Shown one piece after another: positions 1 to 64,000 of a stretch of DNA of 64,000 bases (positions within the stretch are counted from its first letter, which is position 1; each line of letters starts with the position of its first letter). Under the pieces are notes generated by a model. It saw nothing but the letters and a program-made list of their open reading frames with translations. It was not told the origin of the DNA and did not search any database. The DNA is from Sabellastarte sp. h YS-2021 (Eukaryota; Annelida; Polychaeta; Sabellida; Sabellidae), in NCBI GenBank assembly GCA_964017235.1, contig OZ024936.1, forward strand, positions 37,470,040 to 37,534,039, in the 5' to 3' direction. A program made the position numbers and the translations under genes.

Positions 1-1130
1 GCAGAGTACCTGTCAGAATATGACCCTGGTTGTTGCTGTTGCATGAGACATAAAAATCACAACTTTGACCTTTGACAAAATTAAATCCACATAATAAAGA
101 AGTCCATATTTAAATATCCCTAACTCTATATCATTTTATTGTGTTATAGTATATTAATTATATCATATTTATTGCAATAACTGGCGTGACTTTTTTTTAA
201 ATATTTGAAGAACACGAACACCTGGTGTGATCCACAATCTTGCTGGAACTCTGTTTAAAGTAATTTTTGTGATTGTTTTATTGAAGCTAGAAATATAATA
301 TCTATACCAATTTAAAGGCAAATTTCTAGAGGTTATGTTCCTTTTGATTTGAGGAAAATTGTCCAATATTAAGATAATTGTTTTAAAAATTACTATGCAC
401 AGCAAATAATAATAAATAATATTCTTCTCTGTGACTTGTGTATGAAATTTAATGCAATAAAATGACATCAAACACTAAATATGTGTGATTAAATGAGAGG
501 AAAGGCAGGCTTTATCACTTGTGCTACATTTAGTGGGAATAGTTTACTGCTTCAGATATGATTTCTTATGCTTGACAAAATAGAATGTCCTTGTGGGTTA
601 GCAAGTTTGGCATCTAATGATATAGGCGGTCACCTCTGTGTAGGTATGACTCCCCAAAATGACAATGCAGAGTACCTGTCATAATATGACCCTGGTTGTT
701 GCTGTTGCATGAGACATAAAAATCACAACTTTGACCTTTGACAAAATTAAATCCACATAATAAAGAAGTCCATATTTAAATATCCCTAACTCTATCTCAT
801 TTTATTGTGTTACAGTATATTAATTATATCATATTTCTTGCAATAACTGGTGTGATTTTTTTTAAAATATTTGAAGAACACGAACGCCTGGTGTGATCCA
901 CAATCTTGCTGGAACTCTGTTTAAAATAATTTTTGTGATTGTTTTATTGAAGCTAGAAATATAATATCTATACCAATTTAAAGGCAAATTTCTAGAGGTT
1001 ATGTTCCTTTTGATTTAAGGAAAATTGGTCCAATATTAAGATAATTGTTTTAAAAATTACTATGCACAGCAAATAATAATAAATAATATTCTTCTCTGTG
1101 ACTTGTGGATGAAATTTAATGCAATATAAA
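1..1130 (+). repeat. Tandem ~665-bp unit, copies 1 and 2 (first part)
   Basis: The sequence starting at 1 recurs nearly unchanged from 665, and a third time from 5825. Copy 2 runs from 665 and resumes at about 5619 after an inserted element. Removing that insert (1131-5619) leaves a unit of about 670 bp, matching the first period. The unit is AT-rich, has no convincing gene, and carries a decayed tRNA-derived SINE near its end. Bases 1-76 are the tail of such a SINE. Copy 1 may begin before the window. Confidence 0.9.
594..745 (+). mobile_element. Decayed tRNA-derived SINE
   Basis: On the plus strand this matches, in order, the younger SINE at 14022-14176: GGTTAGCAAGTTTGGCATCT, then CACCTCTGTG, then a mutated B-box region, then ATATGACCCTGG, then a tail ending CAACTTTGACCTTTGAC. 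The A and B boxes are too degraded to act as a promoter. The relationship is inferred from this collinear similarity. Confidence 0.7.
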
Positions 1131-1261
1131 CTAGAGGATCGCTCGCAAAAAAAAAAGATAATGTTTTTGCATAGCAAAAACAAAGCGTCCCGAAAAGGAT
1201 ATAAAGGTGAGTGCTAAAGTATTAAGAAAATGCTTCGTTTCTAGCCTTATACTGTTGTGGC

Positions 1262-1545
1262 AACCAAAGTAAGCGCAGTCTGCTCTATCTAGCACGGTTT
1301 TCAAGATATAAGCATTTTTGTGTTTTGCAAAAAATAAAAAAATTAAAAATGTCCGCTATATTTGGCGAGACAAAAATATTTTGAAAATTGGCATGGCTAC
1401 TCTGCAGAGATACCCAGCAGGTCTAAAATTTTGTTGAGTTCGCTCCATATAGCACGGTTCTCAAGATATAAGCATTTTTGTGTTTTGCAAAAACTTTGAA
1501 AATTCAAAATGGCCACCATTTTTGGGGAGACAAAAATTTTTGTCA
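1262..1545 (+). repeat. Two diverged units of the 169-bp satellite
   Basis: Two copies of the CTATCTAGCACGGTTTTC / AAGCATTTTTGTGTTTTGC unit that is amplified at 3769-5215. The second passes at about 1545 into a segment that matches the 5' end of HLE family IV. Confidence 0.8.
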
Positions 1546-1649
1546 AAACCACTGCCGCGGTATGTATCTCCCGCCGAGCATTAAAGCAAAAGAAATAGCT
1601 TTTCCGAGATATTCACAATTTTTCATTTTCGTCTGTGAAAGCTCTGCCA

Positions 1650-3768
1650 AAAGTAGGTGAATGAGTTATTTGAGAAAAATTGGCTATCTGCAATACTATT
1701 AAGAGATAATTCACATTTACTCATTTTGAGGTGAATAATTAGCTATGGGTCTGAAACTTCAAGTGAAAGCTCTCCCAAAAGTAGGTGAATGAGTTATTTG
1801 AGAAAAATTGGGTATCTGCAATACTTTTAGAGATAATTCGCATTTACTCATTTTGAGTAGGTGAGTAATTAGCTATGGGTCTGAAACTTCACCAAGTGAA
1901 AGCTCTCCCAAAAGTAGGTGAATGAGTTATTTGAGAAAAATTGGCTATCTGCAATACTTTTAGAGATAATTCACATTTACTCATTTTCAGTAGGTGAGTA
2001 ATTAGCTATGGGTCTGAAACTTCAACAAGTGAAAGCTCTCCCAAAAGTAGGTGAATGAGTTATTTGAGAAAAATTGGCTATCTGCAATACTTTTAGAGAT
2101 AATTCGCATTTACTCATTTTGAGTAGGTGAGTAATTAGCTATGGGTCTGAAACTTCACAGAGTGAAAGCTCTCCCAAAAGTAGGTGAATGAGTTATTTGA
2201 GAAAAATTGGCTATCTGCAATACTTTTAGAGATAATTCGCATTTACTCATTTTGAGTAGGTGAGTAATTAGCTATGGGTCTGAAACTTCAAGTGAAAGCT
2301 CTCCCAAAAGTAGGTGAATGATTAATTTGAGAAAAACTGGCTATCTGCAATACTTTTAGAGATAATTCGCATTTACTCATTTTGAGTAGGTGAGTAATTA
2401 GCTATGGGTCTGAAACTTCACAGAGTGAAAGCTCTCCCAAAAGTAGGTGAATGAGTTATTTGAGAAAAATTGGCTATCTGCAATACTTTTAGAGATAATT
2501 CGCATTTACTCATTTTGAGTAGGTGAGTAATTAGCTATGGGTCTGAAACTTCACCAAGTGAAAGCTCTCCCAAAAGTAGGTGAATGATTAATTTGACAAA
2601 AATTGGCTATCTGCAATACTTTTAGAGATAATTCGCATTTACTCATTTTGAGTAGGCGAGTAATTAGCTATGGGTCTGAAACTTCACCAAGTGAAAGCTC
2701 TCCCAAAAGTAGGTGAATGATTAATTTGAGAAAAATTGGCTATCTGCAATACTTTTAGAGATAATTCGCATTTACTCATTTTGAGTAGGTGAGTAATTAG
2801 CTATGGGTCTGAAACTTCAACAAGTGAAAGCTCTCACAAAAGTAGGTGAATGAGTTATTTGAGAAAAATTGGCTATCTGCAATACTTTTAGAGATAATTC
2901 GCATTTACTCATTTTGAGTAGGTGAGTAATTAGCTATGGGTCTGAAACTTCACAGAGTGAAAGCTCTCCCAAAAGTAGGTGAATGAGTTATTTGAGAAAA
3001 ATTGGCTATCTGCAATACTTTTAGAGATAATTCGCATTTACTCATTTTGAGTAGGTGAGTAATTAGCTATGGGTCTGAAACTTCACCAAGTGAAAGCTCT
3101 CCCAAAAGTAGGTGAATGATTAATTTGAGAAAAATTGGCTATCTGCAATACTTTTAGAGATAATTCGCATTTACTCATTTTGAGTAGGTGAGTAATTAGC
3201 TATGGGTCTGAAACTTCACCAAGTGAAAGCTCTCCCAAAAGTAGGTGAATGAGTTATTTGAGAAAAATTGGCTATCTGCAATACTTTTAGAGATAATTCG
3301 CATTTACTCATTTTGAGTAGGTGAGTAATTAGCTATGGGTCTGAAACTTCACCAAGTGAAAGCTCTCCCAAAAGTAGGTGAATGATTAATTTGACAAAAA
3401 TTGGCTATCTGCAATACTTTTAGAGATAATTCGCATTTACTCATTTTGAGTAGGTGAGTAATTAGCTATGGGTCTGAAACTTCACAGAGTGAAAGCTCTC
3501 CCAAAAGTAGGTGAATGAGTTATTTGAGAAAAATTGGCTATCTGCAATACTTTTAGAGATAATTCGCATTTACTCATTTTCAGTAGGTGAGTAATTAGCT
3601 ATGGGTCTGAAACTTCACCAAGTGAAAGCTCTGCCAAAAGTAGGTGAATGAGTTATTTGAGAAAAATTGGCTATCTGCAATACTTTTAGAGATAATTCGC
3701 ATTTACTCATTTTGAGTAGGTGAGTAATTAGCTATGGGTCTGAAACTTCACCAAGTGAAAGCTCTTTG
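1650..3768 (+). repeat. 133-bp satellite array, about 16 units
   Basis: GTAGGTGAATGA recurs every 128-134 bp from 1653 to 3638. Two start variants alternate irregularly (GAGTTATTTGAG and GATTAATTTGAG), as do linker variants (CACAGAG, CACCAAG, CAACAAG, short CAAG). I could not fit a simple higher-order repeat. The same family recurs at 13860-14660, and a longer diverged version at 14880-15900, 20520-21260 and 48420-48760. Confidence 0.95.
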
Positions 3769-5215
3769 GGATAGCTGCTCTGCAGAGATACCCTGAAGAT
3801 AAAAAATTTCGTGGAAATCGCTCTATGTAGCATGGTTTTCCAAATATTAGCATTTTTGTGTTTTGCAATTTTGCGAAAAATTCGAAAATTCAAAATGGCC
3901 GCCATTTTTGGCAAGACAAAATTTTTTTGAAAATTGGCATGGCTACTCTGCAGAGATACCCTGTGGGTCAAAAATTTCGTCGAAATCGCTCTATCTAGCA
4001 CGGTTTTCGAGATATAAGCATTTTTATGTTTTGCAATTTTTGCGAAAAATTCGAAAATTCAAAATGGCCGCCATTTTTGGCGAGACAAAATTTTTTTCAA
4101 AATTGGCATGGCTACTCTGCAGAGATACCCTTTGGGTCAAAAATTTCGTCGAAATCGCTCTATCTAGCACGGTTTTCGAGATATAAGCATTTTTGTGTTT
4201 TGCAATTTTTGCGAAAAATTCGAAAATTCAAAATGGCCGCCATTTTTGGCGAGACAAAATTTTTTTCAAAATTGGGATAACTACTCTGCAGAGATACCCT
4301 TTGGGTCAAAAATTTCGTCGAAATCGCTCTATCTAGCACGGTTTTCGAGATATAAGCATTTTTGTGTTTTGCAATTTTGCGAAAAATTCGAAAATTCAAA
4401 ATGGCCGCCATTTTTGGCGAGACAAAATTTTTTTGAAAATTGGCATGGCTACTCTGCAGAGATACCCTGTGGGTCAAAAATTTCGTCGAAATCGCTCTAT
4501 CTAGCACGGTTTTCGAGATATAAGCATTTTTATGTTTTGCAATTTTTGCGAAAAATTCGAAAATTCAAAATGGCCGCCATTTTTGGCGAGACAAAATTTT
4601 TTTGAAAATTGGCATGGCTACTCTGCAGAGATACCCTGTGGGTCAAAAATTTCGTCGAAATCACTCTATCTAGCACGGTTTTCGAGATATAAGCATTTTT
4701 GTGTTTTGCAATTTTTGCGAAAAATTCGAAAATTCAAAATGGCCGCCATTTTTGGCGAGACAAAATTTTTTTCAAAATTGGGATAACTACTCTGCAGAGA
4801 TACCCTTTGGGTCAAAAATTTCGTCGAAATCGCTCTATCTAGCAGGGTTTTCGAGATATAAGCATTTTTGTGTTTTGCAATTTTTGCGAAAATTTCGAAA
4901 ATTCAAAATGGCCGCCATTTTTGGCGAGACCAAAATTTTTTGAAAATTGGGAAAAGTACTCCGCAGAGATATCCTGCGGGTCAAAAATTTTGTCGAAATT
5001 GCTCTATCTAGCACGGTTTTTGAGATATAAGCATTTTTGTCTTTTGCAATTTTTGCGAAAATTTCGAAAATTCAAAATGGCCGCCATTTTGGGCGAGACA
5101 AAAATTTTTTGAAAATTGGGAAAACTACTCCGCAGAGATACCCTGCGGGTCAAAAATTTCGCCGAAATCGCTCTATCTAGCACGGTTTTCGAGATATAAA
5201 CATTTTTGTGTTTTC
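3769..5215 (+). repeat. 169-bp satellite array, about 8.5 units
   Basis: Units of 169 bp (some 168) run from GCTACTCTGCAGAGATACCC through CTATCTAGCACGGTTTTCGA to AAAATGGCCGCCATTTTTGG. Because 169 is not a multiple of 3 and stops are rare, long overlapping open frames arise on both strands. They are artefacts of the repeat. Each unit contains one AAAATGGCCGCCATTTT block, which resembles a YY1 site. Confidence 0.95.
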
Positions 5216-5619
5216 CTTATTTGGAAAATTCGTAATGATTAATTAATCATTAATTACTCGGCCATTTCTTGACCAATCAATGCCAAAATCTAATGATTTC
5301 CAGATTTTAATAGAATGAATGTATTTGCCAAGTTTCAGGTGAATTGATAAAATTCCTTTCAAGTTATCATCCGGACAAGCTTCCCCATCGAAAAAAGACA
5401 TTTTTGGTCATGTGACCTCTCTGATTGGTTGAAATGTCACTGCAGCATATTCAAAAAAATTCCCCAAGGCTACTGCCTAAACCTGCCAAATTTGAAAAGA
5501 ATCCGCCTAACGGTTACAGAGTTATAAGGAAAACAAAATGCGGAGCCGGCGGAGCCGGCGGAGCCGGCGGAGCCTGAAGCTCTCCCATACACAAACAAGC
5601 GTCCCTTGCGGGACGCTTA
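5216..5619 (+). repeat. HLE II-a 3' end with 9-bp minisatellite and terminal hairpin
   Basis: A single-copy tail leads to four or so GGAGCCGGC units (about 5541-5575) and then a perfect hairpin, arms AAGCGTCCC and GGGACGCTT around a TTGC loop, at the element's right border. Confidence 0.8.
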
Positions 5620-6190
5620 ATGACATCAAACACTAAAAATGTATGATTAACTGAGAGGAAAGGCAGGCTTTATCACTTGTGCTACCTTTAGTGGGAATAG
5701 TTTAGTGCTTCAGATATGATTTCTTATGCTTGACAAAATAGAATGTCCTTGTGGGTTAGCAAGTTTGACATCTGATGATAGGCTGTCACCTCTGTGTAGG
5801 TATGACTCCCCAAAATGACAATGCAGAGTACCTTTCATAATATGACCCTGGCTGTTGCTGTTGCATGAGACATAAAAATCACAACTTTGACCTTTGACAA
5901 AATTAAATCCACATAATAAAGAAGTCCATATTTAAATATCTCTAACTCTATATCATTTTATTGTTACAGTATATTATTTCTATCATATTTATTACAATAA
6001 GTTTGACTTTTTTAAATATCTGAAGAACATGAACACCTGTTCAGATCCACAATCTTGCACAAACTCTGTTCAAAATATTTTTTTGTTTTATTGAAGCTAG
6101 CAATATAATATCTATACCAATTTAATAGCAACATCAATAGGTTATGTTCCTTTTGATTTGAGGAAGATTGGTGTAATATTATCCAAGATA
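5620..6190 (+). repeat. 665-bp repeat, end of copy 2 and partial copy 3
   Basis: TGACATCAAACACTAAA resumes exactly where copy 1 continues at 462. Copy 3 begins at 5825 and fades by about 6190. No gene is visible. Confidence 0.85.
5755..5905 (+). mobile_element. Decayed tRNA-derived SINE, second copy
   Basis: Parallel copy of the decayed SINE at 594-745, carried along in the tandem unit. It reads GGCTGTCACCTCTGTG and ACCCTGGCTGTTG, slightly closer to the younger SINE at 14022. Confidence 0.65.
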
Positions 6191-7030
6191 TTAGTTTTAT
6201 ATATAATAAGCTTGAGCTGATTTTTGGCTCAACCTGAGCTTGATTCCTTTTGTGAATATAGCCCCAGAACCCAGTCATCAGGTTATCATTGTCTCCTGAA
6301 AATATTTTCGGTTCACACAACTTACAATTTCCCGGGGGTCTCAGAAGAAAAATGGTCACGGTACCAGACTAATCAAAAGACGTTTTTCAGAAAGAAAAGA
6401 TTCACGTCATATGTTTTCAAGAGAAACCGGTCCAGATAGATCTTATCAGCACAGTTTAATTAGGTCGCTGAGGTCAATAACAAAAATCCCTCCACAAATC
6501 TTAAAAAACACAAGATCAAAAACTGTAATATTTATAGAATGTTTACTAGTTGAAATTATTCAAAACGAGCCGAAAACGGCAATTAGTTTCCACTCGAAAC
6601 GCCCGAAATTCACGAAAAAAGACTCGCAAAATCCCACAACAGTATCTAGGGTTGGCCATCTCAAAATCTAGAAAAAAGGTTAAGTCTACAGTGCAAAATC
6701 CCAAAACCTGATAATTTCAATAAAAACAGTGGCTATGACAACAGCTTTCATGGGATCTGGCTGAAAAAAACCTTGTGAATTATAGATCTATACACTTTTC
6801 CATAGAATTCGGTGAAAATTCATGAACGGGTTTGGAAGTTATGGGCCAGGTTAAAGTTTTTGTGACTGACAGATGGACGAACAAGATTCAATGTCCCCCG
6901 CTTCCGCCTTGACAAAATATGAAAAACAATAAAAACAGTTTAAAAAGATTCCAATAACATCTACAACTTGGTAATGTCACAGATGTCTGACTGACAGCAC
7001 CTAACCAACCCACTGGCCCCCAAAACTCAC
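6191..7030. other. No gene recognised; probable PI31 intron
   Basis: Lies downstream of the last visible PI31 exon on the minus strand. Short open frames show no recognisable domain or codon conservation, and I see no further exon. Confidence 0.5.
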
Positions 7031-7225
7031 CAGCCGCCACTGGACCCAGCCTGTTGGTGAGGTCCCACCCTCAGGGGGATGTGTGTACTTGAACACCCCT
7101 CCTTTTTATGCTGTTTCTTCTGACTTGACTGACCGAGATCAGGCTTGGGGGCATCGAAATTCTTGACAGGCCCCACAACCTCTTTATCCAGTCTGTTCTG
7201 CAGCTCATCCAGCTTCCTGTAGGCC
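7031..7225 (-). CDS. PSMF1: PI31-like proteasome inhibitor, third visible exon
   Basis: A 195-bp exon. On the minus strand it follows a CTCTCCAG acceptor and ends at a CTG/GTGAGT donor. It encodes a piece starting (K)AYRKLDELQNRL and running to PLRVGPHQQAGSSGG. The first codon is split: the previous exon supplies AA and this one supplies G, making Lys. AYRKLDELQNRLDKEVVGPVKNF resembles the end of the PI31 FP domain (dimerisation and Fbxo7-type fold). PLRVGP resembles the start of the Pro/Gly-rich proteasome-binding tail. PI31 binds the 20S proteasome and modulates its activity and transport. The rest of the tail must be in exons at lower coordinates, outside the window. The family call is by recognition only. 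Confidence 0.75.
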
Positions 7226-7581
7226 CTGGAGAGGGCAATAAATGGGACAAGATGAAGAAGGCTCTGCACTCAAACATTTAATAAGTGGTTTAACACTGTA
7301 TTCCCAAAGAACGTACATGTGTATATTGTAAATCAGGTACATCTCTGGACATTTAGTGAAAGCTTAAAAAAATCAGTATCAGCCCATTTTTCCTTGAAAG
7401 TTACAATTTCAGAAAATCCTCACTTTTTTCCATTCCCATTCACTGCTGACAGTGGTACACACATAAATGTGTACCACACCTACCAAGTCATTCTATCACG
7501 GATAAAAATACCACATACAAAGAAAATTTGTAAGGGTACTATGATGAGCATTATAACTCAATTCTGTGAAGATATTTTTAA
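7226..7581. other. PI31 intron, no feature seen
   Basis: Intron between the exons at 8529-8608 and 7031-7225. The plus-strand open frame at 7319-7726 runs into the HLE I-a terminus and is not a gene. Confidence 0.5.
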
Positions 7582-8494
7582 AAATAGCATCAGAGATGCT
7601 CGTACCCCACAGCCTGGGGGCATAGTTTTCAACACCATGAGATATAGAAGTAGTGAAACAGTACACAGATTGGGATACTTTCAGAGCAGTGTCAGTGTCC
7701 AAATAATGTTTAAGTTCAGAAAATAACATCTAAGAGAAAGAAAGTGCATGTAAATATTAAGTATTAAAACAAGGCAATTCAGTAAACTACAAGTTATGAA
7801 GCTTGAAGACTTCTCCCATTTTGATATTCATTTGTATTTTTGAATTATGGTTTGAATGTTTTGAATATTACCTATACATACAAATGTGGTAATACATGCT
7901 TTTATGTGGAGTTGGGGCCAAAACCTGTGGCTCACTTGAAGCAATACCATCTGTTACAATGGGAAGTTGCAAAAGTAAAACAGTTAATGAATTCTAATAT
8001 GACTTTACCAGTGCTTAATCTACATCAAAAGACACCCAAAAGTGCAACAAACCAAGATTCAAGTAAAAAGATATAAGAGAGATATAAGAAAGATAAAATA
8101 GCATCAGATATCCCCGTAGAGAGATAAAATAGCATCAGATATGCAAGATCAAAGGTCAAATCCATGTCACACCATGACGTTGCACACATATAACCTCCGA
8201 CCAATGTCCCTACCAAATATCAACTTCCTACACCTTATGGTTTCCGAAATATAGCCCGGACAAGATTTTCAAATTCAAGGTCACTACAGTAAGGTCAAAG
8301 GTCAAATCAAGGTCACACCATGATGTTGCACACCTACACCCCCTAACCAATGTCCCTACCACGTATCAACTTCCTACACCTTACGGTTTCCGAGATACAG
8401 GCTGGACAACCTTCTTCCCGCAGCCCGCCCATCCATCCGGACACCATGAGTGAAAACAATACCCCGACAGCCCTTAAGGGCTGTGGGGTAAAAA
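7582..8494 (+). mobile_element. HLE family I, copy a
   Basis: Starts AAATAGCATCAGAGATGCTC followed by GTACCCCACAGCC. It ends with a hairpin whose arms are ACCCCGACAGCCC and GGGCTGTGGGGT (about 8461-8489) followed by AAAA. The 5' motif thus matches one arm of the 3' hairpin. Internally it has about two GGTCA-rich satellite units (8208-8450) and two degenerate copies of its own 5' end at about 8097-8140. It is non-coding. Copies b (9521) and c (54656) share both ends. Confidence 0.75.
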
Positions 8495-8528
8495 CTGTAA
8501 TCTAAATTTAAAAACCTGGTTGACTTAC

Positions 8529-8608
8529 TTATCAAATGATGACACATCACCAGTGCAGTAATCACTGTACTTGAAAGAAGCATCGCTCACCAATTTGTCC
8601 TTTACACG
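8529..8608 (-). CDS. PSMF1: PI31-like proteasome inhibitor, second visible exon
   Basis: An 80-bp exon with a CTTGCAG acceptor and a GATAA/GTAAGT donor on the minus strand. It encodes RVKDKLVSDASFKYSDYCTG and then DVSSFDK, the Lys being completed by the next exon. Phase 0 at its start fits the 162-bp exon upstream, and phase 2 at its end fits the 195-bp exon downstream. Together the three exons give one continuous reading frame of about 145 residues. This stretch corresponds to the second half of the PI31 FP domain. The HLE I-a terminus lies only 34 bp beyond the donor. Confidence 0.75.
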
Positions 8609-8817
8609 CTGCAAGTAGGTACAAAATAATAGAAATTGGATGTTAAAAGTTTCACTGATTGAATGTAACTTTTTCAGTTGAAGTCATGGTATTGCAATAA
8701 ACAGTGTGACAAATATTAAAACCTCAGCAAATCAATTGATGTATTTGTAGTTGACCTGCTTGTCAATAGTTTACAACACATACAAATCTTCAATTTTATA
8801 CTCATTTATATTGATTA

Positions 8818-9350
8818 GATTGCGCCAACTTGATGCCAACATGTCCCCAGACAGGTCATCCCTCACACCACAGACTTTAATTGGGTATTTTTTGTGGGAC
8901 CCATTTTCTCTATGCCATGATTATTATGATACCCCCAAAACCTAATCACCTCTAGATACTCTTGGGGTAAACATATCCCGAAAATCTGGTGAAAATACAT
9001 GTATGGGTGTAGGCTATGAACACCCACAAACTTTAAGACCAAAAAATCTGTAAAGTGTATCTTTTGTAGGACCCATTTTCTGTATGCGATGATTTTTATG
9101 AAAGCATAACTAGACTGGGCCAACTCAGTGATAGCATATCCTCATACTGGTCATCACTCATGCCACCGGCTTTGACTGGGTATTTTCCATGGCATCCATC
9201 TCACATATGCCATAATTATTAGGAAAACAGTAGATTGGGCCTACTTGGTGCCAACATATCCCCAGACAGGTCATCACTCATGCCATAGGATTTGACTGGG
9301 TAATTTCCATGGGAACAATCTTCTGTATGCCATAAATTTGAAGAAAACAT
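8818..9350 (+). repeat. Diverged tandem repeat, about 120-bp units
   Basis: Three clear units, each with TCATCACTCATGCCA or TCATCCCTCACACCA then TTTGACTGGGTATTTT-like sequence and TATGCCATAATTATTA, start near 8819, 9111 and 9232. A more degraded one lies at 8960-9110. It is non-coding intronic sequence. Confidence 0.75.
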
Positions 9351-9520
9351 AATCACCCACTATTATAAGAACTTCAGCAATCTATAATATGTTCATTTTA
9401 CCAAACAAAATTGCATCGACAGACAACAGATACATAACTACATGTATTTTGAAATATTTTATAATTATCATATTTAAGATAAAGAATTGAACTACACTGC
9501 GGTATTAATAAATATGCATA

Positions 9521-11186
9521 AAAATAGCATCAGAGATGCCCGTACCCCATAGCCTGGGGAAATAATTTTCAACAGCATGAGATATAGAAGTAGTGAAACA
9601 GTACAAAGATCGGGATACTTTCAGAGCAGTGTCAGTCATATAAAGGTAAAATAATGTTTAAGTAGAGAAAATAATATCTAAGAGAAAGAAAATGTACATA
9701 AAGATTAAGTATTAAAATAAGACAATTCAATAGCTAGATGTCAGCCTTAATCAGTAAATTAAAAATTGTGAAGTTGTAAAATTTATTAACTGATGAAAAG
9801 CTGTCAATGAAAATAGCACAATTCTGTAAAAGTACAGTTGAACCTCAATTATCCGGCCCTCTATAATCCGAATCCCTGGATTAACCGAACCGAAATCTTG
9901 TCTCCCTGCTGGCAGTACGTATAATGCATGGTCTAGCATGAGCGATATTAAGGGATTTTACACATTCTCGGAAACCATTAATTCTAGTGCTTTATAAAAC
10001 ATACCATCCACAAAAAATGCCTAACTTCTTTGATCTTTATTGCATTGTTTCAACAGGGGAGGGGTTAATTCATTTACAGAACCCCACTACACAACTTCTT
10101 TGATAATGCGCCTATCACTGATTGTGTGTTCGATTGCTTTTTTAAATTTATAATCTCCCGGAGTAGATTCATTCATAGACTGATGTGTATTAAAAGAAAA
10201 ACATCAACAATGCATTGCCAACCGAACATACTTGAAGACTTGTATTATTAGGTCGTTGTAAAAAATAATCTCCCAGAGTTTTTCACTTGACAAAATGCAT
10301 GACGAAGTTTATCTAAAAATGAAATGTCAACACTGCATATACAAAATGAACACACCCAGCTGAAGTCTGCGTAATATTTTAAATAATAATGCATGAAAAT
10401 ATACGTAGATATAGAGCAAATAAGTCAAAATTAGAAGGTTAGTTATACCGGTATTATATTACACATATTTATTAATCTACTTCACCAATGACCACCCACG
10501 TCAATATTTAGTGCATTAAAGCAATTTTTCTTCAACTATCGCCCACTTGGTAACCCATAGATCGCGAATTTCTTTTTCCTTCATCTATTCGAACCCCTCG
10601 ATTATCCGATCCGATTGTATATCTCCCATTGGGTTTGGATAATTGAGGTTCTACTGTACATATAATAATCAATTGCAGCAATCCATATATCTTTGACATC
10701 ACATTTCTCAAATATTGCAGGGGCACACACTTTGTCAGAGTCAAAGTTAAAGGTCACACCATGATGCACACCTACACCCCCTAACCAATGTCCCTACCAA
10801 GTGTCAATCTTCTACACCTTATGGAATCTAAGAACTCATGGTCACTATGACAAGGTCAAACGTTAAATAAAGATCACAACATGATTTTGCACACCAACAA
10901 CCCTTAAGCAATGTACTACCAAGTATCAACTTTCTACACCTTGCGGTTTCCAAGATACAGCCCAGATAAGATTTTTAAATTCAAAGTCACTACGGCAAGG
11001 TCAAAGGGCAAATCAAGGTCACACGATGACGTTGCACATCTACAGCCCCTAACCAATGTCCCCACCATGTATCAACCTCCTACACCTTACGGCTTCTGAG
11101 ATACAGCCCAGACAAACTTTTCCACCCCCAATACGGACACCATGGGTGAAACAATACCCCGAAAACTGTTCAGGGCTGTGGGGTAA
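9521..11186 (+). mobile_element. HLE family I, copy b
   Basis: Same 5' end as copy a (AAATAGCATCAGAGATGCCC, then GTACCCCATAGCC). The 3' end GGGCTGTGGGGTAAAA is at about 11171-11186, but its hairpin is partly decayed. It holds GGTCA-type satellite units at about 10735-11110 and is interrupted by the MITE at 9835-10656. Non-coding. Confidence 0.7.
9835..10656. mobile_element. pogo/Tigger-like MITE
   Basis: An 822-bp non-coding element with terminal inverted repeats. The left end is CAGTTGAACCTCAATTATCC; the right end, read on the minus strand, is CAGTAGAACCTCAATTATCC. TA dinucleotides lie at both borders (9833-9834 and 10657-10658), the expected Tc1/mariner target duplication. CAGTTGAACCTC-type ends are characteristic of the pogo/Tigger group. 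No transposase is present. It sits inside HLE I-b and so is younger. Confidence 0.85.
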
Positions 11187-12895
11187 AATGATAAAAATAA
11201 TCACAAATCACCAATGGTCCAGTCTAAGCATTTTACAAATTTACCAGAATAGATGTTAATTTTATGAGCCATAAAAAATCCAACATATCAACAAGGAATA
11301 CCCAACAGGAGAATCACATCTTTTGAATTTATAAATTTGAAAATTTGAATTAGTTAAATGTAGCTTCTGTAAGCTACAAGCGGACCATCTGGGACAAAGT
11401 GCTATCCCCAAAAAGATTTATTGTAAGCATAACCCTTAATGAAAAGAAATGAATACATCTTGATATCCCTTATCAACTTTTCACTCAGTGTGCAGACACA
11501 TTATGTAACACAGATGTTAACATACAAAAGCACAGTGGGGCATCAGTGAGTGACTGGGACTTTCCATGAATCTGCGTCCAGATAGATATCAAACAAAAGC
11601 AAATACAGAGTTGGAGGAGAGAAAAGAGACAACTCATTCATTTTCAATTAGCTGGAGATACATAAAATACTGTACAAAAAAACTGCTTGTGAGAAAGTGT
11701 TTTTTTCCAGTCATCTTAACTTCTAGAAGAAGTAAAGTCTATATATTTGACCAATTTACATAGTGTATGTGAATAAGTAGCTAGAGCAACATCTGCTGAT
11801 AAACAAAAGCTGAATTAATTAAAGTCTTCTTTTTTCCCAAAAAGGAAAAGTCATATCCACACAATTCCACAAGAATAGAATCAGAAGAATCATCAGAATA
11901 AGGGATTTTTTGTGGGAATTATATTCAGTGTTCACCGCTTAGCAAAATATGTTGTAGGACCACAGGGCCTTGGCCAAGAAAAAGTTGCAGGCCCGGCCAA
12001 AAAGTTGCAGGCCCGACCAAAAAGTTGCAGACCCGGCCAAAAAGTTGCAGGCCTGGCCAAAAACTCCAAAGATATGCCGAATGCAGATGTAATTTATATA
12101 TTGAGCCCACTAAGTTCCCAAAGCTAATACCCACACTAAATAAACTACATATTCACTAGTGGTGGGATCGCCAGCTAAAATGGCAGATTGAACATCACCT
12201 GTTAGAAGCGAGTTGAACTTTTCGGGATAAAGTATTTCGTTTGTTAGCCAATAATGTGGGAAAATATTTTATATAGCCGTACATGAACCAAAACTTTGAC
12301 CTGGAAATGGCTTTCGCGATGTTAAATCTTCATTGATTTTAGCCAGAATAAAGTAAAAATGGAATATATTTTGGAAAATTTCATAGATGTTGTTTTGATG
12401 AAGTGTCAGCCTTTGATGGTGAAAATATTGATGTTTTCAAAAACTCGAGTTTCACTTGCGCAGATCGATGTTACCCCTAATTATCGCCCATCAAGTTACA
12501 ACTCGAGTTTCAGACAACTCGTCCCAGCACTAATATTCACACTGCAACACATGTTTACAAATATAGTTATAAATTTACTCACTAGGGGGCCCTAGTGTGC
12601 TTACAGGACATCTTGCCCCAAGTGCCAACTCGCTCCAGAAATTTCGAATCCGGGACAATTGGCCGGCAAACATATAAGTTTTCTAAACATTTCACCTACA
12701 TCATACAAACAAAGTACAGAAAATTAACAAGATATTTACATTTAACATGTAACCTTCAAAACCTATTTTTACCTCTCCTATGGTGGTTAGAAACAATTCC
12801 ATGATTTTTGACAAACAGTACTCTTTAACAATGTTTATCAAATATATTATTCTGACAGTAATTATTCTGATTTTTGATAAACATTACTCTTTTAA
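11187..12895. other. PI31 intron; only a short minisatellite
   Basis: No gene or known element recognised. A minisatellite at about 11982-12063 has four units of AAAGTTGCAGGCCCGGCCAA (19-20 bp). The open frames over it are products of the repeat. Confidence 0.6.
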
Positions 12896-13139
12896 CTAGA
12901 GATTGTGTCTCGACGCAGTGTATCCCCAGATGGGACATGGTTGAAGCATGACATACAGAGTATTATGGTTGACACAAATATACCCCTGTGGGGAGGGGGC
13001 CTAAGTGTTTATGGGAGCAACTTATACTGACACTAAGTAAACAAAATGTTTGCTTAATGAAAGATACAAATGTAACTAGACATAGCGCATCGGAGAACCG
13101 ATCCAAATTGTATCCACCAGAAAGAAAACTCACCAATCA

Positions 13140-13860
13140 ACCATCACTTAATCTTGAAGGAGGAGCCCAAGGTAAAATCTGACCACATCAAAAGATTCTT
13201 AGCCCATGATTTTCAATAGGTTGGTGTGACATTGCAAACATCTAGGACCAATAATAAGCGAGTAAGCCACTTTTAATTTTGGCTATCCTCATTTGACCTT
13301 GAGAGAGGGGCCAAACCTCAAATCTGATCACATCAAAAGATTCCTGGCGAATGATTTCCTATAGGATGCTTTCACATTACAAACCTCTAGGACCAAGAAA
13401 AAGCAAGTTATAAGCACTTTGGATTTTGCTATCCTCATTTGACCTCGAAGGAAGGGCCCAAGGTCAAATCTGACCACATCAAAAGATTCCCAGCCCATGA
13501 TTTCCTACAGGTGATTTCACATTGCAAACCTCTAGGACCAACTAGACTAAGGACGCATCTGTGGCCAGATGCTGGATGTATCCACCGACAAAGGCCAACT
13601 AACATAGTTTAGAAGATAAACAGCATTTTTCGTTAATAAGCAAGCTGAAAGCACTTTTAAGTTTGGCTACCCTTATTTGACTCTGTAGGAGGGGCCCAAG
13701 GTGAAGTCTGACCACATCAAAAGATTCGCAGCCCATTATTTCCTATAAGTCGTTTTCACATTGCAAACCTCTAGGACCAATAATAAACAGGAGGGGCCCA
13801 AGGTGAAATCTGAAAACATGAAAAGATTTGCAGCCCATGACTTCCTCTAAGTTGTTTTCA
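13140..13860 (+). repeat. GACCTTGAAGGAGGGGCCC satellite, first block
   Basis: About five units of 120-150 bp containing AAAAGATTCCCAGCCCATGA, CAAACCTCTAGGACCAA and TAATAAGCGAGTTATAAGC. One unit is broken near 13540-13625 by a segment starting CTAGACTAAGGACGC that I cannot place. Confidence 0.8.
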
Positions 13861-14660
13861 TATTAATGAGTTATTTGAGAAATACTGGCTATCTGCAATA
13901 ATTCTAGAGATAACTCGAATTTACTCATTTTCAGTAGGTGAGTAATTACCTACGGCTCTGGAACTTCACCATGTGAAAGCTCTCCCAAAAGTAGATGAAT
14001 GAGTTATTTGACAAGAATTGGTCAAAGGTCAAAGTTGGGGTTTTACGTCCCGTTCAACAGCCAGGGTCATATTGGGACAGGTCCTCAGAATTGCCACTTG
14101 TGGGACTCGAACCCACAGAGGTGACAGCCTATGATTAGATGCCAAACTTGCTAACCACTAGGCCACTGAGGACCTCTTGACAAGAATTGGATATCTGCAA
14201 TACTTTTAGAGATAATTTGCATTTACTCATTTTGAGTAGGTGAATAATTAGCTACAGGTCTGAAACTTGACCAAGTGAAAGGTTTCCCAAAAGTAGGTGA
14301 AGGAGTTATTTGACAAAAATTGGCTATCTGCAATACTTTTAGAGATAATTTGCATTTACTCATTTTCAGTAGGTGAGTAATTACCTACGGGTCTGAAACT
14401 TCACCAAGTGAAAGCTCTCCCAAAAGTAGGTGAATGAGTTATTTGAAAGAAATTGGCTATCTGCAATACTTTTAGAGATAATTCGCATTTACTCATTTTG
14501 AGTAGGTGAGTAATTACCTACAGGTCTGGAAGTTCAGCATGTGAAAGCTCTCCCAAAAGTAGGTGAATGAGTTATTTAAGAAAAATTTGCTATCTGCAAT
14601 ACTTTTAGAGAAAATGCAGAATTACTCATTTTTAGTAGGCAAGTAATTTAGCCAGAGGCC
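13861..14660 (+). repeat. 133-bp satellite block, diverged
   Basis: About five units of the GAGTTATTTGAGAAA / CTATCTGCAATACTTTTAGA family that is amplified at 1650-3768, more diverged here. It is interrupted by the SINE at 14022-14176. Confidence 0.85.
14022..14176 (-). mobile_element. tRNA-derived SINE with perfect TSD
   Basis: Flanked by perfect 14-bp direct repeats TTGACAAGAATTGG (14008-14021 and 14177-14190). On the minus strand it shows an A-box-like TGGCCTAGTGGTTAGC, then a B box GGGTTCGAGTCCCAC, then a body including AATATGACCCTGG and a tail GGACGTAAAACCCC. This is a pol III SINE with a tRNA-like head, not a working tRNA gene. It landed in a satellite unit of HLE III. Confidence 0.9.
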
Positions 14661-15962
14661 TAATTTAGACATAAAGCCTACCAATAGAATACTGTGGTGC
14701 ACCCTCTAATATACCTTGCAAACTTGAGAAGGCTAGCTATAATACTTTTTTTCGTTAGAGCGGTAATGGTGAAATCTCTCTACACACTGCAGCTATCCAG
14801 TGGATACAATGATTTACTCAACAGTGAGAACCTGAAAGTAGATATTGGTAAGCTATGCCATGACATAGAGGTCTGCAATTTCACTCTGTTATAGCTGACC
14901 AAAAATTATGTGAATAACATATTTAAACAAAATACTGTAAATGTAATAGTTTTCACGTTATAACTGATTTACTCAACAGTGATAACCTCAAAGTAGCTAT
15001 TACTCAGCTATGCAATGAGCTACATGTCTGAATTTTTTCTATGTTATAGCTGACCCAAAATTAGGTGAACAACATATTTAAGCAAAATACTGTAAATGCA
15101 ATAGTTTTCAAGTTACAACTGATTTACTCAATAGTGAGAACCTGAAAATAGCTATTGCTCAGCTATGCCATGAGCTATAAGTCTGTAATTTCACGATGTT
15201 ATAGCTGACCCAAAAGTAGGTGAACAACATATTTTAACAAAATACTCCAAATGCAATATTTTTCAAGTTACAAGTCATTTACTCAACAGTCAGTACCTGA
15301 AAATAGCTATTGCTCAGTTGTGCCATGAGCTACAGGTCTGTAATTTCACTATGTTATAGCTGACCCAAAAGTAGCTGAATAACATATTTACACAAATTTC
15401 TGTAAATGCAATAGTTTTCCAATTACAACTGATTTACTCAACAGTGTGAACTTCAAAGTACCTATTACTCAGCTATGCAATGAGCCACAGGTCTGGAACT
15501 TCACTATGTTATAGCTGACTCCGAAATAGGTGAATAACATATTGAAACAAAATACTCTAAATGTAATACTTTTGAAGTTATAAGTAATTTACTCAACAGT
15601 GATAACCTAAAAGTAGCTATTACTCAGCTATGCCATGGGCTACAGGTCTGAAATTTTACTATGTTATAGCTGACCCAAAAGTAGCTGAATAACATATTTA
15701 TACAAAATTGTGTAAATGCAATAGTTTTCAAGTTACAAGTGATTTTACTCATGATGGAAGTTACTGAAAAGCCCAAAAGTAGCTATTACTCACTTAGCTA
15801 TTGAGACAGACACCCAAGTTACTCACTATGTTGTAGCTATGAAAAAAGTAGCTGAATAACATATTTTAACAAAATGCTCTAAATGCAACACTTTTCAAGT
15901 TATAAGTGATTTAGTGCAGGATTTCATGACTTTTAATGCTTTTGAGACTTTTTTGTCTACCA
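14661..15962 (+). repeat. Long-form satellite (about 155 bp), about 8 units
   Basis: Units share AACATATTT, AATGCAATAGTTTTCAAGTT, GATTTACTCAACAGTG and CTATTACTCAGCTATG. They match the 133-bp satellite in the same order of landmarks, so the two are diverged members of one satellite superfamily. Confidence 0.8.
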
Positions 15963-16321
15963 CAGGCCTAATTTAGACATAAAGCCTACCAAAAAGATAG
16001 GGTGGCGAGTCCTCTAGCATACCAAGCCACCTGCCAAATATGAAAGAAATCTGGAAAGAAATGTGGATTGTAGGTCGCTAACAAGCAATATTCCACATTT
16101 TAGACATTTTTGTCTACCACAGGCCTAATTTAGACATAAAGCCTACCAAAAAGATAGGGTGGCGAGTCCTCTACCATATCAAGCCACCTGCCAAATATGA
16201 AAGAAATCCGGAAAGAAATGTGGACTGTAGGTCGCTAACAAGAAATCTCTGCGGACGCGGACGAGGGCGCGGACGACAACGATGATGAATCCATAGTATC
16301 CCCGCTTCGCGTCGGGGATAC

Positions 16322-17200
16322 AATAATAAGCGAGATATAAGCACTTTTAAGTTTGGGTATCCTTGTTTGACCTTGGAGGAGGGGTCCAAGGTCAAATCTG
16401 ACCACACCAAATGATTCCCGGCCCATGATTTCCTGTATTGTACGACCAATAATAAGCAAGTTATGAGCACTTTTAAGTTTGGCTTTCCTTGTTTGACCTT
16501 GAAGGAGGGGTCCAAAGTCAAATCTGACCACACCAAAAGGTTCCTAGCCCATGATTTCCTATAGGTTGGTTTACCACCCCAAACCTCTAGGACCAATAAT
16601 AAGCGATTAATATATAAGCATTTTAAGTTTGCCTATCCTGGTTTGACCTTGAATGAGGGGTCCCAGATCAAATCTGACCATACTAGAAGATACCCGGCCC
16701 ATGATTTCCTATAAGTTGGTTTACCATCCCAAATCTGTATGACCAATAATAAGCAAGTTATAAGCACTTTTAAGTTTACCTATAATCGTTTGACCTTGAA
16801 GGAGGGGTCCCAGGTCAAATGTGACTACATCACAAGATTTTTAGCTCATGATTTCCTATTATGTTGGTTGCAAACATCCCCAAACCTCTACAACGAATAA
16901 TAAGTACTTTAAGTTTGGCTCTCCTCGTCTGACCTTGAAGGAGGGGTCCAAGGTCAAATCTGACAATATCAAAAGATTCCCGGCCCATGATTTCATATAA
17001 GTTGGTTTCACATTGCAAACCTCTAGGACCAATAATAAGCGAGTTATGAGCACTTTTAGGTTTAGCTATCCTTGTTTGACCTTGAAGGAGGAGCCCAAGT
17101 TCAAATCCGACCATACCAAAAGATTCCCAGCCCATGATTTCCTATAGGTTGGTTTTCCATCCCAAACTTCTAGGACCAATAATAAGGGAGATATAAGCAC
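16322..17200 (+). repeat. GACCTTGAAGGAGGGGTCC satellite, second block
   Basis: About seven units of 115-140 bp immediately after the HLE III hairpin, continuing the same unit as 13140-13860 (AATAATAAGCGAGATATAAGC). It may belong to a second, truncated element or to the array into which HLE III inserted. Minus-strand open frames here are artefacts. Confidence 0.8.
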
Positions 17201-18322
17201 TTTTCATGACTGACAAAAAAATTGCCCGTGGCGGCCATCTTATTTTTCAAAATGAGGCCGAAAATATTTCCAGTCAAGATTTTGTAATGCGGAATATATT
17301 CTGCGAATTTGAGATCTCTACCTATAATACCCTTTGCTCTAGACGACCAACAAAAGTCCTTGCTTTAAGTTGAATAAACGTCCCTGGTGCCCATCTTGTT
17401 TTTCAAAATGAGGCCAAAAGTATTCCCAGGCAGGATTTTATAGTTATAAATATATCCTGCAAATTTGAGAAGGCTAGGTATAATATTTTTTGGTGTTAGA
17501 GTGGTAACAGCCAATAATAAAGGAGGTATATGGCCTCACAGTCTAAGGTACCATTTTGAGTCATTTTAGCAGCCTAAGGTGACCTTGAAAACAAAAGCCA
17601 AGGTCAACAAATTGGATACTGGTACTCCATCATGTACTCAAGCCATTTTCAATAGTTTCCATGCAATATAGTCAGCATTAAGTGTGAAAATATCTCCAAA
17701 AAGGCCAAAAATGGCCTCGGTACGGTACTTTGGCGGTCTGTGGATGACCTTCAATTAAGAGCCTCAAGGTCAGATTTCTGCATGCTTACAGAGGACATAT
17801 ATATGTATTATATATACCAGCCATAGGATGATCTAACGTTCTGTATATGAGAATTGGGCCAAAATGTGAAAAAATGGTCAAAATCTGACCTTTGAGAGGC
17901 CACCAGTGACCTTGAAATTGAAGGTCAAGGTCACAAAACAACCAGTGACTGGCAGGTGTGGGGTCTGATAAGATAAGACTGACAGGTAGTTGGACAAATC
18001 TTGTTGGGAAAGTCTTCTTATCTATAGTCACTTTCAACCAGCTAGCAGATCCTGACAGTAGGCTGGCTGACTGGTCTAGTAGGTTGAGACAGTCATCTCA
18101 CCAGGACCAATGACTGGTATAAGAATTTCTCTGTAACAAATTTCCTCGGGCAGTAACTGGTTGGTCTAAGACAGCCACTTGGACCCTTAAAAGGCTTCTG
18201 CTGGTCTGTTAGCCAGTCATGTGGACCTGCCCAGTATTAGATCTAGGGGTGGGGGATGGAGGGGGTGTGGGCAGGGATAAAAAGCCCCTGACAAAGATTT
18301 CAAACAGTGAAAGGGGGGGGGG
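17201..18322. other. Intronic repeat-derived DNA, no gene
   Basis: Contains diverged satellite-like segments (AAAATGAGGCC twice, about 17250 and 17407) and several AGGTCA/TGACCT motifs (for example 17575-17615 and 17890-17935). No coding signal recognised. Confidence 0.5.
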
Positions 18323-18990
18323 TATTAATGACTTGGGTGCTATGGCCGTGACTTCTGTAGTTTAAAGTATTTGATCTTCGTCTATGCTTCTATTTTATAA
18401 AATATTGCAAGGAAATCCCAGGGGAAATCCGTGTCCTCATATCTTCTCATGAATATTAATGACTTGGGTGCTATGGCCGTGACTTCTGTAGTTTAAAGTA
18501 TTTTATCTTCGTCAAGACGTCCATTTTATAAAATATTGTTAGGAAACTACAGGGGAGATCTGTGTCTTCATATCTTCTCCTTAATATTAATGACTTGGGT
18601 GCTATGGCCGTGACTTCTGTAGTTTAAAGTATTTTATCTTTGTCAAGACGTCCATTTTATAACATATTGTTAGGAAACTACAGGGGAGATCTGTGTCTTC
18701 ATATCTTCTCATTAATATTAATGACTTGGGTGCTATGGCCGTGACTTCTGTAGTTTAAAGTATTTTATCTTTCATCAAGACGTCCATTTTATAAAATATT
18801 GTTAGGAAACTACAGAGATCTGTGTCTTCATATCTTCTCATTAATATTAATGACTTGGGTGCTATGGCCGTGACTTCTGTAGTTTAAAGTATTTGATCTG
18901 CATCTATGCTTCTATTTTATAAAATATTGCAGGGAAATCCCAGGGAAATCTGTGTCCTCATATTTTCTCATGAATATTAATGACTTGAGT
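18323..18990 (+). repeat. 131-bp tandem array, about 5 units
   Basis: TATTAATGACTTGGGTGC recurs at 18323, 18454, 18585, 18716, 18845 and 18975, so the period is 129-131 bp. Units 2 to 4 are very similar, pointing to recent amplification. Non-coding. Confidence 0.9.
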
Positions 18991-20013
18991 GCTATGGCCG
19001 TTCATCGCACCTCGTCGCACCCCATCGCACCCCTCCGATAGCACCTCCGGTAGTCTGGGTTTTATAAGGCATCCAATAGAACCCCAAACTATATACCATC
19101 TTATAGTTAAGGACAAAGTAGCTGAACAACATATTTTATGAAAATACTCTAACTGCAATAGTTTTGGAGTTACAATGGATTTACTCAACTGTAGAATTTC
19201 AAAGTAGCTATTACTCAGCTATCCAATGTGCAACAGATCTGAAACTTTACTATGTGATAGCTTATCAAAAAGTAGAAGAACAACATATTTGAAAAGAATT
19301 CCCTAACTTTAATACTTTTGAAGATATTTGACATTTACTTATGTCATTATTTTGCTACAAATAGGAAAACAGCTATTACTCACTTATGGCATGCAATGGG
19401 ACCCCAAACTATGTACCATCTTATAGCTAAGGACAAAGTAGCTGAACAACATATTTGAAGAAAAAGTTGTAACTGCAATAGTTTTTGAGTTATGAGCCCT
19501 TTACTCAAAGTAGCTAAGATTGCTATTACTCACTTATCTTTAGGCCTAAGTCCATAAAACCAAAAAAATTTTCAAGGGCGTGAAAATTCATTGGGACAAT
19601 TAATTTACAAAAAATCTGTAGCTGTAGTTTTGGAGAAATCTGCGTGACTAACGCACGCACACACGCACGCACGCAGGCACGCACGCACGCACACACAGGC
19701 ATCATAAAGACAAACGAAAAAGGAGACAAAAAAAATACAGTGATCCCTGGTAGCACGAGGGTCGCTAGAGCTTGCGCTTAAAAACTGAATGGCAGAGTGT
19801 ATACTACACACCTTAATGTACACTTATGTGCACAAATATTCTGCAGAATTTAAACATTTAAAGGCTAAAACAGGAAGTTTAAAACCGTGGCGCTACTCAG
19901 TAAATACCTTGAATCAGAGACTCACTAGTGGCCACGAAACCTGACCCAAAGCCATATAAGCACCCTTTATAACTGATGCTTTATAAATGTACAAACACAA
20001 AAGGACTTCTAAC
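18991..20013. repeat. Diverged long-form satellite and ACGC microsatellite
   Basis: At 19060-19560 there are degraded units of the AACATATTT / CTATTACTCA satellite. They are followed by the module GGCGTGAAAATTCATTGGGACA and an ACGC/ACAC microsatellite at 19651-19698. The same module plus microsatellite forms the 3' part of HLE IV at 48770-48915. A short run of CGCACCTCGT-like 10-11-mers lies at 19009-19045. 19700-20013 is the PI31 intron end with nothing recognised. Confidence 0.65.
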
Positions 20014-20175
20014 CATAAGGTGAACCAGGATCTCATCTTCACAGGACACGAGTTTGAGGAGATAAATGGTTCGGTGCTCACTGTCTGTGTAGAACAAAGA
20101 GTACACACCCCGCTCACTGTTCCAACCACTCGGCAACAGTTCTGACTCATTCTCACCATCTACTTCACTGGGATC
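20014..20175 (-). CDS. PSMF1: PI31-like proteasome inhibitor, first visible exon
   Basis: A 162-bp, 54-codon exon with a CTTTCAG acceptor and a weaker ATG/GTTAGA donor on the minus strand. It encodes a segment starting DPSEVDGENESELLPSGWNS and ending SCEDEILVHLM. The LLPSGWN motif followed by a YSLFY strand is the PI31 FP-domain signature as I know it from animal PSMF1 proteins. Phase 0 at both ends joins it to the exon at 8529-8608 across an 11.4-kb intron full of mobile DNA. The roughly 50 N-terminal residues expected upstream were not found between here and 64000, so the upstream intron may exceed 43 kb or the exon may be too diverged to see. Confidence 0.8.
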
Positions 20176-20479
20176 CTGAAAGACATTCAAGAAAATTTGC
20201 ATTTAAAATTTGTAAATTTATATTTTGAATATATTCATTAACAATAAATCATGTTAAGGTTGTAAATGTTGTGGTTTTGTCATCTGAAAATTTTAATGAG
20301 CAATTATAGGAGATTTTATAAATTCTTTCTTATTACGTTAACTAAGAAAATAACATAAAGCCATTACATTCAACTATTTACCCCTGCCAGCTTTTGTTCA
20401 ACTTAAAAAATATTAAATCTCGTGAGTTGGCCATTTCTTATCATGATAGACAAACCACATTGTTAATTCATATACTAAA
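20176..20479. other. PI31 upstream intron, AT-rich, nothing seen
   Basis: AT-rich sequence between the exon acceptor and the HLE II-c end. No coding signal. Confidence 0.5.
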
Positions 20480-21420
20480 ATTAGAAAAATGTTTTTGCTA
20501 ACGAAAACAAAGCGTCCCCAAAGGTTAAATGCAATATAATATAAATAACATATTTCAACAAAATACTCTAAATGCAATAGTTTTAAAGTTACAAGCGATT
20601 TACTCAACAGTGAGAAACTCAAAGTAGCTATTACTCAGCTATGGAATGAGCTACAGGTCTGCAATGTTACTATGTTACACCTAACCTAAAAGTAAGTGAA
20701 TAACATATTTCAACAAAATTCTCTAAATGCAATAGCTTTCAAGTTACAAGTGATTTGCTCAACAGTGAAAACCTCAAAGTAGCTATTACTCTGCTATGGA
20801 ATGAGCTACAGGGCTGCAATTTTATTATGTTATGGCTAATTCAAAAGTAGCTGAATAACATATTTCAACAAAACACTCTAAATGCAATAGTTTTAAAGTT
20901 ACAAGTGATTTACTCAACAGTGACATCCTGAAAGTAGCTTTTGCTCAGCTATGGAATGAGCTACAGGTCTGCAACTTCATTATGTTATAACTTACCCCAA
21001 CATAGTAACTTATGTATTCAAAGATAGTCACTAAGTGTGATACTTTCAAAGAAATTAGACACATTCTCATTTTTAAACTGTGCTACAAATCAGGAAGTAG
21101 CTATTACTCTCTTAGCTAATGCAACACAGCTCCAAACTATGCACCATATTATAGCTAAAGATAAAGTACCTGAACAACATATTTAACAGAAACACTCTAA
21201 ATGTAATAGTTTCAGAGTTATAAGTCAGCTACTCAGAGTAGCTAAAATGGTCAGAGCTATGTTAAAATGCTACCGATTTTGTCTAAATTCGGTCATTCTC
21301 TATTCTGACACCTGACAATATTATAGGGAAAAAATGAGAAACCTAGCTTCAAAATTGTGGCCTAGAACGTGCTAACAAACATACATACATACAAACAAAC
21401 ATACAAACTGACTGACCAAA
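20480..21420 (+). mobile_element. HLE family II, partial copy c
   Basis: Begins with the family II 5' subterminal block TGTTTTTGCTAACGAAAAC followed by AAAGCGTCCCC (about 20490-20520). About five long-form satellite units follow to about 21260, then a short ACATACATAC/AAACAAAC tract. I see no matching 3' hairpin, so it is 3'-truncated or ended by another module. Confidence 0.55.
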
Positions 21421-21560
21421 AAGGTTTTTGAAAATAAAATATGCAGCGCTGAGAAGTGAAAGTTAAGCACACAGTGTGGAAGTTTATGCATTAACAGGAA
21501 AGAAACATTTCGGCTTTATTTTGTTTTCTATGGTCATAAATAGCAAAAAGTTAATTGAAT
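21421..21560. other. Short unique flank of DIRS A1
   Basis: Nothing recognised. It forms the left flank (ending TTAATTGAAT) of the DIRS A1 insertion. Confidence 0.5.
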
Positions 21561-21925
21561 AAATTTGCAAATTTAATAAGTAAATTAAACTTTTATAAGT
21601 TAATACCCTATCCAATGGACAATTGCTTTACCGGTCGGAGCGACCGGTCCCGCCAAACGCCAGAAAAAGACGTCCTGTATAGAATACCGGCAGGACCGGT
21701 CAGGAGTGTGCATTCGCCAGGTGGCGTATCGTACTTGCTTCTTGTCTAGACAGCGTGACGTCATAGCATCTTCTAGTCCTAGTAAGACCCCTAGTAAGCT
21801 GATAGCGGGGCCGGTTGGGTGGGCCTTGCCTGTCCATTGGATAGGGTATTAACTTATAAAAATTTAATTTACTTATTAAATTTGCAATTTTATTGCGTTA
21901 ATACATCCTATCCAATGGACAATTG
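21561..21925 (-). repeat. DIRS A1 low-coordinate ITR and internal complementary region
   Basis: The ITR (21561 to about 21765) includes TTAATACCCTATCCAATGGA, the near-palindrome ACCGGTCGGAGCGACCGGT and a CRE octamer TGACGTCA (21756-21763). The internal complementary region (21831-21925) reads as the inverse of the low end fused to the inverse of the high end around GCAATTTTATTGCG. This copies the head-to-tail circle junction expected for DIRS replication. A run of 16 C lies just downstream (22059-22074). Confidence 0.9.
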
Positions 21926-22255
21926 TTGAATAAGTACCGCTTGGAAGGCGGGTAAGCTGCTAGGGACTCAAGTGAACTCATAACAAAACAAAAACTGAGA
22001 AGGCCCATTTGACTCAGGCCTACCAACTAACCGGTTAACAGGAAGTCTACCGATGTTGCCCCCCCCCCCCCCCCTTTTCTTGCTCAGGAGTGCTCTGAGG
22101 AAGGGAAGACGGAGGGAGGGGCTGAGTTCAGTCCCATAAGAAATAAACTTCCCTAAGGAAGCAAGTCAGATTTTTTTTTTTTGTATTTGATATGCACAAG
22201 GTATATACAGTATGTACATTTAAACTTATTTACAGTATGTACATATTTACACATC

Positions 22256-23400
22256 TCATTTTTGGGCTTGGTGGTGAACCTGTTGTGCAGCCATAACTGG
22301 TCCCAAATGGGAAAGCTCTGAGTCAGCCCAAGCAACATCCTTCAAATAAAACTGAGTGAATGTGTTGTGTGATTTCCAGTGGCAGGCTGACAAAATCTGA
22401 GGAGATTCCTGATTGGAAGGCCTTAGAGGCAGCAAAGGCCCTGACATCATGGGCTTTAACCTAATGCAAGGTGAGGGCCTCCTGGTCAGAGAGCTCATAG
22501 CACAAGATCACAGTCTGTTTGATCCATGAGGAGATAGTGGCAGGTGAGATGTCTTTGTCAAACCGTTTTTTGAAGGAGAGAAAGACCAGCTCCGTGTTCT
22601 GCCTAAGATCTGAAGTCCTGTCCAAGTAGTAGCGTAGGGCTCTGACTGGACATAGAGACCTGTCACCCTTGAGTGACTTGTCCAGAGATGGGGCCAGGGC
22701 TGGTATGACCACTGGTGCTACACTATCTGGACCCTCCTTAGCCAGCTGATACTTGGATAGAAAGCTGGGTGAGGGGTACAAGGACACCTTAGACCAGTCT
22801 GACTGGTGTCTGATGTTCTTATGTAACCAAGCATGGATCTCACTTCTGAGTTTGCCAAAACCTAAGGCCAGTAGAAAAACAGTCTTGAAGGTCAAGTGTT
22901 TCAGTGAGGCCTCTTTTAAAGGTTCAAAGGGAGCCTTGGACAGCTGGTGTAACACCAGACAGAGGTTCCAAGAGGGAATACCCCTCCTGCCCTTGGGTCT
23001 GTCTCTATGGAAAGTATCCAGGAGACGAGTGAGATTTTCATCCTTGCTGACATTAATGGGTACATTGCCTAATTTGTCAGCGATGGCTGATCTGTAGCCA
23101 TCAATAGTGCCTGGTTGCAACTTCTTGTCCTGAAACAAGTACAGGAGGAAGTCAGCTATGGCTTTCAGAGGTGGTGCCCTGAAGTCCACCTGATTACTTA
23201 GGCACCATTTTGTAAAAATGGTCCACTTTGCCTCATAGACAGATCTGGTTGATCCTCTTTGAGGAGCCTCAATTCGTGCTACCACTGCCTCAGAGAAGCC
23301 TTGCTCCTTGATTGCTGAGGCTCTAGGAGCCAGGCATGTAGATTCAGATTTGACAGGTTCCTGTGTAGTCCTGTGTTGAATGGCTGAGACACAAGGTTTG
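22256..23400 (-). pseudogene. DIRS A1 tyrosine recombinase (broken)
   Basis: Closely similar to the intact A2 recombinase. The N-terminal SAM-like part contains TIDGYRSAIADKLGN, and the catalytic part retains VCPVRALRYYLDR-like sequence. Two defects are directly visible. The block that reads GKRRSEIHAW in A2 reads GKLRSEIHAW here, so the likely first catalytic Arg is Leu. A CAG Gln codon has also become TAG at 22461-22463, just before the His-x-x-Arg motif. The remaining HxxR, CHWKSHNTF and terminal Tyr segment continue after a further frame change to about 22256. It cannot make a full-length enzyme. Confidence 0.88.
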
Positions 23401-25476
23401 GTATGCTGGGCAGACACAGTGGGATCTGACTGGACATTGCCACTAGATCCCAGAATCAGGGCATGTTGGGCCATCCCGGTACAATCAGGATCACTCTGTT
23501 GCATGGGTAGTCCTGCAACTTCTCCACCACTTTGCCCAAGATGGCTGCTGGTGGGAAGGCATATGGGTCCAGGTCCTCCCAGGACAGGCTGAGTGCATCC
23601 ACTGCCCATGACTGGGGGGTCTGGGACCGGCGACACAAACTGTGGCAGTTTGTTGTTGAACCTGGTGGCAAACAGGTCCACCTGGGGCTGGTGCCACCGG
23701 GAGCATATAGCCTGGAATATTTCTGGGTGAAGGGACCACTCTGTTTGAATGGTCTGGCCCAGTCTGGATAGCTTGTCTGCTATCACCTTCAGACGGCCGG
23801 GGATGTGACGTGCTCTGAGAGTTACTTGTTTCCTGGTACACCAGGACAGTATTCTCCACAGTAGGGCACACAGAGAGCCCGATTTCATCCCCCCTTCTTT
23901 GTCGATATAGGCAACCACTGTTGTGTTGTCTGTAGCTACTAGCACTGTCTTGTTGCAGCAGAGGTTTTGAAACTCTTTTAGAGCTAGAAAGACTGCTTTT
24001 AGCTCTAAAAGATTTATGTGCAACTTGCTTTCTGGAAGGGACCAGGTTCCCCTTGCAGTGTGCTCGTTTAAGTGAGCGCCCCTTCTTTGGATGCGTCTGT
24101 AAATATTTGCAGAGCATGTTTTAGAGGGTGTAATAGTTGACCTGGTAGCACATTGTCTTCCTCCAGCCACCACCTTAGGTGGGGGTGGAGCGACCTGGGG
24201 GCTGGAATCACCTTTTCTAGTGACTCTGGAACCCTCCAGTTGTTTTTCAAGTGCCACTGTATGGGCCTCATGTGGAGTCGCCCTAGGTGGAATTGCTTTT
24301 CTGTTGCTGTGAGAAGACCTATGAGGGACATGAATTCCCGGACCAGGCACACCGGACCGGACAGTAGTGATTGAATCTTGTCTGTCAAGGCCTGCCAACG
24401 CTCTGGTGTGGGTCTAACCTTGCCATCTTTCAGGTCGAACTGGTAACCTACGAAGTTGAAAACCTGTTTTGGGACCAGCTCTGACTTTTCCTTGTTCACT
24501 AGCCAACCTAGTTCCTGACAGAGAGCTGTCAACGTCTGTGTATGCTGGAGACAAGTTTGATGGGATGTGGCTCTCACCAACCAGTCGTCTAGGTACTGGT
24601 GGATTCTTATACCCCTCTGCAATGCCATCAGTTTGACCTCTTTGGCCACCACTGTGAACTCCATTGGAGCTGTGGAGAGGCGAAAGGGTAGGGCTTTGAA
24701 CTGGTAGGACCGACCCTGGACTTCTTGGACTGACTGTGAATAGCTATGTGGAAGTATGCGTCTTTGAAGTCTATGGAGGTGACCCACTCCCCTGACTGTA
24801 GGGAGGTCCTTATTGTCTCTGGGGTCTCCATTTTGAACGTGTTTAAAAAGGTGTTCAAGTTCCTCAGATTCAGGATAGGTCTCCACCGGTTGTTGGTTTT
24901 GGGTACCAAAAATAGCCGGTTGTAAAAACCCAGGGAATTCTGATTTTCTACCAGTTCTACTGCATTTTTGTTCACCAGCTGATACAGTGCCTCTAAAAGG
25001 TGGGCCTGTTTGGATGGATTGTGATAGTTGCTTATTACAGTTGGTGACCTGGTCAAGTTGGGTCTGAACCAGAAGGGGAGGGTGTAGCCCTCTCTCAGTG
25101 TGGTGACTACTTTTGAACTCGAACCCAGAGCTTCCCACTTTTCCCAAAAATTGTGTAACCTTGCCCCTACAGGTGGATCCATGACAACAGGTTGGGCATT
25201 TGTGACAAGATTTACAGAACTCAAGTGACCTACACAGGAAACATCTTTCACATATTTTATTTCTGTGTACATTTGACAACAATTGGGATTTACGCCTTTC
25301 CTTTGTGGCAACCCAGTGATAATATGAGCATTTGCAACACAAAAGTCTACATTCAAATTTAAAGTCACTTTCTTGTCTCCGGCTAACACTGGTGGTGGTG
25401 GTGGGTTCAAGCCTATCTGACACCTGTAATACAAACAGAGTCCTTCTGACCGGTCAAAAACTCTACACATTGTCAT
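23401..25476 (-). pseudogene. DIRS A1 reverse transcriptase/RNase H/methyltransferase-like (broken)
   Basis: The reverse transcriptase has IDFKDAYFHI and the catalytic QYLDDW. RNase H has LQIFTDAS and ATDNTTVVAY. These are followed by the VDLFATRFNN ... APGWPNMPW-type region that resembles phage Dam-like methyltransferases. The frame is broken at least twice. Near 24740 about 16 bp present in A2 are missing (between IHSQS and QFKALPF). Near 24100 the RNase H enters another frame. Upstream, in the alternative frame, lies the Cys-rich block CERCFLCRSLEFCK, which A2 also has. Confidence 0.88.
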
Positions 25477-27439
25477 TTACGCGGCTTTGAACCCTTAGCC
25501 GGCTTCTGGGAGAATGTTGAGGGCTTGCCACGACCTTTCCTTGACTGTTGCTTGTCCCTTATTTGCTTCCATGCAGGAACACCGGATTTCCGGTCCGGAT
25601 GGTTAGCAGGCTTGTCACTGGGAGCATAAGGGTGAAAGCGACCTTGAAGTCTGTGAGATTGGCCAGAAGAACGCCTCTCCTCACTTCTACAGATTTCCTC
25701 TTCAGCCTTGGTGATAAGCTGATCCGGGAACAGTGAGTTGAGATGGACAGGAGACGTTCTCAAGGCGTTCAGGGTGTCTTGCTTCACACCAGCATGTAAG
25801 TATTCTAAATAGCTGTCCCTACGAGCCAGAGTGAAATTAGCCATGCCAAATCCTTTCTGAAAGGTCTTGCATTGTCCTGGCCATAGCTTGTGAGATTGAC
25901 CGGTTGAAAGTAACTAGGTAGTCCAATTCCTCAACCGTCTGCTTCGTTCTTTCAGACGACTTGCCCTTCTTGTCCAGATGTAGGGTTTTCAGCTGAGCAG
26001 ACATAGCATCCTGAACTCTGGTCAAGCATCTTGATAATCCAGCAGCCTGGTTGCACATGACAGTTTGTTCACGAGCTGTTCTCTCCCAACGCCTAAGCAT
26101 GTCCTGGCTGAAGGCCCGGGAGGGTGGGGCAGTAGGAAAGCTTCGTCTTGCAACTCGACTGAAGGAATGGTTGAGCTTGGCCGGTTCCGGTGATCAGGTG
26201 CATACTGTGTTACTCTCACAGTCCTTCCTGCATCCCGTACTATCTGGATGACCTGGGGGGCTTGACGAACTGATCTTTGGGGAGGCCAGCAGTGTCAGTA
26301 TTCTTTGCAGGGTAGCCCTCTGTGATGGTGAGATTAAGCTTGTCCATCTTTTTACATAGCCAATCGTCCACCAGAAGCTTGATTGACACTTTACCGGTTG
26401 GCTGAACACGTGAACTGGCAAAGGGGTTGTCATCAGAAGAGGACACACTCTCGAACTCTGGAACCTTGTGCCAACCCATAAAGGACCTAACTCCTCTAAT
26501 TGTCTCCCTGTAGTTGGTCTCCTCAGATACTTCTTGATCTGCAGACTTGTCCCTGGTGAGATCTCTATCTGGGGACCCGTCCCGGTAGTTTCCCTCCAAC
26601 AGGGAACTGGTAACACTGTGCTGGTCATCCTCACTATCAGAACCACTGGAGCTCTGGACAACTCTACCGGTCAGGGTCTGTTCTGCACTGAGATCAGCAT
26701 CACTGGTACCGGATGGCAGTACATCAGGGACTGAACCGGGGGCCTGAACAGGCTGGGTTGCTGTCCCGGCACCGGGAGCCTCAAGAGGCTGGGTGGCAGT
26801 CTGCATCTCATCTACAGCCTCACCGGTGGCCTGAACAAGGCTGGGACCAGTAACACTTGCAGGTCTAGCGAAACTACTGGTGCTGGCACCAGGATCAAAG
26901 AATGGCTTCTGGCTGGTGGAGACTTCTGCTGCTGGCTTCACAACCGGTTCCACAGGAACGGTGAAGGACTTGGCTAACAGCATAGCTTCCAGCCTTGAAA
27001 ACCTCTCTGCCCATTTATCGTCCAGATTCTTTAAGTCTTCAGATGAAGGTCTGCTACTGGTACTGGGCTTCTTCTTGCTAGCAGAGGGTTTTGGTGAATC
27101 ACTATGTTTCTTCTTCGCAGCAGCAGGGGTGGTTTCAGGCTTTACAGCCTTGTCCCCCTCCACTTTACCCAGCACACTCACATGTGAAGGGTCCAGGAGA
27201 CTGGGAGCAAGGGAGGACAAAACCAACTTCTTCTCTTTGCTCTTATGTTCTCTGTAAGTGGGGGTAGACAGCTGGTGGATTTGCTCAGGGGTAAAACCTT
27301 TACAAATACTACAGTCTTTCTTGAGAACGCAGTAGTCTTCTCCAATCCCCTTGTCACGACATCTTGCACATTTCATGTGGCCGTCAAAACTAGCCATAAC
27401 ATGGCCACAGGTGCCTCGTTTCTGTCCTGGGGACGACAT
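25473..27439 (-). pseudogene. DIRS A1 gag-like ORF1 (frameshifted)
   Basis: Starts MSSPGQKRGTCGHVMASF at 27439. A Cys-rich N-terminus follows (CARC, CSICKGFTP), then a low-complexity Pro/Thr/Gln-rich middle, then a C-terminal part with RRWERTAREQ and NFTLARRDSYLEYL. Compared with A2, the frame is lost near 26240 (after PPRSS) and again near 25845, so at least two indels are needed to restore collinearity. It ends about where RT begins. It would encode the nucleocapsid-like structural protein. Confidence 0.85.
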
Positions 27440-27559
27440 GATGGTTGATACTTCAGTAGAAACACGTAGAAGTAAAATAAAACAGATGGATTTGTTTAAA
27501 AGTTAAAAAAACGTCTCTCGTTGAAAACACGTCCACACACACCACACACCAAACAAAAA

Positions 27560-27743
27560 AGATGCTATGACGTCACGCTGTCTAGACAGGAAGGAAGTAC
27601 GATGCGCCACCTGGCGAATGTACACTCCTGACCGGTCCTGGCGGTATTCTATACAGGACGTCTTTTTCTGGTGTTTGGCGGGACCAGTCACTCCGACCGG
27701 TAAAGCAATTGTCCATTGGATAGGATGTATTAACGCAATAAAA
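27560..27743 (-). repeat. DIRS A1 high-coordinate ITR
   Basis: Inverse of the low ITR, from the CRE octamer TGACGTCA (27568-27575) to ATTGTCCATTGGATAGGATG and the end CGCAATA+AAA. It lies about 130 bp upstream of the gag start and probably holds the promoter. Confidence 0.88.
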
Positions 27744-27890
27744 TTGAAAATTTTAATTACTTGAATGTACCATTTATAAGCTAAAAGCTTACCATGTGGA
27801 ACTGCATGCTATCTTTGGAGGCCGCAGGCATCCGGCCAACGTCCAAGAAAAATAGATGTTTAGTATTGACCGGATCCCTGTGCTGAGAGT
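27744..27890 (-). repeat. DIRS B low ITR, first part
   Basis: Starts TTGAAAATTTTAATTAC. From GCTTACCATGTGGAACTG through GGCCGCAGGCATCCGGCCAA to GTGCTGAGAGT it is the inverse of 44990-45108. The match resumes after the hAT-like insert at 30144 and runs to about 30190 (CTAACCCTTCTTCTCTC). Confidence 0.88.
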
Positions 27891-30135
27891 CAGCGTTCGA
27901 AATTCCCGCCAACCCGCCGGTCCGAAGCTGACAACTTTACTCGCGGACCTGTATCTCTGGCAAGTAGACGGTCCGTTTGTCCAGAGACATTCAAAATAAG
28001 AAATATTCCCATATATTTCCCTCGTTTTTCAACATATTTTAGAGGATTTACATCGGTAGTCATATTGTAAACAGTACTGTCATTGCTTTTCATATCTCTC
28101 TTCTGATTCGTCGAGGCCGTTTACCATTGACCGATCAGAAACTAGCTTTCAAAATCTAACACTCAGACAAGAGCAGAATTGTAACTAAATATTTCTACAA
28201 ATGTCTTGGTTATTGTCGCTGATAATAATGTTCTGTATGTGTGCATTATACACTTAAACCCTGTAATATATTCAGACAGTAGTAACTATAATTTGGAAAA
28301 AAGCCCTGAAATAAATTAATTTTTCTGAAACAATAAATCCAAGAAATGGGTATTTTGCTATCTGAACAAACAACTTATGAGCTTAAGATTATAAGAATAA
28401 TAAGTGACTGTGTGTAGTGACTATCAGTTACCCTCAGTAACCTGTCTTATATTATCCAAAAATTTGTTTGGCAACATTTCGAAAAATATTTGATTTTTCT
28501 TATCAGAGGCTGAAAATTTCATCCCATTTTGCCCTAAGATTCAAAATTCCTAAATATAATAATCCTCCTGGAGTCGCTCAACTGAGCCTCTTTTGGGCGG
28601 ATTGAGCCTCTTTTAGGAGGCTCGGGGATAAAATCAATAATTAAGGTCATAGACCCAAAAATAGCCATTATTATAGTGAAATAATGTTCAAAATAAATAA
28701 AACACTCCTACACTCCACCTGTAGGCATCAATATGTTTATATGAGGTTATGCCCTCTCATGGCACCCCCTACCCAGGAGCCCCCACCCCCCTTTACTTAT
28801 GAGCTTAAGATGAATTAATGATTTCTGCTTTATTATAAATGTGCTGATCATGACATAGCTATAACTTTCTGTTTACATTTATGTATTTTTGTATTTATTA
28901 ATTTTTTTTTTTTTTGAGGTAGAAATTGTATGACAAGATTTTTTAGTTTTATGTATAACCAGTTATACCTGTTGGTATGTACCTAAACTCCTGTTATATT
29001 ATGAGCAATGTGTAGTGATAAATAGGTATGGCATAAATATTGGAAAACCTCCAATTTTAATGCATATGGCCCTGAGTGAACAGAATTGATGGTATGGCAG
29101 AATTAAGGGCACCTGTGTACCAGATATGTTACTTATTAACAGTACTTATCAAATTTATTCTGTTTGGTTCTAAGGTTCATGGTCAGAAACTCCTCATTTC
29201 CTGTCAATATTATTGGAACTCTTCTTCAGCCTGCTGACATTGTCAAAAACATAGCTATGTGGTTCGATGCTGACTTTTCATTCTCAGAACACATTCAGAA
29301 GACTTGTAAAGCCTGCTTCCTCCAGATGCATAACCTTGGCCGAATTAGATAGTATCTTACTCATGAAGTGACTATCTTTGCTGCAAATGCCTTTGTTAGT
29401 AGTCATCTGGACTATTGTATCTTTCTGTTTAGAAGTTAGTCAAGCTTCAATCAGCACAAGCTGCAGAGTATTCAGAAAACTCTTGCACATACTGTCACAA
29501 TTCATATAAAGTATACTCACGTTACACCCATCCTCCTGCCTGTCTGTCATTTAATGCTGCATGTTCAAAATCACAACACAGGTTAATAAACTTTTACACA
29601 GTGGTTCTCCTTGCTATTTTGGATCACCCTTGACTTTGAGCAGATGCTCCTACAGTACCAGGGATAGTCATCTTGATTGTCAATGCCTGACAGCTCCTCC
29701 TTTCCACTCCCCACTCTACAAGTCAGTCAAACACTTCAGCCATAGTTTTCCCTTTGATGCTCCTAAGTTTTGAAGTGATTTTTCTGATAATGTACTTTTG
29801 TACACAGTTCAGTATCTATTACCTCTTTCATGAAAAAGTTCCAATCTTACCTGTTCGCAAGAGTCTCTCCACCATAACCTTCCCGTCATGCCTGTGTCTT
29901 CAATGATATGACCTGGCTATGTTATTGAACTTAAGATTATTTACCTTGGTTAGTTTCAGTTGTGCTTGATGTAGATTAAGTGCTATAAAAGTCCACAGTA
30001 GATTGATTACTTTAAAACATTACAAGTACAAAGCGATCATTTTGCCGGACCAGCAACTTTTCTCATGGACCAGTAACTTTTTGATGTTGCTGGTCCGGTG
30101 GACCAGGAACATTTTTCACTTAAGGTCGAACGCTG
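27891..30135. mobile_element. hAT-like transposon, non-autonomous
   Basis: Perfect 10-bp terminal inverted repeats CAGCGTTCGA / TCGAACGCTG are flanked by the 8-bp duplication CTGAGAGT (27883-27890 and 30136-30143). An 8-bp TSD and CAG-starting termini are diagnostic of hAT. The intact high ITR of DIRS B, with a single CTGAGAGT inside the inverse of about 44998-45005, provides the empty site. No transposase is visible in its 2245 bp. It holds an AT-rich interior and a decayed LINE fragment. Inverted GAGCCTC/GAGGCTC copies lie near 28585-28625. Confidence 0.9.
29150..29900 (+). pseudogene. LINE (CR1/L2-like) reverse transcriptase C-terminal relic
   Basis: The plus-strand translation has PADIVKNIAMWFDADFSFSE then KTCKACFLQMHNLGRIR, followed after a stop by fragments like FVSSHLDYC and, later, VNKLLHSGSPCYF and STRDSHL. 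This is the order seen at the end of CR1/L2-type LINE polymerases (NLGVxFDSDLSF, RLDYCN, LNGxAPxYL, RSS). Many stops and frameshifts make it long dead. Clade assignment is tentative. Confidence 0.7.
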
Positions 30136-30251
30136 CTGAGAGTGTACCATTACAGTGTAATCTTGCGTCTAACCCTTCTTCTCTCATTGTAAATTTAGCC
30201 CATACCCCCTCAGCTGGAATACAGCAGGGAGGCAGGGTGGGACTCTCTTCA

Positions 30252-30348
30252 GTTCCGCATGTAAGCTTGTAGCTTATAAAAGCTACATTAAGTAATTAAA
30301 ATTTTCAATTTTATTGCGCTACAATAGCTTACCATGTGGAACTGAATG
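30252..30348 (-). repeat. DIRS B internal complementary region
   Basis: Left half (AGCTTATAAAAGCTACATTA then AGTAATTAAAATTTTCAA) is the inverse of the low end. Right half (TTTTATTGCGCTACAATAGC then TTACCATGTGG) is the inverse of the high end. The junction reads TCAATTTTATTGCG, almost the same as in DIRS A and C. Confidence 0.88.
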
Positions 30349-30698
30349 CTGAATCCAACCCTCTGGTGAAGGGATTACAGCTGAGACTGGAAGTATAATT
30401 AATTTTTCTTGGATTTGAATTAATAAAATAAACTGAATATTTGAAAAACAAGTCTGAGTCCCGCTTACAGAGCCCCAATTCTGAAAATCGGACTAATAAG
30501 AAGCCGTGATCACTTATATGAGTATAGCCCCCAAGGGCATCACTGTAATGAATACCAGCCCTAAGCTTGAATCTCATTAACTTGCAATCCTAAATATGAG
30601 ATTATGGTACACTGAAAAGACTTAATACATTATACAGTTAAATACAGAAATGATAGATAAAAGACCTTACCATAACATCCTGAGGAGGTAACCAATAC

Positions 30699-31850
30699 CT
30701 AGAACCTGGGATTAGACTCTTGAAGACCTGGATGCAGCGGATGTGCCCCCCTCTTTTCTTTCCGAGGATGAGCAGTCTGAGGGGAAGGGTCTAGGACTTG
30801 TTGTGCCGCTACTACTGGACCCAGATACATATTGTTGTCGTTGTCTGACCAAGTAAGGTTTTTTATGTAAAATTTGTAAATGTGAGCTTTCCAGTGACAC
30901 ACTTCCATGATTTGGTCCACCGATACCCCACCGTAAAAGGCCTTAGAGGACGCGACGGCCCTAATGTCATGCGCTTTAACTTGGACCAGGTCCAAGGCTT
31001 GTTGATCTGCTTGTTTGTAACAAGATAGGATAGTTTGTTTTAGCCAAGAAGAGAGTGTAGTGGGTCTGATGTCTGAGGTATGTCCTTTCTTAAAGGAGAT
31101 AAAAAGAAGGGATCGAGACACTCTCAGGTCTTTGGTTCGATCCAAATAGTACCTCAGGGCCCGTACCGGACACAAGGTCCTGTCTTCTTTGAATTGATTG
31201 TCTATCTACAATTGTAGTTAGATCAGGAATAGTCACCGAGACACACACTTTGAGAACCTTCTCTTGCTAGTTGGTTTTTGGCTATAAAATCTGAAGAGGG
31301 GAACAAAGTAACCTTTTCCCATTGGCCTAGATTCGATACTTTGTTTCCAACCCAGGCATGAATTTCGCTGCGACGCTTGCCGGTCTGTGTTTGAGGTCTG
31401 TGTCTTTGATAGGCTCAAAGGGTGCTTTTGTGAGCTCATTGAGTACAACAGAAAGGTTCCACTTAGGAAAACTCCTGGAACATTTGGAACGATCCTTGTG
31501 AAAACTGGAGAGTAACCTGTTAAGGTCTGAACTTTGAGAAATATGGAGCCCCGTTGGACCCAAGGTGTCAACAATGGCCATCCTATAACCATCAATGGTT
31601 GAAGGGCGCCTGTTTAGGTCTTGGTACAGGTACATGAAGAATTCTGAGACTTGCTTTACAGAGGGAGTGGAGAAATCCACCGAATTTTCTCTGCACCATT
31701 TCTCAAATAGGGCCCACTTTGATTTGTAGATGCTCCTTGTTGATGACCTCTGAGGGGCAGCAATTCTCTCTGACACCTCCACAGAGAAGCTTTGTTCTTG
31801 GAGCTGTCCACTCCTAGACACCAGGTGTGGAGGTTGCGATGTTGTGGATT
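30699..31850 (-). pseudogene. DIRS B tyrosine recombinase (frameshifted)
   Basis: The N-terminal half has SERIAAPQRSSTRSIYKSKW and STIDGYRMAIVDTLG. The catalytic block TGKRRSEIHAW is intact near 31365-31380 but sits in another frame. The C-terminal half (30699-31175) has CPVRALRYYLDRTKDLR, the VKAHDIRA His-x-x-Arg motif, CHWKAHIYKFY with the probable catalytic Tyr, and a longer tail than A2. At least two frame changes (about 31180-31330) separate the halves. The catalytic residues themselves look conserved. Confidence 0.85.
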
Positions 31851-31934
31851 GCTGTGAAGCACATAGTTGTGGGACTGTTTGAGAAGAGTTCTTGATACTG
31901 GTAGTTGAAGTGGGATATCTGTTGACAGCTGCAC

Positions 31935-33650
31935 CTACGGTCCCAAAACCAGGGCATCCCTGGCCAGCCTGGGGCTATTACAATGATCAGGCAACTGGAG
32001 TGCCTGATTTTTTGGATCACCCTGTGAAGGAGAGCCATGGAAGGGAAAGCATAAGCAGTGATACCTCACCAGTTTATGTTCAGAGCATCTAAGTCCCAAG
32101 TATTTTGGTCTGGGACTGGAGACACGTACAGTGGAACTTTGTGGTTCAGACAAGTGGCAAATAGATCTACATGAGGAACGAACGACTTGTGACAGATCTG
32201 CATGAACACCTGTGGATGCAGTGACCATTCTGTTGACTGGACTTGGTTCAACCTGGACAGAAGGTCGGCCATCACATTCAGACACCCTGGAATGTGTCTG
32301 GCTTTTAGTGTTATCTGGTAATGATGGCACCAGGTCATGATCTTTCACAGAAGAGAGCTCACATCTCTGCCAAGTGGGTCCTCCTTGTTTGTTTATGTAG
32401 GCTACTACTGTTGAGTTGTCTGTAGCAACGAACACTGTTTGGTTTTGACACTGGTCCTTGAACCTTTGAAGGGCCAGAGAAACCGCCTTCAGCTGTAGAA
32501 CATTTATGGATAACCTTTTTTCCCTGTCTGACCATAGACCCTTTGTAGAGGCTTGCTCTAAGTGAGTGTCCCAGCCTTCGTTTGAGGCGTCTGTAAAGAG
32601 TTGGATACTGTGGTTTTTGGGATGAAGGTCCACACCTTTCATCACGTTTGGGGGATTCTGCCACCACTCTAGGTGTGCTGAAATGGCTTCTGTCCAAGGA
32701 AGGAGGCTGTCCAACGACTGAGGAAATCTCTAGTACTCCTTGAGGTGAAACTGAAAGGGCCTCATGTGAAGGGGTCCCTCCGGGACCATTTTCTCTGTTG
32801 AGGCAAGCAACCCAATTAGCGACATCATACATCTTGCAGTCAAAACATGTTTTGACTTGAGTCATAGGATCAAATCTTGAAGTTTGAGCCATCTCTCTTG
32901 AGTGGGTTTTACAAGGGCTGAATCTAGATGATATTTGTAGCCCACAAACGAAAACACTTGAGTAGGTTTTAGTTCAGATTTCTCCTGATTTATTATCCAC
33001 CCTAAGGACTGGGTCAGATCTACCACTGTCTGAGTGTTCACTTGTGCTTCTTTCTGAGAGTGGGCCCTGATAAGCCAGTCGTCCAGGTACTGGTGAAATC
33101 TGATTCCCCTCGTCAGGGCCATCAGCTTCACTTCTTTTACAATCATTGTAAAGACCTGAGGGGCCGTGGCTAGCCCGAAGGGAAGGGAGGTGAACTGGAA
33201 CACTTGCGACCTGTGGTAAAACCTTAGGTACTTCCTTGAGTTTGGGTGGATGGGGATGTGAAGGTAGGCGTCTGATAGGTCTATCAATGACACCCATTCC
33301 CCTGGAATCTGAGAGGTCCTGATGGACTCTGGTGTTTCCATTTTGAACCTTTCTACAAGTAGGAAGGTGCTGAGCTTGCTTAGGTCTATTACTGGCCTCC
33401 ACCTTTGGTGAGGCTTGGGTACTAGAAACAGGCGACTGTGAAACCCGAGAGATTTTACATTTTCCACCCTTTCTGTTGCGTTCTTTGACAGAAGAGACTG
33501 GAAAGAGGCCAGAGCTTGGTCTTTTTGAAGAGCCTTGTAACTTGGTCAAATCAGGGGAGCTCTGACTAAATTTGGTTTTGAGATGAAGAAGAACGTAAAA
33601 ATTGGTGACAATGTGTAACACGTTGTCTGAACCTTTGTTTGCTAGCCAGT
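31935..33650 (-). pseudogene. DIRS B reverse transcriptase/RNase H/methyltransferase-like (frameshifted)
   Basis: RT at 32862-33467 contains LFLVPKPHQRWRPVIDLS, DAYLHIPIHP, LPFGLATAP and QYLDDWLIRA. RNase H at 32359-32714 has LFTDASNEGW and ATDNSTVVAYINKQGG. The methyltransferase-like segment (about 31935-32130) has VDLFATCLN and APGWPGMPWFWD. The RNase H and following segments lie in different frames (breaks near 32340, 32700 and 32870). The conserved upstream element PPVGGRLHSF marks the RT start near 33690. Confidence 0.85.
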
Positions 33651-33755
33651 CTCTTCTGAAAGAATGGAGGCGACCTCCTACTGGTGGACTGAGGGAGGCT
33701 TGTAAGGAATCATTGGGGGGAGGGATTTCCACGCCCTCATCCCGCCCTCTGTTGT

Positions 33756-35451
33756 TCAATTTCCCCCTACCTGAGGAAAACAATTGATTATTGCTTTGGG
33801 AGGAATTGCCCCCACAGGGGTTTTCCCTGTAGGAGCCTCTTTTCTTACTGTGGTGGGGACCATGAAAGGGTTTGTTTTGATAGGGTCCAAAACCCTGTGA
33901 ATCTTTGGGGGTGCCTTTTTTAAAGAGGAAGTCTTCTCCATCCTTGACTGTGACTTGAACAGAGGAGTAGGCCAAAAAGGTGAGTTCCTCAGTTCTTGAC
34001 GCCTAGAGTCTCCTAGATGTGGTTGAAGGAGGGTCATCTCGGCCTCACATCTTGGCAGGCCAGTGTTGCCCATGGTATACAGCTCCCTCTGGAGTATATG
34101 GGCTACAGATTTGCTGAGGCAGGCTAAGGCTCTCTGTTGAATAAAAATTCTCTTATTCATAATCTCAAAATAGTCACAGGCGTTTTCATAGCCAGGTTTG
34201 GCAGCTCTTTCAGGATCGGCACCCTTCTGGATCTGGCTTTTGACCCTCTTAAAGGTAGCCTTGATACTGTGCTGACACTTCTCCATAACTGTGTTACAAG
34301 CAGAAGCAGTCTTAGCGAAAGTAGCTATGAAATTGATGGTAGAGTGATTCTGCCTAGCTTGGTGTTCAAGTTCCTTGAGAACTTGTAGGGGAACCTTGCC
34401 CATAGGGGCACCAGAGGGCTTAGGAGAAATATAGATCTTGGCAAAATCTGTATTGAGCTCCTGAAGTTTATCTTCAAAACAAGGTTGTCCCACCTTGTAG
34501 TATTTTGCTGTTGAAGCAGGGGGTTTGATATATTTACCCTCGGGTAAATTAGAGGCTAAGAAATCCTGTTCAAACTTCTCAAAAGCGTCTTTGAGAATGG
34601 GATTTAAAAGGAGCATAGCTGAAGGGCCTCTTGGCCTTAGCTCCTGTTGGCCTTTCTCATCGTCCAGGCCTAGCACAGTGGTAGAGGACCTAGGCAAAGT
34701 TTTCTTGGGGTCAGGGAGATCAAGTATGTGCCTAAAAGTTTCCACTTCCTCTGCATATTGAGAAGGGAGGTCAGACATGTCTATTTCCCTATAAAAACTG
34801 GGTCTGTGCTATCCTGTTGTTGCTCATGCTCATCAGGAGCCTGTTGAGGTTTAGACTTTTTGATAGGGACAGAGGACTGATCTTCCTCTGAAGAAGACGA
34901 CAGACTACTTTGCCTGAACCTTGTGTTTTTTCTTCTCCAAGTGTTTTTTGGCTTTGGAACACACCCTTTTAGGTTGTTCCGAGTGTTCGTCAAAATAAGG
35001 ATCCGAGTGGTCGGATTCAAGATCCGAGTGCTTGGAGCCATGGTCAGACTAAACACCTTGAATAAACTTTGGTGGAAGGGAAGGACCACATAAGTCTGTG
35101 TCCATAGGTTGAGTATCTGAGAGGTCAGATGCCCAAGTGGTCGGATCTGGTTGTTTACTTGGTCCAGCTTGAGACAAAGAAGTGGAGGTCTTACCTACGT
35201 CCGCCTCAGAGGCTTTTTTCATAGAACGCATTTCGTCTCTCAGAGACTTCATAGCCTCCAGCATGGATGCTTGAAAGACCCCAAATTGTTGCTGGAGTTG
35301 GATGTTAAATTGATTACCCAGGGATTTTTCTAGTCTACTCTCTATTTTATTGTGCAAGGCAGTACCTGGGGTTGGTGGGACAATTTGAGGTGTCCTTAAA
35401 GACAAAGACTTGAAACGTAAGGGTTGGGGGCGTGGAGGAGAAGAAAATAAA
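33756..35451 (-). pseudogene. DIRS B gag-like ORF1, C-terminal part
   Basis: Three successive frames (33756-34778, 34781-35089, 35049-35405) cover a gag-like protein. The last contains a predicted coiled-coil-like stretch (NKIESRLEKSL, MLEAMKSLRDEMRS). The first is similar in layout to the C-terminal gag of A2 (NKRIFIQQRALACLSKSV). It is cut at 35452 by HLE II-b. The N-terminus resumes at 44455-44782. Confidence 0.75.
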
Positions 35452-35599
35452 CTAGAGGAATACTTTTGCTAACAAAAGCGAAGCGTCCCTTAAAGTTTAA
35501 AATGCTTTGTGGTTTTAATAAGCATGCTGTAAAGCTAAGAATGCACAAAGCTGTACCGTATGCTTTCCCAATACATCTTAATACATTATGAAGCTATAA

Positions 35600-36578
35600 A
35601 AGCAACAATAAAGGAGATATAAGGCAAAAACTCCAAAGCAGCTATTTATGACCCCAGTTTGGCCCATAAGGGAGGGTCGGGGGGTAAAACTGACTGGCTA
35701 TTTAGACTCTCCACATATGCTTCCCAATACCTCTTAATACATTCTGAAGGTCTAAAAGCAACAATAAAGGAGATATAAGGCAAAACTCCAAAGCAACTAT
35801 TTTATGACCCCAGTTTGACCCATAAAGGGGGGTCGGGGGATAAAACTGACCGGCTATTTAGATTCTCCACATATGCTTTCCCAATACCTGTTAATAAATT
35901 CTGAAGCTATAACAGCAAAGACAAAGGAGATATAAGGCAAAAACTCCAAAGCAGCTATTTATGACCCCAGTTTGGCCAATATGGGGGGGGGGGGGGGGGG
36001 GTCAGGGGGTAAAACTGACCGGCTATTTAGACTCTCCACATATTCTTTCTCAATACCTCTTAATACATTTTGAAGGTATAAAAGCAACAATAAAGGAGAT
36101 AAAGGCAAAAACTCAAAATTGGCTATTTTATGACCCCAGTTTGACCCATAAAGGGGGTCGGGGGATAAAACTGACCGGCTATTTAGATTCTCCACATATG
36201 CTTTCCCAATACCTCTTAATACATTCCTGAAGCTATAAAAGCAAAGACGAAGGAGATATAAGGCAAAAACTCCAAAGCAGCCATTTATGACCCCAGTTTG
36301 GCCAATAAGGGGGGGGGTCGGGAGGTAAAACTGACCGGCTATTTAGACTCTCCACATATTCTTTCTCAATACCTCTTAATACATTTGAAGGTATAAAAGC
36401 AACAATAAAGGAGATATAAGGCAAAACTCCAAAGCAATTATTTTATGACCCCAGTTTGACCCAAAAGGGGGGTTGGGGGATAAAACTGACCGGCTATTAA
36501 GACTTTCCACATATGCTTTCCCAATACCTCGTAATATATTCTGAAGCTATAAAAGCAACAATAAAGGAGATAAAGGCA
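35600..36578 (+). repeat. 158-bp satellite array, left part
   Basis: GACCCCAGTTTGRCC recurs at 35650, 35806, 35963, 36132, 36289 and 36447 (period 156-169). Each unit has a G-run followed by TAAAACTGACCGGCTATTTA, CCAATACCTCTTAATACATT and AAGGAGATATAAGGCAAAA. One G-run is 19 long (35983-36001). Non-coding. Confidence 0.93.
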
Positions 36579-36581
36579 AAA

Positions 36582-36950
36582 TTGCAAATTTAATAAGTAA
36601 ATTAAATTTTTATAAGTTAATACCCTATCCAATGGACAATTGCTTTACCGGTCGGCGCGACCGGTCCCGCCAAACGCCATAAAAAGACGTCCTGTATATA
36701 CTACCGGCAGGACCGGTCACAGAGTGTGCATTCGCCAGGTGGCGCATCGTACTTCATTTCCTGTTTGCCTCTTGACGTCATAGCATCTTTTTCGTGTCTA
36801 ATCCTAGTAAGACCCCTAGTAAGCTGATAGCAGGGCCGGTTGGGTGGGCCTTGCCTGTCCATTGGATAGGGTATTAACTTATAAAAATTTAATTTACTTA
36901 TTAAATTTGCAATTTTATTGCGTTAATACATCCTATCCAATGGACAATTG
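36582..36950 (-). repeat. DIRS A2 low ITR and internal complementary region
   Basis: The ITR holds TAATACCCTATCCAATGG, the perfect palindrome ACCGGTCGGCGCGACCGGT (36647-36665) and TGACGTCA (36773-36780). The ICR 36856-36950 joins the inverse of the low end (TGTCCATTGGATAGGGTATT onwards) to the inverse of the high end (TATTGCGTTAATACATCC onwards) through GCAATTTTATTGCG. Confidence 0.92.
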
Positions 36951-37339
36951 CTGAATAACTACCACTTGGTAGGCGGGTAAGCAGCTAGGGACTTATGTGA
37001 ACTCATAACAACAAATTTAACAGGCCCATTTGACCTAGGGTCAGAGAACCCTGAAAGGTCAGGGTCGGCACTAACTCACCGGTTAACCGGGAGCCTACCG
37101 ACGTTGCCCCCCCCCTTTTTCTTTCCTTTCAGAATTGGTCTGAATTGGAAAGATAGAGAGAGAGAGAGGGGCTGAGTTCAGTCCCAGAAGAAATAAACTT
37201 CCCAAAGGAAGCAAGTCACAGTTTTGTTTTGTTTTTTTTTTTTTTTTTTTGAACATATATGTACATTCAACATATTTACATTATGTACATATCTAACATA
37301 TTTACAATATGTACATATTTACATATATACAACATCCCC

Positions 37340-40300
37340 TCACTTCTGGGCCTGGTGGTGCACCTGCTGGGCAGCCACTACAGGTCCCAGGTGGAAAAGC
37401 TCCGAGTCAGCCCAGGCAACATCCTTCAAATAGAATTGGGTGAAGGTGTTGTGAGATTTCCAGTGGCAGGCTGACAAGATCTGATCTAAGGAGATCCCTG
37501 ATTGGAAAGCCTTAGAAGCAGCAAAGGCCCTAACATCATGGGCTTTAACCTGATGTAAGGTGAGGGCCTCCTGGTCAGAGAGCTCATAGCACAGAACCAC
37601 AGTCTGTTTGATCCATGAGGAGATGGTGGCAGGCGAGATGTCTTTATCAAAACCCTTCTTGAAGGAGACAAAGACTAACTCCTTATTCTGCCTGAGGTCT
37701 GCAGTCCTGTCCAAGTAGTAACGCAGGGCTCTAACTGGACATAGGGACCTGTCACCCTTGAGTGACCTATCCAGAGATGGTGCCAGGGCTGGGATGACCA
37801 CTGGTGCCACACTATCTGGACCTTCTTTAGCCAGCTGGTTCTTGGATAGGAAGCTAGGTGAGGGATACAAAGACACCTTAGACCAGTCTGACTGGTGTCT
37901 GATGTTCTTATGTAACCAAGCATGGATCTCACTCCTGCGTTTACCTGAACCCAAAGCCAGCAAGAAAACAGTCTTGAAAGTTAAATGTTTCAAGGAGGAC
38001 TCTTTCAGGGGTTCAAAAGGAGCCTTTGTGAGCTGATGTAAAACCAGTGAAAGGTTCCAGGAGGGGATGCCCCTCCTGCCCTTAGGTCTGTCTCTATGGA
38101 AACTATCCAGGAGACGAGTGAGATTCTCATCTTTGCTGACATTAATGGTGGAATTGCCCAGTTTGTCAGCAATGGCGGATCTGTAGCCATCAATAGTGCC
38201 TGGTTGTAACTTCTTGTCCTGAAACAAGTACAGGAGGAAGTCAGCAATGGCCTTCAGAGGTGGTGCCCTGAAGTCCACCTGATTACTGAGGCACCACTTT
38301 GTAAAAATGGTCCACTTTGCCTCATAGACAGATTTGGTTGATCTTCTTTGAGGAGCCTCAATTCGTGCTGCCACTGCCTCAGAGAAGCCTTGCTCCTTGA
38401 TTGCTGAGGCTCTAGGAGCCAGGCATGTAGGTTCAGATTCGACCGGTTCCTGTGAAGGACCTGGTTGAATGGCTGAGACACAAGGTTGGGTATGCTGGGC
38501 AGACAGAGTGGGATCTGGCTTGACATTGCTACCAGGTCCCAAAACCAGGGCATGTTGGGCCACCCTGGGGCAATCAGGATTATTCTGTTGCAGGGGTAGT
38601 CCTGGAGCTTCTCCACCACTTTGCCCAAGATGGCTGCCGGTGGGAAGGCGTATGGGTCCAGGTCCTCCCAGGAGAGACTGAGTGCATCCACTGCCCAAGC
38701 CTGGGGGTCTGGCACCGGTGACACAAACTGAAGTAGTTTGTTGTTGAACCTGGTGGCAAACAGGTCCACTTTTGGCTGGTGCCACCTTGCGCATACAGCT
38801 TGGAATACTGCTGGATGAAGTGACCACTCTGTTTGAATGGTCTGGCCAAGTCTGGATAGCTTGTCTGCTATCACGTTCAGCCGGCCGGGGATGTGACGTG
38901 CCCTGAGGGTTACCTGCTGTCTGGTGCACCAGGACAGGATTTTCCACAGTAGGGCACACAGTGACCCCGACTTCATCCCCCCTTCTTTGTTGATATAGGC
39001 AACCACTGTTGTGTTGTCTGTAGCTATCAACACAGCCTTGTTGCAGACCAGGGTTCGAAACTCCTTTAGAGCTAGAAAAACTGCTTTTAGCTCTAAGTGG
39101 TTTATGTGCAACTTGCTTTCTGGAAGGGACCAGGTTCCCCTTGCAGTATGGTCGTCCAAGTGAGCGCCCCACCCTTCGTTTGATGCGTCTGTAAAGATCT
39201 GCAGAGCATGTTTTAGAGGGTGTAATGGTTGACCTAGTAGCACATTGCTTTCCTCCAGCCACCACCTTAGATGAGGGTGGAGGGACTTGGGGACCGGGAT
39301 CACCTTTTCCAGTGACTCTGGGACCCTCCAATTGTTTTGCCACTGTATGGGTCTCATGTGGAGTCGCCCTAAGTGGATTTGTTTTTCTGTTGCTGTGAGG
39401 AGACCTATGAGGGACATGAATTTCCGGACCGGACAAACCGGATCCGACATCATTGATCTGATCTTGTCTGTCAAGGCCTGCCAACGTTCTTCTGTTGGTC
39501 TGACCTTGCCCTCTTTCAGGTCGAACTGGTAACCTACGAAGTTGAAGACCTGTTTGGGTGCCAGTTCTGACTTTTCCTTGTTCACCAGCCACCCTAGTTC
39601 CTGACAAAGTGTGACCAGGGTTTGAGTATGCTGGAGACAGGTGTGGAGGGTAGAGGCCCTCACCAGCCAGTCGTCTAGGTACTGGTGGATTCTTATACCC
39701 TGTCGTAAGGCCATGAGCTTGACCTCTTTGGCCACCACTGTGAACTCCATGGGTGCTGTGGAAAGACCAAAGGGTAGGGCCTTGAACTGGTAGGATTGGC
39801 CCTGAATGTGAAAACGCATGTACTTCCTTGACTGACTGTGAATTGGTATGTGGAAGTAAGCGTCTTTGAAATCTATGGATGTGACCCACTCCCCTGCCTG
39901 TAGGGAGGTTCTTATTGTCTCTGGGGTCTCCATCTTGAACGACTCTGTGTTTAAAAAGGTGTTCAAAGTGCTCAGGTCCAAGATAGGTCTCCACCGGTTG
40001 TTGGGTTTGGGAACCAAAAATAGCCGGTTGTAAAACCCTAGGGAGGTCTGATTTGTTACCGGTTCCACTGCATTCTTGTTTGTTAGCTGAGTCAGTGCCT
40101 CCAAAAGGAGGGACTGTCTTTGGGGGTTTACATATTTGCTGATGACCATTGGTGACCTGGTTAGGTTGGGTCTGAACCGGAAGGGAAGGGTGTAGCCCTC
40201 TCTCAGTATTCTGATAACTTTTGGACTCGCACCCAGAGTTTCCCACTTCTCCCAAAACTGCTGAAGTCTTGCCCCTACAGGAAGATTTGTGACAACAGTT

Positions 40301-40387
40301 GGGACATTTGTGACAATTTTTACAAAACTCAAGTGATCTACACAGGAAACATCTTTCACATGGTTTATTTCTCTGATAGATTGACAA
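37340..40387 (-). CDS. DIRS A2 tyrosine recombinase frame (with N-terminal Cys-rich block)
   Basis: One open frame of about 1015 codons. Its last 370 or so (37340 to about 38450) form the recombinase. It has an N-terminal core-binding region (RSTKSVYEAKWTIFTKWCL, TIDGYRSAIADKLGN), a catalytic Arg in SGKRRSEIHAW (about 37935-37950), His-x-x-Arg in KAHDVRAF (about 37540-37552), HW in CHWKSHNTF and the probable nucleophile Tyr in FTQFYLKD (37430-37432). All RHRY residues are present. The enzyme would insert the circular cDNA. The upstream 2 kb of the frame overlaps RT in another frame. It contains the conserved Cys-rich block near 40280-40480 but little else recognisable. No ATG lies near the domain start, so expression by frameshift, splicing or re-initiation is likely. 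Confidence 0.88.
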   Translation of the reverse strand: MSIYQRNKPCERCFLCRSLEFCKNCHKCPNCCHKSSCRGKTSAVLGEVGNSGCESKSYQNTERGLHPSLPVQTQPNQVTNGHQQICKPPKTVPPFGGTDSANKQECSGTGNKSDLPRVLQPAIFGSQTQQPVETYLGPEHFEHLFKHRVVQDGDPRDNKNLPTGRGVGHIHRFQRRLLPHTNSQSVKEVHAFSHSGPILPVQGPTLWSFHSTHGVHSGGQRGQAHGLTTGYKNPPVPRRLAGEGLYPPHLSPAYSNPGHTLSGTRVAGEQGKVRTGTQTGLQLRRLPVRPERGQGQTNRRTLAGLDRQDQINDVGSGLSGPEIHVPHRSPHSNRKTNPLRATPHETHTVAKQLEGPRVTGKGDPGPQVPPPSSKVVAGGKQCATRSTITPSKTCSADLYRRIKRRVGRSLGRPYCKGNLVPSRKQVAHKPLRAKSSFSSSKGVSNPGLQQGCVDSYRQHNSGCLYQQRRGDEVGVTVCPTVENPVLVHQTAGNPQGTSHPRPAERDSRQAIQTWPDHSNRVVTSSSSIPSCMRKVAPAKSGPVCHQVQQQTTSVCVTGARPPGLGSGCTQSLLGGPGPIRLPTGSHLGQSGGEAPGLPLQQNNPDCPRVAQHALVLGPGSNVKPDPTLSAQHTQPCVSAIQPGPSQEPVESEPTCLAPRASAIKEQGFSEAVAARIEAPQRRSTKSVYEAKWTIFTKWCLSNQVDFRAPPLKAIADFLLYLFQDKKLQPGTIDGYRSAIADKLGNSTINVSKDENLTRLLDSFHRDRPKGRRGIPSWNLSLVLHQLTKAPFEPLKESSLKHLTFKTVFLLALGSGKRRSEIHAWLHKNIRHQSDWSKVSLYPSPSFLSKNQLAKEGPDSVAPVVIPALAPSLDRSLKGDRSLCPVRALRYYLDRTADLRQNKELVFVSFKKGFDKDISPATISSWIKQTVVLCYELSDQEALTLHQVKAHDVRAFAASKAFQSGISLDQILSACHWKSHNTFTQFYLKDVAWADSELFHLGPVVAAQQVHHQAQK

Positions 40388-40518
40388 TAAACGGGATTTA
40401 CACCTTTCTTTTGCGGTGACCCGCTGGCAAAAGGAACACTTGCAACAAAAGAGTTTACATGTGGAAAAACAGTCTCGCTCTTGCTTGTCACTGGTGGTGG
40501 TGGGTTCAAGCCCTCCAT
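38254..40518 (-). CDS. DIRS A2 reverse transcriptase/RNase H/methyltransferase-like protein
   Basis: 754 codons from the first ATG after gag (40518, MEGLNPPPPV), 58 bases beyond the gag stop. The frame itself is open up to 40896. Order: PVGARLQQFWEKW at the RT N-end; RT with LFLVPKPNNRWRPILDLS, IDFKDAYFHIPIHS, LPFGLSTAP and catalytic QYLDDWL (about 39670-39690); RNase H with IFTDASNEGWGA, LELKAVFLAL, ATDNTTVVAY and RARHIPGRLNVIAD; then VDLFATRFNN, DALSLSWEDLDPYAFPP and IAPGWPNMPWFWDL. That last segment aligns by eye to phage Dam-type N6-adenine methyltransferases, with AFPP where NPPY is expected. It makes cDNA from the element RNA. The final 200 bp overlap the recombinase domain. Confidence 0.9.
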   Translation of the reverse strand: MEGLNPPPPVTSKSETVFPHVNSFVASVPFASGSPQKKGVNPVYCQSIREINHVKDVSCVDHLSFVKIVTNVPTVVTNLPVGARLQQFWEKWETLGASPKVIRILREGYTLPFRFRPNLTRSPMVISKYVNPQRQSLLLEALTQLTNKNAVEPVTNQTSLGFYNRLFLVPKPNNRWRPILDLSTLNTFLNTESFKMETPETIRTSLQAGEWVTSIDFKDAYFHIPIHSQSRKYMRFHIQGQSYQFKALPFGLSTAPMEFTVVAKEVKLMALRQGIRIHQYLDDWLVRASTLHTCLQHTQTLVTLCQELGWLVNKEKSELAPKQVFNFVGYQFDLKEGKVRPTEERWQALTDKIRSMMSDPVCPVRKFMSLIGLLTATEKQIHLGRLHMRPIQWQNNWRVPESLEKVIPVPKSLHPHLRWWLEESNVLLGQPLHPLKHALQIFTDASNEGWGAHLDDHTARGTWSLPESKLHINHLELKAVFLALKEFRTLVCNKAVLIATDNTTVVAYINKEGGMKSGSLCALLWKILSWCTRQQVTLRARHIPGRLNVIADKLSRLGQTIQTEWSLHPAVFQAVCARWHQPKVDLFATRFNNKLLQFVSPVPDPQAWAVDALSLSWEDLDPYAFPPAAILGKVVEKLQDYPCNRIILIAPGWPNMPWFWDLVAMSSQIPLCLPSIPNLVSQPFNQVLHRNRSNLNLHAWLLEPQQSRSKASLRQWQHELRLLKEDQPNLSMRQSGPFLQSGASVIRWTSGHHL
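40200..40510 (-). other. Cys-rich zinc-binding-like block in alternative frame
   Basis: In the recombinase frame, overlapping the RT N-terminus. It has paired cysteines (FCCKCSFC), then CERCFLCRSLEFCKNCHKCP followed by NCC and SSCRGK. The DIRS A1 counterpart keeps almost every Cys (CERCFLCRSLEFCKSCHKCP). In both elements it lies directly before the PVGARL start of RT in the other frame. Better conservation here than in the RT frame implies this frame is the translated one. A frame change or splice at the CRGK/VGARL point would fuse it to RT. It probably binds zinc and nucleic acid. Confidence 0.6.
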
Positions 40519-40576
40519 CTTGTTGGATACATTTACAGAGTTCACCAATCCGACCACATTTGAAAAACAGTGATTG

Positions 40577-42610
40577 TCATTTATGCTTTTTAAATCCCCT
40601 GGCCGGCTTCTGGCTGAAGTTTGAGGCTTTACCACCACCTTTCTGAGCAGTTTGCCGGTCTCTAATCTGCTTCCATGCCGGAGTAGTGGGCTTCCGGTCC
40701 GGCTGGTGAGGGGTTCGATTGGAGGTGACGTATGGATGAAAACGTCCAGGTTTCCTTGGTGTGGTACCAGCAGAACGCCTCTCTTCACTACGTAAGATCT
40801 CCTCTTCAGCTTTGACCAGTAAGTTGTCCGGGAAGAGTGATAGTTGGTGAACTGGAGACGTACGTAAGGCAGACAAGGTGTTCGGTTTAATCCCACCTCT
40901 TATGAACTCTAAATAACTGTCCCGACGGGCCAGGGTGAGATTAGCCATGCTGATAAAGACTCCCTCTGATAAATCCTGCATGGTACGCTGCATAGCCTGT
41001 GAAATTGACCGGTTAAACGTAACCAGATACTCCAGTTCTTCAACAGCTTGTTGTTGTTTCTCAGCACTTTTGCCCTTGGAGGAATCGAACCTGAGGGACT
41101 TTAACTGGGTGACCATGGAGTCCTGTACTTTGGTGAGGCATCTAGATAGGCCAGCAGCGTGATTACACATCACTGATTGTTCTCTGAAGGACCTCTCCCA
41201 CCTTCTAAGGGTGTCCTGGCTGAAGGTCCGGGAAGCTGGAGCAGAAGGTAAACTGCGCCTTGCAACTCTAGAAAACATACTGTTAAGCTTTGCCGGTTCT
41301 GGAGACCAGTCACCAACAGCCTGGGTAGACGTATCCTTCTTAACAGCTTGCATGTCGTACCACTTTGAAGTACGGGGTGTCTTGACAAATTGATCACGCA
41401 GCAGACCACTGGTTTCTGTATTCCTGGAAGGATAACCTTCAGCAATAGTTACATTTAGTTTCTCCAGCTTTTTACAAAGCCATTCATCCACCGGCAATTT
41501 TACTGACACTTTACCGGTAGTCTTCACTCTAGAACCGGCAAAGGGATTGTCATCCATAGATGCAGCTGAGGTGTCATAATCCGGGATTTGATGCCAGCCC
41601 ATGAAACTCTCAAGGTTGCCCCCTCTCAAGGTTTCCCGGTAATTGGCATCTTCAGAGAGGTCCTGGTCAGTGTTAGTTTCCGGTACATCACCCTGGTAGT
41701 GAACACTAGCCGGTGAAGCCGGTTCCGCATCCAACTCAGCCTCACTGTCAGATTCCCTAGCAACCTCAGAATTCTGGCCAATGGGAGGCGACTGGTTAGA
41801 CAACGTAGTTTCATAACCGGAAGGCAGAACCTCAGGACCCGCACCGGGAGCCTGTGGAGGCTGGGTGGCAGTCCCTGCACCGGGAACCAGTAAAGGTTGG
41901 GTGGCAACAGTCTCAGAGGTACCGGGGCCCTGAACAGGGTGGGTAGCACTCTCAGGCACTTCCTTCATAGCTTGTGTACCGGGAACCCCCAGAGGAGGTT
42001 GGGTAGCCGTCAACTGCGTAGCAACGTCACCAGTGCCCTCAGCAAACATAACACTAGTAGAAGCACCCGGATCAAAGAAGGGGTGTTCTCTGGGCACCAC
42101 AGAAGCAGAATTCACCGGTCTCACCGGAACAGCAAAAGACTGGTTAATCAGCATAGCTTCCAGACGGGAAAATCTCTCACTCCACTTGTCATCAAGGGAC
42201 TTGAGGTCGTCTGAAGTGGGCTTACTGCTGTGCTTCCGTTTACTAGACCTTGGGGAGCCATCAGAACGCTTCTTCTTCTTCTGCTTGGGTGTAGAATCAA
42301 CAGGAGACTGCGTCCCTGAATTGACTGGACCCAGCAGTGAAACCTCAGACGGATCAACAAGCTTGGAAGACGTACTTGTTAATTCTTCAGATTTCTTCTG
42401 GCTAGAGCGTTCTTTCCGTTCCTTGTAGGTGGGGGTAGCCAACTGGTGGATCTGAGCAGGCGTAAACGCCTTACAGATACTACAATCCAACTTCTTCACA
42501 CAGGGGTCATCTCCCACCCCCTTGTCACGACAACGCGCGCATTTCTGGTGGTTGTCGAAAAGGGCCATAACGTGCCCACAAGAACCTCGCTTCTGTCCAG
42601 GAGACGACAT
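40577..42610 (-). CDS. DIRS A2 gag-like ORF1
   Basis: 677 codons from ATG at 42610 (MSSPGQKRGSCGHV); the same start exists in A1 and, as MSSHQ, in B. Upstream in-frame codons to 42718 lie in the leader and are unlikely to be used. The N-terminus has CGHVMALF, CARCRDKG and DCSICKAF, a possible zinc-binding fold. A Lys/Ser-rich segment (KQKKKKRSDGSPRSSKRKHS) may be nuclear-targeting. The middle is Pro/Thr/Gln-rich and of low complexity (repeated ATQPxxxPGxG). The C-terminus is helical (RRWERSFREQSVMCNHAAGL, NLTLARRDSYLEFI) and ends in basic residues. Its role is presumably packaging of RNA into particles. Confidence 0.85.
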   Translation of the reverse strand: MSSPGQKRGSCGHVMALFDNHQKCARCRDKGVGDDPCVKKLDCSICKAFTPAQIHQLATPTYKERKERSSQKKSEELTSTSSKLVDPSEVSLLGPVNSGTQSPVDSTPKQKKKKRSDGSPRSSKRKHSSKPTSDDLKSLDDKWSERFSRLEAMLINQSFAVPVRPVNSASVVPREHPFFDPGASTSVMFAEGTGDVATQLTATQPPLGVPGTQAMKEVPESATHPVQGPGTSETVATQPLLVPGAGTATQPPQAPGAGPEVLPSGYETTLSNQSPPIGQNSEVARESDSEAELDAEPASPASVHYQGDVPETNTDQDLSEDANYRETLRGGNLESFMGWHQIPDYDTSAASMDDNPFAGSRVKTTGKVSVKLPVDEWLCKKLEKLNVTIAEGYPSRNTETSGLLRDQFVKTPRTSKWYDMQAVKKDTSTQAVGDWSPEPAKLNSMFSRVARRSLPSAPASRTFSQDTLRRWERSFREQSVMCNHAAGLSRCLTKVQDSMVTQLKSLRFDSSKGKSAEKQQQAVEELEYLVTFNRSISQAMQRTMQDLSEGVFISMANLTLARRDSYLEFIRGGIKPNTLSALRTSPVHQLSLFPDNLLVKAEEEILRSEERRSAGTTPRKPGRFHPYVTSNRTPHQPDRKPTTPAWKQIRDRQTAQKGGGKASNFSQKPARGFKKHK

Positions 42611-42734
42611 AATGATCAGTAACGTTGTAGAAATACTCCGTACTAATAAAAAACAAGAAACTTGGAAGAGTTTGTTGTAAAACTTCAAAAACGTATCTCT
42701 GAAGAAAATCTTCTGCACACTCTTTTCGCGCCAA

Positions 42735-42925
42735 ACGAAAAAGATGCTATGACGTCAAGAGGTAAACAGGAAATGAAGTACGATGCGCCACCTGGCGAAT
42801 GCACACTCTGTGACCGGTCCTGCCGGTAGTATATACAGGACGTCTTTTTCTGGCGTTTGGCGGGACCGGTCGCGCCGACCGGTAAAGCAATTGTCCATTG
42901 GATAGGATGTATTAACGCAATAAAA
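42735..42925 (-). promoter_or_regulatory. DIRS A2 high ITR with CRE octamer and palindrome
   Basis: Inverse of the low ITR. The CRE consensus TGACGTCA (42750-42757) is 140 bp upstream of the gag ATG. The palindrome ACCGGTCGGCGCGACCGGT is repeated here in inverse orientation (about 42864-42884). A CCAAT box lies in CCTATCCAATGG on the minus strand. The promoter role is inferred from position and motifs. Confidence 0.6.
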
Positions 42926-44000
42926 ACTCAAAATCAGCTATTTTATGACCCCAGTTTGACCCATAAAGGGGGGTCGGGGGATAAAACTGACCGGCTATTT
43001 AGATTCTCCACATATGCTTTCCCAATACCTCTTAATACATTCTGAAGCTATAAAAGCAAAGACAAAGGAGATATAAGGCAAAAACTCCATAGCAGCTATT
43101 TATGACCCCAGTTTGGCCAATAAGGGGGGGGGGGGGGGGGGGGGGGTCAGGGGGTAAAACTGACCGGCTATTTAGACTCTCCACATATTCTTTCTCAATA
43201 CCTCTTAATACATTTTGAATGTATAAAAGCAACAATAAAGGAGATATAAGGCAAAACTCCAAAGCAACTATTTTATGACCCCAGTTTGACCCATAAGGGG
43301 GGTTGGGGGATAAAACTGACCGGCTATTTAGACTCTCCATATATGCTTTCCCAATACCTCTTAATACATTCTGAAGCTATAAAAGCAACAATAAAGGAGA
43401 TATAAGGAAGAAAACTCAAAATCAGCTATTTTATGACCCCAGTTTGAACCATAAGGGGGGGGGGCCAGAGGGTAAAACTGACCGGCTATTTAGACTCTCC
43501 ACATATGCTTTCCCAATACCTCTTAATATATTCTGAAGCTATAAAATCAACAATAAAGGAGATAAAGGCAAAAACTCAAAATCGGCTATTTTATGACCCC
43601 AGTTTGACCCATAAGGGGGGGTCGGGGGATAAAACTGACCGGCTATTTAGATTCTCCACATATGCTTTCCCAATACCTCTTGATACATTCTGAAGCTATA
43701 AAAGCAAAGACGAAGGAGATATAAGGCAAAAACTCCAAAGCAGCTATTTATGACCCCAGTTTGGCCAATAAGGGGGGGGTCGGGGGTAAAACTGACCGGC
43801 TATTTAGGCTCTCCATATATGCTTTCCCAATACCTCTTAATACATTCTGAAACTATAAAAGCAACAATAAAGGAGATATAAGGTAAAAACTCAAAATCAG
43901 TTATTTTATGACCCCAGTTTGACCCATAAGGGGGGGCCATGGGGTAAAACTGACCGGCTATTTAGACTCTCCACATATGGTTTCCTATTACCTCCCAGTA
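42926..44000 (+). repeat. 158-bp satellite array, right part
   Basis: GACCCCAGTTTG recurs at 42947, 43104, 43277, 43435, 43595, 43752 and 43910. It continues the array that DIRS A2 split. One G-run is 23 long (43124-43146). Confidence 0.93.
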
Positions 44001-44454
44001 CATTTTATAGCTCTAAATGCAATAAGAAGATAATAGGGGGGTTGGCCTAAATTTAAGGCTTTCAGATTGGAAGGTGTCAGAAAATCACTCATAAATGAGA
44101 CATTTTTCAAGGGATTGCTGCCAAAATCTAATCAGCTCGAGTTTTCGATAGTATGAACACGTGTGTCAAATTATAAGGCTCTGTAGCAAGTAGTTTTTCC
44201 TGAACTGCGATGAAGGGGGGGGGGGGGGGGGGGGGGGGTGTACTTCAAAAAAATAGTTTTTGATCATGTGACCTTCATAAAGGTCAAGGTCAAATTTAAG
44301 CATGCAGAAAAATTTTCCCACGCCTAAGGTATATAACTGCCAAATATGGTTTAAAATCTTCTAATAATAAGGGAGATATTCAAGGGAGACCATAATGCGG
44401 TGGCGGCGAGGCAACTGAGGTGAAAACAAATAAGCGCCCTTTCAGGGACGCTTA
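44001..44454 (+). repeat. HLE II-b 3' segment with 24-base G-run
   Basis: Single-copy tail with an uninterrupted run of 24 G at 44215-44238, then the terminal hairpin at about 44431-44454. No gene. Confidence 0.7.
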
Positions 44455-44782
44455 ATTATCAGCAGCACCCTCAAGGTCTGCTTGAGAGCCAGAAAATGCC
44501 TCCCTGTCATTCCCCAATAGTGTTCAAATCATCGTCTTTGCTAGTAATGCAGGGATCTGATACTTTTTGCTTTCTTACATACCTAAGTCTGTACTTGATT
44601 TTTATTTGTTGTTCTTCAGTAAAATTTGCACAGATATTGCATGGAGTTTCATTTGTGACACAGAGGTCATCCCCTTTGCCAGATTCCCTGCACGTAGGAC
44701 AGTAATTATGGGTATAGAATAAGAAATAAAAATGCCTGCATTTAGATGATCTGGGCTTTGCACTCGTTTGGTGGGAAGACAT
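44455..44782 (-). pseudogene. DIRS B gag-like ORF1, N-terminal part
   Basis: Starts MSSHQTSAKPRSSKCRHF at 44782 and keeps the gag Cys pattern (YCPTCRESGKGDDLC, CNICANFTEEQ), like A2's CARCRDKGVGDDPC and CSICKAFTPAQ. It is separated from the rest of gag (35451 downwards) by the HLE II-b insertion. Confidence 0.8.
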
Positions 44783-44939
44783 TTTTACTGCAATAAAATC
44801 AGAGTCGAAACGCGGAAAAACTTACAAACAAGAAATATTCAAAGAATACTTATCCTGCACTTTACAAACTTTGTCAGAATAATCTATGCAATAAAAAGAA
44901 ACAAATGGCTGAATTTTAAGCTTATTTTAAATGCTTTCC

Positions 44940-45119
44940 AGTCATGCAGCCAACGAGAGAAGAAGGGTTAGATGCGCGATTCCACTGTTATGGTACACTC
45001 TCAGCACGGGGATCCGGTCAATACTAAAACGTCTATTTTTTTTGGACGTTGGCCAGATGCCTGCGGCCTCCCGAGATAGTATTCAGTTCCACATGGTAAG
45101 CTATTGTAGCGTAATAAAA
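44940..45119 (-). repeat. DIRS B high ITR
   Basis: Inverse of the low ITR: ACTCTCAGCACGGGGATCCG, GGACGTTGGCCAGATGCCTG, CAGTTCCACATGGTAAGC. It ends GCGTAAT+AAAA. It carries the uninterrupted hAT target site (single CTGAGAGT on the minus strand). Confidence 0.88.
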
Positions 45120-45201
45120 GCTCAGGCTCAGAATGCATAAAGCATCAATACTTATAATAGGACGAAAGTTACACCATAAAACTACTTAATTAAAGGGTAA
45201 C

Positions 45202-46214
45202 TGTTACGGTCACGGGCAAGCGCGGTAGCAATTACCGGTTGTCTTTAAGTTGTAACAGAAAAAGCAAAAAGTTAAACTTAACAAATTTATTTAATAGTCA
45301 ACAATAATGATTACAGTCAACTGGTATGCTCTTAACTAAACACACTAATACAATAATAAGATCTAGCTGACCTGACCACAGAGATTATGAGTTAAATTTA
45401 TCCGCCGTATCCAGCAATCTGTTCCGTAATCCGTCCTGTAGTATATTCTGTGGTCTGTCCAATGTCCTGTGGTCTGTCCTGTGATCTGTCCAATGTTCAC
45501 TCACACACAGATATCTATATCTTGTGACCTGTCTCACACTCAACAACACAAAAGGTTCTTGTCCTGCTATTCTTTGTATATCCAGTCACACAGAATGTCT
45601 GTCTGGAGATATTTAGAGAGTTAACACAACTGTACTGTCTGCTCCAAGATGTGGACAATGTCCAAAATGCAGTAAATTCATTCTCTGTTATATGAATGTA
45701 CAATATCCAAAATATCCAAAGTACAATAAATCTGTCCAGACAATGTATCTAGTTCACTCCAGTAAAAGTTCACAGCAACACAAGTTATATTATATTCCAA
45801 AACACAATAGCTCTCCTTATAGCCAGCGAATACAAAGTTCACTTGTGGTCAGATGTACATTCCTTATATACATTCACAGATTTCTCTGGAATTGTACAGA
45901 ACCAACTCAAAAAAGCTTGAGCCATCTAGGCCAAAGGAGGAAGTTCTAGAAACTACTGGCAATTGGGTTTCCCCAAATCTATCATAACCACTGAGGGGGG
46001 GGATTTCCCCCAGTCTGTGAACAAATCAATAAACACTAAAACACAAAAATCAATAACTCCCTTACTTTAAATGTTAACACACAAAAAGAACCAACAACAC
46101 AATTATCTTTTATGACAATGTATAAACATAAAGCTTAAATTAAACAATGCACTAATATAGCGCCCAATATATGTAATATACAATGCACCAATATAGTGTC
46201 CAATATATGTAACA
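45202..46214. mobile_element. Solo LTR with 5-bp TSD
   Basis: Starts TGTTACGGTCACGG and ends ATATATGTAACA, so it has TG...CA termini with the short inverted repeat TGTTAC/GTAACA. It is flanked by GTAAC on both sides (45197-45201 and 46215-46219). It is 1013 bp with no coding region. GTCCTGTGGTCTGTCC-like repeats lie at 45430-45495. A 5-bp TSD and TGTTAC ends fit a Ty3/gypsy LTR left by LTR-LTR recombination. Orientation is uncertain. Confidence 0.82.
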
Positions 46215-46219
46215 GTAAC

Positions 46220-46639
46220 AGTGCTTTATAATGCCACATATCTATTTACATTTTAGTAAAAGGTATAGTAAAATTTGGGCCTTTAGAAAGGCAAGAAGTT
46301 TATGACACAATTCTCTGAACACATCTATTCCAATGAGTAAATAAAAGGTCAATGTTCCCACAAGCTTATTTATATCTTATGAATAATGCTCATTTCTATT
46401 TATATATAATTGCCAGTCTTTGATAAGTCACCAGAGAATTAGTGTGTTGGGTATATGCTGATAAGGGATAAAACAATAGTTAATGTGTGTGTCTCAACAA
46501 ACCCCCCACCCCCCACCCCACCCCCACCCACCCCGGTTTAGGTTTAGTCTATGCATGAAGAACTGCTCATATAAGGAGTAAAAGTTCTCTTTACCTATGC
46601 TCTGTTGAAAGTGTAAGTGATATCTAGATTTTATGTATA
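46220..46639. other. AT-rich spacer with C-rich tract
   Basis: No gene. A C-rich tract at 46500-46535 (blocks of CCCCCC and CCCC separated by A) would form G-quadruplex-prone DNA on the minus strand. Confidence 0.5.
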
Positions 46640-48960
46640 AGCAAGACCACTTCCGCGGTATGTATCTCCCGCCGAGCATTACAGGGGAAGAAATACCTTT
46701 TCCGAGATATTCACAATTTTTCATTTTCCACTAAAATCCAAGATGGCGGCCAAAAGTGGCAAAAACTGAAATTTTTCCCCCAGGCACAGAATACTGTTGT
46801 ACTACCCTGTGGGTCAAAAATTCTCTGAAAATTGCTCTATCTCTTACCATGTCGAAGATATTTTCAATGTTTTATTTTCCGCTAAAATCGAAGATGTCCA
46901 CGAAAAAGTGGCAAAAATTGAAAATTTTTCCCCTTTCCGCAGGATACTCTTGTACCACCCTGCAGGTCATAAATTCATTTGAAATCGCTCTATCTCTTAC
47001 AATTTTTGAGATATTCACACTTTTTCATTTTCCGCAAAATCCAAGATGGATGCCAAAACTGGCGAAAATTGAAATTTTTACCCTTTACATAGGACACTCT
47101 TGTACTACCCTGTGGATCAAGAATTCGCTTGAAATCGCCCTATCTCTTACGGTTTTCGACATATTCACACTTTTTAATTTTCCGCAAAAATCCAAGATGG
47201 CCGCCAAAAGTGGCGAAAACTGAATTTTTCCCCCTATCCATAGCCTACTCTTGTACTACCCTGTGGGTCAAAAATTCGTTTGAAATCGCTCTATCTCTTA
47301 CGGTTTTCGAGATATTCACACTTTTTCATTTTCCGCTAAAATCCAAGATGGACGCCAAAAGTGGTGAAAATTGAAATTTTTACCCTTTACATAGGACACT
47401 CTTGTACTACCCTGTGGGTCAAGAATTCGCTTGAAACCGACCTATCTCTTACGGTTTTCGAGATATTCACACTTTTTCATTTTCTGCAAACATCCAAGAT
47501 GGCCCGCCAAAAGTGGCGAAAATTGAAATTTGAAATTGAAATTTTTTCCCCTTATATGTATAGGATACACTTGTACTACCCTGTGGGTCAAACATTCGCT
47601 CGAAATCGCCCTATCTCTTACAGTTTTCGAGATATTCACACTTTTTCATTTTCCGATAAAATCCAAGATGGCCGCAAAAAAGGGGCGAAAATTGAAATTT
47701 TTCCCCTTTGCATAGGATACTCTTGTACTACCCTGGGGTCAAAAATTCACTCGAAATCGCTCTCTCGTACGGTTTTCGAGAAATTCACACTTTTTCATTT
47801 TCCGCTAAAATCCAAGATGGCCACCAAAAGTGGTGAACATTGAAATTTTTCCCCTTTGCATAAAATACTCTTTTCTCCTTTGTATAGGATATTCTTGTAC
47901 TACCCCGCGGGTCAAGAGCTCACTCGAAATCGCTCTATCTCTTACGGTTTCCGAGATATTCACACTTTTCCATTTTCTACTAAAATCCAAGATGGCCGCC
48001 AAAAGTGGCGAAAATTGCAATTTTCCCCTTTGCATAGGATGCTCTTGTACTACCCTACGGGTCAAAATTTTGCTTGAAATCGCTCCATCTCTTACAGTTT
48101 TCGAGATATTCACACTTTTTCATTTTCCGCTAAAATCCAAGATGGCCACCAAAAGTGGCGAAAATTGAAATTTTTCCCCTTTGCATAGGATGCTCTTGTA
48201 CTACCCTGTGGGTCAAAATTTTGCTTGAAATCGCTCCATCTCTTACAGTTTTCGAGATATTCACACTTTTTCATTTTCCGCTAAAATCCAAGATGGCCGT
48301 AGCAAAAATTGAAATTTGTCCCCTTTGCATAGGATGCTCTTGTACTACCCTGTGGGTCAAAAATTCGCTCGAAATTGCTCTATCTCTTACGGTTTTCGAG
48401 ATATTTGTAAATTTTCACTAAAAGTAGCAATAAAGTAGCCATTACTCACTTGTACATTGAGCAACAGTTGTGAAACTTAAATATGTTACAGTTCACAAAA
48501 AAGTAGATGAACAACATATTTGAGAGAAATTGTGTAGCTACAATAGTTTTGAAGACATAAGCCATTTACTCATTATGGATATCATTAAAAATTGACAAAG
48601 TAGCTATTACTCACTTAGCTATGGAGATACACTTCCAAACTACTGACCATGTTGTAGCTGTGGAGAAAGTAGCTGAACAACATATTGGAACAAAATACTC
48701 TAAATGCAATAGTTTGAGAGTTATAAGTCATATAATTATATTAGGTAAAAGTGCTATTACTCACTCAAAAGTAGGCCAAAGTTCACCAAACCCAAAAAAT
48801 ACTGAACAGCGTAAAAATTCATTAGGACAAGTAATTTACCAAAAATGTGTAACTGTAGTAGTTTCAGAGAAAACTGAGTGACACACGCACGCACACACGC
48901 ACGCACGCACATACATTGTGTAAATTATAATCTCCCACCGGCGAGCCGGGCGGGAGATAA
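46640..48960 (+). mobile_element. HLE family IV
   Basis: The 5' region reads ACCACTTCCGCGGTATGTAT then CTCCCGCCGAGC. The 3' end is a hairpin with arms ATCTCCCACCGG and CCGGGCGGGAGAT (48930-48958), so the 5' motif ATCTCCCGCC again matches the hairpin. Inside are about 10 satellite units of 110-180 bp (46690-48410) with CTCTATCTCTTACGGTTTTC and CCAAGATGGCCGCCAAAAGT. Next come about three long-form satellite units (48420-48760), then the GGACAAGTAATTTACC module and an ACGC microsatellite (48881-48912). It is non-coding; open frames are repeat artefacts. Confidence 0.72.
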
Positions 48961-49039
48961 ATATCACTGGAAACCCCATCATGGCCTCATGTTTCATTCA
49001 TTCTATGGGTGTACCACTACCAACATTTGATATTTTGGC

Positions 49040-50655
49040 AAGGGCGTGAATTCCCTGAATGGTTTTAGGGAATTTGCGAAATCCCTAAATGGTCCAGGGA
49101 ATTCGCGAATTCCCTAAAATTTCTAGGGAATTCACGAAATCCCTGAAATTTTAGTTAGGGATTTCATGAGATCCCTGAATATATTTTACTCTGCTAACAT
49201 TTATTAAACAGAAAAAGTTAATGCGCATAATTACTTAATATGCTTCTGTAGGACCATAGTTATAACACCATAAAATAATATGATAGAGGCAAGATTTATT
49301 TACAGATAAAAACTTAGATTAAAAATGAAAGTTAAGTATTTTTTGGACAGAAGATTACTTAAGACTGCTAACATTTATTGAATGGCTATTACTCATTGTC
49401 TCTTCAAAGGTCTGCACAAAACCATTTTAAACAGAAAAAGTTGATGCACTTTATTTGTTATTATGCTTCTGTAGGACTAAATTTATAACACCATAAACTT
49501 ATATGATGGGGGCAAGATTTATTTACAGATAAAAGCTTAGATTAAAAATGAAAGTTAATCATCTTTTGGATAGAAGATTACTAAGATTGCTAACATTTAT
49601 TGAATGACGGTTATCCATTTTCTCTTCAAAGGTCTGAACAAAACCTTTAATCTATCTAAACTACTTAAGATTACATGCCCTTCCATTGGTTCCTTTGATC
49701 TCCAATACCAGCTATCTCCTCAAATAATTAAAATAAATACTTTTCAGTTTCCATTGATCAGCCGGATCTGAACTGACATGGAGTGCACCATTTTGAAGGA
49801 ATCTATTCTCTGTACAGTTCCTGCTAATTGTAATTGAGATTGAATCCTTTTTAAACTGTTTATCAAAGAAGTACATCATTCTTCCCCTCTCTATTGTGGA
49901 TAATGAAGATTGCACTTAGTAAGTTTTAAGACATGAAAGAACAGAAATAGCAATTAGAATATAAAAGGGTTGCAAGTATTGATAGATTTAGTATTTGTTC
50001 TATTCATATAATAAGTTTTGATACATTAATTCAAACAGTAAAAAAGTAACTATATAAGTACATAAACAAACTATATTAGTATAGAAATAGAAATACCAGT
50101 AGCTTCAAGCAAGAAATATTACTATAAATATATTTATAATAACAGTTAAATTTTAAAGACAAAAAATCCAATACATTCAAATTTAGACTTGACTAAAAAT
50201 AAGTTATTTCTGTGGTATAAATTAGTTTATATACCACACAAAAAATATTATAAAACACTTACAAAATCATATTAGTCTATACAAAACATAAACCAATTAA
50301 AACAAATGAAATATTTTCAAAAACATCATTTTACAAGTTTCCTAAAAGTAATCATTTAACAAGACTATCAGAATTACTGTGCATGACACAGAAAATCATT
50401 TTAAAACTAAGAAGTTTGTTGTAAAATCCCATTAGTTTATACAAAGCTTTAACTGAAATGCACAATAATGGACTAATGCACAATAAAAGTAATTTCACAA
50501 ATTCCCTTAAAAACATGCAGTGAATTTGTGAAAAAATTTACTAAAGTTTTAGGGATTTCGTGAATTCCCTAGAGATTTTAGGGAATTCGCGTATTCCCTG
50601 GTCCATTTAGGGATTTCGCGAATTCCCTGAAAATGTTCAGGGAATTCGCAATGAT
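49040..50655. mobile_element. Foldback-type element with long palindrome-rich TIRs
   Basis: Inverted repeats of about 120 bp: left 49040-49175, right about 50545-50655. Each is built from near-palindromes such as AGGGAATTCGCGAATTCCCT and CAGGGAATTCGCGAA. Matching landmarks occur in order on the inverse strand. The interior is AT-rich, with a direct repeat of about 240 bp (GCTAACATTTATT ... CAAGATTTATTTACAGATAA at about 49195 and 49375). I see no transposase and no certain TSD. Confidence 0.75.
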
Positions 50656-50866
50656 TACACAAGTTATGCATTGCTTATTATGAACTATTTTCAGGTTATT
50701 TTCAGGTAAGTATGATACACTACATGTGTACATTATACAGTTATTATTATAGAACATGATACACTGCACAATAAAGTCCATACATTTGTTATACAAAATA
50801 TGGGTATATTATACATCGGTTACATTGCTTATTATGAACTATTTACAATCTTTACAAAAGCAGAAC

Positions 50867-51685
50867 CTACTCCTGGGTGGAGTACATGCGTAATGAAGTA
50901 CATTTCACGTGCATCCACTGCAGGCAACCATCACAGCATATTGACCCATCTGATTCTAGCAGTAGTGAACACATAGCACAGTTCCAAGGGGCACCTTTTC
51001 ATTGTTCATATACATGAGTGACAGCAGTCCATGCATGTTCATCAAAATATCTTCTTACAATATTGATGTCCACGTGACTGTCTGTGTTTGATGACCCCAC
51101 TCTATCAACATCCTGCTCTACATCTTCCTCTCCTCTAGTTTTCTTTTCTTTCATTACATTGTCAATGATACTCTCATCTACCAGCCATCCTAAAATTTGC
51201 CTTTGTCTGGATTGTATGTCCTTTCAGTGGAATGCAATTGATTTTGATCATTTATCTCTCTTGGCCTTTGGTAATCCTATGGCTGTACTGTGGGCTCCAC
51301 GTGGTCTTCCCCTCTTTTTACTCTTTGGCTGTGGACAAGTCTAAAGTTTAAACGGACAACCAGTTTTAGCTGTGGAAGTGTTAGGATGAATCCCTTTATT
51401 CCTCCCTGACCTGACCACCTTGGTGACACACATACTTCACTTCATAATATTTCAGAGCTGTGTTCAGTAACTTGTTGGGACACTTTTTTGAGCATTTTCT
51501 ATTGTCCTACTGTCACCTTCTGACAAGACAGTATGAGTTTCATTCTGATACCTTTCTATGGCAGACTGCAGTTCCTCATAAGAGGAAAACAACTGGCCCA
51601 AAAAAAAATACAGAAGCCATGCTTGAGCAACAATAATCACTGTAATCAATTTCTTCAGATATACTGCTGGTGTTACACTAGGCAA
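50867..51685 (-). pseudogene. MULE/ZSWIM-like protein relic with C-terminal PHD finger
   Basis: N-terminal part (51464-51685): FSSYEELQSAIERYQNETHT then SRTIENAQKSVP. After frame changes come YYEVKYVCHQGG and NKGIHPNTSTAKTGCPFK (about 51350-51440), the order of a FAR1/ZSWIM-type zinc-finger domain found in Mutator-like transposases. The DDE core and SWIM domain are missing. The sequence passes directly to a C-terminal tail KKRGRPRGAHSTAIGLPK and a PHD-finger pattern, WNCAMCSLLL then ICCDGCLQWMHVKC, ending at a stop at 50867-50869. At least three in-frame stops are visible. It is an internally deleted, dead transposon gene. The family call is by memory of the motif order. Confidence 0.6.
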
Positions 51686-51755
51686 CTAATGACTGAGCCC
51701 TGGAGATGGGGGGATTTATATAGAGAGCTGCATTGTTCACTAAATTAGCACAAAC

Positions 51756-52543
51756 CACTAACACACTTCAGTGAATTACAATTGATTGCAATTGAAAAAA
51801 ACATACTGCAAAAGTTGCCAAAGTGAGTAAAATAAACTAAGGTGAAATAGTCATTCAAACCAGATTGTAATCATTTGCAATCAGTGGCTAACAGTGCCAA
51901 ACAGGTTGGCATTAATGACTAGCTACCTGGGCAAAAGTAGAAGTCAATTGTGTATTACAATGTGTTATGATATATATTTGAATATATAATTGAGAAGGAC
52001 AATGTGTTTGTTGTCATTATCTATGTTTACCAGCTAATGCTAAATTGTTATATCGTGTATGATAGTGGAGGCTCAATTTAATTTGCAGATTATCAGCTAT
52101 GGTTCTTAGCTAACCCAATTGTGTATTACAATGTGTTGTCATATCTTTTTGAATATGGAATTAGAAAGTACAATGTTTGTTGTCATTATTGTGAAATAAG
52201 GGTGAACTTCAGTGATGAAGATTTGCAAATTAAAAAGACTTCCGTGCATTCAAAACACCAGCTAACAGAAGATTCTACAATAAAATTACTACCATTTCCT
52301 TGCATTTAAAATGGATTCTGTGTATATATGTGATATTCATATATATGTGAGGCGATTCCTGCATTTACAGTACTTCTGTTGTCAAAATTTGGAAAAATAA
52401 AACAAAATTAAAAAGACTTCCGTGCATTGAAAACACCACTAACACACTTCAGTGAATTACAATTGATTGCAATTGAGAAAAAACATACTGCAAAAGTTGC
52501 CAGACAAAGTGAGTAAAATTAACTAAGGTGAAATAGTCATTCA
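51756..52543 (+). repeat. 110-bp direct repeats and short dispersed repeats
   Basis: CACTAACACACTTCAGTGAA to TAGTCATTCAAACCAG occurs at 51756-51866 and again at 52434-52546, with only small differences. AAGACTTCCGTGCATTC-like segments lie at about 52238, 52417 and 52567. CAATTGTGTATTACAATGTGTT is repeated at about 51946 and 52119. This suggests local segmental duplication. No gene. Confidence 0.75.
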
Positions 52544-52589
52544 AACCAGTAAATAAAACGAAATTAAGAAGACTTCTGTGCATTCAAAA

Positions 52590-52870
52590 CACATGTGACG
52601 ATGTATTTATTATTATTATTATGTATTTATACTCAGCGCAATATCTCCATATACTACTGTAATAGGACTCAAAGCGCTATTTAACCAATCCGACTGTACA
52701 GGTACAGCCCCAACTCACAAGTAACTGACATTCCCCTAACTGGAAGACAGAGGCTCAAGGATGACCATTTATCAAGGTTCTTTAACCTGCCACTGGGGAT
52801 AGGACCCAATGACAGAGGACCACCATTTTAAGTGGTCATCCGAGCCACTATGTATCTGCCTGTATCAAAG
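52590..52870. repeat. Unclassified interspersed repeat with TTA microsatellite
   Basis: Begins TTTATTATTATTATTATG, then ACTCAGCGCAATATCTCC and CTCAAAGCGCTATTTAACC, and ends near TATCTGCCTGTATC. It looks like a SINE or LINE 3' end inserted in the 5' long terminal repeat of the gypsy relic, but I cannot classify it. Confidence 0.35.
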
Positions 52871-53150
52871 TAGAATAAAGCAATAGTAGTCTATTTGTGG
52901 TGTTTCAGTGGAGATATTTATACATGGTGGAAGCTTAGTAGCTACACAAACTGTGTACTAAATAGGACCCACATGTGAAGTGATTAATGTGAAATTTAAT
53001 GGACTACAGCATTAGTGGTTGATAATACAGACTACATAGTGTACTGGTGCTTTAACTACTGTGAACTGTGAGTGTTGATCTGTTAGTGTATCTTGTCCCT
53101 GTGAATACAAACTGGTCTATTAAATAGATGCTATTATCAGAACTATAACA

Positions 53151-54082
53151 ATGGCAAGTTTTTTCGGTTTAAACCCTCCAAGCAAAATCCAGATATCCAG
53201 TGATGGAAATAATGAAGCCACATGGACATGTTTCAAAGAAGATTTCAGTTATTTCATGCTAGCTGCTGGTTTCAACTCAAAAACAGATGAAGAAAAAATT
53301 GCACTGCTGATTAATTTGGGAGGGGCAGAACTCAAGGACATATATAATGGATTAACATGGGCTGCTCCAACCAAGGATGTCCCGGATGAATCAAAAGTAT
53401 ACACCAGGGTCACATGGATGCATATTTTAATGTAAAAAAGAACCAGCTGAGTGCCAGGAGAACATTCAGTACCATGTCCCAGAGATCTACAGAAAGCTTG
53501 GAACAATTCATCACTAGGATACGAACAACTGTCAAAAGTTGTGACTTTGGCAATGAAGAAGAGAAAACTCAAATGAGAGATCGACTAATCTTCGGATGTG
53601 CAGATATTGCACTGCATGAGACATTCTATAGGGAGAAATATGAAAACTTGACTTTTGATAATGCTGTAGAAATTTGTCAGATATACCTATCAGCAAGGTG
53701 ACAATTATCTACATTCCATGGCAGTTCCATGAAGGAACATGAAAGTGTACAAGCTGTAAAAAGTAAACCAAAACCAGCTCGTCAACGGTTGAAAAGTGGT
53801 GCTGACCAATCATCTGTGAAACAAAACACAAGAGGATCTGGTCAAAGCAGTTATAAAGATTGTAATTTTTGTGGAAAAAAGCATCAATGGGGTAAGCAAC
53901 ATTGCCCTGCCTATGGTAAAACGTGCAACAGATGTAGACGAAATAACCACTTTGCAATGAAATGTCAGTCTACCAGCACAAAGCGATATCCCAAACAAAA
54001 AGTGCATAATGTTAAAGAAACCCAAGAGAGTGATTCTGAAGCTGAATTTGTTATGACAATTGCACAGGACAAAAGGATGTAG
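53151..54082 (+). pseudogene. gypsy relic, gag with two zinc knuckles
   Basis: Starts MASFFGLNPPSKIQISSDGN. The frame shifts near 53420 (to MDAYFNVKKNQLSARRTF). A stop follows LSAR at 53699, and the frame resumes. The nucleocapsid part has CNFCGKKHQWGKQHC then CPAYGKTCNRC ... HFAMKC, a paired CCHC-like arrangement typical of one gypsy lineage (the CPAYGKTC signature). It would bind retroelement RNA. Confidence 0.82.
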
Positions 54083-54655
54083 AGCGATACAGTAGCAGCT
54101 CAAATGGAAATGGTGCACAGTGGCAAACGTGTCAAATTCCAAATTGATACCGGAGCTACAATAAACGCCATTCCGAGGTATCTCATACCAAATGTAAAGC
54201 TGCAAGAGTCGAACACAAAGTTAAAATCATGGTGTTCAACTGAGCTAAAAGTGAAAAGGAGTTGCAGATTAATACTCAGAAACCCAAAGAATAGGAGAAA
54301 ATATAGTGTTGAGTTCTTCGTGGTAGATGGCCATGTGACACCAGTCCTGGGTAAAAAAGCCTGTGAAAGGATGGGATTGGTTCGTGTAAATTATGGACAC
54401 ATACAAACTGTGTTTGAATCTCACATTTTAGTAGAATTCAAGGAGGTTTTCAATGATGAGATTGGGACTTTACCTGGTGATGTTCATCTTACAATAGATT
54501 CAGAGGCAAGCCCAGTTGCAATACCATCTTGCCGAGTTCCAGTTAGTGTTAAAAAAAATGTAGACAAAAAGTTGAGGCAAATGGAACTTCAGGATGTGAT
54601 TACCAAAGTTCAACAACCAACTAAATGGGTTTCAAGAATGGTAGCAAATGTAAAA
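54083..54655 (+). pseudogene. gypsy relic, protease and first part of RT
   Basis: The aspartic protease signature is FQIDTGATINAIP near residue 12 of the frame beginning 54104, with VLGKKACERMGL further on. The linker to RT has DVHLTIDSEASPVAIPSCRV and LRQMELQDVITKV then TKWVSRMVAN. The sequence stops there. The next bases are HLE I-c, so the RT palm with its YxDD motif is absent. Confidence 0.82.
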
Positions 54656-56240
54656 AATAGCATCAGAGATGCCCGTACCCCACAGCCTAGGGAAATATTT
54701 TCAACACCATGAGATATAGAAGTACTGTACCAGTACAAACTTCAGGATACTTTCAGAGCACTGTAAGTTATATAAAGGTCCAAACAATGTTTAAATGGAG
54801 AAATAATGTTTAAAAGAAAGATAATGCGTATAAAGATGAAGTATTAAAACAAGATAATTCAATAACAAGATGACAGCATTAATCAGTAAACTAAAATTCA
54901 ACACTCTTTATCTACATCTGCATGGCCGAATTATGGTTTAGATGGTTTGAATATTACCATGCATACAGAATTGGCAATACATTTAATGAATGCTTATTGT
55001 GGTGTTGGAGCAAAATCTGTGGCTCACTTGATGAAATTCTATCTCTTACAATGGGAAGTTATGAAAGTAAAATTCTTAATAAATTCTAATATGACTTTTG
55101 CTTAATCTGCATCAAAAGACAGACCCAAAGGTCCATGAAGATTTTAAAGGTCAAGGTCACTACAACAAGGTAAAAGGTCAAATTAAGGTCTCACCATGAT
55201 AATACACACCTATAGCCCCTAACCAATGTCCCTACCAAATATCAACTTCCTACACCTTACGGTTTCCGAGATATAGCCCTGACAAGATTTTATAGGTCAA
55301 GATCACTATGGCAAGGTCAAAGGTCAAATCAAGGTCACACCATGATGCTGCACACCTACACCCCCTAACCAATGTCTCTACCAAATATCAACTTCCTACA
55401 CCTCACAGTTTCCGAGATATAGCCCGGACAAGATTTTATAGGTCAAGGTCACTACGGCAAGGTCAACTCCTGGTCAGACCATGACGTTGCACACCTACAC
55501 AGCCTAACCAATGTCCCTACCAAATATCAACTTCCTACACCTTACGGTTTCCGAGATATAGCCCGGACAAGATTTTATAGGTCAAGGTCACTATGGCAAG
55601 GTCAAAGGTCAAATCAAGGTCAGACAGTGACGTTGCGCACCTACACCCCCTAACCAATATCCCTACCAAGTATCAACTTCCTACACCTTACGGTTTCCGA
55701 GATATAGCCCGGACAACATTTTATAGGTCAAGGTCACTACAGCAAGGTCAAAGGTCAAATCAAGGTCAGACCATGACGCTGCACACCTACACCCCCTAAC
55801 CAATATCCCCACCAAGTATCAACTTCCTACACCTTACGGTTTCCGAGATATAGCCCGGACAAGATTTTATAGGTCAAGGTCACTGCGGCAAGGTCAAAGG
55901 TCAAATTAAGGTCAGACCATGATGTTGCACACCTACAACTCCTAACTAATGTCCCTGCCAAGTATCAACTTCCTACACCTTATGGTTGCCGAGATATAGC
56001 CCGGACAAGATTTTCAAACTCAAGGTCACTACGGCAAGGTCAAAGGTCAAATCAAGGTCAGACCATGACGTTGCACACCTACACCCCCCAACCAATGTCC
56101 CTGCCAAGTATGAACTTCTTACACCTTACGGTTTCTGAGATACAGCCCGGACAAACTATTTCCCTCCGCCCGACCGCCCATCCAGAACACCATGGGTGAA
56201 AACAATACCCCGACAGCCCTTAAGGGCTGTGGGGTAAAAA
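54656..56240 (+). mobile_element. HLE family I, copy c
   Basis: 5' end AATAGCATCAGAGATGCCCG then TACCCCACAGCC; 3' hairpin arms ACCCCGACAGCCC and GGGCTGTGGGGT followed by AAAA (about 56206-56239). The interior has seven satellite units of about 145 bp (CCAATGTCCCTACC at roughly 55221, 55366, 55507, 55660, 55800, 55946 and 56090), each with AAGGTCAAAGGTCA and TTACGGTTTCCGAGATATAG. This copy has the best hairpin of the family. Confidence 0.82.
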
Positions 56241-57150
56241 GGAGTGGATTTATTTGAACTCAACAAATGCAACTATTTGGTAACTGTGGATTACTTCAGC
56301 AATTTCTGGGAGGTTGACCCGCTGACGTCAACAACCACTGCTGCCATTGTGAGGAAGTTGAAAGGACATTTTGCTCGTTATGGTATACCCGTAGTACTTG
56401 TAAGTGACAATGGTCCACAATTTTCCAGTCAAGAGTTCAAAAAGTTTGTGACAGAATGGGATGTAGAACACCGAACCTCATCTGCAGATCATCAACAAGC
56501 CAACGGCAAAGCGGAGGCAGCTGTTAAGACAGCAAAACGTATTATTGGCAGAGCCATCGAAAGTAAACAAGACCCCTACCTGGCTATCCTTGAATATTGC
56601 AACATACTATCTCAAGATACTGTGAGCCTAGCACAGAGAATGTTTGGAAGAATGATTTGCACTATGCTACCTGTGCATAGCAATCTACTCAACCCCAAGG
56701 ATAGTGCTTTGATTAAACAGAATCAGCAGTTACAGGACAGTAGAAAAATGTGATATTAAGACCAACATGCTCGTGACCTTAAGCATCTAGCTGAGGGACA
56801 AACTGTGAGGATGAGACCTCTTGTCAACAACACAGGTCACTGGGAAAGAGGCACCATTCTAAAACAACTTGACAAACAATCTTATGAAATTGAATCTGGC
56901 TCAAATGTCTTCCGCAGAAACAGAGTTGACATCAGACCCAGAAATGAGAACTCTGTCTCTGACACATGAGAGAATACTGAGGTGAACTCGCCGGACCTTT
57001 TCCCTCAGGTGCCAAGTGAAAATGAGGCTCTAGAACCATCCATCGTGCATGAACCCAAGGCACCGCCTCATGAGCATGAACCTACAACAATACTAAGACA
57101 TTCAACTAGGGAGCGCACAGTCCCAAAATACCTAAAAGAAAATGTGACAT
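56241..57150 (+). pseudogene. gypsy relic, integrase core and C-terminal domain
   Basis: The DDE integrase core starts VDLFELNKCNYLVTVDYFS (first Asp), has VLVSDNGPQFSS (second Asp) and NGKAEAAVKTAKRI (Glu), so the triad is visible. It lacks the upstream HHCC zinc finger. After RKM at 56753 come two in-frame stops (TGA, TAA). The frame continues with QHARDLKHLAEGQTVRMRP and RRNRVDIRP (SH3-like DNA-binding tail) and another stop at about 56966. Confidence 0.82.
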
Positions 57151-58206
57151 AACATAAAATAACATGCCTACTAATACTTGTTTCACAAGAACCCTTTTCA
57201 GTAAAAAGGCTGAACCATAATTCTACACATGTGTTTCAATCTGTATACTAATGAACACATATTTCAGCAAGTTAATTAATAAAACAAGGTGCGAAAAAAT
57301 GACATTATGTTGTGATTATGATTTACAAATTATTACTGTTAAAATGTGAGAAACAGGTATTGACATTATTATGTCAACATTATGGTGTTGGCTATATGGA
57401 TGTTTATGTACAAAGAGTTTATGTAGATAGTGTATTCATTTTACAGTTTGCAACGCTGTAGTCAAAATAGTTTCATTAGGTGTTCATTAATCTGTAAATA
57501 ATTGAAGCTCCCAAATGAAGTAAATATGTTTGATTAAAGTACGGAATTATTAGTGCTACCAATCTGGTATTCAATAAATAAATAATTTGTGCCAAAGTTG
57601 TAATTTCGTGAAGATGTATAAAACAAAACTTTGATGAATGTTTAGTAATTTTATTGAGAGACACACTGTAACTGTTTAAATCTGTGCATTTTAATTATAA
57701 TCAGTTATTAATTAAACTTCATGTTTTGTAAAAATGTGTCAACCAAGCTTGTAAATGTCATGGTTTTTCAGAACTCTGCCTAAGGAACTGTAATACATTT
57801 TGGTAAAGTTTTAAGCTTTAAAAGGGAGGATGCAACAATATTAAGTGTACTACCCAAACTCAAATACTCTGTGTGTGTGTTTCAGTATGTCCACTACATG
57901 TGCCGATGTATTTATGGATACAGATATATTATTGGACATTTTAATGATTCAAGAAGCTAATTATACAGTATATTTTATTCGACAGTTATCATAAACGTGC
58001 TTATTAGAACTTTTGTTTTCATCTATTTTGTGTATTAAATATTGTTTACAATACTACTTATAAATAGTGTGAAGTTGGTGACAAGGTGTGATAACAGAAA
58101 GGTGTAAATTGGTGTATGCGTTAAACAGTTTGTATTGTGTCATGTAAATACTGATTCTAGTGACAAGGTACAACAACAAAAAGGTGTAAATTGGTGTATG
58201 CCTTAA
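57151..58206. other. gypsy 3' region and AT-rich spacer, no gene
   Basis: Contains the purine tract and possible 3' LTR start (57831). A repeated AAAGGTGTAAATTGGTGTATG lies at 58097 and 58180. No coding signal. Confidence 0.5.
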
Positions 58207-58500
58207 ATGGCAGAAACAATGGATAATGGGAAAAGAAAAGCAGTGAAAGGAGAAACACCTAGTCCACAAATGTCAAAGTTGTTAAAACTATCAGATTCTG
58301 ATACTGGCCCAGACTCAGACACAGCTTCTGAGGACACAGCCACAGAAGAAAATGTAAATCAATGTTTTGACCTAAATGGTAAAAGTGACTGACAAATTCT
58401 AGAATTATTGTGCACTCAAATGAGAGGGGTCATGGCTGAATTGAAAACTGTCAACAAACAACAAAATAAAATAATCAACATCAATAACCTAGAATTGAGG
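58207..58500 (+). pseudogene. Unidentified acidic ORF start, possibly a retroelement ORF1
   Basis: MAETMDNGKRKAVKGETPSP, followed by a Ser/Asp-rich stretch (LSDSDTGPDSDTASEDT), a stop at 58390, then a coiled-coil-like continuation in frame (MRGVMAELKTVNKQQNKIIN). It ends at GAG/GTAAGT, either a splice donor or simply the junction with DIRS C, whose ICR starts there. The acidic-then-coiled-coil layout resembles non-LTR ORF1 proteins, but I do not recognise the family. Confidence 0.35.
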
Positions 58501-58598
58501 TAAGTATTTATCTAATAAAAATTAAAATTACAACAAAATTTTTCAATTTTATTGCGAAAAATACACTTACCATTTCCTGACCATAGCTGAATGCAGCC
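58499..58598 (-). repeat. DIRS C internal complementary region
   Basis: Reads TAAGTATTTATCTAATAAAA, then ACAAAATTTTTCAA, joined by TCAATTTTATTGCG to AAAAATACACTTACC and CATTTCCTGACCATAGC. The junction is the same as in DIRS A and B. Confidence 0.75.
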
Positions 58599-59080
58599 TT
58601 CATGGAAGGAGGGCAGTACTAGTATTTAAAGACCCAGTACACCACTCTGCACTGTAATCATACACAGCACAATCCTACAGGCATTCAGACCCAAAACTCA
58701 CCTCCCAGATGAGGCAGTGGAACTGATGAGCACTGCAAAACAACACAGCCCTGTTGTTGTTGTTGTTGTTGTAGGAAGGAAGGCATTATAAGATAGATCC
58801 ACTACCTAGCCTACAACTTAAACATTATGAGAAGTTTACATTGAAATTTACATGCTTACAACAACATATAAACTTCCAACATTCACCACATACCATACAG
58901 ATCCCCTAACTCATAGTATGTAGTTGTAGTTCTCACAATGCTGACACTTATTGTGCCACTGTTGAATGTTGCATATAGACAAACACCCAACACCCACACA
59001 GGTGACCTGAAACTTGGAAGTGTCATCAGCATATTGACTAATTCATTCCAAGCCTGAATGAAGTCAACAATGCTGCTTAA

Positions 59081-59314
59081 TTTGTTTGTTTATTTGGGGT
59101 TTTACGTCGCTTTCAACACTGTACAGGTCATATCACGACGGGTAGTTGGAAGGGCAGAGGAAACCAGTACATAGAGTTCGCTAGGGTTGTGTACTGTAAA
59201 CTGCCGACCAACGGCAAGCAACTACCAGCTTTCCCACTTGAGCCCGTGCGGGGATTGAACCCCGGCCTCAGAGGTGGGAGGCGAGAGTGTTACCACTCTG
59301 CCACCGTGGCCCCC
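59081..59314 (-). mobile_element. tRNA-derived SINE with perfect 13-bp TSD
   Basis: Flanked by CAATGCTGCTTAA at 59068-59080 and 59315-59327. On the minus strand it starts GGGGCCACGGTGGCAGAGTG (A-box region TGGCAGAGTGGTAACAC) and has the B box GGGGTTCAATCCCCG. It ends with GTTGAAAGCGACGTAAAACC and an AAATAAACAAACAAA tail. Not a functional tRNA. A different head but a similar tail to the SINE at 14022. Confidence 0.92.
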
Positions 59315-59559
59315 CAATGCTGCTTAAAATATGACAGACATACATATGCAAATGCATACAAAAGCATCAATGTAAGTATTACACATATACTTATAAAATA
59401 AAAACTGTATGAACCAATTTCAAAGTCTGACCACAAGCAAACCAAGGACTTGAGACAGAAAATTGGTAAGAATGTTATGGTTTCCAGTAACATGCATCTA
59501 AAATTCATGTACCGAAAACTACCCAAAAAAAGCTAAAAATGCACTCATTCTTGCTTTGA

Positions 59560-60830
59560 CTCGCTACTGTTGAAAGGCAGAATTTGACTTCTCCTCAGCC
59601 AAAAGGATAGTCTGCCTTAAGATGAGAAAGTTGCCCTGAAGACATCTGCTGTAAAGCCTTCCTAAATAGCTACAGACAAGAAAAAGTAATTCCTCATTGA
59701 ATACTTTATCCTATGTAAAAAGTATTTCAAAACCCTTCACCAGACAAAGAGATCTATCTTGAGAAAAAACTCCTGTCCCAATGACTGAGAGCTGGCATGA
59801 CCACCGGCTTAACTGAAGTTATCTGAAGCCAACTAGTTCTTGGCTAAAATTGCCAGAGCCACTTGTGACCAATTCTCCCTTTAAGTAAGGGAAGAAAAAG
59901 CCAACATGAATTTCACTTCTTCCTTTGACTGATGCCAAAATCAAAAGAAAGACTGTCTTGAAAGTTAATAACTTCCAAGAAACCTACCCCAAAGGCTCAA
60001 AAGGCTGTTTGGTGAGACCAAGCAAGACCAGCGACAAAAGGCAAAGAAGGTTAAACCTATTGTTATTCTGTACCCAGCGATAATAGATGACTTGAGATTC
60101 TTTTCCTTAAAGAAGTAATTAAGGAAATTTGCTACATCTAGAAAGTATGATCTGAGATGTTCACCACAAGGAAGCCTCAGAGGGAGCTTTGTGGACAGAT
60201 CTACCAGGTCCTAAAACCAAGACACACACCATGACCATCATGATGCAATCATGATGAATCTGCACCTGAAGGTGGTCATCTTTTAAATCACCTGAAGAAT
60301 CCCTGGCCACCCTGGTGCAATCATGATGATTCTGCACCTGTAGGTGGTCAACTTTGAATCACCTGAGGACTGAGAGCCATTGGACCAAACACAAAGCTAT
60401 CCAGACCCTCCCAAAGAAATGTGCAATGCATCTGTTCCCCAAGCCTCACAGTCTAGGAAAGGAGACACATACAATGGCTGCTTATGATTGAATCTGTTGG
60501 AAATCAATGGCAGATTTGATTTAAGACACCTACAAGGGAAGCCTTAAAAGGAACTTTTGTGGACTGATCCACCAGCTCCCAAAACTAAGACATCCCTAGC
60601 CACCCTGATGCAATCATGATGATTCTGCACCTATATCTTTTGAGTAGCCGTCCTTAAAAGCTACAAAAAGAAATTTCTTGCCTTTCCTGAGATTTTTTGT
60701 CTTATCAAGATAATATCTCAAGGCTCTAACTAGATAAAGAGACTTAACTTGCACCAAAGAAGGAACTAAAGTAGACTTCAAAGCAGGAATGACCACAGGT
60801 TGAAATAGCCAAAGGACCCTCAGAAGTCAA
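59560..60830 (-). pseudogene. DIRS C tyrosine recombinase, decayed and duplicated
   Basis: Two overlapping relics. The higher one (60614-60830) has VIPALKSTLVPSLVQVKSLY and LVRALRYYLDKTKNLRKG. The lower one (about 59580-60060) has LTKQPFEPLG, TFKTVFLLIL, GRSEIH and, further on, a degraded copy of the same DRSLC..RALRYYLD region. Finding the C-terminal block upstream of an N-terminal block shows internal duplication. The segments near 60175-60360 and 60530-60630 (GCAATCATGATGATTCTGCA) are repeated three times. Confidence 0.65.
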
Positions 60831-61071
60831 CTGATTTTTGGCTATGAATGCATCACCTGAAGAATCAAGGCCACAGGACCAAACAAAGCTGTCCAGTTCA
60901 TCCCAAGAGATGTTGAAAAAGACACATACCTTGGAAGCTTGTGGTTAAACTAGCTGCAAACAAATCCATCATTGGTAGATGCTATCAATCGCAGATTTTA
61001 TTGAACACCTGATTCAGAACCGATGATTCAAAACTCATTCAAAACTTATTCAATTTGAATCATCCTGTCTC

Positions 61072-62100
61072 TTATGGACAAGGAGTCTGCTTGAACATTT
61101 GGATTCCCTGGGAAGTGATTCGCCCGAATCTGAACCACCCTGGCATTCGTCCAAGTAATGATTCTTCAGATAAGGGCACACATTCCTGAAAGTAGGTACC
61201 TCCCTGCTTGTTCAGATAGGAAACCACTGATGAACTGTCTGTGGAAATCAACAAATTTAGAATCCAAATTTGACTTTCGAATGATTCTAAAGCTAATAAG
61301 CCTGTTAATGTGGAGTCTTGACTCTTCCTGATACCACAGACCCCTGGCTGTTTGATGCCATAATTGGGCATCTCAACCCTTAAAGAAAAGATCTATGAAC
61401 AGGAGATTTTGCTCCTTCTGATGAAGTAGTGGGCCCTCCTTCAAACTGTAAAAGTTGGTCCACCACTGATCCCTGATAACAGAAACCTGGGATATCACAA
61501 GACTGAGGATATCTCTGGTACTTTAGGAGATAGCCTTGGGGTAACCTGATCAACAAATGACCCAATGGCATTGTTTTCCCCTATGAAGCCATGCCGCCAA
61601 CCAGAGACATGGCTTCCTTAGAAACCATTAACTGAAGAAAATGTTTTGTTTCGAGTAAAAGATCTACCATAAGATTTAATCTGCATTCCAAAATAAAAAC
61701 CCTGAGGCTGGAACTTAATTTGATCTAATAAATCATGATCCAACCCTGGCTTTCATGTTCCAAATGTATATAAACTTGTGACCCCCAATGCCTTCTACTG
61801 CAGCCATCAGGTTCACTATCCTTGATACCATAGCAGAGTTGAAAATAAATCATTTCAAAGAGCAAGGCAATGAAATGGTCTATATACTGGTAAAGCATGA
61901 TGCGTTCTTTTAGCTCCACCAGTCTCACCATCTACTAACATAGTAAAAGGCAGTGAACTGGTATGACCTGTCATCAACACTGAAGTGAAGATAAAAATTT
62001 TCGTGAATCCGGCTACGAAAGAATGCAACTGTAAGGAAACGAGTGAACAGACCCATTCACTTACTAGAAACAAAATGCGAATATCCCAATATTTGTGAAA
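61072..62100 (-). pseudogene. DIRS C RNase H and reverse transcriptase relics
   Basis: RNase H: NLLISTDSSSVVSYLNKQGG (61072-61371). RT: YQYIDHFIAL (from 61725), where other DIRS copies have QYLDDWL, so the catalytic YxDD is lost; and, in another frame, TSSLPFTM (61855-62073), matching QFKALPFGL. Several frame changes. Confidence 0.65.
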
Positions 62101-63965
62101 TTAAGGTACATGTAAAGGCTTGTTTACCTGACTTCAACTATAACAGGGAGCCATCTCTAATCAGCTTCTCACGACCAATAAACTGTAAAATTGCAGCAAT
62201 ATCACCATCTGACTGGTGTTATCGCCCTTTGTCGATGATTTCATAAACAGGTTTTATCGCATTTTTTTTTTTAAACTTCAGAGCACATGTCCACAACTGC
62301 TTTAGGAACATGGATAAGCACTCCATCCTGCTACTGTTGAATCTGTAAAAAATATGATTGAAAATATTCTCTTACTATTCTCAAGATGTAAGAAGTTGTG
62401 TATCTGCCAAGAACCTGGACAAACATTCCTCCTAAAAGATTACTCCCAACTCCCCTATGTCTGAGAAGGAGAATAAGTGGAAGAATAGTCATAAAAGGGA
62501 CCAAAATATGTGTCTTAAGGCCCTTTATGCCATATCTAGCCATAAATAGGAGTTTGCTCCTTTCCAAACATAAGAATCCCTATACACATGAGGTCACAAA
62601 TGAAGTTTCTCGGGACATCTGACAATGTGTGTACCAAGAAGAAACCTCATTAAGAGTGAAAAATGCATATTTATTCCACTAAAAATATCTTAAAAGATAA
62701 GTTAGGGCACTGTGAGACATGTAACACTCCTGATGAAGTTGAAGAACTGGCCAAAGAACTACTCAACAAAATCAGGATCACTGAAGACTGTAATTGCAAA
62801 TACTCTGCACACAGACCAAGTCATTAGTGAAAAGTCTATGAAATCCTGTTAATCACTAGATCATTCAAGACCTCCTACCAGAGGTCCTAACTTCAAAGGA
62901 TTGTTATCCAAAATTGACATGCTCTCTGCAGTAAGAAACCCAGAGAACCTGTACTCTTGGATAATAAAAATGACAATGAGAATCTAGTTTATAGGTACGG
63001 GTTTCCAGTCAGAAAACCAGTATAAATGCACAATGCCAATTACTGAGATAAATCACAACTCCGGTCATCTGACAACCCGATTCCAGACCTTTTGGGAGGT
63101 ATGGAAAACTCGATTATCTTCCGATGACGTCATGCCGGTATTTTCCTCCGTGAAAAGTTCCGACTGAACCTCACCGGAAGAATTAAATGGAGTAGCAGAT
63201 CAATTCTGCATTCGGAACTTGTCCATGATGCAGCCTGCAAGGGAAACTTTGATGTCTGCCCCCATAGGGGATTCCATCCGGTCACCCATTCGACTGACAT
63301 TGACGTGGTGAGATATTTGCTACCAAACGCCTGGCTATATGAACCCGACGTGTGATACGCTTTTGTGACAATCGAATTGTCTTCATTGTTCAGGGTGCCT
63401 TCCTTTGTCGCCTGGCAACATGTAAACTGTCCCTGTCGGAGCTAGTAAGACTGCCGACAGTTTCAGTGTTTTTATTCTCCCAAATCCTCCATGATATGCA
63501 AACAAAATGCACATACATAAACGAGACTGCCCAATTTCATGAAAAATGAGCCTCTTTGAAGAAAAAACTAATGAAAAACTATCTGAATAGAAGAATCATC
63601 TTCATCCAACAACGAAAAATCAATGCCGCCATCTTTACAAATAGTGGTCATAATCCGCCATACATGGGCATAAAAAGAAGCACTTTTCCTCTGTAGTGTC
63701 CTAATTTTGTCCTGAGGAGACATTGTCAACACAAATGCCCCACCACAGAACACAAAATCACAGAAAAACTCCAAAAAACTTAATAAAAATCCGAAAAGAA
63801 AATAATACATCCACACTCAAGGATGGCCAACAAAAATAATGAAGATTGTTTACTGGCGTGGTCACATGACCACTAGGGGGACATGCTAGTTCACACTCAC
63901 TCACTGGCCTCTTAAGGTATCTTAAAACGTTTCTCAACGTTGGCCAGTGAGTTGGATGGCACCAA
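62101..63965 (-). pseudogene. DIRS C 5' region with possible gag start
   Basis: Minus strand 63568-63720 begins MSPQDKIRTLQRKS, which may correspond to the MSSPGQK start of the other gag ORFs, but no Cys motif follows. TGACGTCA occurs at 63125-63132. The remainder shows no convincing domain. A plus-strand stretch RFQTFWEVWKTRLSSDD (about 63075) resembles the RT N-terminal motif by chance or inversion. Confidence 0.35.
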
Positions 63966-64000
63966 CATATAGCTATGGTCAGGAAATGGTAAGTGTATTT

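Follow-up and report, generated by a model that had tools for sequence, protein, structure and literature searches.

Satellite-carrying element families with the end design of non-autonomous Helentrons, and an intact Helentron of the same design, in a Sabellastarte genome

Non-autonomous Helentrons (HINEs) that carry satellites are already known in oysters and other animals. As described in the accessible part of the oyster report, Cg_HINE of the Pacific oyster has a left flank with a subterminal inverted repeat (subTIR), a complementary inverted repeat and a microsatellite, satellite-like arrays in its centre, and a right flank with a subTIR and a palindrome; the same part reports that no connection with Cg_HINEs could be made for any of 10 autonomous elements (PMC7492417). 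The bivalve pearl elements CvA, CvE and CvG are, in the excerpts available, non-autonomous elements with central repeats of about 160 bp that were later filed as Helentrons. For DINE-1, HINE-Mo and their Helentron partners, the available text gives subTIRs, a 3′ palindrome, a preference for TT and a partner with Rep, helicase and endonuclease domains, reports no target modification, and mentions mite HINEs with palindromic subTIRs (PMC4067079). A literature search, with subscription papers and Repbase outside its scope, found no autonomous partner of the satellite-carrying bivalve HINEs in the texts at hand. By word search, one of two mussel genome papers makes no use of Helitron (PMC9210306), and the other uses neither Helitron nor Helentron (PMC13015404).

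We analyzed a stretch of 64,000 nucleotides from Sabellastarte (the window), which lies within contig C14, and searched the whole genome (1.786 Gb, 647 contigs). The window carries four families, I, II, III and IV, which are very probably families of non-autonomous Helentrons on the minus strand, each with a family-specific code (Table 1). These are new families of the kind known from oysters. They share the flank order of Cg_HINE and, as the available text tells of the oyster, several families occur in one genome and some share repeats (PMC7492417); the genome and the sequences are different. Their likeness to the pearl elements is one of description, in the excerpts seen, and not of sequence. 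In contrast to DINE-1 and HINE-Mo, the window families all have long satellite arrays, and partner proteins for I-IV were not found at the Rep loci described below. In contrast to Cg_HINE, short elements of a fifth family, V, share their tail with an intact Helentron of the same genome. An Rfam scan of the window gave no family at threshold, and no tRNA genes were found in it.

Table 1. Features of the window on the minus strand (the slash marks the element border; the HINE assignments are very probable readings)
Feature	Position	Strand	Details
II-a, probable HINE	1131..5624	-	motifs, arrays; left border in 13 distinct family II flanks, right in 35/40 scored copies
II-a 3′ end CTCTAG/TT	1131	-	second palindrome 1163-1181; 3′ subTIR AAGCGTCCC 1183-1191
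II-a arrays	1635-3765 (133 bp) and 3766-5214 (169 bp)	-	tandem repeats
II-a microsatellite and 5′ palindromic subTIR	5540-5574 and 5597-5618	-	
Family IV 3′ end module inside II-a (chimera)	1545..1600	-	also in 8 fetched copies, L001-L008
I-a, probable HINE	7585..8489	-	motif TACCCCACAGCC 7603; palindrome GCATC..GATGC adjoins 3′ subTIR; 5′ palindromic subTIR 8461-8489
I-b, probable diverged HINE copy	9525..11184	-	third family I copy; absent from the initial annotation
Family III putative 3′ end	12896..12927	-	CTCTAG/TT, palindrome, subTIR GTATCCCC at 12920
Family III 5′ end module	15941..16321	-	palindromic subTIR 16296-16321; adjoins 145-bp satellite array
Family II relic	20479..20997	-	subTIR 20510-20518 and 155-bp array
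II-b	35452..44453	-	subTIR AAGCGTCCC 35481; different second palindrome 35463-35478; hairpin 44432-44453, first arm AAGCGCCC
IV, probable HINE	46642..48958	-	3′ end TCTTG 46642, palindrome, subTIR 46664-46673, 151-bp array
IV microsatellite and 5′ palindromic subTIR	48881-48910 and 48930-48958	-	
I-c, probable HINE	54658..56235	-	motif TACCCCACAGCC 54676; hairpin 56207-56235; inside gypsy-like pol reading frame

The initial annotation had described, for each of the four families, a 5′ motif copied as an arm of a 3′ terminal hairpin with satellite arrays between. All of the motifs it quoted were located in the window, and tandem arrays lie between them, the main ones with periods of about 126-169 bp. 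The orientation it gave was reversed: read on the minus strand, the supposed 3′ hairpin is the 5′ end and the supposed 5′ motif is the 3′ repeat. The elements thus read from TT through a palindromic repeat, short repeats that are GC-rich or simple, the satellite arrays, an inverted copy of the repeat and a second palindrome to the terminus. The motif does pair with the hairpin, but its partner is the outer arm, as an inverted repeat, and not the inner arm as a copy. The second palindrome, beside the supposed 5′ motif, was absent from that description.

The termini are CTCTAG/TT in II and III, TCTTG/TT in IV and V, and GATGCTA/TTTT in I, and the end codes of I-IV are AAGCGTCCC (II) and GTATCCCC (III) together with CCCCACAGCC and ATCTCCCGCC. 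SubTIRs were present at both ends, for I and IV in the scored copies and for II and III in the window. The family I motif matched the outer arm at all 11 bases in 10 of the 11 distinct copies and with one mismatch in the remaining copy (12 rows, with the window's I-c listed twice, once as L033; L050 and L058 failed a stricter pattern and stayed unscored). For family IV, 3 of 5 copies had no mismatch over 10 bases, and the other two had one and two. In family I the inner hairpin arm contains one additional base, and 3 of the 5 IV copies show a mismatch in this arm. Conservation thus seems to lie with the motif and the outer arm as a pair, and the inner arm appears to be a looser copy. In a folding calculation the 5′ palindromic subTIRs folded as hairpins, and the palindrome after the 3′ subTIR folded in all five families, weakly for III (-1.6) and IV (-2.4). 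A microsatellite adjoins the hairpin in II-a and IV, and GC-rich short repeats were recognized by eye in III and I. The second palindromes of II-a (GTTTTTGC..GCAAAAAC) and II-b (CTTTTG..CAAAAG), which have the subTIR AAGCGTCCC in common, both still pair, and in L012 and L047 the III-like hairpin has its outermost pair changed on both sides, from G-C in III to A-T. Changes of this kind, which preserve the pairing, favor conservation of the structure.

When the genome was searched with the ends and the flanks were compared, as the initial annotation had proposed, many distinct flanks shared identical borders in I, II and IV. The genome-wide copies of these three families begin and end at the motifs, which mark the element borders; for III, the hairpin end alone was confirmed. 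In family I the left border adjoined 21 different flanks and the right border, read outward, 31, and family IV copies gave 28 outward right flanks and, besides the window copy, 5 left flanks with AA. The left border of family II recurred in 13 distinct flanks. On its right side, 35 of 40 scored copies end at window positions 5624-5630, and the other 5, including the window copy, share the flank too; this border was scored with a longer query, the query 5480-5621 having returned 0 candidates, perhaps by the skipping of common words. All 40 copies scored with the II left-end query were 100% identical over 270 bases, and II-a is therefore young. The young II-a copies have six extra bases (AATGAC) past the hairpin, so the exact 5′ base varies. 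Among the matches listed for the hairpin end of family III, obtained with a query that stopped at the hairpin, 40 of 41 (142 bp) were 99-100% identical. The III ends at 12896 and 16321 may belong to different elements, and the region is nested, because the 145-bp satellite flanks the hairpin on both sides. II-b is split by a retroelement of ~6.3 kb at about 36.58-42.93 kb.

Counted over distinct flanks, most ends adjoin AA when read on the window strand, which is TT on the element strand. AA was found at 21 of 21 left and 31 of 42 right ends of family I, the other 11 being palindromes read from their inner face, a class assigned by eye here and below. In family II the counts were 13/13 on the left and 2/3 on the right, with one inner-face read. 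In family IV, 27 of 35 right ends had AA (the rest were seven inner-face reads and one AG), as did 5 of 7 left ends (the rest were one AG, at the window copy, and one end inside the II chimera). III-like right ends had AA in 4 of 7 cases, with three inner-face reads. Six nine-base matches to the V left end included three with AA; the remaining three lack the rest of the end and were taken as chance.

Empty sites were found for several insertions. The L036 copy of family I sits in a repeat with empty forms in L012 (81%) and L060 (76%), and five extra A occur at the junction. The family IV copy of L073 lies inside a 155-bp satellite and has two extra bases compared with the satellite copies. A III-like element, seen on one side of its insertion, interrupts the L012 Rep gene within a TTTT, and three copies, in L014, L015 and L017, are empty. 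Across the 14 joined family I rows, L036 was followed only by a weak empty site for L039 (68%, in L060), and the others had none that crossed the junction well; L073 was the one case found among 5 family IV copies examined. The initial annotation had named consistent target duplications as evidence against its proposal. The empty sites show no duplication beyond A/T, and the extra bases differ between sites, which argues against a duplication of fixed length; a possible exception is the family I copy of L041, with the 9-base A/T repeat AATAAAAAA on both sides. As the ends lie in A runs, a duplication of AA to AAAAA is indistinguishable from bases of the element.

The Helitron_like_N profile detected 24 places in the genome and none in 14 control genomes. 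L012, L014, L015 and L017 are about 99% alike over their aligned parts, and L015 together with L093 gave an open frame that was read over 1897 residues and reported as 2245 by the domain search, with a stop at L093 2131-2133. This family V protein combines Rep, helicase and endonuclease domains in one chain: DUF6570, Helitron_like_N, a PIF1 helicase (1.7e-28) and Exo_endo_phos (PF03372; 3.3e-5, 24.2 bits, just below the Pfam cut-off of 24.5). The strings PHLHCLFW, YIASYIMKS, VGDFNVN and SDHKG, at 682, 864, 1826 and 1888 of the read protein, are what we take to be Rep and endonuclease motifs. In the PDB it is related to Pif1 helicases and weakly to Helraiser (6.3e-10). A fragment of an Ulp1-like protease (PF02902, 1.8e-4) is encoded by L094, which lies upstream in the L012 copy.

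A query of 1,370 bases that began at the stop codon gave 39 other matches of the V tail, 38 of which end at position 692-712 and one at 673. This shared stop places the 3′ end at GGGGCACCTCTGACCCTCTTG/TT. All four Rep-bearing copies are accompanied by a V tail that lies 4-9 kb from the domain and shares its contig and strand; beside L012 this is the tail that stops at 673. Short V elements share a tail of ~610-690 bases with the intact Helentron at an identity of at least 99%. The initial annotation had suggested looking for an autonomous Rep/helicase element with the same termini; for family V one was found through its 3′ end, and at the Rep loci searched none was found for I-IV. Its proposal that each family carries its own code for one kind of machinery stands as a matter of structure, while the tie to a protein was obtained for the fifth family and for none of I-IV.

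From the 3′ repeat AACCCGCC of V we predicted a 5′ hairpin GGCGGGTT..AACCCGCC followed by AA. An exact search gave 24 matches genome-wide and 0 with the reversed control; with a fixed loop and at most three mismatches there were 8,242 matches, and again 0 in the control. The places listed were 100 of these 8,242, comprising 7 exact and 93 one-mismatch matches on C1 up to 72.8 Mb. Both of the V 3′ ends that fall within this range have a hairpin on the correct side and strand, and the spans from hairpin to tail, 2.58 and 0.99 kb, could not accommodate the Rep gene. The four Rep-bearing copies have none of the 24 exact hairpins in their vicinity. The V tail and the upstream sequence L094, which probably falls short of the 5′ end, have no common inverted repeat of at least 9 bases. 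The hairpin GGCGGGTTG...CAACCCGCC next to TT is thus the predicted 5′ end of intact V, tied to it by the shared 3′ tails and by position. Among the 100 listed hairpins there are 13 neighbouring same-strand pairs 583-825 bases apart. These resemble rolling-circle arrays in which several 5′ ends go with one 3′ end, as far as the excerpt consulted describes them (Xiong et al. in PMC12628747); a satellite unit containing the hairpin would look alike.

The codes of I-IV were also sought in the 24 Helitron_like_N loci over ~1.5 kb on each side of the domain, and no Rep/helicase copy carrying them was found there. The 5′ end of III recurs at another site, in L013. This III hairpin and a family I start in L025 were considered as shared ends and rejected; they appear to be HINE insertions next to disrupted Helitron genes.

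The same ends could in principle belong to cut-and-paste transposons of the miniature inverted-repeat type, which would duplicate a short target of A/T and have the hairpins as subterminal structures. Inverted repeats do lie near both ends, A runs stand on both sides, the repeat at L041 fits such a duplication, and the bivalve pearl elements were originally called MITEs, according to the available text (PMC7492417). The ends are asymmetric, however, with a hairpin at one and a subTIR and a different palindrome at the other, the empty sites show only extra A/T at the junction or two extra bases, and an intact Rep/helicase/endonuclease element terminates in an end of this design, so that we consider cut-and-paste transposition very unlikely. 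Canonical Helitrons, which start with 5′ TC, end with 3′ CTRR and insert between A and T, would fit the termini of II and III, where CTAG precedes T and agrees with CTRR, but not those of IV and V, which end in CTTG, or of I, which ends in CTA/TTTT. The palindromic subTIR at the 5′ end also speaks against them, as does the C-terminal endonuclease domain of the V protein, a mark of Helentrons in the part of the literature seen (PMC4067079). Scarcely tenable on these grounds, this reading was rejected because of the insertion into TT and the termini found in I, IV and V.

It could also be asked whether the window merely holds ordinary dispersed satellite arrays with chance hairpins and no mobile unit. 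Hairpin seeds with 8-base arms of at least half GC numbered 33 per strand, compared with a mean of 5.65 and a maximum of 9 in 20 Markov simulations, and hairpins with an arm repeated upstream numbered 20 and 12 on the two strands, compared with a simulated mean of 1.1. This excess is unspecific, because 5 of these 32 are ends of I, II or III and 27 are not element ends, which favors the satellite reading; family IV was missed by the exact 8-base-arm scan. Against it stand the sharp borders repeated in dozens of unrelated flanks and the empty sites, which refute it for I, II and IV and leave it a negligible chance overall. The Helentron-associated identity suggested initially is backed by the layout, by the insertion into TT with empty sites, and by the intact Rep/helicase/endonuclease Helentron with the same end design in this genome.

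If I-IV are non-autonomous Helentrons, a Helentron Rep would recognize the 5′ palindromic subTIR and nick there, the helicase would peel off one strand, the 3′ subTIR and palindrome would end the reaction, and the single strand would be joined into a TT site. The subTIR may serve as the family code that shows the protein which DNA to move. Satellites might grow inside the elements because rolling-circle copying and recombination would tolerate and multiply internal repeats. One genome here holds several codes, some with young, near-identical copies, and one family of this design sharing its end with an intact Rep/helicase/endonuclease gene. With an intact V gene of the same end design and several codes at hand, the choice of DNA by Rep and the spread of satellites by rolling-circle elements become testable.

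A broader scheme, which we hold to be possible rather than probable, is that the Helentron machinery of one genome may have split into lineages, each with its own subTIR code and many satellite-carrying parasites. Within this scheme the II-a chimera, with its bypassed internal family IV end, suggests that an element could switch to a new code when it passes over one end and acquires another, carrying its satellites along. Satellites recur across families. II-a shares the 133-bp array with the III region at 92% over 472 bases, the III region in turn has the 155-bp array in common with the II relic at 84% over 454 bases, and IV, II and V are connected by weaker matches. In L057 a V-type end (84% identity) adjoins a stretch with satellites, ~1.5 kb of which showed no Rep, and the satellites of this V relative match those of II-a at 72% over 476 bases. 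A V-type 3′ end, also at 84% identity, occurs in L047.

The copy of the probable non-autonomous Helentron family II designated II-a carries an internal 3′ end module of family IV, which was present in the window copy and in all eight of the fetched II-a copies. II-a is a chimera that has been fixed and amplified. Direct repeats are located on either side of II-a, at 1-300, 667-966 and 5823-6122, the latter two being 97% and 62% identical to the repeat at 1-300.

Coordinates of modules, retroelements, frames and hairpins
Feature	Location	Description
Family IV 3′ end module	window 1545-1600	inside II-a
Large retroelements (n = 2)	window 36578-42932; 21551-27925	near-terminal inverted repeats, long minus-strand frames
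pol frame in two pieces	window 53124-54712; 56238-56753	interrupted by I-c
III-like hairpin, ATATCCCC..GGGGATAT	L012:1475-1501; L047:2752-2778	

One of the two large retroelements, which resemble DIRS-type elements, splits the family II copy II-b. The pol frame interrupted by the family I copy I-c is presumably gypsy-like. At another family I copy elsewhere in the genome (L041), AATAAAAAA flanks the insertion on either side, and this sole sign of target duplication is a hint. The hairpin of the III-like family differs from that of III by a paired G-C to A-T change, and one III-like copy disrupts a Helentron Rep gene.

In the L094 and L015 stretches of the autonomous Helentron V, the N-terminal part contains a coding minisatellite (KTKRQRAEYRQ...), and a fragment of an Ulp1-like protease lies upstream. 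The V hairpins on one contig (G000 C1) often form same-strand pairs at a spacing of ~750 bases, with 13 pairs among the 100 places listed.

A further hairpin-ended element is possibly represented by two arms of 139 bases at window 49048-49186 and 50509-50647, which are 83% complementary, separated by 1.3 kb and composed of GAATTCCC/GGGAATTC repeats.
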